A stretch of DNA of 48,699 nucleotides from a bacterium. GTDB taxonomy: Bacteria; Desulfobacterota_D; UBA1144. Made by a program: the position numbers and the translations under genes. Below, piece by piece: positions 1-48,699 of this stretch. The notes under the pieces were generated by a model. It did no database searches, was not told the origin of the DNA, and saw nothing but the letters and a program-made list of their open reading frames with translations. How positions within the stretch are numbered: the stretch's first letter is position 1; the number at the start of each line of letters is the position of its first letter. The stretch covers positions 1 to 48,699 of the forward strand of contig JABILG010000017.1 of assembly GCA_018654605.1 (NCBI GenBank), read 5' to 3'.

Positions 1-1464
1 CAGAACATTGTATGATGGATAAATGTCTCCATCTTTTTTCCCAACTTTACCAAAAAATCCAATATCTGCAACATGGTGCATACCACAGGAATTAGGACAT
101 CCAGATATGTTTAATTTAAGATTTGTTAGGTCGTCTAAATTTAGATTAGAATTATTTAATAATCTGTTGTGTATATCTTCTACTAATCCTCTAGGTTTAC
201 ATATGCCAAGTTGACAAGTTTGTGCTCCTGTACAATTAATCATCTCACCTAAGAAGGTGGACTCATTAACAAGAGTATTTTTAAAAGAATTAAGTATTGT
301 AAATAAATTAGATAAATATTTAAAAGGGATATTCCTCAGACGAATATTCTGATCTCTATCACATCTGATGTTGTTTTCACCAAAATTAGTTAGGAAGTTG
401 CATAGTTTTAAAGTATCTGTAGCTAATAAGTCACCTGACCTGAGCATAATTTTTATTGTATAAAGACCTAGTTGTTTCTGCTCGGACACGCATCTTTTTA
501 TCCAAGCATCGAACTTATCTTGATTTTTTTCTGGAAGAGATTGAATCTCAATGTCGGTCTCTGACGCTTCGTTCGCAAATAGTTCAGGTTCTGGAAGCAA
601 CTCGTTAGATTCATCTTTTTTAAGTTTGTTAAACTCTTCCGTAACAAGAGTTGAGAACTCTTTGATGCCCATTTTATTCAGAAGAAATTTGATTCTACTA
701 GAATGCTTACTTCTTCTATTGCCGTATTGATTATAAACATTTAAGACTGCTTTTGTCGCAGGGTAGAGTTTGTTTGTAGGAATAAAATCAAATAGTGGGT
801 CACTTATCCTAGGATGTCTCCCAAGGCCACCACCAATATAAACTTTAAACCCGTATTCTTCATTAACTTTAACCGCTATAAAGCCAAGACATGTTGCCCT
901 TGAGTAAGCTATGTCATCAAAATTGTCAGAAAAGGCTATTTTAAATTTCCTAGGTAAGTTCCATGACTCATCTTCTCTAATTAATTTACTAGTTAGGCAT
1001 ATTGCAAAAGGGGATACGTCGAAAACAGAATTCTTTGAAATACCACTATCAGCTGGACATAGGATATTTCTAACAGTGTTACCTCCTCCTCCTCTTGATG
1101 ATAGGCCTACATAGAAAAGAACTGATAATATTTCTTTCATGTCTTTTAAGAGCAAACCATGGATTTGAACTTCCTGTCTCGTGGTAAAATGAACCTCAGG
1201 TGTTCCAAATAGAGACATGTCTGCTACTACTTTTAGCTGCTCTGGGGAAATGAAACCACCAGGGCATCTGATTCTTAACATGTAAGTCCCCCTCTCTCTT
1301 TGTTCATATATACCATGTGCAACTCTTAAAGCCTTAAACTTGGTTTCCATTTCAAGAGTTTCGGACGATGAAGAATCATGTTCTGAGTGAATATATTCAT
1401 CTATAGAGGTAGAGAGTGCGGATATTTCATCAATTAAAAGTACTGGTATTTCGTAGAAAACCAT
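1..1464 (-). CDS. Siroheme [4Fe-4S] nitrite/sulfite reductase (3' end cut by window)
   Basis: The 488 visible codons match the assimilatory nitrite/sulfite reductase family, which uses a coupled siroheme and 4Fe-4S cluster for six-electron reduction of nitrite or sulfite. The ferredoxin-like half contains the TTRQEVQIHG stretch, and a GGGLGRHP stretch follows later. The cluster ligands are visible as C-x5-C (Cys411, Cys417; CTGAQTC) and C-x3-C (Cys456, Cys460; CPNSC). The reading frame runs off the left edge just after the second pair, so only the C-terminal end is missing. The ATG at 1464 has no Shine-Dalgarno but lies 9 nt below a consensus-like promoter. Divergent nnrS next door favours nitrite over sulfite as substrate, but this is inference; the motifs do not decide it. 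Confidence 0.88.
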   Translation of the reverse strand, partial: MVFYEIPVLLIDEISALSTSIDEYIHSEHDSSSSETLEMETKFKALRVAHGIYEQRERGTYMLRIRCPGGFISPEQLKVVADMSLFGTPEVHFTTRQEVQIHGLLLKDMKEILSVLFYVGLSSRGGGGNTVRNILCPADSGISKNSVFDVSPFAICLTSKLIREDESWNLPRKFKIAFSDNFDDIAYSRATCLGFIAVKVNEEYGFKVYIGGGLGRHPRISDPLFDFIPTNKLYPATKAVLNVYNQYGNRRSKHSSRIKFLLNKMGIKEFSTLVTEEFNKLKKDESNELLPEPELFANEASETDIEIQSLPEKNQDKFDAWIKRCVSEQKQLGLYTIKIMLRSGDLLATDTLKLCNFLTNFGENNIRCDRDQNIRLRNIPFKYLSNLFTILNSFKNTLVNESTFLGEMINCTGAQTCQLGICKPRGLVEDIHNRLLNNSNLNLDDLTNLKLNISGCPNSCGMHHVADIGFFGKVGKKDGDIYPSYNVL

Positions 1465-1473
1465 AGCCCTAAG

Positions 1474-1502
1474 ATAGTACTTTTATAAGAAAAAATTGTC
1501 AA
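1474..1502 (-). promoter_or_regulatory. Sigma-70-type promoter of the nitrite/sulfite reductase gene
   Basis: Reading the minus strand, TTGACA (1502-1497), a 17-bp spacer and TACTAT (1479-1474) stand 9 nt before the ATG at 1464. Transcription would begin about 0-3 nt before the start codon, so the message should be leaderless. The -35 box overlaps the -35 box of the divergent nnrS promoter in the heptamer TTGTCAA. Confidence 0.7.
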
Positions 1503-1524
1503 GCCATAAGCACTATGTTAAATT
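1496..1524 (+). promoter_or_regulatory. Candidate promoter towards nnrS
   Basis: TTGTCA (1496-1501), a 17-bp spacer and TAAATT (1519-1524). It would give a leader of about 70 nt ahead of nnrS, and that leader contains a hairpin followed by a T-tract (1546-1578). An alternative -10-like TATAGA at 1589-1594, with a poor -35, would give a leaderless nnrS message. Confidence 0.5.
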
Positions 1525-1545
1525 AATACTGCTATGTTTCTTGTA

Positions 1546-1578
1546 AGAGAGAGATTCTTTATCTCCCTCTTTTTTTTT
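1546..1578 (+). terminator. Intrinsic terminator-like hairpin in the nnrS leader (possible attenuator)
   Basis: Arms 1546-1555 and 1561-1570 pair over ten positions with one A-C mismatch around a 5-nt loop, followed by a run of nine T (1570-1578). It sits between the candidate nnrS promoter and the nnrS ATG. No upstream plus-strand gene needs terminating here, so it may attenuate nnrS or end a short leader RNA. The stem is mostly alternating A/G against C/T and only moderately stable. Confidence 0.5.
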
Positions 1579-1600
1579 AATATAGCTTTATAGATTCCAA

Positions 1601-2839
1601 ATGAATGTGCAGAATTTTCTTTTTATAACAAAGAGCAAGCTTCTAATAATTGGTCCAAGGATTTTTTATTTGCTTGCTTTGATATATTCAATAATACATA
1701 TTTTTTTATGGTCTTTGATTTACACTCCACATGAAATTAAGATTAAAGTAATAGGGTTTAGCTCGATTTTTGTTTGGCATGCACATGAAATGCTTTACGG
1801 ATATACAATGGCTGTTATAGCAGGCTTTCTAATGGTTATCCCTAAGGGCGAAAATTATTTTACTAAAAGTGCAAATACCTTTTTCCTTCTCCATTGCGTT
1901 AGTTGGTTATTAGCAAGGATTGCTCCATTTGCAGAACCCTCTATTTTTGAGGCCTTGTTTTTATTTAATCTTATCTTTTGTTTCTTCTTATTTAACTCCA
2001 TCAGAAAAAAAGTTCTTGCAAACAAGAAGAATTATGGCCCATATTTTTTAGTTGCCTTTATCTTCCTACTTTTTTTCGTTGAAATATTATTTTATGTTTC
2101 AGAGTTCTATTTTTACATGAATTCTATTTTCTTAATTAAGATTTCAATATATATTGTCGGCTTACTAATTTCTATCATTTCAGGAAGAGTTTTATCTAAT
2201 ATAATTGTCAATGATGATTTACCGTCCTCCCAACAAATACATATGTACAAAAGTAATAGCTTGTTAAATATTCAGAAGAATCTTTTTAAATTTTATATTG
2301 CTGGTCTAATATTATTTTTTATAATAATCTCTATCTTTTCTAATCAATTCTTGATACTAATTGCTTCAATAGCAGTGCTAATTATTGGTGCTGCTAGATT
2401 AATCATCCTTTACAAGAAAACCATCTTTGAGAACATGCTTGTCGCTGGACTCTATATGACTAACATTTTTATTTTAATAGCAGTACTAATAAAGGGTGTG
2501 GAAGGGTATTTTCAATTGATTCCCACCCTTTATTTGCATGCCTTAACCTTTGGTGGGATTGGAATTGCTACTGCAACTATGATGAGTAGAATAATTATAG
2601 GTTTTAGTGGCGGAGATTCATCTAGAAAACCAGAAAAATTGGTAAGCATTGGGATTATGATTCTAATCTTAGGATCAATAGTAAGAGCAATTCTCCCTAT
2701 CTTTATCAAAGAACATTATCTTATTCTTGTACTTATCTCTGAATTTCTTTGGGTTGCTGGCTTTGGAATGCTTTCGGTTAAATTAATTCCGAAATTGTTT
2801 CAAGCAAAGTCATTTGAGAAGAAAACTAAAAAAATATAA
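1601..2839 (+). CDS. nnrS: NnrS family membrane protein
   Basis: A 412-residue polytopic inner-membrane protein of the NnrS family. These are haem/copper-containing proteins linked in other bacteria to resistance against nitric oxide and to nitrite metabolism. Family signatures are the WHAHEMLYGY block near residue 60, followed by AVIAGFLMVIP, and the LHALTFGGIGIATATMMSR block near residue 320. Their histidines are the expected metal/haem ligands. About twelve hydrophobic segments can be seen. The gene diverges from a siroheme nitrite/sulfite reductase, which fits a role in handling NO from nitrite. The start ATG has no Shine-Dalgarno, and the leader holds a hairpin with a T-tract. Confidence 0.85.
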   Translation: MNVQNFLFITKSKLLIIGPRIFYLLALIYSIIHIFLWSLIYTPHEIKIKVIGFSSIFVWHAHEMLYGYTMAVIAGFLMVIPKGENYFTKSANTFFLLHCVSWLLARIAPFAEPSIFEALFLFNLIFCFFLFNSIRKKVLANKKNYGPYFLVAFIFLLFFVEILFYVSEFYFYMNSIFLIKISIYIVGLLISIISGRVLSNIIVNDDLPSSQQIHMYKSNSLLNIQKNLFKFYIAGLILFFIIISIFSNQFLILIASIAVLIIGAARLIILYKKTIFENMLVAGLYMTNIFILIAVLIKGVEGYFQLIPTLYLHALTFGGIGIATATMMSRIIIGFSGGDSSRKPEKLVSIGIMILILGSIVRAILPIFIKEHYLILVLISEFLWVAGFGMLSVKLIPKLFQAKSFEKKTKKI

Positions 2840-2894
2840 GAGTTTATAGAGAAATGAAAGGATAAGATTTAATCAGAGTAACAGTAGTAAAGGA

Positions 2895-3383
2895 TTAGAA
2901 CTTTCTAATGTTCTTGGAACGTTCTTTGGAAAAGAAGCCTCTTTTTTTTCTTGTATCCTCGCTTCTTGAGCCATTAGAAGTATTCTTTTTGTCTTCTAAT
3001 CCTAATGCATCAAGAATATCTGTTGGAAGACCATTGTTCGACATGCAAACATCATCCTTCCATATAGCCTCAAAGACTGAACCATCTGAGAATTTATATG
3101 TTCCTTTCCCTGATCTTTTTCCTTCTTCCCATGACCCAAAGTATTCATGGCCATTGCTATGAAGGAGAGTGCCTTCTCCATGTTGTTTGTTGTTTTTCCA
3201 ATTCCCTGTATATTCGGACCCATCTCTGTAGTAATAAGTACCTTCACCACTTCTTTTATTATCTTGCCAATTCCCAACGTATTTCTCATTGTTCTCATAT
3301 ACGCAAGTACCCAGCCCGGTTTTCATACCATTAGCATCTAGATTGCCAGTATAATTTTTATTCTTTTTGGTAATTGTTGACAT
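2895..3383 (-). CDS. MORN-repeat protein
   Basis: A 162-residue protein made largely of four to five MORN repeats (residues ~10-110), each about 23 residues with the pattern Y-x-G-x-W followed by G-x-G-T-Y. There is no signal peptide or membrane segment, so it is probably cytoplasmic. The C-terminal tail (after residue ~130) is polar and ends in a basic stretch. MORN repeats often contact lipids or form protein scaffolds, but no specific role can be read here. The ATG at 3383 is chosen because a strong Shine-Dalgarno, GGAGGTGA, stands 5 nt before it. An in-frame TTG at 3398 lies upstream of that site and is unlikely. Confidence 0.8.
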   Translation of the reverse strand: MSTITKKNKNYTGNLDANGMKTGLGTCVYENNEKYVGNWQDNKRSGEGTYYYRDGSEYTGNWKNNKQHGEGTLLHSNGHEYFGSWEEGKRSGKGTYKFSDGSVFEAIWKDDVCMSNNGLPTDILDALGLEDKKNTSNGSRSEDTRKKRGFFSKERSKNIRKF

Positions 3384-3528
3384 GCTGCTCACCTCCAAAT
3401 GATTGAGCTAAGATAGTATATGATTATTTTAACATAGGCTCATAAGGGAAGGAATTATTAAAATAAAAATTAAATTATAGCTTTTGTTAAACTCTGTATT
3501 CATGTACTATTCATAGATATTTTAGATT

Positions 3529-3612
3529 GCCCGGATGGCGAAATTGGTAGACGCAAGGGACTTAAAATCCCTCGGTAGCAATACCGTGCCGGTTCGAGTC
3601 CGGCTCTGGGCA
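3529..3612 (+). tRNA. tRNA-Leu (anticodon UAA)
   Basis: An 84-nt class II tRNA. The acceptor arm GCCCGGA pairs with TCTGGGC, discriminator A is at 3612, and the anticodon stem AGGGA/TCCCT encloses the loop CTTAAAA with anticodon TAA at 3563-3565. It has a long variable arm and a GGTTCGAGTCC T-arm. CCA is not encoded. Confidence 0.96.
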
Positions 3613-3763
3613 TTTCATTTTTCTTATACTGTTTTATGACCCAATATTTATTAAAGTTGTTACTGAGAAGTGCATACTGATTCTTGATTTTATCTTGTCG
3701 TACATCTGTAATAGGAATGCAAGTGGTTAAGATTATTTTTTTAAAGAGTTAAATATATTAAAA

Positions 3764-4075
3764 TTAATTTTCTTCTTCTAAGTCTTCAAGGTCATCTTCA
3801 TCAAATTCATCAATTTCTTCTAGTTCGCCTAAATCATCTAGGTCATCAATTTCCTCTAAATCTTCAAATTCATCTTCATCTTCAGTGTCATCTCCGGAAT
3901 CAATCTCTTCTTCAATTTCCTCTTCATCTGACTCTTCCCAAATGTTATCGTCATAGTCAATTTCTTCTTCTAAATCGTCTAGGATTTCTTCTTCAAATTT
4001 CTTAAATTCTTCACCTCCACCTAATAGGTAAGCTAAGGATATTTCGTTATTTGATGAAAATTCATGCACTCTCAA
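3764..4075 (-). CDS. Highly acidic small protein, function unknown
   Basis: A 103-residue protein in which I count 54 Asp or Glu. The first ~25 residues have ordinary composition; the rest is almost continuous D/E broken by Leu, Ile and Phe at regular intervals. This looks like an acidic low-complexity or extended helical tail, as seen in DNA-mimic or RNA-polymerase-delta-like tails, but I recognise no family. The start is taken as TTG at 4075 because GGAGGAATAAC directly precedes it; a GTG two codons later is possible. A TTGACT-16-TATTTT promoter lies upstream. It is convergent with tRNA-Leu, across 151 bases with no visible feature, and divergent from ribBA. Confidence 0.65.
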   Translation of the reverse strand: MRVHEFSSNNEISLAYLLGGGEEFKKFEEEILDDLEEEIDYDDNIWEESDEEEIEEEIDSGDDTEDEDEFEDLEEIDDLDDLGELEEIDEFDEDDLEDLEEEN

Positions 4076-4106
4076 GTTATTCCTCCAGAAGTAATGACTA
4101 CAATTT

Positions 4107-4134
4107 AAAATATATTTACCTCAAAAAAAGTCAA
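4107..4134 (-). promoter_or_regulatory. Candidate promoter of the acidic protein gene
   Basis: On the minus strand, TTGACT (4134-4129), a 16-bp spacer and TATTTT (4112-4107). The predicted leader is about 25 nt and contains the GGAGGA Shine-Dalgarno, in contrast to the leaderless genes of this window. Confidence 0.5.
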
Positions 4135-4224
4135 TAGGGGTCTTAAACTATTTTTATGCTTGGTTTATTTTTTAAAATGTATATTATTTAGTGGTAAGTA
4201 TTTTGCTGTTAAAGAGGTAGTATT

Positions 4225-5433
4225 TTGCCAATATCAAAGATAGAAGATGCAATAAAAGATATAAAAAAAGGTAAGATGGTCATACTTGTTGATGATCAAG
4301 ATAGAGAGAACGAGGGGGACTTGATTGTTCCGGCCGAATTCGCTACGCCAGAAGTTATTAATTTTATGGCTACTCATGGTAGAGGCCTAATTTGTTTATC
4401 TGTCGATACGGCTAAGGCGAAGAAGCTTGACTTATCTCCAGTAAATAAGCCATCCGATGAAAATTTAGACTCAACAGCTTTTACAGTATCTATTGATGCT
4501 AAGAAAGATGTAACAACGGGTATTTCTGCCCATGATAGGTCGAGAACAGCAGTATTAGTTTCAAAAGATTCTTCTTCTGCCTCCGATTTTGATAGACCAG
4601 GGCATATGTTTCCCCTGGTGGCAAGAGACGGTGGTATCTTAGTTCGAGCAGGACATACGGAAGCTTCTGTTGATATATCTAGAATAGCTGGATTAAAACC
4701 TTGTGCTGTTATTTGTGAGATTATGAATAATGATGGCTCAATGGCCAGACTGAAAGATTGTGAGAAATTTGCAAAAAAACATAAAATAAAGATTGCTACC
4801 ATCGCCGATTTGATAGGGTATAGATTACAAAAAGAATCTTTTGTTACTCAGTCTTCATCTTGCAACTTGCCTACTGGTTATGGCGACTTTACATGTTATT
4901 CATTTGATAGTGAGATAGATGATAAAACTCATTTAGCTCTCGTTAAAGGAAAAATTAAACCTAATAAGGAATATTTAGTTAGAGTGCACTCAGAGTGTCT
5001 CACCGGTGACATCCTGGGCTCTACGAGGTGTGATTGCGGTTCACAGTTGCATAAATCTTTAGAAATGATTGAAGCGAAAGGTGAGGGTGTACTTTTGTAT
5101 CTTAAGCAAGAAGGTAGAGGTATAGGAATTAGCAAGAAAATTAAAGCTTATTCGTTGCAAGACGAGGGTTTAGATACAGTTGAGGCAAATCATGCTCTTG
5201 GCCTTAAGGACGATTTGAGAGAGTATGGAACAGGCGCCCAAATATTAAGAGACTTAGGTCTGAAGAAAATTAGATTGTTAACAAATAACCCCAGAAAAGT
5301 CGCAGGTTTAGATGGTTTCGGTATAATGATAACAAAAACTGTTCCGATTGAAATAGCTCCTGGTAAAGATAATAGGAAGTACCTTCAAGTTAAAAAGAAT
5401 AAGTTAGGGCATAAGCTTAGCTTAGTAGAATAG
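4225..5433 (+). CDS. ribBA: Bifunctional DHBP synthase / GTP cyclohydrolase II
   Basis: A 402-residue fusion for the two entry reactions of riboflavin synthesis. The N-terminal RibB half makes 3,4-dihydroxy-2-butanone 4-phosphate from ribulose 5-phosphate and shows [17 protein letters not shown] and GHTEASVD. The C-terminal RibA half opens GTP and keeps the zinc ligands C-x10-C-x-C ([14 protein letters not shown]) and the EGRGIG motif, so both halves look active. Translation starts at TTG 4225, preceded by GAGGTAG. It is followed after 1 nt by ribH, nusB, trpD and trpC, apparently one transcript. A TTGGTT-16-TATTAT promoter near 4160-4187 is possible. I saw no FMN riboswitch in the short leader. 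Confidence 0.96.
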
Positions 5434-5434
5434 A

Positions 5435-5902
5435 ATGATGAAAGATGATGGTCAAATAGATTCTAATAAAGAATTAAATATATATATTGTTATTAGTACA
5501 TTCTATAAGGACATCTCTAAGAAACAGTTAGCCAATGCAAAAAAGATTCTTAATGTAGAATTAGGGACCGAAGAACTCCAACTTAATGTAATAGAGTGCC
5601 TAGGGTCTCTAGAATTACCATATTTAATTAATGCAGTTTGTAAAAGCCATAAGCCAGATGGAATAGTTGCTTTAGGATGTATTATAGAAGGTGAGACAAC
5701 TCATTATGATGTTATTTCTAATGCTATATTTGACAAACTAATTCAGATTAGTGTTGATAATGATACACCGATAACTTCTGCTGTTTTAACTGTTAAAAAT
5801 CAGGAGCAGGCTATTGAAAGGGCAAATGGTGGACCGAAAGACAGGGCTATAGAGGCGGCTCTTAGTCTTTCGAGTCTAATTAAGCTAAGAAGAGAGTTTT
5901 AG
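5435..5902 (+). CDS. ribH: 6,7-dimethyl-8-ribityllumazine synthase
   Basis: A 155-residue lumazine synthase, which condenses the RibB product with the pyrimidine made downstream of RibA in riboflavin synthesis. Family marks are GSLELP, ALGCIIEGETTHYD with the catalytic His, and AVLTVKNQEQAIERA near the C terminus. Length is normal. The gene begins 1 nt after ribBA and ends 2 nt before nusB. An ATG at 5438 would also fit the start. Confidence 0.94.
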   Translation: MMKDDGQIDSNKELNIYIVISTFYKDISKKQLANAKKILNVELGTEELQLNVIECLGSLELPYLINAVCKSHKPDGIVALGCIIEGETTHYDVISNAIFDKLIQISVDNDTPITSAVLTVKNQEQAIERANGGPKDRAIEAALSLSSLIKLRREF

Positions 5903-5904
5903 TA

Positions 5905-6603
5905 GTGAGATATTGGATAGATAGAAGGGCGAGAGAATTATCATTAAGATTTATGTATAGCCTAGATGTAAAATCATCAGATTTTTCGTTTGATATTGAG
6001 GACTTCAATTTAAATATTTCTAACTTCTGGGACACGAACCCTATTAATAATTACTACATGTTAAAGGTAATGAAGATTAAAGACGAAGACATGATTGTAA
6101 TAGGCTCCTCCGCTTTAAGTAATAATAAAATTTTTCTGAGGATTATATCTAAGTCTAAATTTGAGGCTTTAGTTTCTAAAGTTGGAAATATAGAAAAGTT
6201 TAAAGTTTTTTTAAAGACATATAATTTAAATGAGAAGATAGAGGGACATGATTCAGATTTTTATAAACTTTTGAGAGATATCTTCGCTGACTCAAGGAAA
6301 GTTGTTACAAGGAATGTTATAAAAAACAAAGCAGATGAAATAATACAAGGCTGTGTAAAAAATATTAAACCAATTGACGATCAGATTGATCAAAGTATTA
6401 AGAATTGGAGATTTGACAGAATTAATTCTGTGGATTTAAATATATTAAGAATAGCTGTATTTGAGATTTTATTCTCCAAAGGTATACCAGTTCCAGTAAG
6501 TATAAAAGAGGCCATAGTTCTTGCTTTAAAGTATAGTTCTGATGAATCTTGTGGCTTTATAAATGGTATTCTTGATACAATATCCAAAAGAGCCTTGCAA
6601 TGA
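5905..6603 (+). CDS. nusB: Transcription antitermination factor NusB, enlarged
   Basis: NusB binds boxA RNA with NusE (S10) in antitermination complexes. The family N terminus RRARELSLRFMYSLDV and C terminus (DRINSVDLNILRIAVFEIL, SIKEAIVLALKY, GFINGILDTI) are clear. The protein has 232 residues against the usual 130-160; the extra sequence lies between the first helix and the C-terminal half (residues ~25-105). The start is GTG at 5905, since the conserved N terminus begins immediately after it. Its place behind ribH is a common bacterial order, and it overlaps trpD by ATGA. Confidence 0.85.
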   Translation: MRYWIDRRARELSLRFMYSLDVKSSDFSFDIEDFNLNISNFWDTNPINNYYMLKVMKIKDEDMIVIGSSALSNNKIFLRIISKSKFEALVSKVGNIEKFKVFLKTYNLNEKIEGHDSDFYKLLRDIFADSRKVVTRNVIKNKADEIIQGCVKNIKPIDDQIDQSIKNWRFDRINSVDLNILRIAVFEILFSKGIPVPVSIKEAIVLALKYSSDESCGFINGILDTISKRALQ

Positions 6604-7601
6604 TTAATAATATTCTTGAGAAGCTATGTGATGGGGTAGATTTATCAGAGGCAGAGATTGACTCTTTTTTCTCTCTTATGATGGAAGGAAGCCTAAGTGA
6701 TACTCATGCCGCATCTTTCTTAACTGCTCTAAAAATTAAAAAACCTTCAGCAGAGGAGATCTTCTTTGCTTCCAATGTTCTTTTAAAGAATCTCGATATT
6801 GCTTCATCCCATAACTTTAATTTATTAGATTTGTGCGGTACGGGTGGTGATTCAAAGTCAACATTAAATGTATCAACTATCAGCTCTTTAATCCTGGCAT
6901 CTATTGGAATAAAGATTGCCAAGCATGGAAACAGATCAGTTTCTAGTAAAGTTGGAAGTGCAGATTTGATAGAGAGTTTGGGTATACCGCTTGATAACTC
7001 GTTTGACGATTCATTGGAATCTATTGATAGAAATAATTTTTCTTTTTTATATGCACCAAATTTCCACAAATCTATGAAGAATGTTGCTCACATAAGGAAA
7101 GAATTAAAAATGAGAACCATTTTTAATATACTGGGACCGTTAGTTAATCCATTGAGACCAAAGTTTCAAGTTATGGGAGTTTACGACAAAGACTTACTTC
7201 TTGTTATGGCAAAGGTTTTACAAAAGCAAGGTGTAAAAAGAGCAATGGTAGTGCACGGTTTTGATGGTATGGATGAAATTTCAATTTGTAGTAATACGTA
7301 TATAGCTGAGATTAATGGAGATCATATTGATGAGTATGTCTTCAGTCCTGAGAAGTATGGATTTAAGTTATCTTCTATCAACTCTCTTGTTATAGATTCT
7401 CCTGAGGAATCCAAACTTATAACTGAAGGAATCTTTAACAATACAATCCAGGATTCTCGTAGAGATATATGTATCCTTAATGCAGGAGCGGGCCTATATG
7501 TTTCAGGAAACGCTAATTCACTTGAAGATGCCTTTCTTGAAATTGAGTCAAAATTAATCACTGGGGAAATAAAATCTAATTTCCTTGAAATACTTGGATA
7601 A
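6600..7601 (+). CDS. trpD: Anthranilate phosphoribosyltransferase
   Basis: A 333-residue enzyme that transfers phosphoribose from PRPP to anthranilate in tryptophan synthesis. It shows the PRPP-binding loop CGTGGDSKSTLNVST, the KHGNRSVSSKVGSAD stretch, and FNILGPLVNP. It overlaps the nusB stop by four bases (ATGA) and is followed after 3 nt by trpC. Only these two trp genes are present; trpE/G, trpF, trpB and trpA must lie elsewhere. Confidence 0.96.
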   Translation: MINNILEKLCDGVDLSEAEIDSFFSLMMEGSLSDTHAASFLTALKIKKPSAEEIFFASNVLLKNLDIASSHNFNLLDLCGTGGDSKSTLNVSTISSLILASIGIKIAKHGNRSVSSKVGSADLIESLGIPLDNSFDDSLESIDRNNFSFLYAPNFHKSMKNVAHIRKELKMRTIFNILGPLVNPLRPKFQVMGVYDKDLLLVMAKVLQKQGVKRAMVVHGFDGMDEISICSNTYIAEINGDHIDEYVFSPEKYGFKLSSINSLVIDSPEESKLITEGIFNNTIQDSRRDICILNAGAGLYVSGNANSLEDAFLEIESKLITGEIKSNFLEILG

Positions 7602-7604
7602 TTA

Positions 7605-8387
7605 ATGGATATTTTAGATAAAATAATCTCCAATAAGAAGAAAGAAGTTTCTTTATTAAAAAAGAGCTTCCCTATTGAAGACCTAGAGTCAGGTATTAAG
7701 AATAAGTCTTATTTAAAAAGAGATTTCCTTGGATCTTTTTTAGATAGGAATATTATTAGTATAATAGCAGAGATTAAGAAAGCATCGCCATCTAAAGGTG
7801 TCATATTAGAAGATTTTCAGCCTCTAAAGATTGCACTAGAGTATGAAGCCGGAGGCGCTTCAGCGATATCAATATTAACAGATGAGCTCTTCTTCAAAGG
7901 TAAGATTGACTATATACCTTCAGTAAGAACTCTTACCACTATTCCTTTGTTAAGAAAGGACTTTATTGTTGATGAGTATCAAATTGTTCAAAGTAGGTTT
8001 TATGAAGCCGATGCAATATTGTTAATTGGAAGAGTCCTTAGTGCGGCTGAACTAAGTAATCTTTTGACACTAGCAAGTGATAATGATTTGGATGTCTTAT
8101 ATGAGGCACATGATGAAGAAGACTTGAATAAGGGAATAGAAGCCGGTGTTAAAATCTTTGGCATAAACAATAGAGATTTATCAAATTTTAATGTTAGTAA
8201 TGATAATATAATCAAGCTTTATCAGAAAATTCCTAATGATGCAATTTTGATAAGTGAAAGTGGAATAGCGGGGCCTGAAGATGTTGCTACTTTAAAGAAA
8301 GTAGGAATATCAAATTTTCTAGTTGGTGAGAGTATTATGAAATCAGAGAATAGAGTTAATTTCATACAAAACTTAATTAAAGCTTAA
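7605..8387 (+). CDS. trpC: Indole-3-glycerol phosphate synthase
   Basis: A 260-residue TIM-barrel enzyme that closes the indole ring in tryptophan synthesis. Motifs include IAEIKKASPSKG with the catalytic lysine, LLRKDFIVDEYQ, FGINNRDL and LISESGI near the phosphate site. There is no fused TrpF domain. Last gene of the ribBA run; its final 11 bases overlap the 3' end of convergent obgE. Confidence 0.96.
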   Translation: MDILDKIISNKKKEVSLLKKSFPIEDLESGIKNKSYLKRDFLGSFLDRNIISIIAEIKKASPSKGVILEDFQPLKIALEYEAGGASAISILTDELFFKGKIDYIPSVRTLTTIPLLRKDFIVDEYQIVQSRFYEADAILLIGRVLSAAELSNLLTLASDNDLDVLYEAHDEEDLNKGIEAGVKIFGINNRDLSNFNVSNDNIIKLYQKIPNDAILISESGIAGPEDVATLKKVGISNFLVGESIMKSENRVNFIQNLIKA

Positions 8388-9363
8388 AGTCCTCAATCAT
8401 TTCTCTTAGTGATTCAATGCCGCTATTATTGTGGCAACTAATTGAAATCTTCCCACAATTCTTGATTGGGTCAAATCCTACAATGTCATCTTTGAAGGAG
8501 CACAAATCTAACTTGTTTAATACTACTAACTTTATTCTTAAAGGTAAGTCCTTATTGTACGAGTTAAGTTCTTTTATCAAAATAGAATGCTGGGACTTAA
8601 GTTCGTCCAAGTTTTTACATGATAAGTCAAGAACTTCTATAAGGAACTTGGATCTTTCTATGTGTTTAAGAAATTTATGACCTAACCCTTTTCCTGAAGA
8701 AGAACCTTCTATAAGTCCGGGTATATCAGCTATAAGGTAATCTTCTATGTCACCTTTTAGTACCCCAATATTTGGATTAAGTGTTGTAAATGCATAATCG
8801 CCAACTTCAGCCTTTGAGTTTGTGATTTTGGTAATTATTGAGGACTTTCCAACATTTGGAAAACCAACCAAGCTCAAATCAGAAATTGTCTTTAGGTCTA
8901 GCGCAATCTTTAATTTGTCTCCCTTTTTGCCATCTTTCGCCTTAGTAGGAGCTCTGTTTGTAGAAGATTTGAAAAAAGTATTACCAAGCCCGCCTTTGCC
9001 ACCCTCTAGTATTCTTACTCCCTTTCCTTCTATGGTGATATCCGCAATTTTAATATTATTTTCTATATCATAGATTTCTGTACCTAGAGGGACATATATC
9101 TTTAGATCATCTCCATTTCTTCCGTTCTTTTTATTAGACCCTCCATTGCCTCCGTTGATAGCTTTAAATATTCTTTTATTACGAAAATCTCGCAAAGAGT
9201 TAATATTCTTATTGCCAACAAAAATAATACTTCCTCCATTCCCACCATTACCTCCATCAGGTCCACCGAATGGAATATACTTTTCTCTTCTAAACGAAGC
9301 AAGACCATTTCCTCCATTTCCCGAGGTAATTTGGATTTCAGCATAATCTAAAAAGCTATTCAT
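8377..9363 (-). CDS. obgE: Obg family GTPase
   Basis: A 328-residue ribosome-associated GTPase. The glycine-rich Obg domain (residues 1-~155) is full of GGNGG repeats. The G domain has the P-loop GFPNVGKSS (167-175), G3 DIPGL and G4 NKLD. There is no C-terminal extension beyond the G domain. The ATG at 9363 is chosen because homology begins there (MNSFLDYAEI) and AAGGA stands 7 nt before it; longer in-frame starts upstream run through the divergent promoter. Its 3' end overlaps trpC by 11 bases. Confidence 0.95.
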   Translation of the reverse strand: MNSFLDYAEIQITSGNGGNGLASFRREKYIPFGGPDGGNGGNGGSIIFVGNKNINSLRDFRNKRIFKAINGGNGGSNKKNGRNGDDLKIYVPLGTEIYDIENNIKIADITIEGKGVRILEGGKGGLGNTFFKSSTNRAPTKAKDGKKGDKLKIALDLKTISDLSLVGFPNVGKSSIITKITNSKAEVGDYAFTTLNPNIGVLKGDIEDYLIADIPGLIEGSSSGKGLGHKFLKHIERSKFLIEVLDLSCKNLDELKSQHSILIKELNSYNKDLPLRIKLVVLNKLDLCSFKDDIVGFDPIKNCGKISISCHNNSGIESLREMIEDFKL

Positions 9364-9373
9364 TTCTTTATCC

Positions 9374-9402
9374 TTGACATTAAAATGACACGACAATATT
9401 AT
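9374..9402 (+). promoter_or_regulatory. bamD promoter, predicted leaderless
   Basis: TTGACA (9374-9379), a 17-bp spacer and TATTAT (9397-9402), with only seven bases before the bamD ATG at 9410. This near-consensus promoter should start transcription at or next to the start codon. Its -10 shares the heptamer TATTATA with the obgE -10 on the other strand. Confidence 0.8.
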
Positions 9403-9406
9403 AGCA
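9398..9406 (-). promoter_or_regulatory. obgE extended -10 promoter
   Basis: Minus strand TGCTATAAT (9406-9398) is a perfect extended -10; no good -35 is seen. The predicted leader is about 28 nt and holds AAGGA ahead of the obgE ATG. It lies on top of the bamD -10 box. Confidence 0.6.
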
Positions 9407-9409
9407 TCT

Positions 9410-10168
9410 ATGTTCAATCGATTATTAAAAGTTTTTTTTGTCTTAATTATCCTTGCATCATGTTCCAAAAGAGAAGATTTCTTAACTGGATCTGATCAAG
9501 AGATTTATAATCTAATAGTCAAAGAAATTAATAAAAAGAAGAAGTACTTAGTTTTAAATCATACTGATTTTAGCTTGCTAGAGGATATGATTACTACTCT
9601 CCAGATTAGGTACCCATATTCACCATACACAAGGGAGGCATATCTATTAAGTGGCGATGTTGCTTTTAAGAGAAAAAGATATCCATTAGCAATAAATGAA
9701 TATTCAGAGTTTATAAAGAATCAGGTTAATCACCCAAAAACAGATTATGCAACATTTAGAATCTTAAAGTCACACTCAATGCTAATAGCTGCTAAAGATA
9801 AGAATGTCGATCCTGCTAAAGATATTCTTAATATATATGCCACTTTGTCTGCTGTTTATAAAAGTACTGAATACATGGCAGAGACTGAAAGGATATACAA
9901 AAAAGCTAAGAGGTTCATCTTAAAAAGAGGAATTTATGTTGCCAAATATTATGTTAAGAAGGGAGAGTTTAGCTCAGCTTTAGGAAGGTTAAACAATACA
10001 GAAACTTTGGTTCCTAATTTAGCAAAAAATAGTGCAGAAGCTCAGTACCTTATAGTTTTGTCCCAAATTAAAACCTTAAAAGATGCAGATAAGATAACCT
10101 TAATAAGTTCTTACAAAAAAAGGTTTCCAAAATCAGATTTCATAGAAGATCTCGAGAACCTACTTTAA
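9410..10168 (+). CDS. bamD: BamD/YfiO-like outer-membrane assembly lipoprotein
   Basis: A 252-residue lipoprotein with a hydrophobic signal (residues 4-15) and lipobox L-A-S-C, lipidation expected at Cys18. The mature part has TPR-like helical repeats with the BamD-like sequence YPYSPYTREAYLLSGDVAFKRKRYPLAINEYSEFI in its first half. BamD is the essential lipoprotein partner of BamA in inserting beta-barrel proteins. Identity is inferred from lipobox, length and repeat pattern; a CpoB-like TPR lipoprotein is the main alternative. It heads a bamD-prmA-mtnA operon and has no Shine-Dalgarno because its promoter abuts the ATG. Confidence 0.65.
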   Translation: MFNRLLKVFFVLIILASCSKREDFLTGSDQEIYNLIVKEINKKKKYLVLNHTDFSLLEDMITTLQIRYPYSPYTREAYLLSGDVAFKRKRYPLAINEYSEFIKNQVNHPKTDYATFRILKSHSMLIAAKDKNVDPAKDILNIYATLSAVYKSTEYMAETERIYKKAKRFILKRGIYVAKYYVKKGEFSSALGRLNNTETLVPNLAKNSAEAQYLIVLSQIKTLKDADKITLISSYKKRFPKSDFIEDLENLL

Positions 10169-10173
10169 GGTAA

Positions 10174-11034
10174 ATGTACTTTATAGAATTGTTCACAAGT
10201 AAAGAAATCCCAGAAAGAGATTTTTTATTTTTTTATGAAGATTTTAATTGTGTCTTTACACAATATGAAGAAAAAGACGGATATAAAGTTGAAATAATAT
10301 TCTCTAAAAGAGATGATATAGATTTTTTTATAAACTTTTGTAATAACAGTTTCGATTTAAAGGGAAATTTATTGGCATCCTTAGTCGAAAATCCAACAAT
10401 TAAGACTTTTAAAAGCGAAGAGGCAGATAATTGGATAAAATTCTTGCCTCCCGTTAGTGTATGCTTTAATTATAAGATTGTATCACCATGGGACTCAACT
10501 AGAAGTATTGATGAAATTGTAATAAACCCTTCTATAGCATTTGGTACTGGCCATCATGAGACTACTAGTTCATGTTTAGAATTATTACTAAAAATTAAAC
10601 ATAATCTTTCTTCAGAAGAAAAGATTGACTCTGTATTAGATATTGGAACTGGCTCGGGAATTCTTAGTATTTTTTGTCTCAAGGTCTTTAAATCTAAAAT
10701 TATCGGAATTGACAATGATTATAATGCAATAGACCAGGCAAGAAAAAATTTACGATTAAATCCTTCTTTACCCAATATCGATTTTCGGTTAGAAGAGCTT
10801 GATTCTATCAATCATACTTTTGATTTAATAATTGCAAATATTTCCATTGAATACTTACTCTTGAATATTCATAAGATGTCTGAAAGGTTAAATCCAAACT
10901 CTTTTCTTTTAATTTCTGGATTTTTATTTATGAGAATTTCATCCATGAATTTTTTATTAATTAAAGAAAAATTTAGCATAATGAGTATAATTCATAAAAA
11001 CGATTGGATTAGCATGGTGATTAAAAAAAAATGA
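10174..11034 (+). CDS. prmA: Ribosomal protein L11 methyltransferase
   Basis: A 286-residue SAM-dependent methyltransferase that modifies ribosomal protein L11. The N-terminal domain is divergent. The catalytic half shows NPSIAFGTGHHETT, SAM motif I VLDIGTGSGILSIFC, acidic motif II IGIDNDYNAIDQA and the ANIS motif. Length is close to the family norm. It begins 5 nt after bamD and overlaps mtnA by ATGA. Confidence 0.88.
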   Translation: MYFIELFTSKEIPERDFLFFYEDFNCVFTQYEEKDGYKVEIIFSKRDDIDFFINFCNNSFDLKGNLLASLVENPTIKTFKSEEADNWIKFLPPVSVCFNYKIVSPWDSTRSIDEIVINPSIAFGTGHHETTSSCLELLLKIKHNLSSEEKIDSVLDIGTGSGILSIFCLKVFKSKIIGIDNDYNAIDQARKNLRLNPSLPNIDFRLEELDSINHTFDLIIANISIEYLLLNIHKMSERLNPNSFLLISGFLFMRISSMNFLLIKEKFSIMSIIHKNDWISMVIKKK

Positions 11035-12074
11035 GAGATATAATTTATTTTTCTGATTCTAAGACTGTTTTTGTTCTAGATCAAACATTATTGCCTTTTA
11101 AGGTTCACTACGTTGAAGCTAAGAGTTATAAGGTAGTTATTAAATTAATAAAGAACTTGAGCATTAGAGGGGCTCCAGCTATAGGCGTAGCAGGAAGTTT
11201 CGCTGCTTATTTGGCTCTTAGGGGTCTTTCTAGAAAGCCTAAGGATGAACTACTTAATATTGTAATTGGAAGATTAAGAGAGATAGCCTTTGCAAGGCCC
11301 ACAGCAGTAAACTTGACATGGTCTATTAAAAAATTTGAAAATATTTTGAATTCAAATATTGGTAAAAGTTTTAAATTTCTGTCCAAATTATTTTATATAG
11401 AAGCGTTGAGAATTTTTAATGAAGAAAAGAAAGTTTCTTTGTTAATTTCTAGGTTTGGTTCCGAACTTTTTTCTACGAACAATAAAGTTTTAACTCACTG
11501 TAATACAGGATCTTTGGCAACAACGGGGCCTGGTACAGCTCTTGGAGTTATTAAAGAAGCCAACAAGAAGAATAAGGGATTGCAAGTCTTTGCGACTGAG
11601 ACGAGACCTCTGTTGCAAGGATCGAGATTAACAGTCTGGGAATGTGAGCAAAATAATATTGATTGCACATTGTTAACTGATTCCATGGCATCACATATTA
11701 TTAAAGAAAAGAAGATTGACTTGGCAATAGTAGGAGCTGACAGAATAGCAGTAAATGGGGATGTTGCTAATAAGATTGGAACCTACCAGCTAGCAATAGT
11801 TTGCAAATACCATAAGATTCCCTTTTATGTAGCTGCTCCACTCTCAACCTTCGATTTTGAATGCGATGAGGGTAAGATGATTCAAATAGAAGAAAGATCT
11901 TCCGAGGAGGTCCTCAAGATTGGAGGAAAGCTCGTTTCTAAAGCGAGTAAAATTGTTAATCCCGCTTTTGATATTACCCCAAATAAATTAATTAGCGGAA
12001 TAGTAACAGAAAAAGGGATTATAATTAATCCAAGTAAGAAAAAGATTATTAAATTTAAAGATTGTTGCTATTAA
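11031..12074 (+). CDS. mtnA: S-methyl-5-thioribose-1-phosphate isomerase
   Basis: A 347-residue isomerase of the methionine salvage pathway, or of the related eIF-2B-alpha-like aldose phosphate isomerases. Conserved features are IRGAPAIGVAG, THCNTGSLAT with catalytic Cys157, ETRPLLQGSRLT, GADRIAVNGD with Asp237, and the C-terminal NPAFDITPNKLISGIVTE. No other salvage genes are in the window. It ends in a 20-base overlap with convergent dksA. Confidence 0.93.
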   Translation: MRDIIYFSDSKTVFVLDQTLLPFKVHYVEAKSYKVVIKLIKNLSIRGAPAIGVAGSFAAYLALRGLSRKPKDELLNIVIGRLREIAFARPTAVNLTWSIKKFENILNSNIGKSFKFLSKLFYIEALRIFNEEKKVSLLISRFGSELFSTNNKVLTHCNTGSLATTGPGTALGVIKEANKKNKGLQVFATETRPLLQGSRLTVWECEQNNIDCTLLTDSMASHIIKEKKIDLAIVGADRIAVNGDVANKIGTYQLAIVCKYHKIPFYVAAPLSTFDFECDEGKMIQIEERSSEEVLKIGGKLVSKASKIVNPAFDITPNKLISGIVTEKGIIINPSKKKIIKFKDCCY

Positions 12075-12567
12075 ATTCTTCTTCTTCCATGCAAGATAAG
12101 CAGTATCTTGTGAAGGGCATAACTCTTAATCTATTTTCATCAATAGGATCTTTACAGTAAGGGCATATACCATATGAGCCACTTTCAATCCTTTTTATTG
12201 CATCTTCAATCATTACCAGTTTTTGTCTGTCCCTTTGATTTAAAGATAAGGACAAGTCTCTTTCTCTGTCATTGGAAGCGTTATCATAAAAGTCGCCAAC
12301 ATCATGTTTAAGATGATTTGATTCTGTCTTAATTATTTTTGATATATCTTTAAGAATCTCATCACTCATTCCATTTAACATTTTTTTTATTTCATTCTTG
12401 AATTTCACAGGAAGCTTGTGTTTTGTTTTAGGAATGGAGGTTTTTTTAGTCTTTTTCTCTACTTTAATCTCTTTTAAAGCTATCACTTTCTTTTTTTGCT
12501 TAGCAACAGGCTTCTTTGTATCTTTTATGCTTTTTCTTCTATTTTTAGACTCTTTCTTTAATACCAT
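12055..12567 (-). CDS. DksA/TraR family zinc-finger protein with basic N-terminal extension
   Basis: A 170-residue DksA-type protein. The C-terminal four-cysteine zinc finger CPYC-x17-CLSC and the preceding coiled-coil helices (residues ~60-130) are clear; the family binds RNA polymerase through its secondary channel. The first ~50 residues are lysine-rich and low complexity, not part of the family fold. The ATG at 12567 is used because GGAG precedes it; reading further upstream would start inside the promoter. Whether it acts as true DksA with ppGpp cannot be told; the coiled-coil tip lacks an obvious DxxDxA motif. Confidence 0.8.
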   Translation of the reverse strand: MVLKKESKNRRKSIKDTKKPVAKQKKKVIALKEIKVEKKTKKTSIPKTKHKLPVKFKNEIKKMLNGMSDEILKDISKIIKTESNHLKHDVGDFYDNASNDRERDLSLSLNQRDRQKLVMIEDAIKRIESGSYGICPYCKDPIDENRLRVMPFTRYCLSCMEEEEFNSNNL

Positions 12568-12587
12568 TGTAAAACTCCGAATTTTAT

Positions 12588-12615
12588 AAGATAAGCGGAT
12601 TAAAATATTTGTCAA
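12588..12615 (-). promoter_or_regulatory. dksA-like gene promoter
   Basis: Minus strand TTGACA (12615-12610), a 16-bp spacer and TATCTT (12593-12588), giving a leader of about 14 nt with GGAG. Its -35 lies inside the heptamer TTGTCAA shared with the divergent transporter promoter. Confidence 0.6.
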
Positions 12616-12638
12616 GATTAATAATTTGAGGTTATTTT
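12609..12638 (+). promoter_or_regulatory. NSS transporter promoter
   Basis: TTGTCA (12609-12614), an 18-bp spacer and TATTTT (12633-12638). Transcription would start about 6 nt before the ATG at 12652, with no room for a Shine-Dalgarno. Confidence 0.45.
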
Positions 12639-12651
12639 ATATATAACTATT

Positions 12652-14172
12652 ATGGAAAAAAGAGATTTTTGGTTAACACGTTATGGACTGATTTTAGCAA
12701 TGGCTGGAAATGCTGTTGGGTTAGGAAATTTTTTGAGGTTTCCAGTTCAAGCTGCTGAGAATGGAGGAGGAGCCTTTCTTCTTCCATATATTATTTGCTT
12801 CATAGTAATTGGCATTCCTTTGATGTGGATAGAATGGGGCATTGGTAGACATGGGGGTTCTATCGGAAAAGGGACTACTTTTGGTATATCCAACAAGCTT
12901 AATATAAAAAAACCGATTCAAATTTTTTCGTTATTTGGAATATGGATTCCATTTGTAATATCAATCTATTATGTTTATATAGAGTCTTGGACATTGGGTT
13001 ATTCTATTAATTCTTTATTAGGAAATCTACAATCTAACCTAGTTGATCCATCAGCTAAGATGTCCTTCTATGGAGATATTTTTAAGGACTATATAGGAAT
13101 TAATAAAAGTTCTATCTTCCTTACACCTTCTTTTTATGCTTATGCGTGTTTTCTAGTCACTATTTATATTAACTATAAGATTCTGTCAAAAGGTATCGTT
13201 AATGGAATCGAAAGATTTGTTAAGATTGCCATGCCAGCTCTTTTTTTGATGAGCATCTTTCTTGTAATTTATACTTTTACATTGAAAACTTCAGTTTCTA
13301 CTTCATTGGAAGGTTTAAATTTTTTATGGACACCTGATCTTGGATATCTTTCTAATCCTAGAGTATGGGTTGCTGCAGCAGGACAAGTTTTCTTTACTCT
13401 TAGTTTAGGCTTTGGTGCCATTGTTACATATGCGTCATTCATAAAGAAAGATCAGGATATTGCTCTATCAGGGCTCACTTCAGCATCTATAAATGAACTT
13501 GTAGAAGTTGTATTCGGAGGTTCAATTGTTATACCGGCAGCAGTTGCATTTTTAGGTATATCAGGGGCTGTCTTAATTGCTCAGTCTGGCGCGTTCACTA
13601 TTGGCTTTATAGCTATGCCAGTTATTTTTGACGGAATAATTTATGGTAATCTTGTAGGTTTCTTATGGTTCTTTTTGTTGTTTATTGCTGGGTTAACGTC
13701 ATCAATAGGAATATTACAACCAGTAATAACTTTTGTGGTTGAGGAGTTTAACTATAGTCAAAGAAGAGCTTCACTGATTGTAGTGTTAACCATATTCTTT
13801 CTTTCGCAAGCTGTAATCTTTCTACCAGAATTCCTGGATGAATTCGACTTCTGGGCTGGTACAATTTTTCTAATTATTTTAGCCTTAGTTGAGATTGTAA
13901 TATTTATTTTTTATATTGCACCAAGAAATCCAATAGACGAGATAAATCGTGGAGGTTTAATCAGGATTCCCCAACTCTTTAATAAAATATTTAAAATATA
14001 TTTACCATTGCTTTTAGTTGCCTTGTTTGTTTCGTGGTTAATACAAGATATAAATAGCTCTAACTCCATAATATTTAAAAAAAGTTTGTGGTCATACCTA
14101 TCGAAGGCTGTTTTAATAAGTCTTTTTGTCTTCTTGATTGCAATTGTTTACAAGAAGGTTTATAAAAAATGA
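12652..14172 (+). CDS. Sodium-dependent NSS (SNF) family amino-acid transporter
   Basis: A 506-residue neurotransmitter:sodium symporter family protein with about twelve membrane segments. The first helix carries the substrate and Na+ site signature GNAVGLGNFLRFPVQA followed by NGGGAFLLPY. Bacterial members import amino acids such as methionine, alanine, tryptophan or tyrosine. It overlaps by four bases a 29-codon single-span protein resembling the MetS subunit of MetPS transporters, so a MetP-like methionine/alanine importer is the best guess. No Shine-Dalgarno is present. Confidence 0.9.
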   Translation: MEKRDFWLTRYGLILAMAGNAVGLGNFLRFPVQAAENGGGAFLLPYIICFIVIGIPLMWIEWGIGRHGGSIGKGTTFGISNKLNIKKPIQIFSLFGIWIPFVISIYYVYIESWTLGYSINSLLGNLQSNLVDPSAKMSFYGDIFKDYIGINKSSIFLTPSFYAYACFLVTIYINYKILSKGIVNGIERFVKIAMPALFLMSIFLVIYTFTLKTSVSTSLEGLNFLWTPDLGYLSNPRVWVAAAGQVFFTLSLGFGAIVTYASFIKKDQDIALSGLTSASINELVEVVFGGSIVIPAAVAFLGISGAVLIAQSGAFTIGFIAMPVIFDGIIYGNLVGFLWFFLLFIAGLTSSIGILQPVITFVVEEFNYSQRRASLIVVLTIFFLSQAVIFLPEFLDEFDFWAGTIFLIILALVEIVIFIFYIAPRNPIDEINRGGLIRIPQLFNKIFKIYLPLLLVALFVSWLIQDINSSNSIIFKKSLWSYLSKAVLISLFVFLIAIVYKKVYKK

Positions 14173-14258
14173 ATATAGATGCATTAATTTTTTTATCAGT
14201 CGCTTGGTCCTTAATATTTCTTTTAGTGGTAATTTGTATTCTAAAGCTTAATAAGTGA
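14169..14258 (+). CDS. MetS-like small subunit of the NSS transporter
   Basis: A 29-residue, single-transmembrane protein whose ATG overlaps the transporter stop (ATGA), implying translational coupling. It is MNIDA, one hydrophobic helix with a tryptophan near residue 13, and a basic tail KLNK. Small single-span MetS subunits encoded directly after NSS transporters are known from the MetPS system; size, position and layout match. Sequence similarity is too short to prove. Its last 11 bases overlap the convergent CDP-alcohol phosphotransferase gene. Confidence 0.7.
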   Translation: MNIDALIFLSVAWSLIFLLVVICILKLNK

Positions 14259-15483
14259 TATCAATTTTTTTTCTTAATTCTATAAAATCTGACACTTGAT
14301 GGAGTAGGCCTCCAATTAATAGAGTTGATGCTAAGATAGTAGCAGTCTCGTACCCTATTAAAGATACAAGAATCATACCAGGGGAAAAAAATTCTCTTTT
14401 TAACAAAAATCTAAACTTTGTCATTATACGATAGGTGAAAGATCTATCTTTTAAAGGAACGATTTTATCAACTTCACTAGGGTAATAGGCAAGACTCCCA
14501 TTCTGGGTTCTTCTTAGCATAAAAAACAAGATTGTAATTAGAAATATTAAGTACAAAAGTATGTTTAATATGGATAATTGTTTATAGATAATATTGTCGA
14601 CAGTAAAAGGAAAAAATTTTGGATTATTCATACAAATACTAATACCTAAGAACATTGAAAAGTATGAAAGTTGATCTAAAGCAGTATCGAACCATTGACC
14701 AAACTTAGATTCTCTAAGTTTTATTCTTGCAACTTCACCGTCACATCTATCCAATATCGTGGCGGATTGAAGTATTATCGCGCCAACAAAAGGCATATTC
14801 ATGGCATAAAAAATCCCACAAGATATTCCAATAAGACCCACAATAAATGTTATTACATTTGGATGAAGGGAGGTCTTTATTAGTACTTTACTTATGGGTA
14901 TAGATATTTTGCTGTTAATTGTTTTTGAGAACCAGCCGCTAACATTTTTACTTATATGGTCAAAGAGAAAGTCCCTGCCAGTATCTGATCCGATCTCATC
15001 AGTGCTAAGTTTTATCGGAGGATCTTTAGGGTCGATTTTTGTTAAGTTCTTATTTAAATTATTTAAATCACGGTGGTCACTATTCTCGCTAAGTTTGTAA
15101 TCCTTTTTTAAAAATATTATTCCACTATTCTTAATGCCACCTATAACTGTTGATTTTTTTTGATTATTAATAATGTCTAGAGTGGATTGAAGCTGTTTCT
15201 TGTTTATGACAACATTGTTTTGAAATATTAAGACATCTTCTTTGTTAAGAAAGTCAGACAAATTCTTTGATTGATGGATTTTAAAGTCAGGAAACTTTCT
15301 CTTTAATCTCTTAAAGCTTATTTCTGGAATATCAGCAATTAGGCCGGCATTACTAAATCCTTCCGCAGCTAGAATTAATAGCACCCTTTCAGTTAAACTT
15401 AAGCCACCTATCTTTTCATTTATAAATAAATCTAAATTTTCTGAATCTATTCCAAGTCCATTAGATATAACAACTGGCAGCAT
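14248..15483 (-). CDS. CDP-alcohol phosphotransferase with N-terminal nucleotidyltransferase-like domain
   Basis: A 411-residue membrane enzyme. The C-terminal part (from ~180) is a CDP-alcohol phosphatidyltransferase domain with the full motif D-x2-D-G-x2-A-R-x8-G-x3-D-x3-D (Asp245, Asp248, Asp266, Asp270) and several membrane helices. The first ~120 residues resemble the fold of a sugar-nucleotidyltransferase (GGLSLTERVLLILAAEGF aligns with the usual G-K-P-L-hydrophobic-R segment) but lack the glycine-rich nucleotide loop, so that domain is probably inactive. The architecture recalls bifunctional inositol-phosphate cytidylyltransferase/DIPP synthases. A complete nucleotidyltransferase lies immediately upstream in the operon. 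The alcohol acceptor is unknown. Confidence 0.8.
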   Translation of the reverse strand: MLPVVISNGLGIDSENLDLFINEKIGGLSLTERVLLILAAEGFSNAGLIADIPEISFKRLKRKFPDFKIHQSKNLSDFLNKEDVLIFQNNVVINKKQLQSTLDIINNQKKSTVIGGIKNSGIIFLKKDYKLSENSDHRDLNNLNKNLTKIDPKDPPIKLSTDEIGSDTGRDFLFDHISKNVSGWFSKTINSKISIPISKVLIKTSLHPNVITFIVGLIGISCGIFYAMNMPFVGAIILQSATILDRCDGEVARIKLRESKFGQWFDTALDQLSYFSMFLGISICMNNPKFFPFTVDNIIYKQLSILNILLYLIFLITILFFMLRRTQNGSLAYYPSEVDKIVPLKDRSFTYRIMTKFRFLLKREFFSPGMILVSLIGYETATILASTLLIGGLLHQVSDFIELRKKIDITY

Positions 15484-15492
15484 TTTTTCTTT

Positions 15493-16248
15493 TTATACTA
15501 TCTTAAGTTTAGAGGCTGTTTTTTTTGAAGAAATCTTATTTATATTTAACTTTGCATTATTTAAATCGTTAGGATAGTCGACATCATGCCAGTATAAGTT
15601 ATTAATATTTAGAGTCTTAATCTTATGCCCTCTTTGTAAAATTCTTTCAATACTTGACGCATACCATTTTAGATTAAAGTTCTCTGTTCTTATTTCCTTT
15701 TCCAAAGATCTTTTTAGGATTTCAACACCCTCATTCCTAAAAACTCTTATCCCAACAGATTCACCGGAAGCATTTTTAAGATTTTTCCCTATAGATAATA
15801 GTAGACCATCTTTCATTTGTATCTTCATATCTTCTGCAGCGTATTCTTCTTTTACTTTGTAAGGAACACAGATTTCATCTTTGTTAGATAAAATCTGTTT
15901 CATAACTTCAAGTTCGAATACATCGTCACCATTAAGAAGCACTACATCTGAATTTAATTGAAACCTTGCAGCCCACAAAGAAAATAAACTATTTGTTGTT
16001 TCCCAAAAAGGATTGTAAATCGTATTTATCTTCATTCCTAATGAATCATAATTACCTAGAAATTCTTCAACTTTGTTGCTGGCAAATCCAACAACGACGT
16101 TCACTTCATCTATATCACAAGTTTTTAAATGATTAATTTGATGCTCTAGTATGGTCTGACTATCGAGAGTAAGTAAGCATTTTGGTATTTCATTAGTATG
16201 AGGTTGAAGTCTTTGACCTTTTCCAGCTGCGAGAATGATTGCTTTCAT
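15493..16248 (-). CDS. Sugar/alcohol-phosphate nucleotidyltransferase (LicC/PntC-like)
   Basis: A 251-residue nucleotidyltransferase with the pyrophosphorylase signature LAAGKGQRLQPHTNEIPKC at residues 7-25 and a GDD metal-binding motif. The segment YNPFWETTNSLFSLWAAR resembles cytidylyltransferases that activate phosphocholine or 2-aminoethylphosphonate. Its C terminus YWHDVDYPNDLNNAK fits the second metal site. It lies 9 nt before the CDP-alcohol phosphotransferase, so it most likely supplies that enzyme's CDP-activated head group. Which phosphorylated alcohol is activated cannot be told from sequence. A TTGACT-17-TATAAA promoter precedes it. Confidence 0.8.
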   Translation of the reverse strand: MKAIILAAGKGQRLQPHTNEIPKCLLTLDSQTILEHQINHLKTCDIDEVNVVVGFASNKVEEFLGNYDSLGMKINTIYNPFWETTNSLFSLWAARFQLNSDVVLLNGDDVFELEVMKQILSNKDEICVPYKVKEEYAAEDMKIQMKDGLLLSIGKNLKNASGESVGIRVFRNEGVEILKRSLEKEIRTENFNLKWYASSIERILQRGHKIKTLNINNLYWHDVDYPNDLNNAKLNINKISSKKTASKLKIV

Positions 16249-16278
16249 CTTTTTCCTAAATATAATTAAGTTGAATTA

Positions 16279-16307
16279 TTTATAACTCTTATAAAAAATT
16301 AAGTCAA
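16279..16307 (-). promoter_or_regulatory. Promoter of the nucleotidyltransferase / CDP-alcohol operon
   Basis: Minus strand TTGACT (16307-16302), a 17-bp spacer and TATAAA (16284-16279), with a leader of about 25 nt that includes AGGAAAAAG just before the ATG at 16248. This separates the pair from panBCD upstream. The 147-base gap holds no other structure I can support. Confidence 0.6.
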
Positions 16308-16395
16308 CAAAATAAGCGAAAAAATCTTAATAATACTAGTATATTATCGGTTCGCACTTAATTTTTTATTTTAATTTAAGTAAATTAGTTAAATT

Positions 16396-16785
16396 TCACC
16401 CTAGAAGCTTTACAAGTTTTCCATCGATTAGCTCAGCTTCAACCTGAATATTTTTTGGATTTACATAGACAAGTTTTGGTTTAAAGATAGATGCTTCTTC
16501 TGGTGACATTTGTGTAAATGAAACTATTATTAAGGTGTCACCTTTTCTGGCACAATGGGCAGCAGCGCCATTAGTGCAAATTACACCTGTATCCCTTTCA
16601 CCTTCAATAACATAAGTAATAAATCTTTCAGCATTAGTAAGATTAAAGATATGAACTTGTTCATAGGGCAAAAGGTTAGCAGCATTCATTAAAGATTTAT
16701 CAATAGTAATACTACCTTCGTAATAGAGATTTGCCTCAGTTACGGTGGCCCTATGAATTTTTGATTTTAATATTGTAAGATTCAC
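16396..16785 (-). CDS. panD: Aspartate 1-decarboxylase
   Basis: A 129-residue pyruvoyl enzyme that makes beta-alanine from aspartate. The self-cleavage site is visible as YYEGS, with the pyruvoyl group expected from the serine at position ~25 after Gly24. TNGAAAHCARKGD is the usual active-site loop. It follows panC by 15 nt in a panB-panC-panD run. Confidence 0.95.
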   Translation of the reverse strand: MNLTILKSKIHRATVTEANLYYEGSITIDKSLMNAANLLPYEQVHIFNLTNAERFITYVIEGERDTGVICTNGAAAHCARKGDTLIIVSFTQMSPEEASIFKPKLVYVNPKNIQVEAELIDGKLVKLLG

Positions 16786-16800
16786 AACAAGTATTTTAAA

Positions 16801-17670
16801 TTAAAATTTTAGATTGTCTATTAATCTTATTGACCCTAGCTTAATTGCAACTAAAATATAGTCCTTAGTATCGGGAGTCAAAGGATAGCTTAAATCTTTT
16901 GGATTAATAATTTTAATGTACTCGATACAAGTAATATTCTTACTAGAGTAGTATGTTCTCAAATTCTTGATTATCTTTTTTGTTATAACTTTATTGTTTT
17001 TCTTAAATTCATCTCTTGCCCTGGTAAGTCCTTTGTATATAAGAGGTGCAATTTTTCTCGCCTTCTTCGAAAGCCTAATATTTCTTGAACTCATAGCTAA
17101 ACCATCTTTTTCTCTAACTATAGGAATAGAAATAACTTTGATGGGTAAGTTAAGATCCTTGACCATCTGTTTGATTATAATTAATTGTTGCAAGTCTTTC
17201 TCACCAAAATAAGAATAATCAGGGATAGTTATATTGAAAAGTTTTAGTACTACTGAGGTCACACCATCAAAGTGTCCGACTCTGGTGGCCCCGCATAGGT
17301 GATTCTTAAAGTCTGTTACAGATACTTTTGTCTGATATCCTTTTGGATATACTTCTTCAAGTTTTGGTGCAAATAGATAATCTACACCTACTTCCTCTAG
17401 CTTTGCAATATCTTTTTTAATAGTGCTTGGGTATTTCTCTAAATCTTTCTTATTATTAAATTGTATAGGATTAATAAAGATTGTAACTATTATAATACCG
17501 TCTTTCTTTTTAGCTTTTCTTACCAAGCTTAAATGACCGTCATGAAGTGCTCCCATAGTGGGAACTAGAGAAACCTTCTTCTTACCTTTTCTTCTAATAG
17601 CTAATGAAATTTTCTGCATTTCATTAGCAGAAGTAATAACTTTAAGGGAATTTATTTTTTTTGACTTCAT
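16801..17670 (-). CDS. panC: Pantothenate synthetase
   Basis: A 289-residue ligase joining pantoate and beta-alanine. Motifs include VPTMGALHDGHLSLV with the HxGH nucleotide signature, FINPIQFN and MSSRN. The ATG at 17670 is preferred because the N terminus then matches family length; it lies inside the last codons of panB, an overlap of 29 bases. A TTG five codons further up is possible. Confidence 0.94.
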   Translation of the reverse strand: MKSKKINSLKVITSANEMQKISLAIRRKGKKKVSLVPTMGALHDGHLSLVRKAKKKDGIIIVTIFINPIQFNNKKDLEKYPSTIKKDIAKLEEVGVDYLFAPKLEEVYPKGYQTKVSVTDFKNHLCGATRVGHFDGVTSVVLKLFNITIPDYSYFGEKDLQQLIIIKQMVKDLNLPIKVISIPIVREKDGLAMSSRNIRLSKKARKIAPLIYKGLTRARDEFKKNNKVITKKIIKNLRTYYSSKNITCIEYIKIINPKDLSYPLTPDTKDYILVAIKLGSIRLIDNLKF

Positions 17671-18415
17671 TTTTATATTTACCAACTGATTTCTTCATTA
17701 GTACTCTCATATTAGAATAATTCTTCACAAAGGATGGGTGTGGAGAGGGTGTTATTCCTAACATATCTTCAGTGACAAGAATCTGTCCATCACACATTTT
17801 TCCCGCACCAATTCCAATAGTCGGGATTTTGATAGTTTTAGTAATCTTTGAAGCTAAATTGTCTGGAACACCTTCAATTACAATTATTGAGGCACCATTT
17901 TTTTCAGCTTCTTTTGAGAGGGCTAAAATATAATCTTGATTAGCTCTCGTCTTACCTTGCTTTTTATATCCCCCATAAACATTAAATGATTGTGGGCATA
18001 GTCCAACATGAGCAACAACAGGTATACCTGCATTCCCGAGCTTTTGAATTGTAGGGATAGTATCGAAGCTAATTTCGAGTTTAAGAGACTGAGCTTTTGT
18101 AGTTTTAATTATTTTACCTGCATTTCTTAATGCGTCAGTTGTGGAAGATTGGTAAGACATAAAGGGCATGTCAATGCAAAGATGAGCATTTTTAACTCCT
18201 CTAGATACAGATAGTCCATGGTATATCATATCATCAACTGTAACGCCAAGAGTCGTTTCCTCGCCCTTGAATACATTCCCTAAAGAATCTCCAACAAGTA
18301 TAAAGTCACAATAGGAATCTATAATAGAAGCTGTTTGAAAATCATATGCTGTAAGAGCTACTATACGCTCTTTATTTGATTTCATTGATTGTAAGTCTTG
18401 TACAGATTTCCTCAA
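17642..18415 (-). CDS. panB: 3-methyl-2-oxobutanoate hydroxymethyltransferase
   Basis: A 257-residue TIM-barrel enzyme, first committed step of pantothenate synthesis. Motifs are VALTAYDFQTA, LVGDSLGNV with the metal-binding Asp, HLCIDMPFMSY and IPTIGIGAG. The start is taken as TTG at 18415: the family N terminus (SVQDLQSMK) begins just after it, and AAGGAAGGG lies directly upstream. An ATG at 18472 would add 19 residues without homology, encoded by promoter-like sequence, and is rejected. panB-panC-panD form one operon. Confidence 0.9.
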   Translation of the reverse strand: MRKSVQDLQSMKSNKERIVALTAYDFQTASIIDSYCDFILVGDSLGNVFKGEETTLGVTVDDMIYHGLSVSRGVKNAHLCIDMPFMSYQSSTTDALRNAGKIIKTTKAQSLKLEISFDTIPTIQKLGNAGIPVVAHVGLCPQSFNVYGGYKKQGKTRANQDYILALSKEAEKNGASIIVIEGVPDNLASKITKTIKIPTIGIGAGKMCDGQILVTEDMLGITPSPHPSFVKNYSNMRVLMKKSVGKYKNEVKKNKFP

Positions 18416-18431
18416 TACCCTTCCTTGATCA

Positions 18432-18459
18432 TTTACAATTTTATATATAGCTATATTAT
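18432..18459 (+). promoter_or_regulatory. alaC promoter, very short leader
   Basis: TTTACA (18432-18437), a 16-bp spacer and TATTAT (18454-18459), 11 bases before the alaC ATG at 18471. Its -10 is part of TATTATA, which on the minus strand reads TATAAT and may serve panB. Confidence 0.5.
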
Positions 18460-18460
18460 A
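18455..18460 (-). promoter_or_regulatory. Candidate panB -10 box
   Basis: Minus strand TATAAT (18460-18455) overlaps the alaC -10 box in the heptamer TATTATA. No good -35 lies 17 bp upstream. It would give a leader of roughly 33 nt with AAGGAAGGG before the TTG start. Confidence 0.4.
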
Positions 18461-18470
18461 TTTAAAAAAC

Positions 18471-19649
18471 ATGTCTATTAATAGTGAAAACTTTTCTCTT
18501 CTATCAAAACTGCCCCAGTATGTATTTTCGTCTGTAAATGAACTTAAATACGAAGCAAGAATTCGTGGTGAGGATATAATTGATTTTGGTATGGGAAATC
18601 CAGACCAACCAACGCCAAGACATATAATTGAGAAATTGTTGGAATCTTCTGTTCAAGGGAGAAATCATAGGTATTCGGTTTCCGCAGGCTTGCCAAAATT
18701 GAGACTTGCTATAAGTAGCTGGTATAAAAGAAATTATAATGTTGATTTAGACCCAGAAACCGAGACCATAGTTACTATAGGGTCAAAAGAAGGATTGTCA
18801 CATTTAATGATTTCTTTGTTAGCACCTGGCGAGACGGTCTTGGTTCCTGACCCTTGCTATCCTATTCACAGCTACTCCGTCCTTATTGCGAGAGGAAATA
18901 TAAAAGAATATAACTCGATAGATGACAAAAGATTATTAGAAAATATTGAACAAGGTTTAAAGTCAGAGCCTAAGCCCAAAGCCTTAATAATATCTTTTCC
19001 TAGCAATCCAACTACGCAAACTGTTGAGTTGGATTTTTTCACTAAGATTGTAGAGCTTGGCAAGAAATATTCAGTAATTGTAATTCATGATTTTGCTTAT
19101 GCCGATATTTGCTTTGATAATTATAAGGCACCTAGTTTCCTCCAAGCTTCAGGGTCAATGGATGTTGGCGTTGAGTCTTTCTCTTTATCTAAGAGCTACA
19201 ATATGGCGGGATGGCGTGTTGGTTTTATGTGTGGGAATAGTGAAGTCATATCTGCACTTAAAAGAGTTAAAAGTTATCTGGATTATGGGATATTCCAACC
19301 AATTCAAATATCAGCTATCACGGCCTTAAACGAAACTCAGGAATGTGTTAATGAAATTAGGGAAAACTATAGATTAAGAAGGAATAGGCTTGTTGATGGA
19401 TTAAACAAAATAGGTTGGGAGATTGAGACTCCAAAGGCAACTATGTTTGTCTGGGCAAAGATTCCCAATCAATTCATAGAACTAGGGTCGTTGGAATTTT
19501 CAAAAAAATTAATTAAGGAATGTAATGTTGCCGTTTCTCCCGGAATTGGTTTTGGTAAAAGTGGCGATGAGTATGTAAGATTTGCTCTTATAGAAAATGA
19601 ACAACGAATACAACAAGCGGCAAGGTCACTCAGAAAACTATTTAAATAA
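18471..19649 (+). CDS. alaC: AlaC-like class I aminotransferase
   Basis: A 392-residue PLP-dependent fold-type I aminotransferase. Features include the GMGNPDQPTP substrate segment near residue 40, SNPTTQTVE, HDFAYADI, and the PLP-binding lysine Lys241 in SLSKSYNMAGWRVGF. This set matches alanine-forming AlaC/YfdZ-type enzymes that transfer an amino group between glutamate and pyruvate, though LL-diaminopimelate aminotransferase relatives are close. It overlaps mltD by one base (TAATG) and has no Shine-Dalgarno. Confidence 0.8.
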   Translation: MSINSENFSLLSKLPQYVFSSVNELKYEARIRGEDIIDFGMGNPDQPTPRHIIEKLLESSVQGRNHRYSVSAGLPKLRLAISSWYKRNYNVDLDPETETIVTIGSKEGLSHLMISLLAPGETVLVPDPCYPIHSYSVLIARGNIKEYNSIDDKRLLENIEQGLKSEPKPKALIISFPSNPTTQTVELDFFTKIVELGKKYSVIVIHDFAYADICFDNYKAPSFLQASGSMDVGVESFSLSKSYNMAGWRVGFMCGNSEVISALKRVKSYLDYGIFQPIQISAITALNETQECVNEIRENYRLRRNRLVDGLNKIGWEIETPKATMFVWAKIPNQFIELGSLEFSKKLIKECNVAVSPGIGFGKSGDEYVRFALIENEQRIQQAARSLRKLFK

Positions 19650-20857
19650 TGAAGATTTTTTATACTGTTTTAGCTATTTCTTTCATTTTAATTTTCTCTG
19701 GTCAAGCAGAGGATTATAACTTTAATAATAGTATAATCTCAGTCTCGACTGTTAATAATTCTAGATTTAAGAAAGATAAAATAAATAAATTTATTAATTA
19801 TTTTTCAAAGACAGAAAAAGGAAGAGTTTTCTTTAAACAAACATATAGAAGGCAAGGTCTTTTTCGGGATAGAATAAAGCAAATTTTCAAAGAATACGAT
19901 ATACCAGAGGACCTGATTTACTTATCAATGATTGAAAGCGCATTCCAAGTTAATATTGTCTCAAGCGCAGGCGCAGTCGGATTATGGCAGTTTATGCCCA
20001 GCACAGGTCGAATTTTTAGCTTACGTGTAGATAAGTGGGTAGACGAAAGGAGAGATTTTGAAAAGTCTACATATGCCGCAGCTAAGTATTTGAGAAGTTT
20101 AAAAAGAAAGTTTGGATCATGGGAGTTAGCCATGGCAGGCTATAATTCTGGAGACTTAACTGTTAAGAATGCAATTAAGGAATACAAATCAAGAGATTTT
20201 TGGTATCTATCACAGTATACTTTCACAAAGCAAACTAAGAATTATATTCCTCAGATTCTTGCCGTCATTCATATATCAAAGAACTTAAGTGAATTTGGAT
20301 TTAGTAATAAAATCATTGATCCAAGAATAGAACTACAAAGAGTTGAATTACCACCGAGAACTTCATTAGAATTTATTTCCAAAATATCAGGTATTGACTA
20401 TGGATTGCTTAAAAAAATTAACCCATCACTTTTGAGGGATATGACACCCCCAAACGGTACTTATTCTATTTATGTTCCTTACGGATATAAGAAAAAGGTT
20501 TACGCCCAATTGTCAGCTAGTCCAAGATCAAAGGTTTTATTTAAGTATAAAATTAAGAAGGGCGATACTTTAAGTGAGATTAGTAAAATATATTCAAATT
20601 CAATAGAAGAGATTGTCAAATTAAACAATTTAAAATCAACTTCTATCTTTACCGGACAGGAGTTACTAATCTATAAACAAATTTATGTTGATAAAACATT
20701 AAAGAAAGAGAAGTCTTTTATCTATGTTGTTAAAAGAGGTGACTCATTAAGCATGATTGCAAAGAAGTTTAAAATAAGAACAAAAGATTTAAAGAAGATG
20801 AACAATCTCATTTCTAATAAGATTCAACCCGGTCAGGCTCTTAAAATTCTAAGATGA
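19649..20857 (+). CDS. mltD: MltD-like lytic murein transglycosylase with two LysM domains
   Basis: A 402-residue secreted protein. A signal peptide covers residues 1-20. The SLT domain (~70-200) carries the catalytic Glu96 in LIYLSMIESAFQ, then AGAVGLWQFMPSTG and MAGYNSG. Two LysM peptidoglycan-binding repeats follow at about 295-338 and 350-400. The enzyme cleaves glycan strands in the periplasm; no lipobox is present. It is coupled to alaC and followed after 1 nt by the Ogg2 gene. Confidence 0.92.
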   Translation: MKIFYTVLAISFILIFSGQAEDYNFNNSIISVSTVNNSRFKKDKINKFINYFSKTEKGRVFFKQTYRRQGLFRDRIKQIFKEYDIPEDLIYLSMIESAFQVNIVSSAGAVGLWQFMPSTGRIFSLRVDKWVDERRDFEKSTYAAAKYLRSLKRKFGSWELAMAGYNSGDLTVKNAIKEYKSRDFWYLSQYTFTKQTKNYIPQILAVIHISKNLSEFGFSNKIIDPRIELQRVELPPRTSLEFISKISGIDYGLLKKINPSLLRDMTPPNGTYSIYVPYGYKKKVYAQLSASPRSKVLFKYKIKKGDTLSEISKIYSNSIEEIVKLNNLKSTSIFTGQELLIYKQIYVDKTLKKEKSFIYVVKRGDSLSMIAKKFKIRTKDLKKMNNLISNKIQPGQALKILR

Positions 20858-20858
20858 A

Positions 20859-21515
20859 ATGATTAAGCTTAATATAGACCTAATAATTGAAAAAGTATTA
20901 AAAGAAAAGAAAACCGAAATTAATAAAAAAATAGAGATTTTTTCCCAAATTAATAAGGATAACTATAAGGAAACTTTCTTTGAATTAGTATTTGTAATCT
21001 TGGCTGCTGGAACAAGTGCAAAGTTAGCACTAACAACGGTAGATGTTTTAAGAAAAGATGATTTTGTAATAAAACAGGATTTAAATCATATTATAGAAAA
21101 GCTAAAGGGATGTTATAGATTCTACAACTTAAGAGGTAAGTATATATATAATACCAGGGAGTATATTAAGTTCTTTCATAACAATAGTTTTAAAAAAATC
21201 TTTAATGACAATTCTTCACATCATGAAAGAAGAAGCTTCTTTTCATCTAATCCTAAAGTTCAAGGTGTTGGGATGAAGGCAGCAAGCCACTTCTTGAGGA
21301 ATGTAGGTTTTAATGATTATGCAATACTAGACAAGCATATAATTAACTTAATGAAAGAGTGCGGTTTGATAAGTGTTGATTTTAAAACTCTTAACGAGAA
21401 AAACTATGTTGCAATTGAGAAAATCCTTAGAGCGGTTGGTGCTAGACACAATTTGACACTTTCTTCTTTAGATTTAGTTCTTTGGTATTCTAAAACAGGA
21501 AAAATTATTAAATAA
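20859..21515 (+). CDS. Archaeal-type 8-oxoguanine DNA glycosylase/lyase (Ogg2)
   Basis: A 218-residue helix-hairpin-helix glycosylase. The HhH region GVGMKAASHFLRNVGF (catalytic Lys140) followed by YAILDKHI (Asp158) is the Ogg2 signature, known mainly from archaea and some deep bacteria. The enzyme excises 8-oxoguanine and nicks the abasic site. No iron-sulfur cysteines are present, unlike MutY/Nth. It directly follows mltD in a run with no evident functional link. Confidence 0.85.
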   Translation: MIKLNIDLIIEKVLKEKKTEINKKIEIFSQINKDNYKETFFELVFVILAAGTSAKLALTTVDVLRKDDFVIKQDLNHIIEKLKGCYRFYNLRGKYIYNTREYIKFFHNNSFKKIFNDNSSHHERRSFFSSNPKVQGVGMKAASHFLRNVGFNDYAILDKHIINLMKECGLISVDFKTLNEKNYVAIEKILRAVGARHNLTLSSLDLVLWYSKTGKIIK

Positions 21516-21565
21516 TATTCTTGATTAGCAGGTAATATGTTTAATAATTCTTTAAAGGAGTTCTT

Positions 21566-22987
21566 ATGGAATTTGAGGCAGTTATAGGTCTTGAGGTACA
21601 TTCTCAGCTAAAAACGAAAACTAAATTATTTTCTTCCTCTAATAACGACTTTGGTGAAGAACCTAATTCTAATGTATCTGTGGTTGATCTAGGTTTACCC
21701 GGTGCTCTTCCAGTCATAAATGATAAAGCAGTAGATTTAGCAATCTTAGCTAGCCTGTCAACAGACTGTAAAATTAATACTAAATCTACTTTTGCTAGAA
21801 AGCATTACTTTTATCCAGATTTACCCAAAGGTTATCAAATAAGCCAATATGATGAACCATTGGCATCGAATGGAACTATTATAATTCAAGATATAAACGG
21901 TAAAGATAAAATTGTAAGGATTAATAGAATCCATATGGAAGAAGATGCTGGAAAATTAATACATGATATTTCTGATAAATTTTCTATGGTTGACCTGAAT
22001 AGAGCAGGCGTACCATTAATAGAAATTGTATCAGAACCAGATCTTTCGACAGCTGATGAAGCCGTAAGTTATTTGAAGAAATTAAGAAATATTTTAATTT
22101 ACGCAGATGTTTCAGATTGTAATATGGAAGAAGGAAACTTTCGCTGTGATGCTAATATATCAATCAGAAGAGCTGGAGAAACTGAATTAGGTATTAGAGC
22201 AGAAATTAAAAATATAAATTCTTTTAAATTTGTAAAGAAAGCAATTGAATATGAGATCCTTAGACAGTCAAAGCTAATAAGTAATGGAGAAAAAGTTGTG
22301 CAAGAAACGAGACTATTTAATTCTAATTCAAATAAAACATTTTCTATGAGAACCAAAGAAGAAGCACATGACTATAGATATTTCCCTGACCCTGATTTGA
22401 AGCCTTTAATCCTAACATGTGAAAGGATAGACTTACTACGTAATTCATCATTCCAGTCATACAATAAAAAGTTAACTACTTACACAGTTGATTATAAATT
22501 ATCGAAAGACGATTCTGAGATACTTTTGTCTAATAAGGCTCTCTCGAAATTTTTTGATGATACTTTGCTTGTGATTAAAGAACCTAAGTTAGCATGTAAG
22601 TGGATTATCACAGAAATTATTAAGCATATCAACTTAGATAGTTTTGTCCTTGAAGTAGAGAATTTTGCGAATTTTTTATTAGTTCTCAAGGATGGGAAGA
22701 TTAATAATAATTCTGGGAAAGAGCTATTGGAAAAAATATGTACTTCAAATGATGACATAGAACTTTTGATTGATTCGATGGATCTTAAACAAGAAAGCTC
22801 AGAAGATTTATTAAAAGAAATAATAGAACAAGTTCTACAGAACAACCCCGACGAAAAACAAAGGTTATTAGACGGTGAAGTTAAATTGATTAGTTTCTTT
22901 ATGGGCAAAGTTATGAAAGAAACAAAGGGAAAAGGAAATCCTGGAATTATAATTGCAATAATCAAGAAGGAATTTAATATTAGCTGA
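21566..22987 (+). CDS. gatB: Asp-tRNA(Asn)/Glu-tRNA(Gln) amidotransferase subunit B
   Basis: A 473-residue GatB, the kinase and tRNA-binding subunit of GatCAB, which corrects Glu-tRNA(Gln) and/or Asp-tRNA(Asn). Marks are GLEVHSQLKTKTKLF, YPDLPKGYQISQYDEP, HMEEDAGK, and the YqeY-like tail at ~330-473. AAAGGAG stands 8 nt before the ATG, the best Shine-Dalgarno of this region. It is split from gatCA by plsC, carA and gshB. It overlaps convergent plsC by 8 bases. Confidence 0.96.
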   Translation: MEFEAVIGLEVHSQLKTKTKLFSSSNNDFGEEPNSNVSVVDLGLPGALPVINDKAVDLAILASLSTDCKINTKSTFARKHYFYPDLPKGYQISQYDEPLASNGTIIIQDINGKDKIVRINRIHMEEDAGKLIHDISDKFSMVDLNRAGVPLIEIVSEPDLSTADEAVSYLKKLRNILIYADVSDCNMEEGNFRCDANISIRRAGETELGIRAEIKNINSFKFVKKAIEYEILRQSKLISNGEKVVQETRLFNSNSNKTFSMRTKEEAHDYRYFPDPDLKPLILTCERIDLLRNSSFQSYNKKLTTYTVDYKLSKDDSEILLSNKALSKFFDDTLLVIKEPKLACKWIITEIIKHINLDSFVLEVENFANFLLVLKDGKINNNSGKELLEKICTSNDDIELLIDSMDLKQESSEDLLKEIIEQVLQNNPDEKQRLLDGEVKLISFFMGKVMKETKGKGNPGIIIAIIKKEFNIS

Positions 22988-23696
22988 TTTCGTCATATAG
23001 GTCTTGAATCCTGCTCATTATTTCATCTCTTACATTATTAATTCTTTCTTTCGAAGGTTTCTTTTCTATATCATATTTAATAGGTTGACCAAATTTTAAA
23101 ATAACATCAGCCGGTCTTATAAATTTAGTTTTTCTAGGGAAAGCTTCAAAGGTCCCTTTGATTGCAAGAGGAACAATTGGTGATCCAGATTTAAGAGCCA
23201 TTATCGCAACACCTAGTTTTGCTTGACCTATTTTTCCATCCCTAGACCTCTGACCTTCAGGAAATAGCCCACATAGATTGTCTTTCTTGAGAAGTTTTAT
23301 AACTTTAAGTAACGCAACTCTATCACTAGTAGCTCTTTTTACGGGTATACAGTTTCCAAGATCACAAAGAAACCTGAATAGAAAGTTCTTATTGTAAACA
23401 TCCTCAGCAGCAAGGAAATTTATTTTCCTTCTTGTATGAAAAGCTGTTATGGAATTAATTATTATTCCATCCAGATGCGATAAATGATTTGAGGCTATAA
23501 CGCCCCCGCCAACTTGTGGGATATTTTCAGGATTTATTACTCTCACCCTATGATATATTTTTAAGTAAATATTAACTATGAAAGTTAACCAGTATTTGAG
23601 CTGATATGATTTTAAATCACCCGAAGGGTAGTAGCCTTTGTAGAAAAAGTCATTACTAATATTTACTAATAGATTCCTAACTGATTGAAGCTTCAT
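22980..23696 (-). CDS. plsC: 1-acyl-sn-glycerol-3-phosphate acyltransferase family protein
   Basis: A 238-residue acyltransferase with the catalytic N-H-x4-D motif (His71, Asp76) and the FPEGQRSRDG glycerol-phosphate motif starting at ~145. It would acylate lysophosphatidate at the inner membrane; related acyltransferases of other lipids share these motifs. The ATG at 23696 has AGGGA upstream. Its promoter region interleaves with the carA promoter in a 61-base intergenic space. A TAGAAT -10 at 23717-23712 is possible, but without a good -35. Confidence 0.85.
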   Translation of the reverse strand: MKLQSVRNLLVNISNDFFYKGYYPSGDLKSYQLKYWLTFIVNIYLKIYHRVRVINPENIPQVGGGVIASNHLSHLDGIIINSITAFHTRRKINFLAAEDVYNKNFLFRFLCDLGNCIPVKRATSDRVALLKVIKLLKKDNLCGLFPEGQRSRDGKIGQAKLGVAIMALKSGSPIVPLAIKGTFEAFPRKTKFIRPADVILKFGQPIKYDIEKKPSKERINNVRDEIMSRIQDLYDEIS

Positions 23697-23718
23697 GTTT
23701 CCCTAATAATTATTCTAA

Positions 23719-23747
23719 TTGACTAAAACTATTAAAGGAAGTATTTT
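23719..23747 (+). promoter_or_regulatory. carA promoter, near-leaderless
   Basis: TTGACT (23719-23724), a 17-bp spacer and TATTTT (23742-23747), ten bases before the ATG at 23758. Family alignment fixes that ATG as the start, so the expected leader is only about 3 nt. An in-frame TTG exists inside the -35 box itself and is not a start codon. Confidence 0.65.
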
Positions 23748-23757
23748 TAGTGTTTTA

Positions 23758-24828
23758 ATGGATAAAAATTGTATTTTATACCTAGAAAATGGTGAAGTCT
23801 TTGAGGGATTTTCTTTTGGTTTTAACGGTGAAGCCCTAGGGGAAATTGTGTTTAACACGTCTATGACAGGCTATCAGGAAATATTAACTGATCCATCCTA
23901 CCATTCACAGATTGTTCTGATGACTTATCCTCACATTGGGAATTATGGAATTAATGACTCTGATAACGAATCTGATTCTTGTTTTGCTAAAGGATTGATA
24001 GTTAGAGAGCACTGTGACTACCCTTCAAACTTTACTTCAAAGCAATCTTTAGATTCCTATCTCAAACAAAATGAAGTTGTTGGTATTTCAGGGATTGATA
24101 CAAGAAAATTGGTAAGAATAATCAGAGGAGATGGTTCTCAGAAATGTATTATCAGCAACGATAAAGACTTATTAAGGTTGAAAGATAAAATTAATAAGTT
24201 TCCAATAATGCAAGGTAATGATTTGACCTTGAGTGCAACCTGCAAGGAGATTTATACTGTTGCAGGAGAAGAAGATGCAAAGAAAGTTTTTGTATATGAT
24301 TTCGGATGCAAGAGAAATATTATTCAGATCCTTAATCAAGAATTTGGTTTAAATGTAGTTGTTGGACCTTGTGACACTAGTCCAAATTTAATTAAAGATA
24401 TTAATCCAGATGGAATACTTTTATCTAACGGACCTGGTGACCCTGCTGCAGCTATTTACGCAATTAATAATATCAAGAAATTGATTGGTTATAAGCCAAT
24501 TTTTGGTATTTGCTTAGGGCATCAACTCCTATCTCTTGCACTTGGTATGGAAACTTTTAAGTTGAAGTTTGGCCACAGAGGAGGAAATCATCCTGTTATG
24601 GAGGTTGAATCAGGCAAGGTTGAGATCACCTCTCAAAACCATGGTTTTGCTGTTAGCAATAAAGAAATTGCTGACGTTGTAATAACGCACATTAACTTAA
24701 ATGATAAGACGGTTGAAGGCATAGAATCTAAAAAGAACAAGTGCTTCTCAGTACAACATCATCCAGAGGCCTCACCTGGTCCACACGACTCAAGAAAATA
24801 TTTTAAAAAGTTTGTTGAGACTATTTAA
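23758..24828 (+). CDS. carA: Carbamoyl-phosphate synthase small (glutaminase) subunit
   Basis: A 356-residue CarA, which supplies ammonia from glutamine to CarB for arginine and pyrimidine synthesis. The N-terminal domain shows GEIVFNTSMTGYQEILTDPSY. The class I amidotransferase triad is Cys252 in FGICLGHQ with His335 and Glu337 in HHPEASPGP. The N terminus MDKNCILYLENGEVFEG aligns directly with other CarA starts. carB is not in the window; instead gshB follows with a TAATG overlap. Confidence 0.96.
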   Translation: MDKNCILYLENGEVFEGFSFGFNGEALGEIVFNTSMTGYQEILTDPSYHSQIVLMTYPHIGNYGINDSDNESDSCFAKGLIVREHCDYPSNFTSKQSLDSYLKQNEVVGISGIDTRKLVRIIRGDGSQKCIISNDKDLLRLKDKINKFPIMQGNDLTLSATCKEIYTVAGEEDAKKVFVYDFGCKRNIIQILNQEFGLNVVVGPCDTSPNLIKDINPDGILLSNGPGDPAAAIYAINNIKKLIGYKPIFGICLGHQLLSLALGMETFKLKFGHRGGNHPVMEVESGKVEITSQNHGFAVSNKEIADVVITHINLNDKTVEGIESKKNKCFSVQHHPEASPGPHDSRKYFKKFVETI

Positions 24829-25841
24829 TGAAGCCCATAGCACTTTTTATATTAAGCACTGAAAATTTCATTAACCCCGAGAAAGATACAAGTTATTTAT
24901 TTATGCTTGAGGCTCAACGTAGAGGTTTAAATATTCTAGTTTGTGACCATAAAGGAATTCACTTTACCTATAATAGGGAATCTAAGAAAATTAATATTGT
25001 TGCAGCGAAGGAAGCTAGAGCTGTCCAGGTTTTAGAAAAAGAATTTGTAAAAGAATCAGTATTAGTCAATTCAAGATGGGGAATAGAATCTAGTATAGAT
25101 GTTAGAAGCGAATCAGAATATTATATTTTAGACGATTTTAATTTAACTAGTTCTTCTGTGATATTTATGAGATCAGACCCACCGATAGACGATGCATATT
25201 TAGATGCTTGTACATATTTAGAAACTATAAAAGATGAAGTATTGATAGTTAATAATCCTACCGCTCTCTTAAATTTCAATGAGAAGTTATGTACTCTTAA
25301 CTTTCCAAATCTTATTCCAGAAACTTTTATATTAGAAAATCCTAGAATGATAGACTTGGATCAGTATGCAAAGAAATTTTCGAATGGAATTGTTATTAAG
25401 CCATTAAATTTATGTGGAGGAGAGGGGGTTCAGAGATATGATAGTGAAAAGTTTAATTCTGTAGATTTAGCAGAAGATACTTATATTGTTCAAGAATTTA
25501 TAAAAGAAGTAGACAAAGGTGATAAAAGAATAATAATCTTAAATGGAGAACCCTTGGGTGCGATATTAAGAATCGCTAAAGAAGGTAGTTTTATATGTAA
25601 TTTCCATTCAGGAGGGAGACCTTCGCCCACTGAGATAACTAAAGATGATCTTTATATTTGCAATCAAATTAAGGATTTTCTGATAGACAATGATATATAT
25701 TTTGCAGGAATAGATATTATTGGTGGAAAGTTAACAGAAATTAACATTACCAGCCCTACTTGTGTTCAAGAAATTAATCGTGCTAATAACGTTAAACTTG
25801 AGGAAAATGTGTTAGATTTTATTCTTAGTAAGGTCAACTAA
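24828..25841 (+). CDS. gshB: Glutathione synthetase
   Basis: A 337-residue ATP-grasp ligase that adds glycine to gamma-glutamylcysteine. Family marks are MRSDPPIDDAYLDACTYLE, NNPTALLNFNEKL, the ATP-grasp core VIKPLNLCGGEGV and EINITSPTCVQEI, where the usual TG is TC. gshA is not here. It is translationally coupled to carA by TAATG. Confidence 0.92.
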   Translation: MKPIALFILSTENFINPEKDTSYLFMLEAQRRGLNILVCDHKGIHFTYNRESKKINIVAAKEARAVQVLEKEFVKESVLVNSRWGIESSIDVRSESEYYILDDFNLTSSSVIFMRSDPPIDDAYLDACTYLETIKDEVLIVNNPTALLNFNEKLCTLNFPNLIPETFILENPRMIDLDQYAKKFSNGIVIKPLNLCGGEGVQRYDSEKFNSVDLAEDTYIVQEFIKEVDKGDKRIIILNGEPLGAILRIAKEGSFICNFHSGGRPSPTEITKDDLYICNQIKDFLIDNDIYFAGIDIIGGKLTEINITSPTCVQEINRANNVKLEENVLDFILSKVN

Positions 25842-25858
25842 CATCTAAGGACTTTTAT

Positions 25859-26143
25859 ATGGTAGAAAAAAAAGAAGTATTAAAGATATCTAAACTATCC
25901 AGGCTCTTAATCGAAGAAAATAAAATAGATAGTTTTCTGAAAAATTTTTCTGAAATTATAGAATATATTAATCTTCTTGATCAAGCTGACACCACAGAAA
26001 TAGGCAAAGATGAAGAAATAGTTGAATATTCGTTTAGAGACGACTCTGAAATAGAAAAATTAGAAGTTGAGGATGTTGTAAAGAATTCTGCAAAAGTAGA
26101 GAATAATTTCTTTGCAGTTACAAAAGTGATAGATGAAGAGTAA
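25859..26143 (+). CDS. gatC: Asp/Glu-tRNA amidotransferase subunit C
   Basis: A 94-residue GatC, the belt-like small subunit that stabilises GatA-GatB. The N-terminal helix (KISKLSRLLIEENKI) and the IIEYINLLDQADTTEI segment are typical. AAGGA precedes the ATG. It overlaps gatA by 11 bases. Confidence 0.88.
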   Translation: MVEKKEVLKISKLSRLLIEENKIDSFLKNFSEIIEYINLLDQADTTEIGKDEEIVEYSFRDDSEIEKLEVEDVVKNSAKVENNFFAVTKVIDEE

Positions 26144-27602
26144 TCTCGAACTACTTACAATTGAAACTATAGCAGAAGGTTTCAGGAATGAAGATTTTAA
26201 GCCATCAGAAGTTATGGAAGCTTTTCTAGAGAATATAAAAGTTAAAAGTGAATTAAATGCATACATTGATACTTATGAAGATGATGCGGTATCCAAAGCA
26301 GCTGAATTCGATAAATTGTTTAAGGAGGGTAGAGAAGATCTTCCTATATTGTCCGGCATACCTATCAGTTTAAAAGACATTTTTTTGGTTAAAGATAAGA
26401 TATGCACTTGTGGATCTAAAATGCTTTCAAATTATGTCTCTAATTATGATTCAACTGTTAAAAAGAGGTTGGATGACCAAGGTGTTATAATATTAGGTAA
26501 AACAAATATGGACGAATTTGCTATGGGCTCATCAACTGAAACATCTTATTTTGGGCCAACATTAAATCCTTGGGACCATGAAAGAGTTCCTGGAGGTTCT
26601 AGCGGGGGCTCTGCTGCTTCTGTGGCTGGAAGATTAGCTGTAGCGTCTATTGGAACAGATACAGGTGGCTCTATTAGGCAGCCTGCTTCTTTTTGTGGGA
26701 TTGTGGGCTTGAAGCCAACTTATGGAAGAGTAAGTAGGTATGGAATGGTAGCCTTCTCATCATCTCTTGACCAAGCAGGACCGCTAACACATAACGTGCG
26801 CGATTCCGCTATATTGCTTGATACACTTTCAGGGTTCGATAATAGAGATACAACCTCACTCAAACTAGCTCCGACTAAATGTTATGAGGCATTAAAGAAG
26901 AATGATTTTTCCCCTAGTGAATTTAAAATAGGAATTCCTTATGATCTTTTAAGAGAGGGTTTAGATTCAGAAATTGATCAGAGTTTCAACCTTCTTGTAG
27001 CACAATTAGAGAAAATGGGTTTTAAAATAATAGATGTCTCCTTACCCAGCTCTAAATACGCTGTGGCAATCTATTATATAATCGCACCATCTGAGGCTAG
27101 TTCTAACCTGTCGAGATATGATGGAATTCGATACGGATTTAATGAAGAATCTACACCAGAGACTTTAGAAGAGTTTTATGTAAAGAATAGGTCTGCTGGT
27201 TTTGGTGAAGAAGTTAAGAGAAGAATAATGTTGGGAACTTATGCTTTATCTTCAGGTTATTATGATGCTTATTATCTTAAGGCAATTAAGGTTAAAAGAA
27301 TGATGCAAAAGGATTTTAATGAAGCGTTTAAAAAGGTAGATTGTATTTTAACTCCTACTTCTCCTGAGTTGCCTTTCAAATTAGGAGAGAAAAAGGATAA
27401 TCCTTTAAGTATGTATCTCTCCGATATTCTTACTATACCTGCCAACCTAGCAGAGCTACCTTCAATTTCTATTCCATTTTCAATTTCATCATCCAATCTT
27501 CCTATCGGGCTTCAGTTAACTTCTAATAAGTTATGTGAGGACACTCTTTTAAAAGTGTCTTCTATTTTAGAGAGGGAAGTTGGGTTTAAGTCTAAAACAT
27601 GA
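26133..27602 (+). CDS. gatA: Asp/Glu-tRNA amidotransferase subunit A
   Basis: A 489-residue amidase that releases ammonia from glutamine or asparagine for GatB. The amidase triad is Lys81 (ISLKDIF), Ser156 (PGGSSGGSAAS) and Ser180 (TDTGGSIRQPASFCG). Length is normal. Its ATG lies within gatC. It ends 9 bases from convergent rsmI with no terminator visible. Confidence 0.97.
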   Translation: MKSNLELLTIETIAEGFRNEDFKPSEVMEAFLENIKVKSELNAYIDTYEDDAVSKAAEFDKLFKEGREDLPILSGIPISLKDIFLVKDKICTCGSKMLSNYVSNYDSTVKKRLDDQGVIILGKTNMDEFAMGSSTETSYFGPTLNPWDHERVPGGSSGGSAASVAGRLAVASIGTDTGGSIRQPASFCGIVGLKPTYGRVSRYGMVAFSSSLDQAGPLTHNVRDSAILLDTLSGFDNRDTTSLKLAPTKCYEALKKNDFSPSEFKIGIPYDLLREGLDSEIDQSFNLLVAQLEKMGFKIIDVSLPSSKYAVAIYYIIAPSEASSNLSRYDGIRYGFNEESTPETLEEFYVKNRSAGFGEEVKRRIMLGTYALSSGYYDAYYLKAIKVKRMMQKDFNEAFKKVDCILTPTSPELPFKLGEKKDNPLSMYLSDILTIPANLAELPSISIPFSISSSNLPIGLQLTSNKLCEDTLLKVSSILEREVGFKSKT

Positions 27603-27611
27603 GCTTGAAAA

Positions 27612-28442
27612 TTAATTCCAAATTTTAAGGGCTTCTGCATATATAACCTTTTTACTAATTTTACTCTGATTTTTTATTATCTCTACGCTTTGCTTTAGTG
27701 TTAAGCCCTCAGATTGTAATGATTTTAGTAAGTTAGACATTTCTACCAAGCCTGCTCCTTCCTGTTCCTGCTCCTTGCCTTTAATGGTTACAGTAAACTC
27801 TCCTTTATTAAAGAATTCTTCATTGGTTTGATTAATCATCTCCTCTGCCATTCCACGCCTTGTTCCTTCATTGATCTTTGATATTTCTTTTGTAACGGAT
27901 AAGAAAGTTCCTCTAAAGTTTTTATTTAAGATGTCTAGTAGTGTTGTTAGTTCTTTTGAGTTTAGTAAAATTACTAGTGGAACATTTAGTTTTAGTTTAT
28001 CAAAAAGAATCTTCTCTATTTTATTCCTATTCTTGGGTAAAAAACCTAAGAATAGAAAATTACTTATATCTAGGGTCGTCAATATTAATGCAGAAATGAT
28101 AGAGCTTGGTCCTGGAACAGAAATTGGTTCAATGCCCTTGTCAACAAGTATCTTTATAATTCTGTGACCAGGGTCAGATATTAGTGGTGTACCAGCATCA
28201 GATATCAAAGATATATCTTTCTTATTTTCTAACTCCTTTATAACTTGTGGAGCTATCTTCTCACATTTGTCATCATGATAAGCTATTAAAAGTGTTGGTT
28301 TAATTTCAAAATAATTTAAAAGTTTTAATGCACGTTCCTTCTTCTCACAAAGTATAATATGAGAATTTTTGAGTATATCTATAGACCTGCTTGAAAAATC
28401 TTTTAAATTGCCAATAGGCGTTGGAACGATATAAAAACTCAT
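27612..28442 (-). CDS. rsmI: 16S rRNA 2'-O-methyltransferase RsmI
   Basis: A 276-residue tetrapyrrole-methylase-fold enzyme that methylates C1402 of 16S rRNA. It has the N-terminal YIVPTPIGNLKD, SDAGTPLISDPG and VPGPSSIISAL SAM-pocket motifs. The usually conserved EDTR motif near residue 35 reads EKKE here. The start codon lies only 7 nt downstream of the mature 3' end of tRNA-Ser on the same strand, with no Shine-Dalgarno, so its message is probably released by tRNA 3' processing. Confidence 0.93.
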   Translation of the reverse strand: MSFYIVPTPIGNLKDFSSRSIDILKNSHIILCEKKERALKLLNYFEIKPTLLIAYHDDKCEKIAPQVIKELENKKDISLISDAGTPLISDPGHRIIKILVDKGIEPISVPGPSSIISALILTTLDISNFLFLGFLPKNRNKIEKILFDKLKLNVPLVILLNSKELTTLLDILNKNFRGTFLSVTKEISKINEGTRRGMAEEMINQTNEEFFNKGEFTVTIKGKEQEQEGAGLVEMSNLLKSLQSEGLTLKQSVEIIKNQSKISKKVIYAEALKIWN

Positions 28443-28449
28443 AATAAAT

Positions 28450-28532
28450 CGGAGGGCCAGGGACTCGAACCCTGAAGTCCGTGAGGACGCCGGTTTTCAA
28501 GACCGGTGCATTGCCAATTCTGCCAGCCCTCC
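28450..28532 (-). tRNA. tRNA-Ser (anticodon UGA)
   Basis: An 83-nt class II tRNA with a long variable arm. The acceptor GGAGGGC pairs with GCCCTCC, the discriminator is G, and the anticodon loop CTTGAAA gives TGA (plus-strand tca at 28497-28499). CCA is not encoded. The 3' end is 7 nt from the rsmI ATG. Confidence 0.96.
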
Positions 28533-28542
28533 ATTCTTGAAC

Positions 28543-28548
28543 ATTATA
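28543..28548 (-). promoter_or_regulatory. -10 box of tRNA-Ser (and rsmI)
   Basis: Minus strand TATAAT (28548-28543) lies 10 nt before the mature tRNA 5' end. No consensus -35 is visible; an A-tract lies where it would be. Confidence 0.5.
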
Positions 28549-28598
28549 TACTATATGAATAATAGTTTTTTTCTATCAAAAATATTAATTATTATCAT

Positions 28599-28626
28599 TT
28601 GATTTTGGTTATATATGTGTTAAATT
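28599..28626 (+). promoter_or_regulatory. Candidate rpsB promoter
   Basis: TTGATT (28599-28604), a 16-bp spacer and TAAATT (28621-28626), 13 bases before the ATG at 28640. This would give a leader of about 6 nt without a Shine-Dalgarno, too short for a typical S2 autoregulatory leader. Confidence 0.4.
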
Positions 28627-28639
28627 TTCTGCTTATATT

Positions 28640-29524
28640 ATGAGTAATGAAGAAAACATCGAAAAACCTATTGAAAAAGACCAAGACACTGTAATCACAA
28701 TGAAGCAGCTTTTAGAAGCTGGCGTTCATTTTGGTCATCAATCAAGTCAATGGAACCCTGCAATGAAAGATTATATTTATGGTTCTAGGAATGGGATTCA
28801 TATTATTGATTTACAGAAGACTTTAAAGTCTTTTTTGATAGCATATGATTTCGTTAGAGATTTAACATCAACTGGAAAGGATATACTTTTTGTAGGTACC
28901 AAAAAACAAGCTCAAGAAATTATAGGCGAAGAAGCTATAAAATGTGACATGCCTTTTGTTAATTCAAGGTGGTTAGGTGGGACTTTAACTAATTTTAATA
29001 CAATAAGATCTAGAGTTGAATACATGCTCCAGCTGAAAAGATTGAAAGAAGATGGTGAATTTGAGAACTTACCTAAGAAGGAGCAAATTAGTCTAAATAG
29101 AGAGCTAGCAAAGCTTGAATATCTATTAAATGGAATCGTAAATATGAGGAAAATGCCCGCAGCTCTTTTTGTGGTCGATACTAAGAAAGAAGATATAGCT
29201 ATTAAAGAAGCCAGGAAACTTGGTATACCTATCGTTGGTGTAGTCGATACAAATTCTAATCCCTCAGATGCTGACTTTGTTATTCCTAGTAATGATGACG
29301 CTATACGGGCTGTTAAATTATGTGTTGAAAAAATGGCTTCAGCTACAAACGAGGGAAGACTTATTTACTCACAGAAAGTCAATTCTGGGCAGATTCAACC
29401 TGAAGAAGACTCTCAGGATGGTGTCATAGTTGAAAGGAAAGCTTTTGTTTTTAAGACTAACACCCCGGAAAACGAGCAAGAGTCAGTGGTTTACTCAGAA
29501 GATAAGACAGAAGAAAAAGTGTAA
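28640..29524 (+). CDS. rpsB: 30S ribosomal protein S2
   Basis: A 294-residue S2. The family sequence begins at [16 protein letters not shown] (residue ~19) and includes [22 protein letters not shown] and [14 protein letters not shown]. There are about 18 extra acidic residues at the N terminus and a ~45-residue acidic tail. First gene of the standard rpsB-tsf-pyrH-frr group. Confidence 0.97.
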
Positions 29525-29526
29525 AA

Positions 29527-30141
29527 ATGGCGAACGAGATACTTCCAGAGCACGTGCGAAATGTTAGAGAAAAAACTAGCGCTCCTTTGCTTGATTGTAA
29601 AAAAGCTTTACAAGAGTCAGAAGGGAACATAGATAAAGCTATTGAAATATTAAAGATTAAAGGATTATCTAAAGTTGAGAAGAAGAGTGGAAGAAATACA
29701 CCTGAAGGGCAAATTTTTTCGTATATTCACGCTGGCGGAAAGATAGGAATAATAGTTGAAATTAATTGTGAAACAGATTTTGTTGCAAGGAATAGTGAGT
29801 TCCAAGATTTTGCTAAAGAAGTAGCTATGCAAATAGCTGCATCAGATCCAAAATTTGTTTCAAAAGATGATATGTCTGAGACATATATAGAAGATGAAAA
29901 GAAGATAATCTTAGCGCAGTTAAAAGATTCTGGTAAAAAGCCTGAGATTGTTGAGAAGATGGTCGTAGGCAAGCTTAACAAGATACTCGAAGAGTCTTGT
30001 TTGTTGAACCAAGTATATATAAGAGATTCTAAACTCAAAGTAGAAGACTTGTTAAACGAACTAGTTTCTAAGCTTGGTGAAAATATCAAAATATCAAGAT
30101 TTGTTAGATATCAGATTGGTGAAACTGCAACTAATGAGTAG
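29527..30141 (+). CDS. tsf: Elongation factor Ts, short form
   Basis: A 204-residue EF-Ts, the nucleotide exchange factor of EF-Tu. The N-terminal UBA-like domain ([19 protein letters not shown]) and the TDFVAR motif are intact. It is shorter than the ~280-residue proteobacterial form and resembles the short type of some other phyla, having one core subdomain. It overlaps pyrH by 8 bases. Confidence 0.95.
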
Positions 30142-30856
30142 TAAAAAGAATCTTTTTTTTACTAAAATCTTATTAAAATTAAGCGGTGAAGCATTACAAG
30201 GAAGCCAAGGTTATGGAATCGATAACCTTACTCTAGAAAGAATAGCCAAAGAAATTTCCGAGGTTTCAAAATTAGGGGTTCAGGTTTCAATAGTCATTGG
30301 AGCAGGAAATATCTATAGAGGGGTGTCCGCTGCGGCCCAAGGTATGGATCGAACAACTGCTGATTATATGGGGATGTTGGCCACTGCAATTAATTCATTA
30401 GCACTTCAGCACTTCCTAGAGAAAGAAGGTTCCATTACTAGAGTAATGTCAGCACTAGAGTTAAATAGAGTAGCAGAGCCTTATATACAAAGAAGAGCCA
30501 TGAGACATTTAGAGAAAGGTAGAATAGTTATCTTTGCTGCTGGTACTGGAAATCCTTATTTTACTACTGATACTGCAGCTTCATTAAGGGCTTTAGAGAT
30601 TGACGCACAAATTATATTAAAAGGTACAAAGGTTAATGGAGTTTATGATAAAGACCCTGTCAAATATAAAGAGGCTAAAATGTTTAAAAAGTTGAAGTTC
30701 ATGCAGGTCTTGGAAAAAGAATTAGAAATAATGGATTCAACCGCTATATCATTGTGTAAAGATAATAATATACCAATATGCGTATTCAACTTGTTTCAGA
30801 AGAATAATATTAAAAGCATTGTCCAAGGTAAAAAAATTGGGACAGTTGTTTCTTAA
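30134..30856 (+). CDS. pyrH: Uridylate kinase
   Basis: A 240-residue UMP kinase of the amino-acid kinase fold: [37 protein letters not shown] and DKDP motifs. The ATG at 30134, overlapping the end of tsf, gives a normal N terminus; a longer in-frame reading begins inside tsf and is rejected. Confidence 0.96.
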
Positions 30857-30867
30857 GAGGTTTAAAT

Positions 30868-31422
30868 ATGAATATTGTTATATCAGAATGTGAATCCAAA
30901 ATGAAGAAAGGAGTTGATTCGTTTAGAAAAGAGTTAACAAAAATTAGGGGTGGCAGTGTTAGCAAAGGAATGTTTGATGATATTAAAGTTGATTACTATG
31001 GAGCACCTGTACCTTTAAATCAAGTGTGTAATATAAATATGAGTGAGGACTCTACAGTTATGATTTCACCTTATGATGAAAATGCATTAGATGACATAGT
31101 TAAAGGTATTCAAAAATCAGATCTTGGTTTCAATCCTAGTGTAGATAAGAACGTTATTATAATTAATATTCCTCCTTTGACTCAAGAAAGAAGAACAGAG
31201 CTTGTAAAATTTTTAAATAAGCAAACAGAGGCATATAGGGTTTCTTTAAGAAATATAAGAAAAGATTCAAACGAAGGCATTAAAAAACTTTTTAAAAGCA
31301 AAGATATCACGGAAGACGAGTCTAAAGGCGGCCAATCCCAAATTCAAGAATTGACCGATAAGTATATCAGTATAATTAATTTAGAAAGTAGTAACAAAGA
31401 GCAAGAGATTACTAAAATCTAA
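30868..31422 (+). CDS. frr: Ribosome recycling factor
   Basis: A 184-residue RRF, which with EF-G splits post-termination ribosomes. KIRGGSVSKGMFDDIKVDYYGAPVPLNQ and PPLTQERRTELVK are typical. AAGAGG precedes the ATG. Last gene of the rpsB group; it ends one base before the stop codon of the convergent DUF378 gene. Confidence 0.97.
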   Translation: MNIVISECESKMKKGVDSFRKELTKIRGGSVSKGMFDDIKVDYYGAPVPLNQVCNINMSEDSTVMISPYDENALDDIVKGIQKSDLGFNPSVDKNVIIINIPPLTQERRTELVKFLNKQTEAYRVSLRNIRKDSNEGIKKLFKSKDITEDESKGGQSQIQELTDKYISIINLESSNKEQEITKI

Positions 31423-31423
31423 A

Positions 31424-31633
31424 TTATTTTACATTCCACCTAGTTTGTATACCTTTAAGGCCCACAATCTGATAAACAGCCGACAAACCAACTAGGCTAT
31501 ATACAAGTTTCTCAACTGAAGGCATAGAAGAGAAAAGGTAATCAACTAAGTTAAAATCAATTAGGCCAACAAGGCCCCAATTTAAACCACCGACAACTAG
31601 TAATATTGCGGCTAAGACATCTAAATTTCTCAT
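31424..31633 (-). CDS. DUF378 family small membrane protein
   Basis: A 69-residue protein with two hydrophobic helices and the family signature LVVGGLNWGLVGL followed by a second helix LVYSLVGLSAVYQIVGL. Function is unknown across the family. A strong AAAGGAG lies 7 nt before the ATG. It stands alone between convergent frr and downstream of serS on the same strand. Confidence 0.85.
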   Translation of the reverse strand: MRNLDVLAAILLVVGGLNWGLVGLIDFNLVDYLFSSMPSVEKLVYSLVGLSAVYQIVGLKGIQTRWNVK

Positions 31634-31696
31634 ATGTATTCTCCTTTAAGCAATTTACGAGTAATGTAACTAGAAAACGAAAAAATTCAAATCAAT

Positions 31697-32953
31697 CTAA
31701 CTGATAATATCTAGATTGTTCAAATAAGGTCTTAATATTTTAGGTATGGTGACTGTGCCATCAGAATTCTGAAAATTTTCTAGGATTGCCACAAATGTTC
31801 TGCCAACTGCTAAGCCAGAGCCATTTAGAGTATGGACGAAATTTGATTTATTTTCTATTTTGTATTTGATATTGGCTCTTCTTGACTGAAATGATAGGAA
31901 ATTGCTGCATGAAGAAATTTCACGGTACTTGTTTTCGGAAGGAATCCATACTTCAATATCGTAGGTTTTACTTGATGAGAAGCTTGTATCACCTGAAGAT
32001 AAAGTAACAACTCTGTAGGGCAACTCTAGCTTGTCAAGGATAGAACATGCATCTTCTGTTAACGTCTCTAGTTCTTCATAAGAAGAAAATTCGTCAGTAA
32101 TCTTTACTAGTTCAATTTTATTGAATTGGTGTTGTCTTATCAGGCCTTTTACATCCTTCCCATAAGATCCTGCTTCAGATCTAAAACATGCACTATACGC
32201 TACATACTTAATAGGTAGCTCCGAAGAATCTAGGATTTCATTCGAATGCATATTCGTTAATGGAACTTCTGCAGTAGGAATTAGATAGTTGTTTGTACCT
32301 TCGATTTTAAATAACTCTTCTTCAAACTTAGGGAGATTTCCTGTACCAATGAAGCTCTCTTTATTGCAAATGAAGGGAGGAAATATCTCAGTATAATTTT
32401 TTTTAGAATGTTCATCTAACATGAAATTAATTAAAGCACGCTCAAGTTTAGCTCCTAGGCCCTTATATAAATTAAATCTTGCTCCAGTAATTTTTGCAGC
32501 AGCCTCTAAATCAAAAAGTTTTAAGTTTTTTCCAAGTTCTATATGATTTAGTATCTTAAAATCTTGCTTCTTTATTGTCCCCTTCTTTCTTATCTCTTTA
32601 TTGGATAATTCATCATCTCCGATTGGAACTGAATCATCATGAAGGTTTGGAATCTCTAGTAATAATTCAGTCAGCTTTTGCTCAACTTCTTTCTTGACCT
32701 TTTCTGCATCTTTACTTTGACCAGAAAATTCTTTAATTTCTTTTAGCTCATCTTCAGAAGGTTTTCTTTTCTCTTGGGTTATTTTCTTGTTAAATTCATT
32801 GAGTTTAGCCTTTAATTCTTCTAAGTTTTGAATTGATTTCTTTCTTAGCACGTATAAATCGTAGAATTTATTGTAGTCTAGTTTGTATTTTTTATTAGAA
32901 AGCTTCTTTAAAACTAATTCTTTGTTGTTAAAAATAAAATTTGGGTCAATCAT
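31697..32953 (-). CDS. serS: Seryl-tRNA synthetase
   Basis: A 418-residue class II synthetase. The N-terminal coiled-coil arm (residues ~25-100) reaches the long variable arm of tRNA-Ser. Motif 2 is seen as FRSEAGSYGKDVKGLIRQHQF, and motif 3 as GSGLAVGRTFVAILEN. No T-box leader is present. It is divergent from the UPF0173 gene with overlapping promoters. Confidence 0.97.
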   Translation of the reverse strand: MIDPNFIFNNKELVLKKLSNKKYKLDYNKFYDLYVLRKKSIQNLEELKAKLNEFNKKITQEKRKPSEDELKEIKEFSGQSKDAEKVKKEVEQKLTELLLEIPNLHDDSVPIGDDELSNKEIRKKGTIKKQDFKILNHIELGKNLKLFDLEAAAKITGARFNLYKGLGAKLERALINFMLDEHSKKNYTEIFPPFICNKESFIGTGNLPKFEEELFKIEGTNNYLIPTAEVPLTNMHSNEILDSSELPIKYVAYSACFRSEAGSYGKDVKGLIRQHQFNKIELVKITDEFSSYEELETLTEDACSILDKLELPYRVVTLSSGDTSFSSSKTYDIEVWIPSENKYREISSCSNFLSFQSRRANIKYKIENKSNFVHTLNGSGLAVGRTFVAILENFQNSDGTVTIPKILRPYLNNLDIIS

Positions 32954-32959
32954 TAAAAT

Positions 32960-32988
32960 TTGAACTCACTTTTTTTTTCGTATATCAT
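32960..32988 (+). promoter_or_regulatory. Promoter of the UPF0173-HemQ pair
   Basis: TTGAAC (32960-32965), a 17-bp spacer and TATCAT (32983-32988), with a leader of about 35 nt containing a GGGGG Shine-Dalgarno-like stretch. The -10 is part of heptamer TATCATA shared with the serS promoter. Confidence 0.55.
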
Positions 32989-32992
32989 AACA
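32984..32992 (-). promoter_or_regulatory. serS extended -10 promoter
   Basis: Minus strand TGTTATGAT (32992-32984) is an extended -10 (TG-N-TATGAT) overlapping the opposite gene's -10 box. The leader to the serS ATG is about 24 nt. No clear -35. Confidence 0.5.
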
Positions 32993-33029
32993 TGGATTTA
33001 ATTATATTTTTAATACACGGGGGTTTAAG

Positions 33030-33746
33030 ATGAGAAATAAAGAAGTAGATATACAATATGTGGGTCATTCTACGTATATTTTGGACAATAAGGCTGGAAC
33101 AAGAATATTGATTGATCCTTGGCTTAAAAATAATCCAGCATGTCCTAAAAATTTACAAGAACCTAAAGATATTGATTATATAATGATAACCCATGGTCAC
33201 TTCGACCATATTGGAGATTTATTTGCTGCAATTGAACTTAATAAGGATGTCAAGATAATTACAAGTCTAGAGATATCCTCATGGCTTAATGCAAAAGGCG
33301 TATCCAATACCCTACCTATGGGCATTGGCGGAACTCAACCTATAGATAATGAGATTAAAGTAACTATGGTTAATGCTGTTCATGCGTCTGGAATAGCCGA
33401 TGATTCATCAGAGGCCATGTTGTATGGTGGTGTAGCAAATGGATATGTTATCACTTTCAAAAATGGATTTAGTATTTACTTTGCCGGAGATACTGCAATT
33501 TTCTCTGACATGAAACTGATTGGCGAAATTTATTCACCAGATGTAGCTGTTTTGCCTATTGGCGATCATTTTACAATGGGACCTAAAGAGGCTTTTTATG
33601 CTACAAAACTCATAGGGGCTAAGCACGTTATACCTTTTCATTATGGAACTTTCCCTGTTTTAGTCGGAACCCCAGAAGAGTACATTGAGCTTGTTAAAGA
33701 TTTAGATGTTAATGTTTATGTTCTTAATCCAGGCGATGTGATATAA
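33030..33746 (+). CDS. UPF0173 metal-dependent hydrolase
   Basis: A 238-residue metallo-beta-lactamase-fold hydrolase. The metal motif H-x-H-x-D-H is HGHFDH (His55, His57, Asp59, His60), with further ligands in YFAGDTA and IPFHYGTFP. It lacks a signal peptide. Substrate unknown; members resemble YtkL/UlaG-like enzymes. It runs 2 bases ahead of the HemQ-family gene, suggesting co-expression. Confidence 0.9.
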   Translation: MRNKEVDIQYVGHSTYILDNKAGTRILIDPWLKNNPACPKNLQEPKDIDYIMITHGHFDHIGDLFAAIELNKDVKIITSLEISSWLNAKGVSNTLPMGIGGTQPIDNEIKVTMVNAVHASGIADDSSEAMLYGGVANGYVITFKNGFSIYFAGDTAIFSDMKLIGEIYSPDVAVLPIGDHFTMGPKEAFYATKLIGAKHVIPFHYGTFPVLVGTPEEYIELVKDLDVNVYVLNPGDVI

Positions 33747-33748
33747 AA

Positions 33749-34441
33749 ATGAGAGAACGAAGCGGAAGACAATATATCAACTATTCTTTTTATAAGTTAT
33801 TGCCTAATTGGTATGGCCTTAGCGCAAAAAATAAAATTTCTTATTTAAAAAGAATTGAAAAAGTTTTAGTGAAATATGAAAAAATGTTTACCTTAAATTT
33901 TTATTCAACATTTGGGGTGAGAGCAGAAACCGATTTTATGTTTTGGAGAGTGTCAGAGAGACTTGAAGATTTTGAAGATATGACTTCCGAGCTAATGGCG
34001 ACTGGTTTGGGAGCTTTTGTAGAGAATAAGTATTCATTTTTATCCATGACCAAGCATTCTCAATATGTAAGTAAGAATAAGAATGTTGCACAAGAGGGAA
34101 CAAGGATTAAGATTTCTCCAAAAAAGAAGAAGTATCTTATTGTATATCCATTCATTAAAAAAGTTGAATGGTACCTTTTAACTAAAAAGAAAAGACAAGA
34201 GATGATGGCAGAGCACATTGGTACTGGACACAAGTATCCTTCAGTCAGTATTAACACATCTTATTCTTTTGGACTAGATGATCAAGAGCAGATGGTATCT
34301 TTTGAAACAGACTACCCTGAGGATTTTTTAGATTTAGTAGAAGAAATGAGGTCTCAAAAAGCAAGAGCTTATACTGAAAAAGATGTCCCAATTTTTACCT
34401 GCATCCATAAAGATTTCAAAAGTATTAAGACTCTTTTTTAG
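33749..34441 (+). CDS. hemQ: HemQ / chlorite-dismutase family protein
   Basis: A 230-residue haem-binding protein of the Cld/HemQ superfamily. The second ferredoxin-like half is well conserved: YPFIKKVEWYLL, RQEMMAEH (expected proximal His), TSYSFGLDDQEQMVSFETD, and YTEKDVPIFTC. HemQ decarboxylates coproheme to haem b in the coproporphyrin pathway; chlorite dismutase detoxifies chlorite. Conservation of the HemQ-like YSFGLDDQE block and lack of a signal peptide favour HemQ. Its 3' end overlaps convergent rseP by four bases. Confidence 0.75.
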   Translation: MRERSGRQYINYSFYKLLPNWYGLSAKNKISYLKRIEKVLVKYEKMFTLNFYSTFGVRAETDFMFWRVSERLEDFEDMTSELMATGLGAFVENKYSFLSMTKHSQYVSKNKNVAQEGTRIKISPKKKKYLIVYPFIKKVEWYLLTKKKRQEMMAEHIGTGHKYPSVSINTSYSFGLDDQEQMVSFETDYPEDFLDLVEEMRSQKARAYTEKDVPIFTCIHKDFKSIKTLF

Positions 34442-35754
34442 AAATTAATTATATCGTTATATATTGCAAATAACATTAATGTTATAAGAATTGCAAACCC
34501 TATCTTGTTAATAAAATTTTGAACCTTAATATTTATTTTTCTTCTTGTTATAATCTCAATTGTATTGAATAGGATATGGCCACCATCAAGAAGAGGGATA
34601 GGCAAAAGATTTATTACTCCTAGGTTAATACTTACAACAACAACAAATTGAATTATAGAATTAAAGCCTTTTTCAGCTGCCAATCCTGAATATTTAGCAA
34701 TGGATATTGGTCCAGCTAAAGAGCTTTTCAATTCTGACAGGCTTGAATCGCTACTAAATAAAGAAGAAAACAGACCAATAATTCCATTAAATATTAATTT
34801 AATCATTCTAAGTGAATCATTAAAACCCCTTTTGATAGAATCAATGAAAGTGAAATCACTTGAGGTCAATTCAATCATCGGAGTAATACCAAGCATTCTT
34901 TCTTTCCCCTTAAAAGCAATTCTTTTAATAATTATGCTTTTTTCTCTTTCAATAGTAATTGTAAAGCTTGCATCATTTGAAGCCCTTAGAACTTCACTTA
35001 TTTGATACCAACTTTCTATTGTTACATTATTTATTTTTAAGATTTTATCGTATTTTCTGAGATCAATATCATCAGCAATAGACTTGGTAAGTATTTGGTC
35101 TATAACAGGCTTATGATTAGGGTATATATTGTCTAAGAGAAATACTTTATCATTGTTTGAGTTTTTTAATACAATATCTACGATTTTTCCATTTCTTTCT
35201 ATTCTAACTACTTGTTCAGAAGTTAAGTTGTCACTCTTTGATTTCCCAAGCTCTTCCCAATTTTCTATTTTGGTACCATTTATTTCTAATATCCTATCCC
35301 CCTTAAGAAAAAACTGACCCTTGGGGTCCTTTTTTACATATCCAACAATGGGCTTATCCTTCAAAAAACTGGGTATATCAATCCCGTTCATATAGATAAG
35401 AGGCAGAAGTAGGAAGGGAAGAATGAGATTCATCCCTGGGCCGGCGAATAATATGATTTGCTTTTTAAAATTCGAGATATTTTTATAGCTTCTGTTTGGA
35501 TCTATTGTCTCCAGTTCATCTTTATTATTTGTTTCTGATACATCCTCACCTTGCATTTTTACATAGCCACCAAGAGGTAGCAGGGAGAGTGAATATCGAG
35601 TTTCTCCTATGTTGATTGAAAAAAGTTTAGGTCCAAAACCTATAGAAAAATCCTCAACCTTAACATTTGCCCATTTGGCCGCAAGTAGATGTCCCAGCTC
35701 ATGGATAAAGATTAAAAAACTTATAATTAAAATAAACGATATTAGACTTGTCAT
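34438..35754 (-). CDS. rseP: RseP-like site-2 intramembrane protease
   Basis: A 438-residue membrane zinc protease. The catalytic H-E-x-x-H (His18, Glu19, His22; HELGH) sits in the first helix, and the LLDGGHILF motif with the third ligand lies near the C terminus. Two PDZ-like domains (~130-200 and ~220-280) occupy the periplasmic loop. In other bacteria it cleaves anti-sigma factors and signal-peptide remnants. Last gene of the tolC-to-rseP run. Confidence 0.93.
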   Translation of the reverse strand: MTSLISFILIISFLIFIHELGHLLAAKWANVKVEDFSIGFGPKLFSINIGETRYSLSLLPLGGYVKMQGEDVSETNNKDELETIDPNRSYKNISNFKKQIILFAGPGMNLILPFLLLPLIYMNGIDIPSFLKDKPIVGYVKKDPKGQFFLKGDRILEINGTKIENWEELGKSKSDNLTSEQVVRIERNGKIVDIVLKNSNNDKVFLLDNIYPNHKPVIDQILTKSIADDIDLRKYDKILKINNVTIESWYQISEVLRASNDASFTITIEREKSIIIKRIAFKGKERMLGITPMIELTSSDFTFIDSIKRGFNDSLRMIKLIFNGIIGLFSSLFSSDSSLSELKSSLAGPISIAKYSGLAAEKGFNSIIQFVVVVSINLGVINLLPIPLLDGGHILFNTIEIITRRKINIKVQNFINKIGFAILITLMLFAIYNDIINF

Positions 35755-35760
35755 TAAAGA

Positions 35761-36909
35761 TCACTTGTTAACTATATTATACGCATCTTTTAATGCGATT
35801 TCATTTATATCTAGAATCTTTTTTAAAGTAATTCTTTTAATAGGCTCATGTTTATTCATTGTCTTCTCTACAATCTTTAATATATCAGTAAACTTAATTT
35901 TATTGTTTAAAAAAGCTTCAACTGCAATATTATTTGCTGCATTCATTACAGCTGGCATACTACCGCCAATATCTAATGCTTTTCTGGCCAAACTGAAAGC
36001 TTTATAATTTTTTTCGTGAATTCTTATTAGATTTATACGCTCATCGGGTTGAAATTTATATTCTGTAGAGTCTAACCTATTTGGGAAATTCAGAGCGTAA
36101 CCAATTGGAATCCTCATGTCATTGTAGCTACCAGAAAAAAGTATGTTCCCGTCTATAAACTCTACAATAGAATGAATATGACTTTTTCTGTTGATAATAG
36201 GGTAAATTTTTTTATGAGGAATCTTAAACATTATTGAAGCCTCTATGATTTCTATGGCTTTGTTCATCATGGTTGCAGAATCGATTGATATTTTGTCACC
36301 CATAGACCATGTTGGATGGTTTAAGGCTTCTTTAGGTGTGACATTTCTTAACTGTGCATTGTTTTTGCCGAAGAAGGGACCACCCGAAGCTGTTAAGTAG
36401 ACTCTTCTTATGTTTGATATATCTTCATTCTTTATAAGTTGGAAAAGTCCTGAGTGTTCGCTATCAATTGGTATGACTTCTCCAGAATATTGATTTGCTA
36501 AAGCTGTAATCTTATTACCAAGAAGTAAGAATATTTCTTTACTTGCTACACAGACCCTTTTACCTAATTTCAGGAATTCTAATGTTGGAATTAGAGAACT
36601 GACACCAGAAGTTGCAGAAACTAGAATATCTGCTTCTTTTGATTGGCCAATTTGCTTTAGACCGCTATCACCAGATAAGATTTTCACTTTTCTTAAAAGT
36701 GGATTTTTCTGTAATCTTATGGCGTCATCCTTATTGAGAACAGATATTATCTTAGGCTTAAATTTAAAGACTTGGTTTAATAGTAAGTCAATATTCTTCC
36801 CACCTGCTAGCGAATAAACATTAAATTTTTCTTTGTTTTTAGCAATTACAGATAAAGTTTGTTTACCAATTGAGCCAGTCGAGCCTAAAATGCTGATTTT
36901 TTTAATCAT
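35761..36909 (-). CDS. dxr: 1-deoxy-D-xylulose 5-phosphate reductoisomerase
   Basis: A 382-residue MEP-pathway enzyme making 2-C-methylerythritol 4-phosphate with NADPH. It shows the GSTGSIG nucleotide loop, CVASKEIFLLLG, DSEHSGLFQ (metal-binding Asp/Glu) and SMGDKISIDSATMMNK. The ATG at 36909 fits the family start, overlapping the uppS stop by 8 bases; a GTG upstream is unlikely. Confidence 0.96.
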   Translation of the reverse strand: MIKKISILGSTGSIGKQTLSVIAKNKEKFNVYSLAGGKNIDLLLNQVFKFKPKIISVLNKDDAIRLQKNPLLRKVKILSGDSGLKQIGQSKEADILVSATSGVSSLIPTLEFLKLGKRVCVASKEIFLLLGNKITALANQYSGEVIPIDSEHSGLFQLIKNEDISNIRRVYLTASGGPFFGKNNAQLRNVTPKEALNHPTWSMGDKISIDSATMMNKAIEIIEASIMFKIPHKKIYPIINRKSHIHSIVEFIDGNILFSGSYNDMRIPIGYALNFPNRLDSTEYKFQPDERINLIRIHEKNYKAFSLARKALDIGGSMPAVMNAANNIAVEAFLNNKIKFTDILKIVEKTMNKHEPIKRITLKKILDINEIALKDAYNIVNK

Positions 36910-37606
36910 TCTTTGTGCTTCCACCGAATTTTCTATCTATAGATTTGTAAATATTTAATGATTCTTCAAGGTCCTCTTCTGTGAAGTCAGGCCATAGTTT
37001 TTGATTAATATCAATTTCAGAGTAAGCAATATGCCAGAGGAGAAAATTTGAGACCCTTGAATATCCGGCAGTCCTTATTAATAATTCTGGGTCAGGGGTA
37101 TCAGTTAAGTATAAATTACTTTTCATGGATTCTTCATTAACATCCTCGATAGAAAGACCTTTCTCAATAATTCTTTTTGCTGCGTCTAATATCTCCTCTC
37201 TGCCACCATAGTTTATTGCAACATTTATACAACATCCTAAGTTGTTTCTTGTAGACTCTTCTAGTAAGCGAACCTTCCTAGCAATAGCCTTTGGCAGCTC
37301 ATCTATTCTACCGATAGGATTAAATCTTAAATTGTAATCATGAAAAAATTGACTCTTATTGTCAAAAAAATCTATAAATAAATTGAAAAGGGCATCGATT
37401 TCAATTTTAGGCCTAGACCAGTTCTGAATAGAGAATGCATATAAAGTTAAATTCTTTATTCCTAATTTGTTACAGTAGATGCAAATTGCTCTTGCTACAT
37501 CTAGCCCTTTCTCGTGTCCTTTTATGGTAGACAGGCCGTGTTTCTTAGCCCAAGTTCTATTGCCATCCATGATAATTGCTAAATGTTCTGGGAGAGGGTT
37601 GCTCAT
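36902..37606 (-). CDS. uppS: Cis-prenyltransferase (UppS family), atypical pocket residues
   Basis: A 234-residue undecaprenyl diphosphate synthase homologue, which would make the lipid carrier for peptidoglycan. The first Asp is present (Asp14), but the usual DGNGRWA reads DGNRTWA, FSxENW reads FSIQNW, and RTGGExR reads RTAGYSR; Arg178 and Arg184 are kept. Several diphosphate-pocket residues therefore differ from the bacterial consensus. Context (uppS-dxr-rseP) supports a real UppS. cdsA, often between uppS and dxr, is missing. Confidence 0.88.
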   Translation of the reverse strand: MSNPLPEHLAIIMDGNRTWAKKHGLSTIKGHEKGLDVARAICIYCNKLGIKNLTLYAFSIQNWSRPKIEIDALFNLFIDFFDNKSQFFHDYNLRFNPIGRIDELPKAIARKVRLLEESTRNNLGCCINVAINYGGREEILDAAKRIIEKGLSIEDVNEESMKSNLYLTDTPDPELLIRTAGYSRVSNFLLWHIAYSEIDINQKLWPDFTEEDLEESLNIYKSIDRKFGGSTKND

Positions 37607-37613
37607 TTTTTTC

Positions 37614-37808
37614 TTACCTATTAAGTATCTTAAATAGAATGATACTTATTTTTGAGAATAAGAAAAGAAGTAGGATGACAAATAAGGAAATTGGATAAAC
37701 TGCTAACGTTAAAAGGTATAATGGGATTTTCTTATTTGATTTATTTCTACTAATACTATTAGTAAGAAAAATAAATCCTTTAAAATATCTAGATAAGATT
37801 TCTATCAT
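37614..37808 (-). CDS. Small membrane protein, function unknown
   Basis: A 64-residue protein: a moderately hydrophobic N-terminal segment with basic residues (to ~28), then a long hydrophobic helix (~29-51) and a short amphipathic tail. I recognise no family. The ATG at 37808 overlaps the stop of the MacB permease (TAATG), so it should be translated with it, and it ends 7 bases before uppS. It sits where cdsA lies in many genomes but is far too short to be CdsA. Confidence 0.6.
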   Translation of the reverse strand: MIEILSRYFKGFIFLTNSISRNKSNKKIPLYLLTLAVYPISLFVILLLFLFSKISIILFKILNR

Positions 37809-39034
37809 TATTCTTCGTTCCTTATAGCTTTTATTGGATCGAGTTTTGCCGCCTTGTATGCAGGATAAATTCCAAAAAATATACCAATAAATGCCGAGAA
37901 GATACATGCTGCGGCTATAGACTTAGTGCTAATAATCGCTGGCCATCCCACGAAACTTGATGCAACTTGACTGAGAGTATATCCAAGAGAAATCCCTACT
38001 ACTCCACCAAAGAAGGATAAGAGCGCAGATTCTGAAAGGAATTGAAAGACTATGTCTTTTCTTGTAGCTCCAATAGTAATCCTTATTCCTATTTCTTTTG
38101 TTCGCTCAGTAACGGAGACCAGCATAACATTCATTATTCCTATTCCCCCCACAACTAATGATATAGATGCTATAGCGGACAATAAAACTTTTAATATAGT
38201 TGTTGTTTGAAGAATCTTTTTAGTCACATTTTCATAAGATACCATCTGAAAATTATCGAACTGATCTTTCAATAAACCCCTTTGCTCTCTTAGCATTTTT
38301 CTTATTGCAAATTTCGCATAATCAACATTTGTTGTTTTAGTTGTAGATATAATTATATTACTTATCCCATAAAGTTGACCTTTATAGTCCCACCTATTTA
38401 ATGAAGTATAAGGAATAAGGATAAAGTCATCTTGGTCTCTACCACCTGGCGTCAAACCTTTCTCACTTAGATCCCCAATAACTCTAAAAGATATTCCATC
38501 AATTCTAATTTGCTTTCCAGTAGATTTTTCTGCACCAAAGAATCTTTTTTGTACAGATGCTCCAAGTACGCAAACCTTAGCTCCATCTTGTACATCGATT
38601 CTATTAATAAAAGCCCCAGAAGCAGTTGGCCAATCATTGATTAGTGAAAAATCTTCATTACTTCCAACAACTGCAACTACTTGAACTATATCTCTATATG
38701 ATATTTGGTTTGAAGTTTTAACTATTGGTGAAACATATTCGACCGAAGGTATAGCTCTCATAAACTTTAGTTCGTTTTGTGAGAAATCTGCAGCTTGACC
38801 TCTGTAAACACCACTAGCAGTTCTACCTATTGGCTTTAAGACTATCGTTTTAGCGCCAAGACTAACTAGTTGTTGTTCAATTATATTCTTAGCCCCATCT
38901 GTAATTGCTACAAGGATAATTACTGAGGTTATTCCAATTACTATGCCAAGTGAAGTTAGTATCGTTCTGGGCATATTCCTTAGAAGGTTTGTCTTAGCTT
39001 CAATGATATTGTCAATTATGTAAGATAGTTTCAT
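37808..39034 (-). CDS. macB: MacB-type ABC transporter permease
   Basis: A 408-residue permease with one N-terminal membrane helix, a large MacB periplasmic core domain (~50-245) and three C-terminal helices with the FtsX fold (VVGGIGIMNVMLVSVTERTKEIGIR, then IYPAYKAAKLDPIKA). It drives mechanotransmission-type export with the periplasmic adaptor and TolC. Here it is separate from its ATPase, unlike the fused E. coli MacB. Confidence 0.92.
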   Translation of the reverse strand: MKLSYIIDNIIEAKTNLLRNMPRTILTSLGIVIGITSVIILVAITDGAKNIIEQQLVSLGAKTIVLKPIGRTASGVYRGQAADFSQNELKFMRAIPSVEYVSPIVKTSNQISYRDIVQVVAVVGSNEDFSLINDWPTASGAFINRIDVQDGAKVCVLGASVQKRFFGAEKSTGKQIRIDGISFRVIGDLSEKGLTPGGRDQDDFILIPYTSLNRWDYKGQLYGISNIIISTTKTTNVDYAKFAIRKMLREQRGLLKDQFDNFQMVSYENVTKKILQTTTILKVLLSAIASISLVVGGIGIMNVMLVSVTERTKEIGIRITIGATRKDIVFQFLSESALLSFFGGVVGISLGYTLSQVASSFVGWPAIISTKSIAAACIFSAFIGIFFGIYPAYKAAKLDPIKAIRNEE

Positions 39035-39037
39035 AAT

Positions 39038-39715
39038 TTAAATTATTCTTCCATCCTTTATCCTGATTGTATCCATTGCCTCTTTAGCAATACTTTCGTC
39101 ATGTGTAATTATAATTATTGTTTTTCCTGATTCGTGTAGTCTTTTTAAGAGGTTGATTATATCAGCACTAGTTTTAGAATCTAAATTTCCTGTAGGCTCA
39201 TCTGCTAAGATTATATCAGGATTGTTAATCAGAGATCTTGCAATCGCCACCCTCTGTTGCTGTCCACCGGATAATTCATTAGGGTGATGTTTGGCACGGT
39301 TTGTTAAATCAACAAGTTCCAGACATTTTAAAGCTCTTTCTGCTCTTTCTTTTTTATTAACGACATTAGAGTATTGCAATGGCATTTGAACGTTTTCAAT
39401 CGCGGTATGTCTTGAGATTAAGTTAAAACTTTGAAATATAAATCCAATCGATTTGTTTCTAAGTCTAGAAAGATCGTCTTTAGACTTGGACTTAACATTC
39501 TTACCTCCAAGAATATACCTTCCCGATGTAGGGCGGTCTAGGCAGGCCATTATATTAAGCAGGGTTGTCTTTCCAGAACCGGATGGGCCAACTATAGATA
39601 TAAAGTCCCCTTCATATATTTGAAGGCAGATATCAAATAAAACTTGTAACTCATTTTTTCCAGTTTGATATATTTTATTTATATTTTCTAATTCTATTAC
39701 AGTTTTATTGCTCAT
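39038..39715 (-). CDS. MacB-type ABC transporter ATP-binding protein
   Basis: A 225-residue ATPase of the LolD/MacB group. Walker A is GPSGSGKTT, the signature LSGGQQQRVAIAR, Walker B IILADEPTGNLD, followed by the H-loop ITHD. The ATG at 39715 is used because the family N terminus starts there; a longer reading would run into the adaptor gene. It begins 4 nt after the macA stop. Confidence 0.95.
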   Translation of the reverse strand: MSNKTVIELENINKIYQTGKNELQVLFDICLQIYEGDFISIVGPSGSGKTTLLNIMACLDRPTSGRYILGGKNVKSKSKDDLSRLRNKSIGFIFQSFNLISRHTAIENVQMPLQYSNVVNKKERAERALKCLELVDLTNRAKHHPNELSGGQQQRVAIARSLINNPDIILADEPTGNLDSKTSADIINLLKRLHESGKTIIIITHDESIAKEAMDTIRIKDGRII

Positions 39716-39719
39716 CTTG

Positions 39720-41324
39720 TTAATATCTTTTAGGTTGGGGTAAGGCAAATTTTCCCTTCTTCTTAGTTTGGGGTACGGTTGCTCCAATAACAATTGAGTC
39801 CTCAAGTGAGATTCTAGTATCTTCAGGTACTTCAATAAATTGATTATCTTTAATACCCGTTTCTATGGGTATAGCAGAAATAGAATTGTCTTCATTCGCT
39901 ATCCAAACTATTAAAGTAGTTGCATTGTTTGGGGGAGGAATCTTAACAACAATATCTTTGGGTGGAACAAATCTCAAAGCAGACCTAGGAATTCTTTTAA
40001 TTCCAGTTTTAGTTTGAATTTTAATCTCAGCATCAACACTTAGTCCAGATTTGAGCTTCACTTCTTTTTCGCTAATGCTTGCTATTAACTCATAAAAGAC
40101 AGGAGCTTTGTTAGTATGTGGTTTCAAGTTGAGTGGCTCGATAATTTTAACAATTTCACCATAGAATTTTCTTTGCTTAAATGAATCAACTCTAAACATT
40201 ACTTCTTGACCCACTTTTACTTTAGAGACGTCTCTACCGTCAATACTAAGATTTAGATTTAATTCGTCAATAGAAGATGAAATTGTGAAGTACCATTTAT
40301 ATATCCCAACCTTTACACCACCTCTTTGTGCATTTTCTTTAGTTATTTGTGGGTCTATATAGTCGATTCTTCCGCGGATTGGCGATATGAATCTAGTATT
40401 TAGCAATTGCGCCTTAAGCTTCTTTAGTGTTAACTCAACAGATGACTTTTGTACGAGGATTTCCTTAGGAAGCCTTTCACTCTTTTCATATTCATCTTGA
40501 GATATGAATCCCTGATCTAATAGTTTTTTATTAGATTCAGATTTTTTGATAGCCTGATCGTACTTATTAGAAAAAACTTCAAAACGCTGTTTTTGTGTAT
40601 TAATCTCAGACTCTATCAAATCAGCATCAAGTTCAAGAAGGAGTTGACCTTCTTCTACAATGTCCCCATATTCAACATAGACTGTCTTTAATGGAAGGTC
40701 TATTTTAGAGAAAAGCTTCTCTTCATTTTTTGGAACAATCTTACCAGATGTTTTAACAAATTCGCTTATTTCCCCTATAGACATTTGGGTTGTAGAAAGT
40801 CTTATATCGTCATCGACAATATTTATTGAAGGTGATTGTGCATATCTATTAGCAACAAGGAGGATTACTAGTCCAATGGCTATAAGAATTCGCAGTGACC
40901 ATATAAAATTTATTAGCCATATGATTGGACTGAATAGAACTTGGAAAAAATGAAATGTTTTCCGGATAAGATATTTGACCTTATTGTAAACCTTGGTAAT
41001 AACATCATTGATATATTTAATAATTTTTCCCAATAAAGGTATTGCTTCCTTAAGATTCCCTAATAACTTTTTTATTAAACTATAAATTTTCGAGATAGTA
41101 GGACCTAATGAATCTTTTATTTTCTTTATTAAACGTAGTAATCTCTCAAGATATTTCATTAGCAATGGAGACTGTTTCTTCTTCCAAGAATCCACATAGC
41201 TTAGAGAACTCTTCGACAGGTTTTCTACTTTTGGTAACAATCTGCCAAACATTCTTTTTATGAAACCAATCAAATTTTCAATAAAAAGTGTAGTCTTCTT
41301 TTTTATCTTTTTTAAATCTTTCAT
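39720..41324 (-). CDS. macA: MacA-like periplasmic adaptor with long basic N-terminal extension
   Basis: A 534-residue membrane-fusion protein. Residues ~180-500 form the usual adaptor: lipoyl-like halves (VEYGDIVEEGQLLLELDADL and ISPIRGRIDYI), a helical hairpin and beta-barrel domains. The single membrane anchor is at ~145-158. Ahead of it are ~125 residues rich in Lys/Arg and aliphatic residues, predicted amphipathic helices in the cytoplasm, followed by a hydrophobic stretch at ~128-142. MacA normally begins with its anchor, so this extension is unusual. Its ATG overlaps the tolC stop (ATGA). Confidence 0.85.
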   Translation of the reverse strand: MKDLKKIKKKTTLFIENLIGFIKRMFGRLLPKVENLSKSSLSYVDSWKKKQSPLLMKYLERLLRLIKKIKDSLGPTISKIYSLIKKLLGNLKEAIPLLGKIIKYINDVITKVYNKVKYLIRKTFHFFQVLFSPIIWLINFIWSLRILIAIGLVILLVANRYAQSPSINIVDDDIRLSTTQMSIGEISEFVKTSGKIVPKNEEKLFSKIDLPLKTVYVEYGDIVEEGQLLLELDADLIESEINTQKQRFEVFSNKYDQAIKKSESNKKLLDQGFISQDEYEKSERLPKEILVQKSSVELTLKKLKAQLLNTRFISPIRGRIDYIDPQITKENAQRGGVKVGIYKWYFTISSSIDELNLNLSIDGRDVSKVKVGQEVMFRVDSFKQRKFYGEIVKIIEPLNLKPHTNKAPVFYELIASISEKEVKLKSGLSVDAEIKIQTKTGIKRIPRSALRFVPPKDIVVKIPPPNNATTLIVWIANEDNSISAIPIETGIKDNQFIEVPEDTRISLEDSIVIGATVPQTKKKGKFALPQPKRY

Positions 41325-42562
41325 TTTGTAATATTTAGCCCAGTAACTTTTTCGATTCTAGCAATCTTAATTATATAATCATAAATAGAATTTTGGTAAA
41401 AAATTTCTTGTTTATTTCTCATGTTCTCAACTTCAAAAAGCTCAATTTCGGATAAATCGCCACTATTATATTTTGTTTTCATAAATTCATGATGAGCTTC
41501 TGCTGCTTTAAAGGATTTCTTAAGAACATTAATCTTATAAAAAGATGTTTCAGCTTCAATAATAGACGCTTTAACCCTAGACCCAAGCGTTTGCTTTAGC
41601 AAGCTAAGCTGTGACATTTGAGCTCTTAAACGAGCTTTATGAGACTGAATCTGATAATAGGTTCTTCCACCATTGAAAATTTGCCAAGTAGCACCCATAC
41701 CACCAACTAGGTCATTATCTTTATCTTCGGATGATACACCTTTTCCCTCAAATCTATATGCTGCTCTAGCAACAATATTGGGCAAAAAGTCTCTATATAT
41801 TGCAGAAATAGTAGCTTTAGTTGACAATATGGTCATCTCCAAGGCTTTTACTTCATACATATTCGCTAAATATGAGTCTATAATTAAGTCAGGATTTAAA
41901 TCAATTCTTGTATATTCTAAATCCGTAATATATTTTACAGATTCAGGTTTAGCAACTCCAAGAAGGGTAAACAATTCTTCTTCATACATTCTCAGTAAAC
42001 CTTTTTTAGAAATTAGTTCGAGTTCAACTCTACTAAGGCTAAGATTTCTTTCGGCAACCGTTAATGAGGATACTCTTCCAGCTTTTAAGAAAGCAATTGA
42101 TTTTGCAAGTTGCTTGTCTTTTGTTTCTTTCTCTTCTTCAAAGACTTTAATTAAATTTTGAGTCTTAATTATTTCATAAAACTTTTCGGTTACCTGATTT
42201 AATATCCTAATCTTCTTACCCTCATGAGAATATTCTTGTGCCCGGATTAGATATTTACCTGCATTGATTCTTTGGCTTAATTTACCAAAGTCAAAGAGTA
42301 ATTGGTCTACATTAATATTAGAACTCCTCCCATAGAATGGAAAGATTACATTTGCATTAATTTGAGGAAAGTATTGGGCTTGATATTCCTGAAGTGCTGA
42401 AGATCGAGATTTTGTTTCCTCTAATGAGTAGGTTAACTCGTAGTTATTTTCCATGGCCACTTTATGAGCGTCACTTAAGGAAAGATTGTCATAATCAATA
42501 GACCATGCGGAACTACCTGTTAATATATAAACTATAAAAAAAAAGCGGATAAATGCAGTCAT
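41321..42562 (-). CDS. tolC: TolC-like outer-membrane efflux protein
   Basis: A 413-residue outer-membrane factor. A signal peptide (MTAFIRFFFIVYILTGSSA) is followed by two outer-membrane efflux repeats (start LSLSDAHKVAMENNYEL and the second from ~220). It would form the exit duct for the MacA/MacB pump encoded immediately downstream. The ATG at 42562 follows an extended -10 by 12 bases and lacks a Shine-Dalgarno. It heads the eight-gene run that ends with rseP. Confidence 0.9.
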   Translation of the reverse strand: MTAFIRFFFIVYILTGSSAWSIDYDNLSLSDAHKVAMENNYELTYSLEETKSRSSALQEYQAQYFPQINANVIFPFYGRSSNINVDQLLFDFGKLSQRINAGKYLIRAQEYSHEGKKIRILNQVTEKFYEIIKTQNLIKVFEEEKETKDKQLAKSIAFLKAGRVSSLTVAERNLSLSRVELELISKKGLLRMYEEELFTLLGVAKPESVKYITDLEYTRIDLNPDLIIDSYLANMYEVKALEMTILSTKATISAIYRDFLPNIVARAAYRFEGKGVSSEDKDNDLVGGMGATWQIFNGGRTYYQIQSHKARLRAQMSQLSLLKQTLGSRVKASIIEAETSFYKINVLKKSFKAAEAHHEFMKTKYNSGDLSEIELFEVENMRNKQEIFYQNSIYDYIIKIARIEKVTGLNITK

Positions 42563-42574
42563 TTTAATAAGAAC

Positions 42575-42583
42575 ATTATAGCA
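42575..42583 (-). promoter_or_regulatory. Extended -10 promoter of the tolC-rseP run
   Basis: Minus strand TGCTATAAT (42583-42575), identical to the obgE extended -10. Predicted transcription start about 5 nt before the tolC ATG at 42562. No strong -35. It touches the hemW start codon at 42583. Confidence 0.55.
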
Positions 42584-43749
42584 TGAGTAACAAATTTGGT
42601 ATATATATTCACATTCCTTTTTGTAAAACAATATGCCCTTTCTGTAATTTTAATGTTTACCTCTCAAGTTCAGCTGACTACGATGAACTAGTTTCTTTTT
42701 TGTTGGATGAATTAAGAACCAAATCCGTCTTATTTTCTGACAAGAAGCTAGTGAGCATACATTTTGGTGGAGGAACACCATCTTTACTTCCCCCTCGTTT
42801 GTTAAAAAAGATTCTTAATCAGATAGAAAGATTGTTTTTAGTAGAATCAGATTGTGAAATTGCTCTAGAGATTAATCCTTACGATAATGAAGTCGAAGAG
42901 CCTGTATTATTTAAAGATCTTGGTATAAACAGACTTAGCGTCGGGATTCAATCTTTTAACAACAAAAAACTTAAGATATTAGGAAGGAATTCCACTAAAG
43001 AATCTAATCTGTATTTTATTAGGAAGATCTCGGATTGTGGATTTACAAACTTAAGCTTTGATTTTATTTTTGGAGTTGACAAGGAGTCGCTAAAAGAATG
43101 GGAAGAGGAGCTGTTACATTTAAAAGAACTTGATATTCAACATGTGTCGACTTATTGCCTAACGATTGAAAAGTCAACAGCTTTTTGGAAAATGCGTGAC
43201 AGAGGAGATATTGTAGAAGTCTCAGATAACATTTTTTTAGATATGATGGATTTAACAAAAAAACAATTAAATCAGATTGGAATTGAACAGTATGAGATTT
43301 CTAATTATTCAAAACCATTATACGAGTCAAGGCATAATTTATTATACTGGAATAGCGATTCGTATCTTGGTATTGGTCCAGGAGCACACTCATCATTAAT
43401 TGATATTGAAGAGGGTAAATATTACAGGTGGAGTAATCCTAAATCAATTAAGCAGTATGGAAAACTTTTAAGTTTAAAATCTGATACTTTAATAAACCAC
43501 TCATTGGGAATACGAGAATATATTAAAGACACTTTTATGATGGGGTTGAGATTAAAGAAAGGTGTAAATATCGAGAGCCTGAACTTGGTAAGCAGCTTCT
43601 CTATTAACCAGCGAATAATTGACGAGCTAACAAAGCAGCACTTGATTGTGAATAAAGATAATAACCTCGCTTTGACTGATACGGGCTTTAATGTTTCAAA
43701 TGAAGTAATATTTAGAGTTATAGATAATATTGATTTTATTGATGATTAA
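42583..43749 (+). CDS. hemW: HemW-like radical SAM haem chaperone
   Basis: A 388-residue radical SAM protein of the HemW (former HemN-like) family. The cluster motif C-x3-C-x2-C is Cys14, Cys18, Cys21 (CKTICPFC), and the family motif HFGGGTPSLL and the SAM-binding LSVGIQSF are present. HemW binds haem and delivers it to respiratory proteins; it is not a coproporphyrinogen oxidase. It ends with a 14-base overlap with convergent DUF1285. Confidence 0.93.
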   Translation: MSNKFGIYIHIPFCKTICPFCNFNVYLSSSADYDELVSFLLDELRTKSVLFSDKKLVSIHFGGGTPSLLPPRLLKKILNQIERLFLVESDCEIALEINPYDNEVEEPVLFKDLGINRLSVGIQSFNNKKLKILGRNSTKESNLYFIRKISDCGFTNLSFDFIFGVDKESLKEWEEELLHLKELDIQHVSTYCLTIEKSTAFWKMRDRGDIVEVSDNIFLDMMDLTKKQLNQIGIEQYEISNYSKPLYESRHNLLYWNSDSYLGIGPGAHSSLIDIEEGKYYRWSNPKSIKQYGKLLSLKSDTLINHSLGIREYIKDTFMMGLRLKKGVNIESLNLVSSFSINQRIIDELTKQHLIVNKDNNLALTDTGFNVSNEVIFRVIDNIDFIDD

Positions 43750-44158
43750 TCAAACATGAACCAATATAATATTTACCATCTGTTATTTTAATAATTTTAC
43801 TAATTTGATAAAGCGCTGGCCTAGAGAATCTTGCTTCAAAAACTCCCTGTTTTACAGAGCAGTACGGGATATTGTTTTTAAAATAAAGACTGCTCACGTC
43901 CAACTCCTCTTTGGTTGAATCATTAAGCAGTAAAACTGTTTTTTTTTCGGATACATCTGCTATTCTAACAAGAAACGGCTTGTCTTCAAAGTCTACATAA
44001 GCTATGGATTTTTCTTCTTGAACAAAAAAAACCTTATCTTTATTTATCTTTAGATGTTTATAATTAAAGTTGTAGATACCTTTGTGTGTAATTGCTTTTC
44101 CGTCCTGAAACCAATTGCACTCTTTATCTACGAAAAAACGATACTTAATTTTATTCAC
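43736..44158 (-). CDS. DUF1285 family protein
   Basis: A 140-residue soluble protein. The pattern D-x5-W-F-x2-G-x2-I at the N terminus, VDFEDKPFLV in the middle, and PYCSVKQGVFEARFSRPALYQI near the C terminus match DUF1285, a proteobacterial family of unknown function. GTG at 44158 overlaps the pdxH stop (GTGA), so it is the likely start. It closes the run from the sigma factor. Confidence 0.65.
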   Translation of the reverse strand: MNKIKYRFFVDKECNWFQDGKAITHKGIYNFNYKHLKINKDKVFFVQEEKSIAYVDFEDKPFLVRIADVSEKKTVLLLNDSTKEELDVSSLYFKNNIPYCSVKQGVFEARFSRPALYQISKIIKITDGKYYIGSCLINHQ

Positions 44159-44778
44159 GGTGACAATATCCTACTTTCCCATTTATTTTTATTTCTTTTG
44201 TATTCTATCCTCTGATGAAGCCTGTCTTTGCCTCCTTGCCAAAATTCAATTGTAATTGGTTTAAGCTGATAACCGGTCCAATTAATTGGAAAAGGAACTT
44301 TTTTGTTCTTAAATCGCAACTTGTTTGCGTGAAACTCGTTTACTAGAACCTCATATGAGCTTATCTTTGAACTTTGATTTGATGAAAGTGCGCCTAGCTG
44401 ACTATCTATAGGCCTTGAATAGAAATACTTCTTAACTGTAGCCAAGCTAAGTTGAGACAAAGTTCCCTCTATGCGAATTTGTCTCTGCATTTCTTTCCAC
44501 CAAAACAACATCGAGGCCGATTCATTTACGATTATTTCTCTTCCTTTCCTACTGCTAATGTTGGTATAAAAAGTAAAATTAGTGGAGAATTTTTTAAGTA
44601 ACATCATTCTAGATGACGGCTTATTCTTAAAACTTGTGGATAAAGCAAAAGCATTTGGTTCAGAAACTTTTTTTTCTGCTTCTAAATACCATTTCTTAAA
44701 AAGTTTTAGCGGAGATATCTCTACATGAAATATGTCACTTTTGTTCTTATATGTTTTTCTTGTTTTACTAATATTCAT
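44155..44778 (-). CDS. pdxH: Pyridoxamine 5'-phosphate oxidase
   Basis: A 207-residue FMN enzyme that makes pyridoxal 5'-phosphate. It shows RMMLLK, FYTNISSRKGREI, RQIRIEG, SRPIDSQLGALSSNQS, and the C-terminal IEFWQGGKDRLHQRIEY. It lies between the SRPBCC-epimerase gene and DUF1285. Confidence 0.94.
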   Translation of the reverse strand: MNISKTRKTYKNKSDIFHVEISPLKLFKKWYLEAEKKVSEPNAFALSTSFKNKPSSRMMLLKKFSTNFTFYTNISSRKGREIIVNESASMLFWWKEMQRQIRIEGTLSQLSLATVKKYFYSRPIDSQLGALSSNQSSKISSYEVLVNEFHANKLRFKNKKVPFPINWTGYQLKPITIEFWQGGKDRLHQRIEYKRNKNKWESRILSP

Positions 44779-44799
44779 ATATAAAAGTTACTAAATACT

Positions 44800-46212
44800 T
44801 TAAAGGTTGTCCAATGCCTTGTTTATAGTTGGAGCAAAAAATCTATATTTATTCTCTAATAATCTTTTAGGAGATATTTTTTGATTAGATAAAACAATCT
44901 CATCAACTAATTCTTTTAACAAAAACCTTGGAATAGAAGATGGAATATTAATAAAGAATTTAGACTTATATTTTTTTGCTAATAAAGTAAAAAGGTGCTT
45001 ACTTTGAATTGGGACCGGGCTTACTGCATTTATCGCCCCGTCATAATTATTGTTGTTAAAGCTTTTTTCTATAATTCTTACTAAATCCTCAAGTAGTATC
45101 CAATTTACAAAGTTTTCACCTTTGCCCACGTAGCTTGCGAGCCCAGCTTTAAAAGGTAGCTCAATTTGTTTGATTAGACCACCTTTGCTTGACAAAACAA
45201 CCCCTATACGTAAATTAACATTTCTTTCTGTTAGTTTCTTAAATTTATTTTGCTCTTTTTCCCACTCTTTAGTGGTTTGTGCAAGAAATCCATATCCTGA
45301 GGAGTTGTATTCGTCCAATAACCGATTTTTGTTTAAGCCATAATAACCAACAGCAGAAGCATGAACACAACATTTAGCTTTTATTGAATTCTTTTCAAGA
45401 ACTCTAAGTAAGCTTCTTGTAGGAATTATTCTACTTTTAACAATTGATTTCTTTTTTGACTTTGTCCAGATCCCTAATATATTTTCTCCTGATAGATTAA
45501 CAACAAACTTAATTTTTTCTCGAATATCAGGAGGAATGCATAAATCATCATCGATATAAGGGTTCCATGCTATCTCTATTAAATCCTTATTATGTGATTT
45601 CATTTTGATTGCAGAAGGAGAAGGTTTATAATGCTTCTCATATTTTAGAAATACCACTTTGTATCCTAAAGAGTTTAACAGAGGAATTAGAGCTGAACCT
45701 ACTAAGCCGCTAGACCCAGTTACTAATACATAGTATCCATTTGTATTATCATAGGCATTAGAGAGGTCGTGTTCTAAGATATCAGTTCTATATTTAAAGG
45801 ATTTTCTAATACTCTCCAAAGTAAAATTGTTCAATTTTTTAACGTTAATCCAGTGGGAGAAAGAAATCTCATCTTGAATAGTGGTCTGGCTTGTTGAGGT
45901 TCTTATAAAATTATGAGTGTGCTGCCATTCTTTAATCGGACCAGACACCAAGGTATCACAAAAGGATACACCCTCTTTGAATCTCGAGGAATTGTGAGAA
46001 ATTTTCCATTTAACTTTTATTAAAGGCAGAATTTCTTGTTGAAGAGTAATCTTTCCGTCTTTTAAAAAAAGATTTCCAACAGGTTCCCTCTTTGTGACAG
46101 TGACCTTATCCCAGGGCGGCGTTAACCTCTCAAGAGCCATGAACTTTTTGTGCCAATTCCAAACCTTGTGGATATCGTGCTTGTAGGTCTTTGAAAAATT
46201 AAAAAAAACCAT
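44800..46212 (-). CDS. SRPBCC domain fused to TIGR01777-type epimerase
   Basis: A 470-residue two-domain protein. Residues 1-~150 form an SRPBCC-like (START/Bet v1) domain; the rest is a TIGR01777 NAD(P)-binding SDR with GSSGLVGSALI, VNLSGENI and the ASAVGYYG motif. The fusion is known in other bacteria; function is unclear, and old names such as cell-division inhibitor are not supported. The ATG at 46212 follows immediately after the stop codon of the 51-aa gene (TAA then ATG), indicating tight coupling. Confidence 0.88.
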   Translation of the reverse strand: MVFFNFSKTYKHDIHKVWNWHKKFMALERLTPPWDKVTVTKREPVGNLFLKDGKITLQQEILPLIKVKWKISHNSSRFKEGVSFCDTLVSGPIKEWQHTHNFIRTSTSQTTIQDEISFSHWINVKKLNNFTLESIRKSFKYRTDILEHDLSNAYDNTNGYYVLVTGSSGLVGSALIPLLNSLGYKVVFLKYEKHYKPSPSAIKMKSHNKDLIEIAWNPYIDDDLCIPPDIREKIKFVVNLSGENILGIWTKSKKKSIVKSRIIPTRSLLRVLEKNSIKAKCCVHASAVGYYGLNKNRLLDEYNSSGYGFLAQTTKEWEKEQNKFKKLTERNVNLRIGVVLSSKGGLIKQIELPFKAGLASYVGKGENFVNWILLEDLVRIIEKSFNNNNYDGAINAVSPVPIQSKHLFTLLAKKYKSKFFINIPSSIPRFLLKELVDEIVLSNQKISPKRLLENKYRFFAPTINKALDNL

Positions 46213-46368
46213 TTAGTAGAATAATAATAGATTTCTAGTATTTCTTCTAATACTTTTAAAACTAGAATCTTTTGTTGAGCGTATAACCTTTCTTTCTTTT
46301 TTTTCTCTAACTTTATGTTTACTTTTAAAAGTAGTTGATGTTGGTTTTTGCTGAATATGAAATGTCAT
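46213..46368 (-). CDS. Small basic protein, function unknown
   Basis: A 51-residue open frame between the sigma factor and the epimerase. It begins MTFHIQQKPTSTTF, is rich in Lys and Arg (HKVREKKERKVIRSTKD and SIRRNTRN), and ends LLLFY. AGGAG stands 6 nt before the ATG and the stop abuts the next ATG, so it is very likely translated. The high positive charge suggests nucleic-acid or ribosome binding, but no family is recognised. Confidence 0.6.
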   Translation of the reverse strand: MTFHIQQKPTSTTFKSKHKVREKKERKVIRSTKDSSFKSIRRNTRNLLLFY

Positions 46369-46376
46369 AAATTCTC

Positions 46377-47381
46377 CTAGTTTAAGAAACCCTTTAACGA
46401 TAATCCATAATTTTTTTCGATTTTTCTTAAGGCTTTTTTCTCTATTTGTCTTATTCTTTCCCTAGTTAAGCTAAATCTTCTACCTATCTCATCTAAAGTC
46501 AGAATTTCAGAGTTATTAATACCAAATCTTAGGTTTATAATCTCCTTCTCGCGATTACTTAAGTCTGATAGCGCCAAATTAATAGTCTCCTGAAGAGAAG
46601 AATGAGCCGAGAGTTCGTCTTGTAAAACATTCTCATCCTGGAGAAAGTCCATAAAAGAAGAGTTTTCTTCTCCTGAAACAGGTGAATCTAAAGAGAAAGT
46701 GTCTGAACCTGAATCAAGTATTTGCTTTACAGCCTCAATTGGAAGGTCAACTTCGATTGCAATTTCAAACAACTCAGGTTTTCTAGACAAATCTTTCTCA
46801 AGTTTTTTATTCGCTTTAAAAACCTTCGCTGACTTCTCAAGTATGTAGACAGGAACTTTTATTGATCTGGATTGATCCATAATACTTCTAGTGATTGATT
46901 GATGTATCCACCATGCTGCATAAGTTGAGAATTTAAACCCTCTTGTATGGTCAAATTTTTCGACTGCCCTCATAAGTCCAACATTTCCCTCTTGAATTAA
47001 ATCAATTAGAGGAACCCCTTTATTTGCATATTTTTTTGCTATACTAACGACAAGCCTTAAATTAGATTTAGTAAACGACTGGAAAATTTGATTCTTTTTA
47101 TTTTTTACTGCTTTTAAAAAACTTTCTAACTTTTTTTTGTCTTTACCATTTCCCAAGCCAAGTCTTTTCTCAAATGAATTTATTTGAGCATCACAAGATT
47201 TTAGCTGAGAAGAAAGTGTTCTTTCTTCTGAAGATGAAAGAAGAGGGGACATTAAAGCTTTCGAAAAATACTCTTTCACTGAATCGTACTCAGATGCATC
47301 ATTTCTTCCAGAAACGAAGGTGGATTTGGAATTAAGAAAATTATTAGATTTACTATTAGAAGATTTATTTTTTTGATTCAT
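46377..47381 (-). CDS. Sigma-70 family RNA polymerase sigma factor (group 1/2, no region 1.1)
   Basis: A 334-residue sigma factor. Region 1.2 starts near [19 protein letters not shown]; region 2 has [22 protein letters not shown] and [13 protein letters not shown] for -10 recognition; region 4.2 has [17 protein letters not shown]. The acidic region 1.1 and the large non-conserved insert of housekeeping RpoD are absent, so it resembles an RpoS/group 2 factor; without the rest of the genome it could still be the main one. A TGGACA-17-TACAAT promoter and GAGAGG lie upstream. Confidence 0.88.
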
Positions 47382-47398
47382 TTTTCACCTCTCCCTAT

Positions 47399-47427
47399 AT
47401 TGTATAACCATGTCTGGTCTTTGTCCA
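47399..47427 (-). promoter_or_regulatory. Sigma factor gene promoter
   Basis: Minus strand TGGACA (47427-47422), a 17-bp spacer and TACAAT (47404-47399), with a ~11-nt leader containing GAGAGG before the ATG at 47381. Confidence 0.6.
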
Positions 47428-47476
47428 TCTTTTTTTTAAAAAATCTTCTAAAAGCTCGACATACGTATTCAATATA

Positions 47477-47504
47477 TTGACAAGTAATTTGGATAATTTA
47501 TGAT
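47477..47504 (+). promoter_or_regulatory. Promoter of the CarH-like regulator gene, predicted leaderless
   Basis: TTGACA (47477-47482), a 16-bp spacer and TATGAT (47499-47504), with only six bases before the ATG at 47511. Transcription is expected to begin at the start codon. Confidence 0.75.
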
Positions 47505-47510
47505 TTAAAT

Positions 47511-48455
47511 ATGAACAATAAAGATTATCCAATCAGAGTAGTAACTAAAATCACAGGTTTAACGGCTGATCAGATTAGGAAATGGGAAGAAAGGTATTCC
47601 ATACTTAATATTACTAGATCATCCAAAGGAAGTAGGAGGTTTACTGATAAGGACCTGGAATTACTTCAACTTATGCTTGAGGCCAAAAGAATCGGGTTTT
47701 CCTTGCAAGAAATAGGTGAATTGACCATATTGGAACTTAGGAATATTGTTAACAATTTTAAAGGAAATTCGTCAAATGTTATGTACCCGGAGCTAGAACA
47801 GCTTAGTAGCTCAACTAAAGTCTATTTTGATATTTGCATTGAATCACTAAAAGACTACAACATTAGTAAAATGGAGAAAGCTATTTATCAGGTAGCTATG
47901 GAAATAGGGGCAGTGTATGTGATACATAAATTTATGGTTCCCTTTATTAAGCATGTTGGTAGACTATGGAAGAATAATAAGATTTCGAAATCCCAAGAAC
48001 GTTTTGCTAATGCAGTTATAAGAAATTATTTAGAGAGTTATAGGTCATCGTTCAAGGAGTTTAATGATAAGAATCCAGTTGCCTTAATAGCAACACCTAA
48101 GGGGCAAAAAGCAGAGTTAGGGTGCCTTGTTAATGCATGTATCTCTGTGGCTACCGGTTGGAACAATATTTACCTTGGTACTGATTTATCTTCTGATGAT
48201 TTAGTTGAAGCTACTAAAATTTCCAAGTGCTCATGTTTAGTACTAAGTGTTTTGTATCCCTTAGATGACAAATCACTAATTTTAGAACTCAAGAAGATTA
48301 GACAAGGTATCGGGGACAGTGTTGAAATAATAATTAATGGAAAGAAGTCCACTATTTATACTGAAACTTATAAAGAGATAAGAGCAAGAGTTGTTCATGA
48401 TCTATTCTCTATGCCTAGTCTCTTTGAAGAACTTAGATTGAAATCAATTGTTTAG
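47511..48455 (+). CDS. CarH/LitR-like MerR regulator with degenerate cobalamin-binding site
   Basis: A 314-residue regulator: an N-terminal MerR winged helix (residues ~6-75; ITGLTADQIRKWEERY), a four-helix bundle (~100-180) and a Rossmann B12-binding-like domain (~188-300). In light-sensing CarH/LitR proteins a Trp and a Glu-His in the helix bundle cap adenosylcobalamin, and a His in the GxxHxLG loop binds cobalt. Here Trp153 remains, but the Glu-His reads Glu163-Arg164 and the loop reads GQKAELG with Ala201 in place of His. It may be apo-acting or sense something else. It has a leaderless-type promoter and is divergent from a sigma factor. Confidence 0.85.
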   Translation: MNNKDYPIRVVTKITGLTADQIRKWEERYSILNITRSSKGSRRFTDKDLELLQLMLEAKRIGFSLQEIGELTILELRNIVNNFKGNSSNVMYPELEQLSSSTKVYFDICIESLKDYNISKMEKAIYQVAMEIGAVYVIHKFMVPFIKHVGRLWKNNKISKSQERFANAVIRNYLESYRSSFKEFNDKNPVALIATPKGQKAELGCLVNACISVATGWNNIYLGTDLSSDDLVEATKISKCSCLVLSVLYPLDDKSLILELKKIRQGIGDSVEIIINGKKSTIYTETYKEIRARVVHDLFSMPSLFEELRLKSIV

Positions 48456-48465
48456 GGTCTAAAAA

Positions 48466-48502
48466 AAAACAAGGCTTACAATTATTAAGTAAGCCTTGTT
48501 TT
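48466..48502. terminator. Bidirectional intrinsic terminator
   Basis: A perfect 14-bp inverted repeat (48466-48479 and 48489-48502) around a 9-nt loop. A-runs on the left and T-runs on the right let it work in both directions between the convergent regulator and cold-shock genes. It is the clearest terminator in the window. Confidence 0.9.
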
Positions 48503-48535
48503 AATTTAAGAAAATCTGTGAAAATATTTACTTAT

Positions 48536-48699
48536 TTATAAAGTTTTAAGATCACTTGCTTTTTCTTTACCTTTTTCTGAAACTACTTCAAATGATACTG
48601 AATCACCTTCGTTAAGGTTTCCAATTCCCGCAGCTTCTAAGGCTGAAATGTGAACAAAGACATCTTTGCCACCATCTTCAGGTTCTATAAATCCATAAC
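48536..48699 (-). CDS. Cold-shock domain protein (5' end cut by window)
   Basis: The last 53 residues of a CspA-family protein: [20 protein letters not shown] includes the RNP2 motif VFVHI and part of RNP1, followed by the usual [20 protein letters not shown] tail. Cold-shock proteins bind single-stranded RNA and DNA as chaperones. The N terminus lies beyond the right edge. It ends 34 bases from the shared terminator. Confidence 0.93.

Follow-up and report, generated by a model that had tools for sequence, protein, structure and literature searches.

The window analysed here is a stretch of 48,699 nt from the MAG of a tiny-genomed ocean bacterium of a marine Dadabacteria-like lineage (1.02 Mb, 33% GC). 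An earlier note had described eight genes in it with a -10 box close upstream of the start codon, and every gap between box and start codon, when remeasured, equalled the value given there (8/8). A -35-like hexamer was found 16–18 bp upstream of the -10 box in seven of the eight promoters; the eighth, that of tolC, is an extended -10. By gap length, the genes can be assigned to two putative classes: leaderless (gap 5–8 nt; bamD and a CarH-like gene) and very short leaders (gap 9–13 nt; the other six).

The bamD promoter (9374–9402, plus strand) consists of TTGACA (9374–9379), a 17-bp spacer and TATTAT (9397–9402), and the ATG at 9410 lies 7 nt past the box, which predicts a leaderless mRNA. 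The arrangement TTGAC[AT]-N17-TATTAT with 6–7 nt to the ATG is present in 14/14 genomes of the family, which spans five genera; outside the family, TTGACA with a TAnnnT-like box 6–8 nt from the start occurs in four f4 and some f2 genomes. The CarH-like MerR-type gene, also predicted to be leaderless, is preceded by TTGACA (47477–47482), 16 bp and TATGAT (47499–47504; promoter 47477–47504, plus strand), with the ATG at 47511, 6 nt past the box. Its promoter geometry is the same within the genus (L249–L253), and the gap is 6–7 nt in four f4 genomes (L261–L264); in genera g3 and g4 the leader is longer and frequently carries GGAG or AGG.

Among the other six, the nitrite/sulfite reductase gene (minus strand) has a promoter at 1474–1502, with TTGACA at 1497–1502, a 17-bp spacer and TACTAT at 1474–1479; its ATG at 1464, assigned from the sequence, lies 9 nt past the box. 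The alaC promoter (18432–18459, plus strand; TTTACA 18432–18437, 16 bp, TATTAT 18454–18459) lies 11 nt from the ATG at 18471 and is conserved in G005. For carA (plus strand), TTGACT (23719–23724), 17 bp and TATTTT (23742–23747) form a promoter (23719–23747) conserved in G000, G001 and G005, 10 nt before the ATG at 23758. The earlier claim that homology fixes this start holds, with orthologues in 13/13 other family genomes aligning from residue 1–3; an in-frame TTG at 23719 was rejected as the start, as it belongs to the -35 and homology begins at 23758. The rpsB promoter (28599–28626, plus strand) combines TTGATT (28599–28604), 16 bp and TAAATT (28621–28626), with a TGT before the box that makes an extended -10. 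The ATG at 28640 follows after 13 nt, giving a predicted leader of about 5–7 nt with no Shine-Dalgarno. This upstream block is near-identical in 13/14 family genomes, G005 carrying 4 extra nt, and in relatives from other families the leader is longer and contains AGGAGG, GGAGGA or GGAGAA. GCTTAT as an element shared between rpsB and rpsU was dropped, rpsU in the MAG having GGAG and a longer leader. The tolC element (42575–42583, minus strand) reads TGCTATAAT; its box, TATAAT, lies 12 nt from the ATG at 42562 and shares bases with the start codon, at 42583, of a divergent HemW/HemN-like gene. G000 and G001 have TATAAT or TATACT at the same 12-nt distance, and in G005 TATAAT-N12-ATG is readable. 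The putative promoter of the NSS transporter gene (12609–12638, plus strand; TTGTCA 12609–12614, 18 bp, TATTTT 12633–12638; ATG at 12652, 13 nt past the box) is the weakest of the eight, given its TATTTT box and 18-bp spacer; TTGTCA is kept in G001 and G005, and its spacing from the start varies between relatives.

We then turned to genome-wide promoter statistics, computed for the MAG and two relatives from the same streamlined marine family. The spacing test proposed in the earlier note gave a peak, at 6 nt: TANNNT ended exactly 6 nt upstream of the start in 62/424 first genes versus 22 expected (P=3e-12). Genes were called with a home-made caller that picked starts by coding score and missed bamD owing to an overlapping spurious ORF, so that starts might be misassigned, with the true ones downstream and the real leaders longer. 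We regard this as extremely unlikely, since the peak held among unambiguous starts with no alternative nearby (33 versus 9.9 per gap) and orthologues agree in both start and gap. A position-blind sigma-70 promoter model whose prior over distance to the start was flat, run with shuffled controls on the MAG and the two relatives, recovered TTGACA/TATAAT with a 16–17 bp spacer and again peaked at gap 6 (51 promoters versus 3.1 shuffled; 104 versus 12.4 at gaps 5–8). In an unbiased motif scan, TANANT at gap 6 ranked second, behind only Shine-Dalgarno. Without gene calling, raw counts of TATAAT-Nx-ATG and TTGAC...TANNNT-Nx-ATG over the genome held too little signal.

TANNNT before the start could also be read as an AT-rich element that serves the translation of leadered mRNAs rather than as a promoter; the region is AT-rich, and atypical AT-rich pre-start signals have been described for Bacteroidetes and others (PMC3160421). 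However, the signal keeps to a single exact distance and occurs in genes without Shine-Dalgarno. In the gap-6 set, -35-like hexamers peak at spacers of 16–17 bp and G is raised at -14 (extended -10), in first and operon-internal genes alike, and S1, the usual proposed reader of such elements, is missing from the MAG. These features make a translational element highly improbable.

The gap 9–13 sites call for separate treatment. TANNNT alone was not significantly enriched at these gaps in the MAG (123 versus 110, P=0.12), and AT-rich background is therefore a real concern there. The gap 9–13 examples might thus be chance -10-like strings, with only gaps 6–8 real, and the weak NSS site with its unconserved distance would fit. 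Against this, the flat-prior model, which includes the -35, found 43 promoters at gaps 9–13 versus 15.3 shuffled (P=5e-9), and the rpsB, carA, tolC and alaC promoters are conserved in relatives. G005 kept 9/20 of the gap 9–13 boxes versus a 10.5% background, an excess that may partly be general conservation near starts. We consider chance improbable; these sites rest on -35 support together with conservation. The 'fixed geometry' of the earlier note describes the gap 5–8 class and does not extend beyond it. At gap 6, orthologues kept the spacing in 12/13 cases in G001 (background 39%) and 7/11 in G005 (background 10.5%). Taken together, the boxes, the spacing peak and the conservation of individual promoters confirm, at the level of sequence, that the observation is real and beyond chance.

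Shine-Dalgarno use differed sharply with promoter distance. A Shine-Dalgarno core was found in 0/46 MAG genes with the best promoter at gap 5–8, versus 31/60 genes with the best promoter 20–39 nt upstream. Orthologues of the MAG leaderless genes had Shine-Dalgarno in 0/45 cases in G001 and G005 versus 8/17 in G017, from another family. Multiple promoters per gene are common, and the boxes could be real but secondary, with stronger upstream promoters yielding leadered mRNAs and normal initiation. Yet with no Shine-Dalgarno core among the 46 genes, longer transcripts would still need a non-Shine-Dalgarno route, and several of the genes lie in divergent pairs with little upstream room; we judge this reading quite improbable. 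A lineage that has abandoned Shine-Dalgarno is ruled out by an excess of Shine-Dalgarno in 19–26% of first genes in three family genomes. The earlier interpretation is thus supported in part: leaderless or near-leaderless first genes, rpsB included, are well supported, and the 70S or IF2-dependent initiation that the note drew from them stays a hypothesis. The lineage does not depend on such starts alone, as Shine-Dalgarno cores persist. Sequence motif searches found both IF2-like and IF3-like genes in the MAG; the 16S rRNA 3' end was not found in the MAG sequence examined.

We next compared families. The best promoter lay at gap 5–8 in 91/743 first genes in the family (about 12% at a strict threshold), versus 6/194 in f4+f5 (P=6e-5) and 7/174 in f3 (P=9e-4). 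Leaderless fractions are uncertain because half of the first genes (218/424) had no promoter above threshold. In g3/g4, one fixed-spacer pattern gave 17/34 distinct matches at gaps 6–8, duplicates being collapsed by eye. The trait is concentrated in one streamlined marine family.

Gram-negative ribosomes normally load leadered mRNAs via S1. PMC4288201 describes S1 as essential for initiating translation in Gram-negative bacteria. Profile searches (TIGR00717 and PF00575) did not find bS1 in G000–G005 and G008, and profile searches and synteny together show the gene missing from 7/14 family genomes in three of five genera, the MAG included. In all seven bS1-less genomes ispH sits next to sppA, with -8 to +34 bp separating the matches; in the other seven, and in f5 (G036), rpsA lies between them. 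The seven retained copies are strongly diverged: bS1 is diverged in g3 and g4 and gone in g1, g2 and g5. bS21 is present in 41/41 genomes with or without bS1, including all seven that lack it. The leaderless trait probably predates bS1 loss: families with full bS1 have leaderless promoters at bamD and the CarH-like gene too, and g3/g4, where diverged bS1 remains, show the gap 6–8 pattern. A causal link between the two is only a correlation, with very few independent events. The missing bS1 is stronger evidence for altered initiation than the promoters alone.

These results are very probably explained by ordinary sigma-70 promoters beside start codons that yield leaderless or near-leaderless mRNAs, through streamlining followed by bS1 loss. 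From the box positions we infer the 5' ends: with a box ending 5–8 nt upstream, transcription would begin at the A of the start codon, and with one ending 9–13 nt upstream, a few bases before it. On such mRNAs the ribosome could start without a Shine-Dalgarno helix. In the order of events that we infer, genome streamlining in the ancestor of the family most likely shortened leaders and moved promoters beside start codons. A smaller number of leadered mRNAs, together with AT-rich, weakly folded mRNAs, would have relaxed the need for bS1, which may then have degenerated in g3 and g4 and been deleted in g1, g2 and g5. Shine-Dalgarno genes probably persist as strong-SD, weakly structured mRNAs independent of S1; S1 is dispensable for strong-SD unstructured mRNAs, and overexpressed S1 dissociates leaderless mRNAs from ribosomes (PMC3858243). 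More tentatively, and with somewhat less than even confidence, we suggest that S1-dependent initiation was replaced in a free-living Gram-negative lineage: leaders were trimmed, bS1 became dispensable and was deleted in a sub-clade, and S1-free ribosomes start on leaderless and unstructured strong-SD mRNAs.

Leaderless expression has known precedents; what is new is to find it together with bS1 loss in a free-living Gram-negative lineage. A leaderless signal marks about 30–39% of ORFs in Deinococcus-Thermus and averages near 19% in Actinobacteria, with the first T of TANNNT ~12 nt upstream alongside a Shine-Dalgarno class (PMC3160421, PMC12340547). The MAG resembles these groups, showing both the TANNNT peak at gap 6 and the absence of Shine-Dalgarno that mark the TA-led class. 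Most leaderless cases in D. radiodurans lack a classical -35 (PMC3160421, PMC12340547), whereas -35 hexamers are detectable in the MAG family, where the trait covers ~1/8 of first genes at the strict threshold, in one family. Mollicutes share reduced genomes, repeated S1 loss (affecting most of them) and predicted leaderless mRNAs (about 18%; PMC4014445), and their rpsA absence is matched in the seven bS1-less genomes. In contrast to these Firmicutes-derived parasites, in which S1 and S21 seem mutually exclusive (PMC4014445), the MAG lineage is pelagic and marine with outer-membrane genes (bamD, tolC), its relatives have bS21 regardless of bS1, and a diverged bS1 intermediate survives in sister genera.

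Leaderless genes have been reported to follow a decreasing trend in bacteria (PMC3160421); in our comparisons the direction is opposite, from Shine-Dalgarno to leaderless, and for rpsB itself a Shine-Dalgarno leader in other families gives way to a near-leaderless start here. What ties leaderless mRNAs to S1-free ribosomes is mainly evidence from E. coli, and relatives with full, diverged and deleted bS1, comparable gene by gene, offer a natural test of the role of S1. In such marine genomes, a gene caller trained on Shine-Dalgarno may put starts in the wrong place. In E. coli, an S1–S2 complex regulates the rpsB-tsf operon, according to work cited in PMC3296737. In both E. coli and the MAG, rpsB heads its operon; unlike in E. 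coli, the leader in the MAG family has few predicted nt (about four more in G005) and bS1 is diverged or missing. Separately, when uS2 was compared between groups, 14 substitutions were specific to the family.

The gap between the end of the -10 box and the start codon was measured at the eight genes for which the earlier note had given distances (nitrite/sulfite reductase, bamD, NSS transporter, alaC, carA, rpsB, tolC and the CarH-like MerR-type gene), and all eight distances were exact. A -35-like hexamer lies 16–18 bp upstream in 7 of the 8 genes, and tolC has an extended -10. Because the AT-rich background makes chance boxes a real risk, we carried out the genome-wide spacing test proposed in the note, with gene starts taken from a simple hexamer-based caller; bamD, missed by the caller owing to an overlapping spurious ORF, was inspected by hand. 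The expected peak was found: TANNNT occurred at gap 6 in 62 of 424 first genes of operons versus 22 expected, and in 33 versus 9.9 expected among genes with unambiguous starts. TANANT at gap 6 ranked second, behind the Shine-Dalgarno (SD) sequence only, in an unbiased scan of four-letter patterns. A promoter model with a flat prior on distance, trained on 743 first genes from three genomes, arrived at TTGACA and TATAAT with a 16–17-bp spacer. It placed 15, 51, 16 and 22 sites at gaps 5, 6, 7 and 8, respectively (shuffled, ~3 each), with a weaker excess at gaps 9–13 (43 sites vs 15 shuffled) and a broad bump at gaps 26–38.

The close -10 boxes were also said to lack an SD, and indeed none of the 46 genes with their best promoter at gap 5–8 had an SD core, compared with 1/20 at gap 9–13 and 31/60 at gap 20–39. 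First genes with a gap-6 box started less often with TTG (1/62 vs 34/362 other first genes) and more often with GTG (7/62 vs 9/362). At such promoters, RNA polymerase would begin transcription at the AUG or immediately upstream of it, and the ribosome would engage the mRNA 5' end directly. Many phyla are known to contain leaderless genes (PMC3160421); we found no report of them in Dadabacteria in the open-access literature. The top-scoring predicted leaderless genes mainly had housekeeping or biosynthetic roles (L36, trpE, smc, hemB, tatC, polyprenyl synthetase and uvrC). Across the whole genome, TANNNT at gap 6 was also enriched, with -35 support, in genes within 60 bp of an upstream co-oriented gene (54 vs about 18), which suggests internal leaderless promoters within operons.

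The MAG holding the window as contig C8 comprises 1.02 Mb in 19 contigs (33% GC, 92% complete). The closest matches to the window's rpsB come from uncultured marine MAGs, one of which bears the label Candidatus Dadabacteria UBA1144, and streamlined genomes have been described for marine Dadabacteria (PMC8115339). The relatives compared belong to families f1 (its own, with genera g1–g5) to f6, all of one class. Gap-6 boxes were kept genome-wide in orthologues of two f1 relatives, G001 (12/13; background 39%) and G005 (7/11; background 10.5%). The rpsB block TTGATT-N16-TAA[AC]TT-TTC[AT]GCTTATATT-ATG is almost invariant in 13 f1 genomes, and outside f1 rpsB has longer leaders with an SD, such as AGGAGG or GGAGGA. 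In G005, 4 extra nt (AGGT) right before the rpsB start (L151) displace this near-leaderless block, and an alternative start may lie further upstream. uS2 (window 28640–29521; 294 aa, with extensions) differs across f1 at 14 positions fixed in S1-bearing families. For bamD, TTGAC[AT]-N17-TATTAT stands 6–7 nt from the ATG in 14/14 f1 genomes, with like geometry in several f4 and f2 genomes. At the CarH-like gene the gap is 6 in g1 and 6–7 in f4; in g3 and g4 its leader is longer and frequently includes GGAG or AGG. The carA, tolC and alaC promoters were conserved in relatives whose loci were readable. tolC is transcribed divergently from a HemW/HemN-like gene (window 42562–42583), with 20 bp between starts, and the tolC -10 overlaps the HemW/HemN-like start codon. 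In one f3 and one f4 genome (G023 and G017), trpE carries TTGACT and a -10-like box 8–9 nt before the start; like bamD and the CarH-like gene, it may be a long-standing near-leaderless gene of the taxonomic class.

Genome-wide promoter counts covered f1, f3, f4 and f5. The best promoter lay at gap 5–8 in 91/743 first genes of three f1 genomes, 7/174 in f3 and 6/194 in f4 and f5 together (small samples, 200 kb each). Model failure does not account for the low count in f4 and f5, since the same model detected leadered promoters in both. A fixed-spacer search found the gap 6–8 pattern in g3 and g4. Among orthologues of this genome's leaderless genes, an SD preceded 0/45 in f1 relatives compared with 8/17 in G017; individual genes thus appear to have switched.

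We found nothing like ribosomal protein bS1 in g1, g2 and g5 by rpsA profile search; scores were about 475–510 bits in f2 and f4, 307–320 in f3 and 95–157 in g3 and g4. S1 domains numbered 6–11 in other families versus 1–2 here. With an f3 bS1 protein as query, the sole match in this genome was a 701-aa protein, identified by size and S1 domain as PNPase. The bS1 gene is missing between ispH and sppA (contig C1:14195–16554, L081), as in six relatives, and seven others hold a diverged copy there. Here aroA-cmk-ispH-sppA are contiguous without a gap, mid-contig; ispH adjoins sppA in 7/7 S1-less f1 genomes, and rpsA lies between them in the other 7 f1 genomes and in f5. Judged from this gene order, the absence is a clean gene loss and not an assembly gap. 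bS21 is kept in all genomes. In 5/5 g4 genomes (G007, G010, G011, G012 and G013), and not in g3, the sppA match has a single in-frame TAA, which possibly marks a split or shifted gene or a frame end. Crude searches of the open-access literature turned up no free-living Gram-negative bacterium reported to have lost bS1.

Since leaderless promoters coexist with a diverged bS1 in g3 and g4, leaders were probably lost before bS1, an order drawn from few events. In mollicutes, S1 has been lost more than once and many leaderless mRNAs are used (PMC4014445). S1 is dispensable for unstructured mRNAs with a strong SD, and excess S1 displaces leaderless mRNAs from ribosomes (PMC3858243). IF2-like and IF3-like genes are both present in this genome by sequence motif.

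Follow-up and report, generated by a model that had tools for sequence, protein, structure and literature searches.

Symmetric -10 elements conserved between divergent housekeeping genes in a Dadabacteria family are probable bidirectional promoters

Three pairs of divergent, functionally unrelated housekeeping genes in a 48,699-nt stretch of DNA (hereafter the window) are each separated by a short gap holding a TATNATA heptamer that reads as a -10 element on both strands, and in all 14 genomes of the GTDB family of the host the divergent gene order is retained with the heptamer in the gap at all three sites. The reading that we favour, with a probability of roughly 0.78, is that each site would be a housekeeping promoter of sigma-70 type that works in both directions and belongs to the 18-bp class, giving rise to two mRNAs and packed into a short gap. 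The sequence elements and their conservation are observed; that transcription runs both ways from the predicted starts, each direction firing independently at basal level, we infer. Knowledge of bidirectional promoters comes from maps of transcription starts, made for the most part in cultured species. Shared -10s serving two unrelated housekeeping genes throughout a family of an uncultured, streamlined lineage suggest that such promoters have a function beyond mere leakiness.

The window is contig C8 (G+C 32.5%) of a 19-contig, 1.02-Mb genome (G000). Since 'Deltaproteobacteria bacterium TMED58' and 'Candidatus Dadabacteria bacterium UBA1144' are among its named relatives, we take the host to belong to a marine Dadabacteria lineage, and streamlined genomes are reported for Dadabacteria (PMC8115339). 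The initial annotation of the window had assigned shared -10 heptamers to obgE/bamD (TATTATA, 9397), panB/alaC (TATTATA, 18454) and serS/UPF0173 (TATCATA, 32983), two of them extended on the minus side and all with a plus-side -35 at 16-17 bp. These coordinates and their flanks are confirmed; the two extended -10s are TGCTATAAT at site 1 and TGTTATGAT at site 3, with no TG at site 2, and the -35 boxes are TTGACA, TTTACA and TTGAAC at 17, 16 and 17 bp respectively. The gene names hold at the level of Pfam families, namely Obg, YfiO/BamD-like, PanB, class I/II aminotransferase, SerRS and a metallo-beta-lactamase fold. The features of the three sites, with promoter elements read from the sequence, are:

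8377-9363, minus strand: obgE (Pfam PF01018)
9374-9379, plus strand: -35 box TTGACA of the putative bamD promoter, 17 bp from TATTAT (16 bp in genera g3 and g4)
9397-9403, both strands: shared -10 heptamer TATTATA of site 1, read towards obg on the minus and bamD on the plus strand, in 14/14 genomes
9398-9406, minus strand: extended -10 TGCTATAAT towards obg, TGC retained in 14/14 genomes
9410-10168, plus strand: bamD-like (YfiO) gene (Pfam PF13525)
17642-18412, minus strand: panB, its start codon a conserved TTG/ATG some 55 nt away from the ATG of the aminotransferase gene
18432-18437, plus strand: -35 box TTTACA of the putative aminotransferase promoter, 16 bp from TATTAT
18454-18460, both strands: shared -10 heptamer TATTATA of site 2, read towards panB on the minus and the alaC-type aminotransferase on the plus strand, in 14/14 genomes
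18471-19649, plus strand: class I/II aminotransferase (alaC of the initial annotation; Pfam PF00155), predicted leader of about 5 nt
31697-32953, minus strand: serS (Pfam PF02403, PF00587)
32960-32993, both strands: 34-bp element TTGAACTCRCTTTTTTTTTSGTATATCATAACAT comprising the -35, T9 spacer, shared -10 and minus-strand TG
32970-32978, minus strand: A9 tract, T9 when read on the plus strand, where serS transcription is predicted to start; length 9 in 14/14 genomes
32983-32989, both strands: shared -10 heptamer TATCATA of site 3, read towards serS on the minus and UPF0173 on the plus strand, in 14/14 genomes
32984-32992, minus strand: extended -10 TGTTATGAT towards serS, in 14/14 genomes
33030-33746, plus strand: UPF0173-type metallo-beta-lactamase-fold protein (Pfam PF12706, PF13483)

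The -10 is symmetric at 9397, 18454 and 32983, with -11A and -7T reciprocal on the two strands. Loss of the heptamer from relatives, which the initial annotation had named as telling against its proposal, is not what we see: the heptamers are kept in register in 42 of 42 site-by-genome cases and the proposal survives, with the identities of the flanking proteins down to around 40-75% in the most distant genus compared (against G007: Obg 55%, BamD ~41%, PanB 61%, aminotransferase 76%, SerRS 66% and UPF0173 52%). Each heptamer site is the dominant conserved block of its gap. At sites 1 and 3 both readings are constrained, the plus-strand -35 and the minus-strand TG being invariant or nearly so. 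The TG, which occupies plus-strand positions -4/-3, is invariant in 14/14 genomes at both sites, and because a promoter working in the plus direction only does not need it, both directions appear to be used there. This invariance is hard to explain otherwise and constitutes the main evidence for two-way use; that sites 1 and 3 belong to a known class of bidirectional promoter and are conserved as such is well supported.

The principal alternative is that these are one-direction promoters in which the minus reading is a by-product of the near-symmetry of TATAAT, with obg, panB and serS transcribed from elsewhere. Such a by-product would be unsurprising in AT-rich gaps, where A follows TATNAT in about half of cases and TATNATA is common by chance, and it would suit the minus side of site 2, which has neither a TG nor a clear -35. 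It does not, however, account for a fixed minus-strand TG at positions that have no known role in the plus direction, and no other conserved -10-like block was found in the 46-, 58- and 76-bp divergent gaps of sites 1, 2 and 3; we consider it unlikely.

At site 1 the 12-mer AATATTATAGCA (9395-9406) that encloses the heptamer is invariant in 14/14 genomes, each of which has TTGAC with a final A or T as its -35. The plus reading is the top sigma-70-like site of the first 20 kb (11 of 12). The spacer varies in sequence and is 16 bp instead of 17 bp long in two genera, with both -10 readings fixed, and in one genome (G004) the minus-strand TG is retained despite an adjoining 1-nt deletion. Our class-wide pattern for site 1 had a spacer one base too short, so that it matches only the genera with the 16-bp spacer. 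If the start lies at the customary 7 nt from the -10, as we take it for all starts predicted here, transcription would begin at 9409 towards bamD and at about 9391 towards obg, a separation of 18 bp. The -10 ends 7 nt 5' of the bamD ATG (9410), which falls at the predicted +1, so the bamD mRNA would be leaderless. In an outgroup family (f6; L015, L016) the region upstream of obg, which separates it from a divergent lipoprotein gene, has a TATTATAATA motif (TATTATA/TATAATA); for the lipoprotein a Pfam search returned neither BamD nor any other match. Site 1 may have had an earlier form of this kind.

At site 2 TATTATATTTAAAAA is invariant in 14/14 genomes and TTTACA is nearly so, its TACA core being conserved. 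The minus reading is a perfect TATAAT without TG, and no minus-specific element is separable from constraint on the plus strand. With starts predicted at 18466 (aminotransferase) and 18448 (panB), again 18 bp apart, this site is likely to be a bidirectional promoter, with less certainty than sites 1 and 3.

In the proposed mechanism TATNATA would offer a -10 hexamer on both strands, allowing RNA polymerase to load either way, and two mRNAs would begin about 18 bp apart from one heptamer. Towards bamD, the aminotransferase and UPF0173 loading would be aided by the upstream -35 box, 16-17 bp away; in the direction of obg and serS a TG extension would take the place of a -35, and towards panB a perfect TATAAT would act alone. 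The default expectation is that the two directions would fire independently and weakly at basal level. The arrangement may persist because the median divergent gap of 67.5 bp (46 gaps) would be too small for two separate promoters and several genes would be leaderless; two full promoters must overlap in such gaps, and sharing a -10 would be one workable packing. Across 149 upstream regions of contigs C8, C9 and C10, -10-like hexamers peak 6-8 nt 5' of start codons, with 11, 11 and 7 of them compared with roughly 3 per position, and a Shine-Dalgarno-like motif is present in only 42/149 genes with an upstream gap in the G000 sample, from which leaderless mRNAs appear common in this lineage.

The initial annotation had gone further, treating the heptamer as a recurring, lineage-wide regulatory design that couples unrelated genes, the two directions excluding each other and so being co-regulated. 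Its shared symmetric -10 stands, family-wide, whereas the recurrence and the step from exclusion to co-regulation are not supported. Three conserved cases on one 48.7-kb contig speak for such a design, as does an excess of heptamers in divergent gaps. We looked at this excess in 354 kb of G000, taken as stretches and annotated with a simple home-made gene caller, together with samples of three relatives. TATNATA occurs in 17/44 divergent gaps of the G000 sample against 9.1 +- 2.6 in dinucleotide shuffles. Over the four genomes pooled it occurs in 50/134 divergent gaps against 27.8 expected, a 1.8-fold excess whose pooled z-score overstates the evidence as the genomes are related and not independent, and it is mildly enriched in same-direction gaps (40/264 against 28.5 expected). 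Two control palindromes were not enriched and a third (ATANTAT) was mildly so. An A follows TATNAT in 50% of cases in divergent gaps compared with 43% and 55% in same-direction gaps, that is, with no difference between gap classes that would indicate genome-wide selection for symmetry, and the excess is thus explained by the presence of two promoters per divergent gap. Raw enrichment was rejected as a proof of shared -10s, since about half of the occurrences are due to chance and same-direction gaps are also mildly enriched. TATNATA is frequent in this AT-rich DNA (31 copies in the window), so that the heptamer alone cannot prove the claim and conservation does most of the work.

Conservation itself argues against a recurring design. 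A shared heptamer is conserved in 3/8 divergent pairs of the window, the other five keeping none across relatives, and on contig C10 most of the heptamers in G000 divergent gaps are missing from G005 or G007, although the C10 pairs at 17193 and 20952 are possible further shared -10s. With few other comparable pairs retaining a heptamer, shared -10s are, judged by their conservation, a minority arrangement in this genome, as in E. coli. As to co-regulation, steric exclusion would make the two directions anti-correlated, and in E. coli none of five bidirectional promoters studied had directions that competed at basal activity, strong activation of one side repressing the other (PMC12825309). A lineage-wide coupling design is on these grounds very improbable. 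Were competition to occur, the plus side of site 1 would be the first candidate, being the strongest sequence match. The least credible explanation, that TATNATA is present simply because the gaps are about 75% A+T, draws on the 9.1 of 44 divergent gaps expected against 17 seen, which leaves about half of genomic occurrences to chance, but for the three sites it is refuted by the 42/42 in-register conservation, heptamers at other pairs being mostly not conserved.

Two-way promoters of this sort are a known kind and not a new system. A bidirectional promoter has start sites that diverge on the two strands with 7-25 bp, typically 18 bp, between them, and 18 bp is the commonest spacing in E. coli and Salmonella (PMC12825309, PMC10268837). 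Bidirectional promoters give rise to 19% of E. coli RNAs. Of the bidirectional promoters in that species, 24% lie between divergent genes and yield two mRNAs (PMC12825309). The three sites have the same geometry as those described (Warman et al. 2021, Nat Microbiol; PMC12825309; PMC10268837), with reciprocal -11A/-7T and starts 18 bp apart, here predicted. They differ in that the starts are inferred from sequence, that conservation is documented per site across a whole family and that the flanking genes are unrelated housekeeping genes without an adjacent regulator. The minus readings at sites 1 and 3 resemble extended -10 (TGn) promoters in being TGn followed by TATAAT or TATGAT without a recognisable -35, but here they overlap a full -35/-10 promoter on the opposite strand.

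Site 3 is unusually strictly conserved. Its plus reading consists of TTGAAC (32960-32965, conserved in the family), a 17-bp spacer made up of the fixed T9 tract and its flanks, and TATCAT. The TTGAACTCRCTTTTTTTTTSGTATATCATAACAT consensus has 0 mismatches in 14/14 family genomes; a search of 44 genomes from the rest of the class that allowed up to 3 mismatches did not find it. Its region is the longest conserved block among 78 gaps, apart from tRNA genes and one tied block (36 bp each against G007), which by eye we take to be the end of the RNase P RNA. The element has two variable positions that change in concert, being A..C or G..G (A..G in one case), and two genera contain both states. Its conservation is stricter than a promoter requires, and it offers a small testable element.

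With starts predicted at 32995 (UPF0173) and about 32977 (serS), 18 bp apart, the serS transcript would open within the A9 tract, covering 8/9 As from 32977 downwards. Homopolymer tract lengths normally vary, and a fixed A9/T9 across 14 genomes suggests selection; slippage or start selection, DNA curvature and a spacer-bound protein are candidate reasons. What is new here is that 34 bp match their consensus without mismatch in 14 genomes and include an A9 where serS transcription is predicted to begin. A likeness is offered by initiation at homopolymer tracts (reiterative transcription or slippage), slippage at serS itself being a sequence-based lead. A more speculative reading, to which we give rather little weight, is that site 3 may be a family-specific two-way control element of 34 bp whose T9 spacer doubles as an A9 initiation tract, the serS mRNA beginning among the As, where slippage or the choice of start would respond to ATP or initiation conditions, and that it would be near-invariant since each part serves both directions.

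An Rfam search of the window returned two tRNAs only, with no match at the serS leader, whose predicted fold is no better than that of shuffles. We also dropped the idea that GAGTTCAAAT, which lies upstream of serS, is a tRNA-like T-arm, this sequence being the complement of the -35 box with no conserved stem. Our search for a second genomic copy of the site 3 element gave only a partial match with 2 mismatches in front of dapL, in which the T-rich spacer, but not the exact tract, is kept in relatives. This LL-diaminopimelate aminotransferase promoter (G000:C10:34638-34676; L048, L096) has TTTGAA and a T-rich spacer that is T9 in G000, and around 40 bp of it are conserved with G005, the tract length varying elsewhere.

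Promoter elements also bear on start codons elsewhere in the window. In the tolC/hemW pair (42563-42585) the extended -10 read towards tolC is conserved (TGCTATAAT in G000) and shares bases with the start codon of hemW, so that the annotated tolC TTG start is probably too far upstream. The longest-ORF TTG starts of the dksA-like gene (12610-12615) and carA (23719-23724) coincide with the -35 boxes TTGACA and TTGACT, which places the predicted true starts of both genes downstream of those TTGs.
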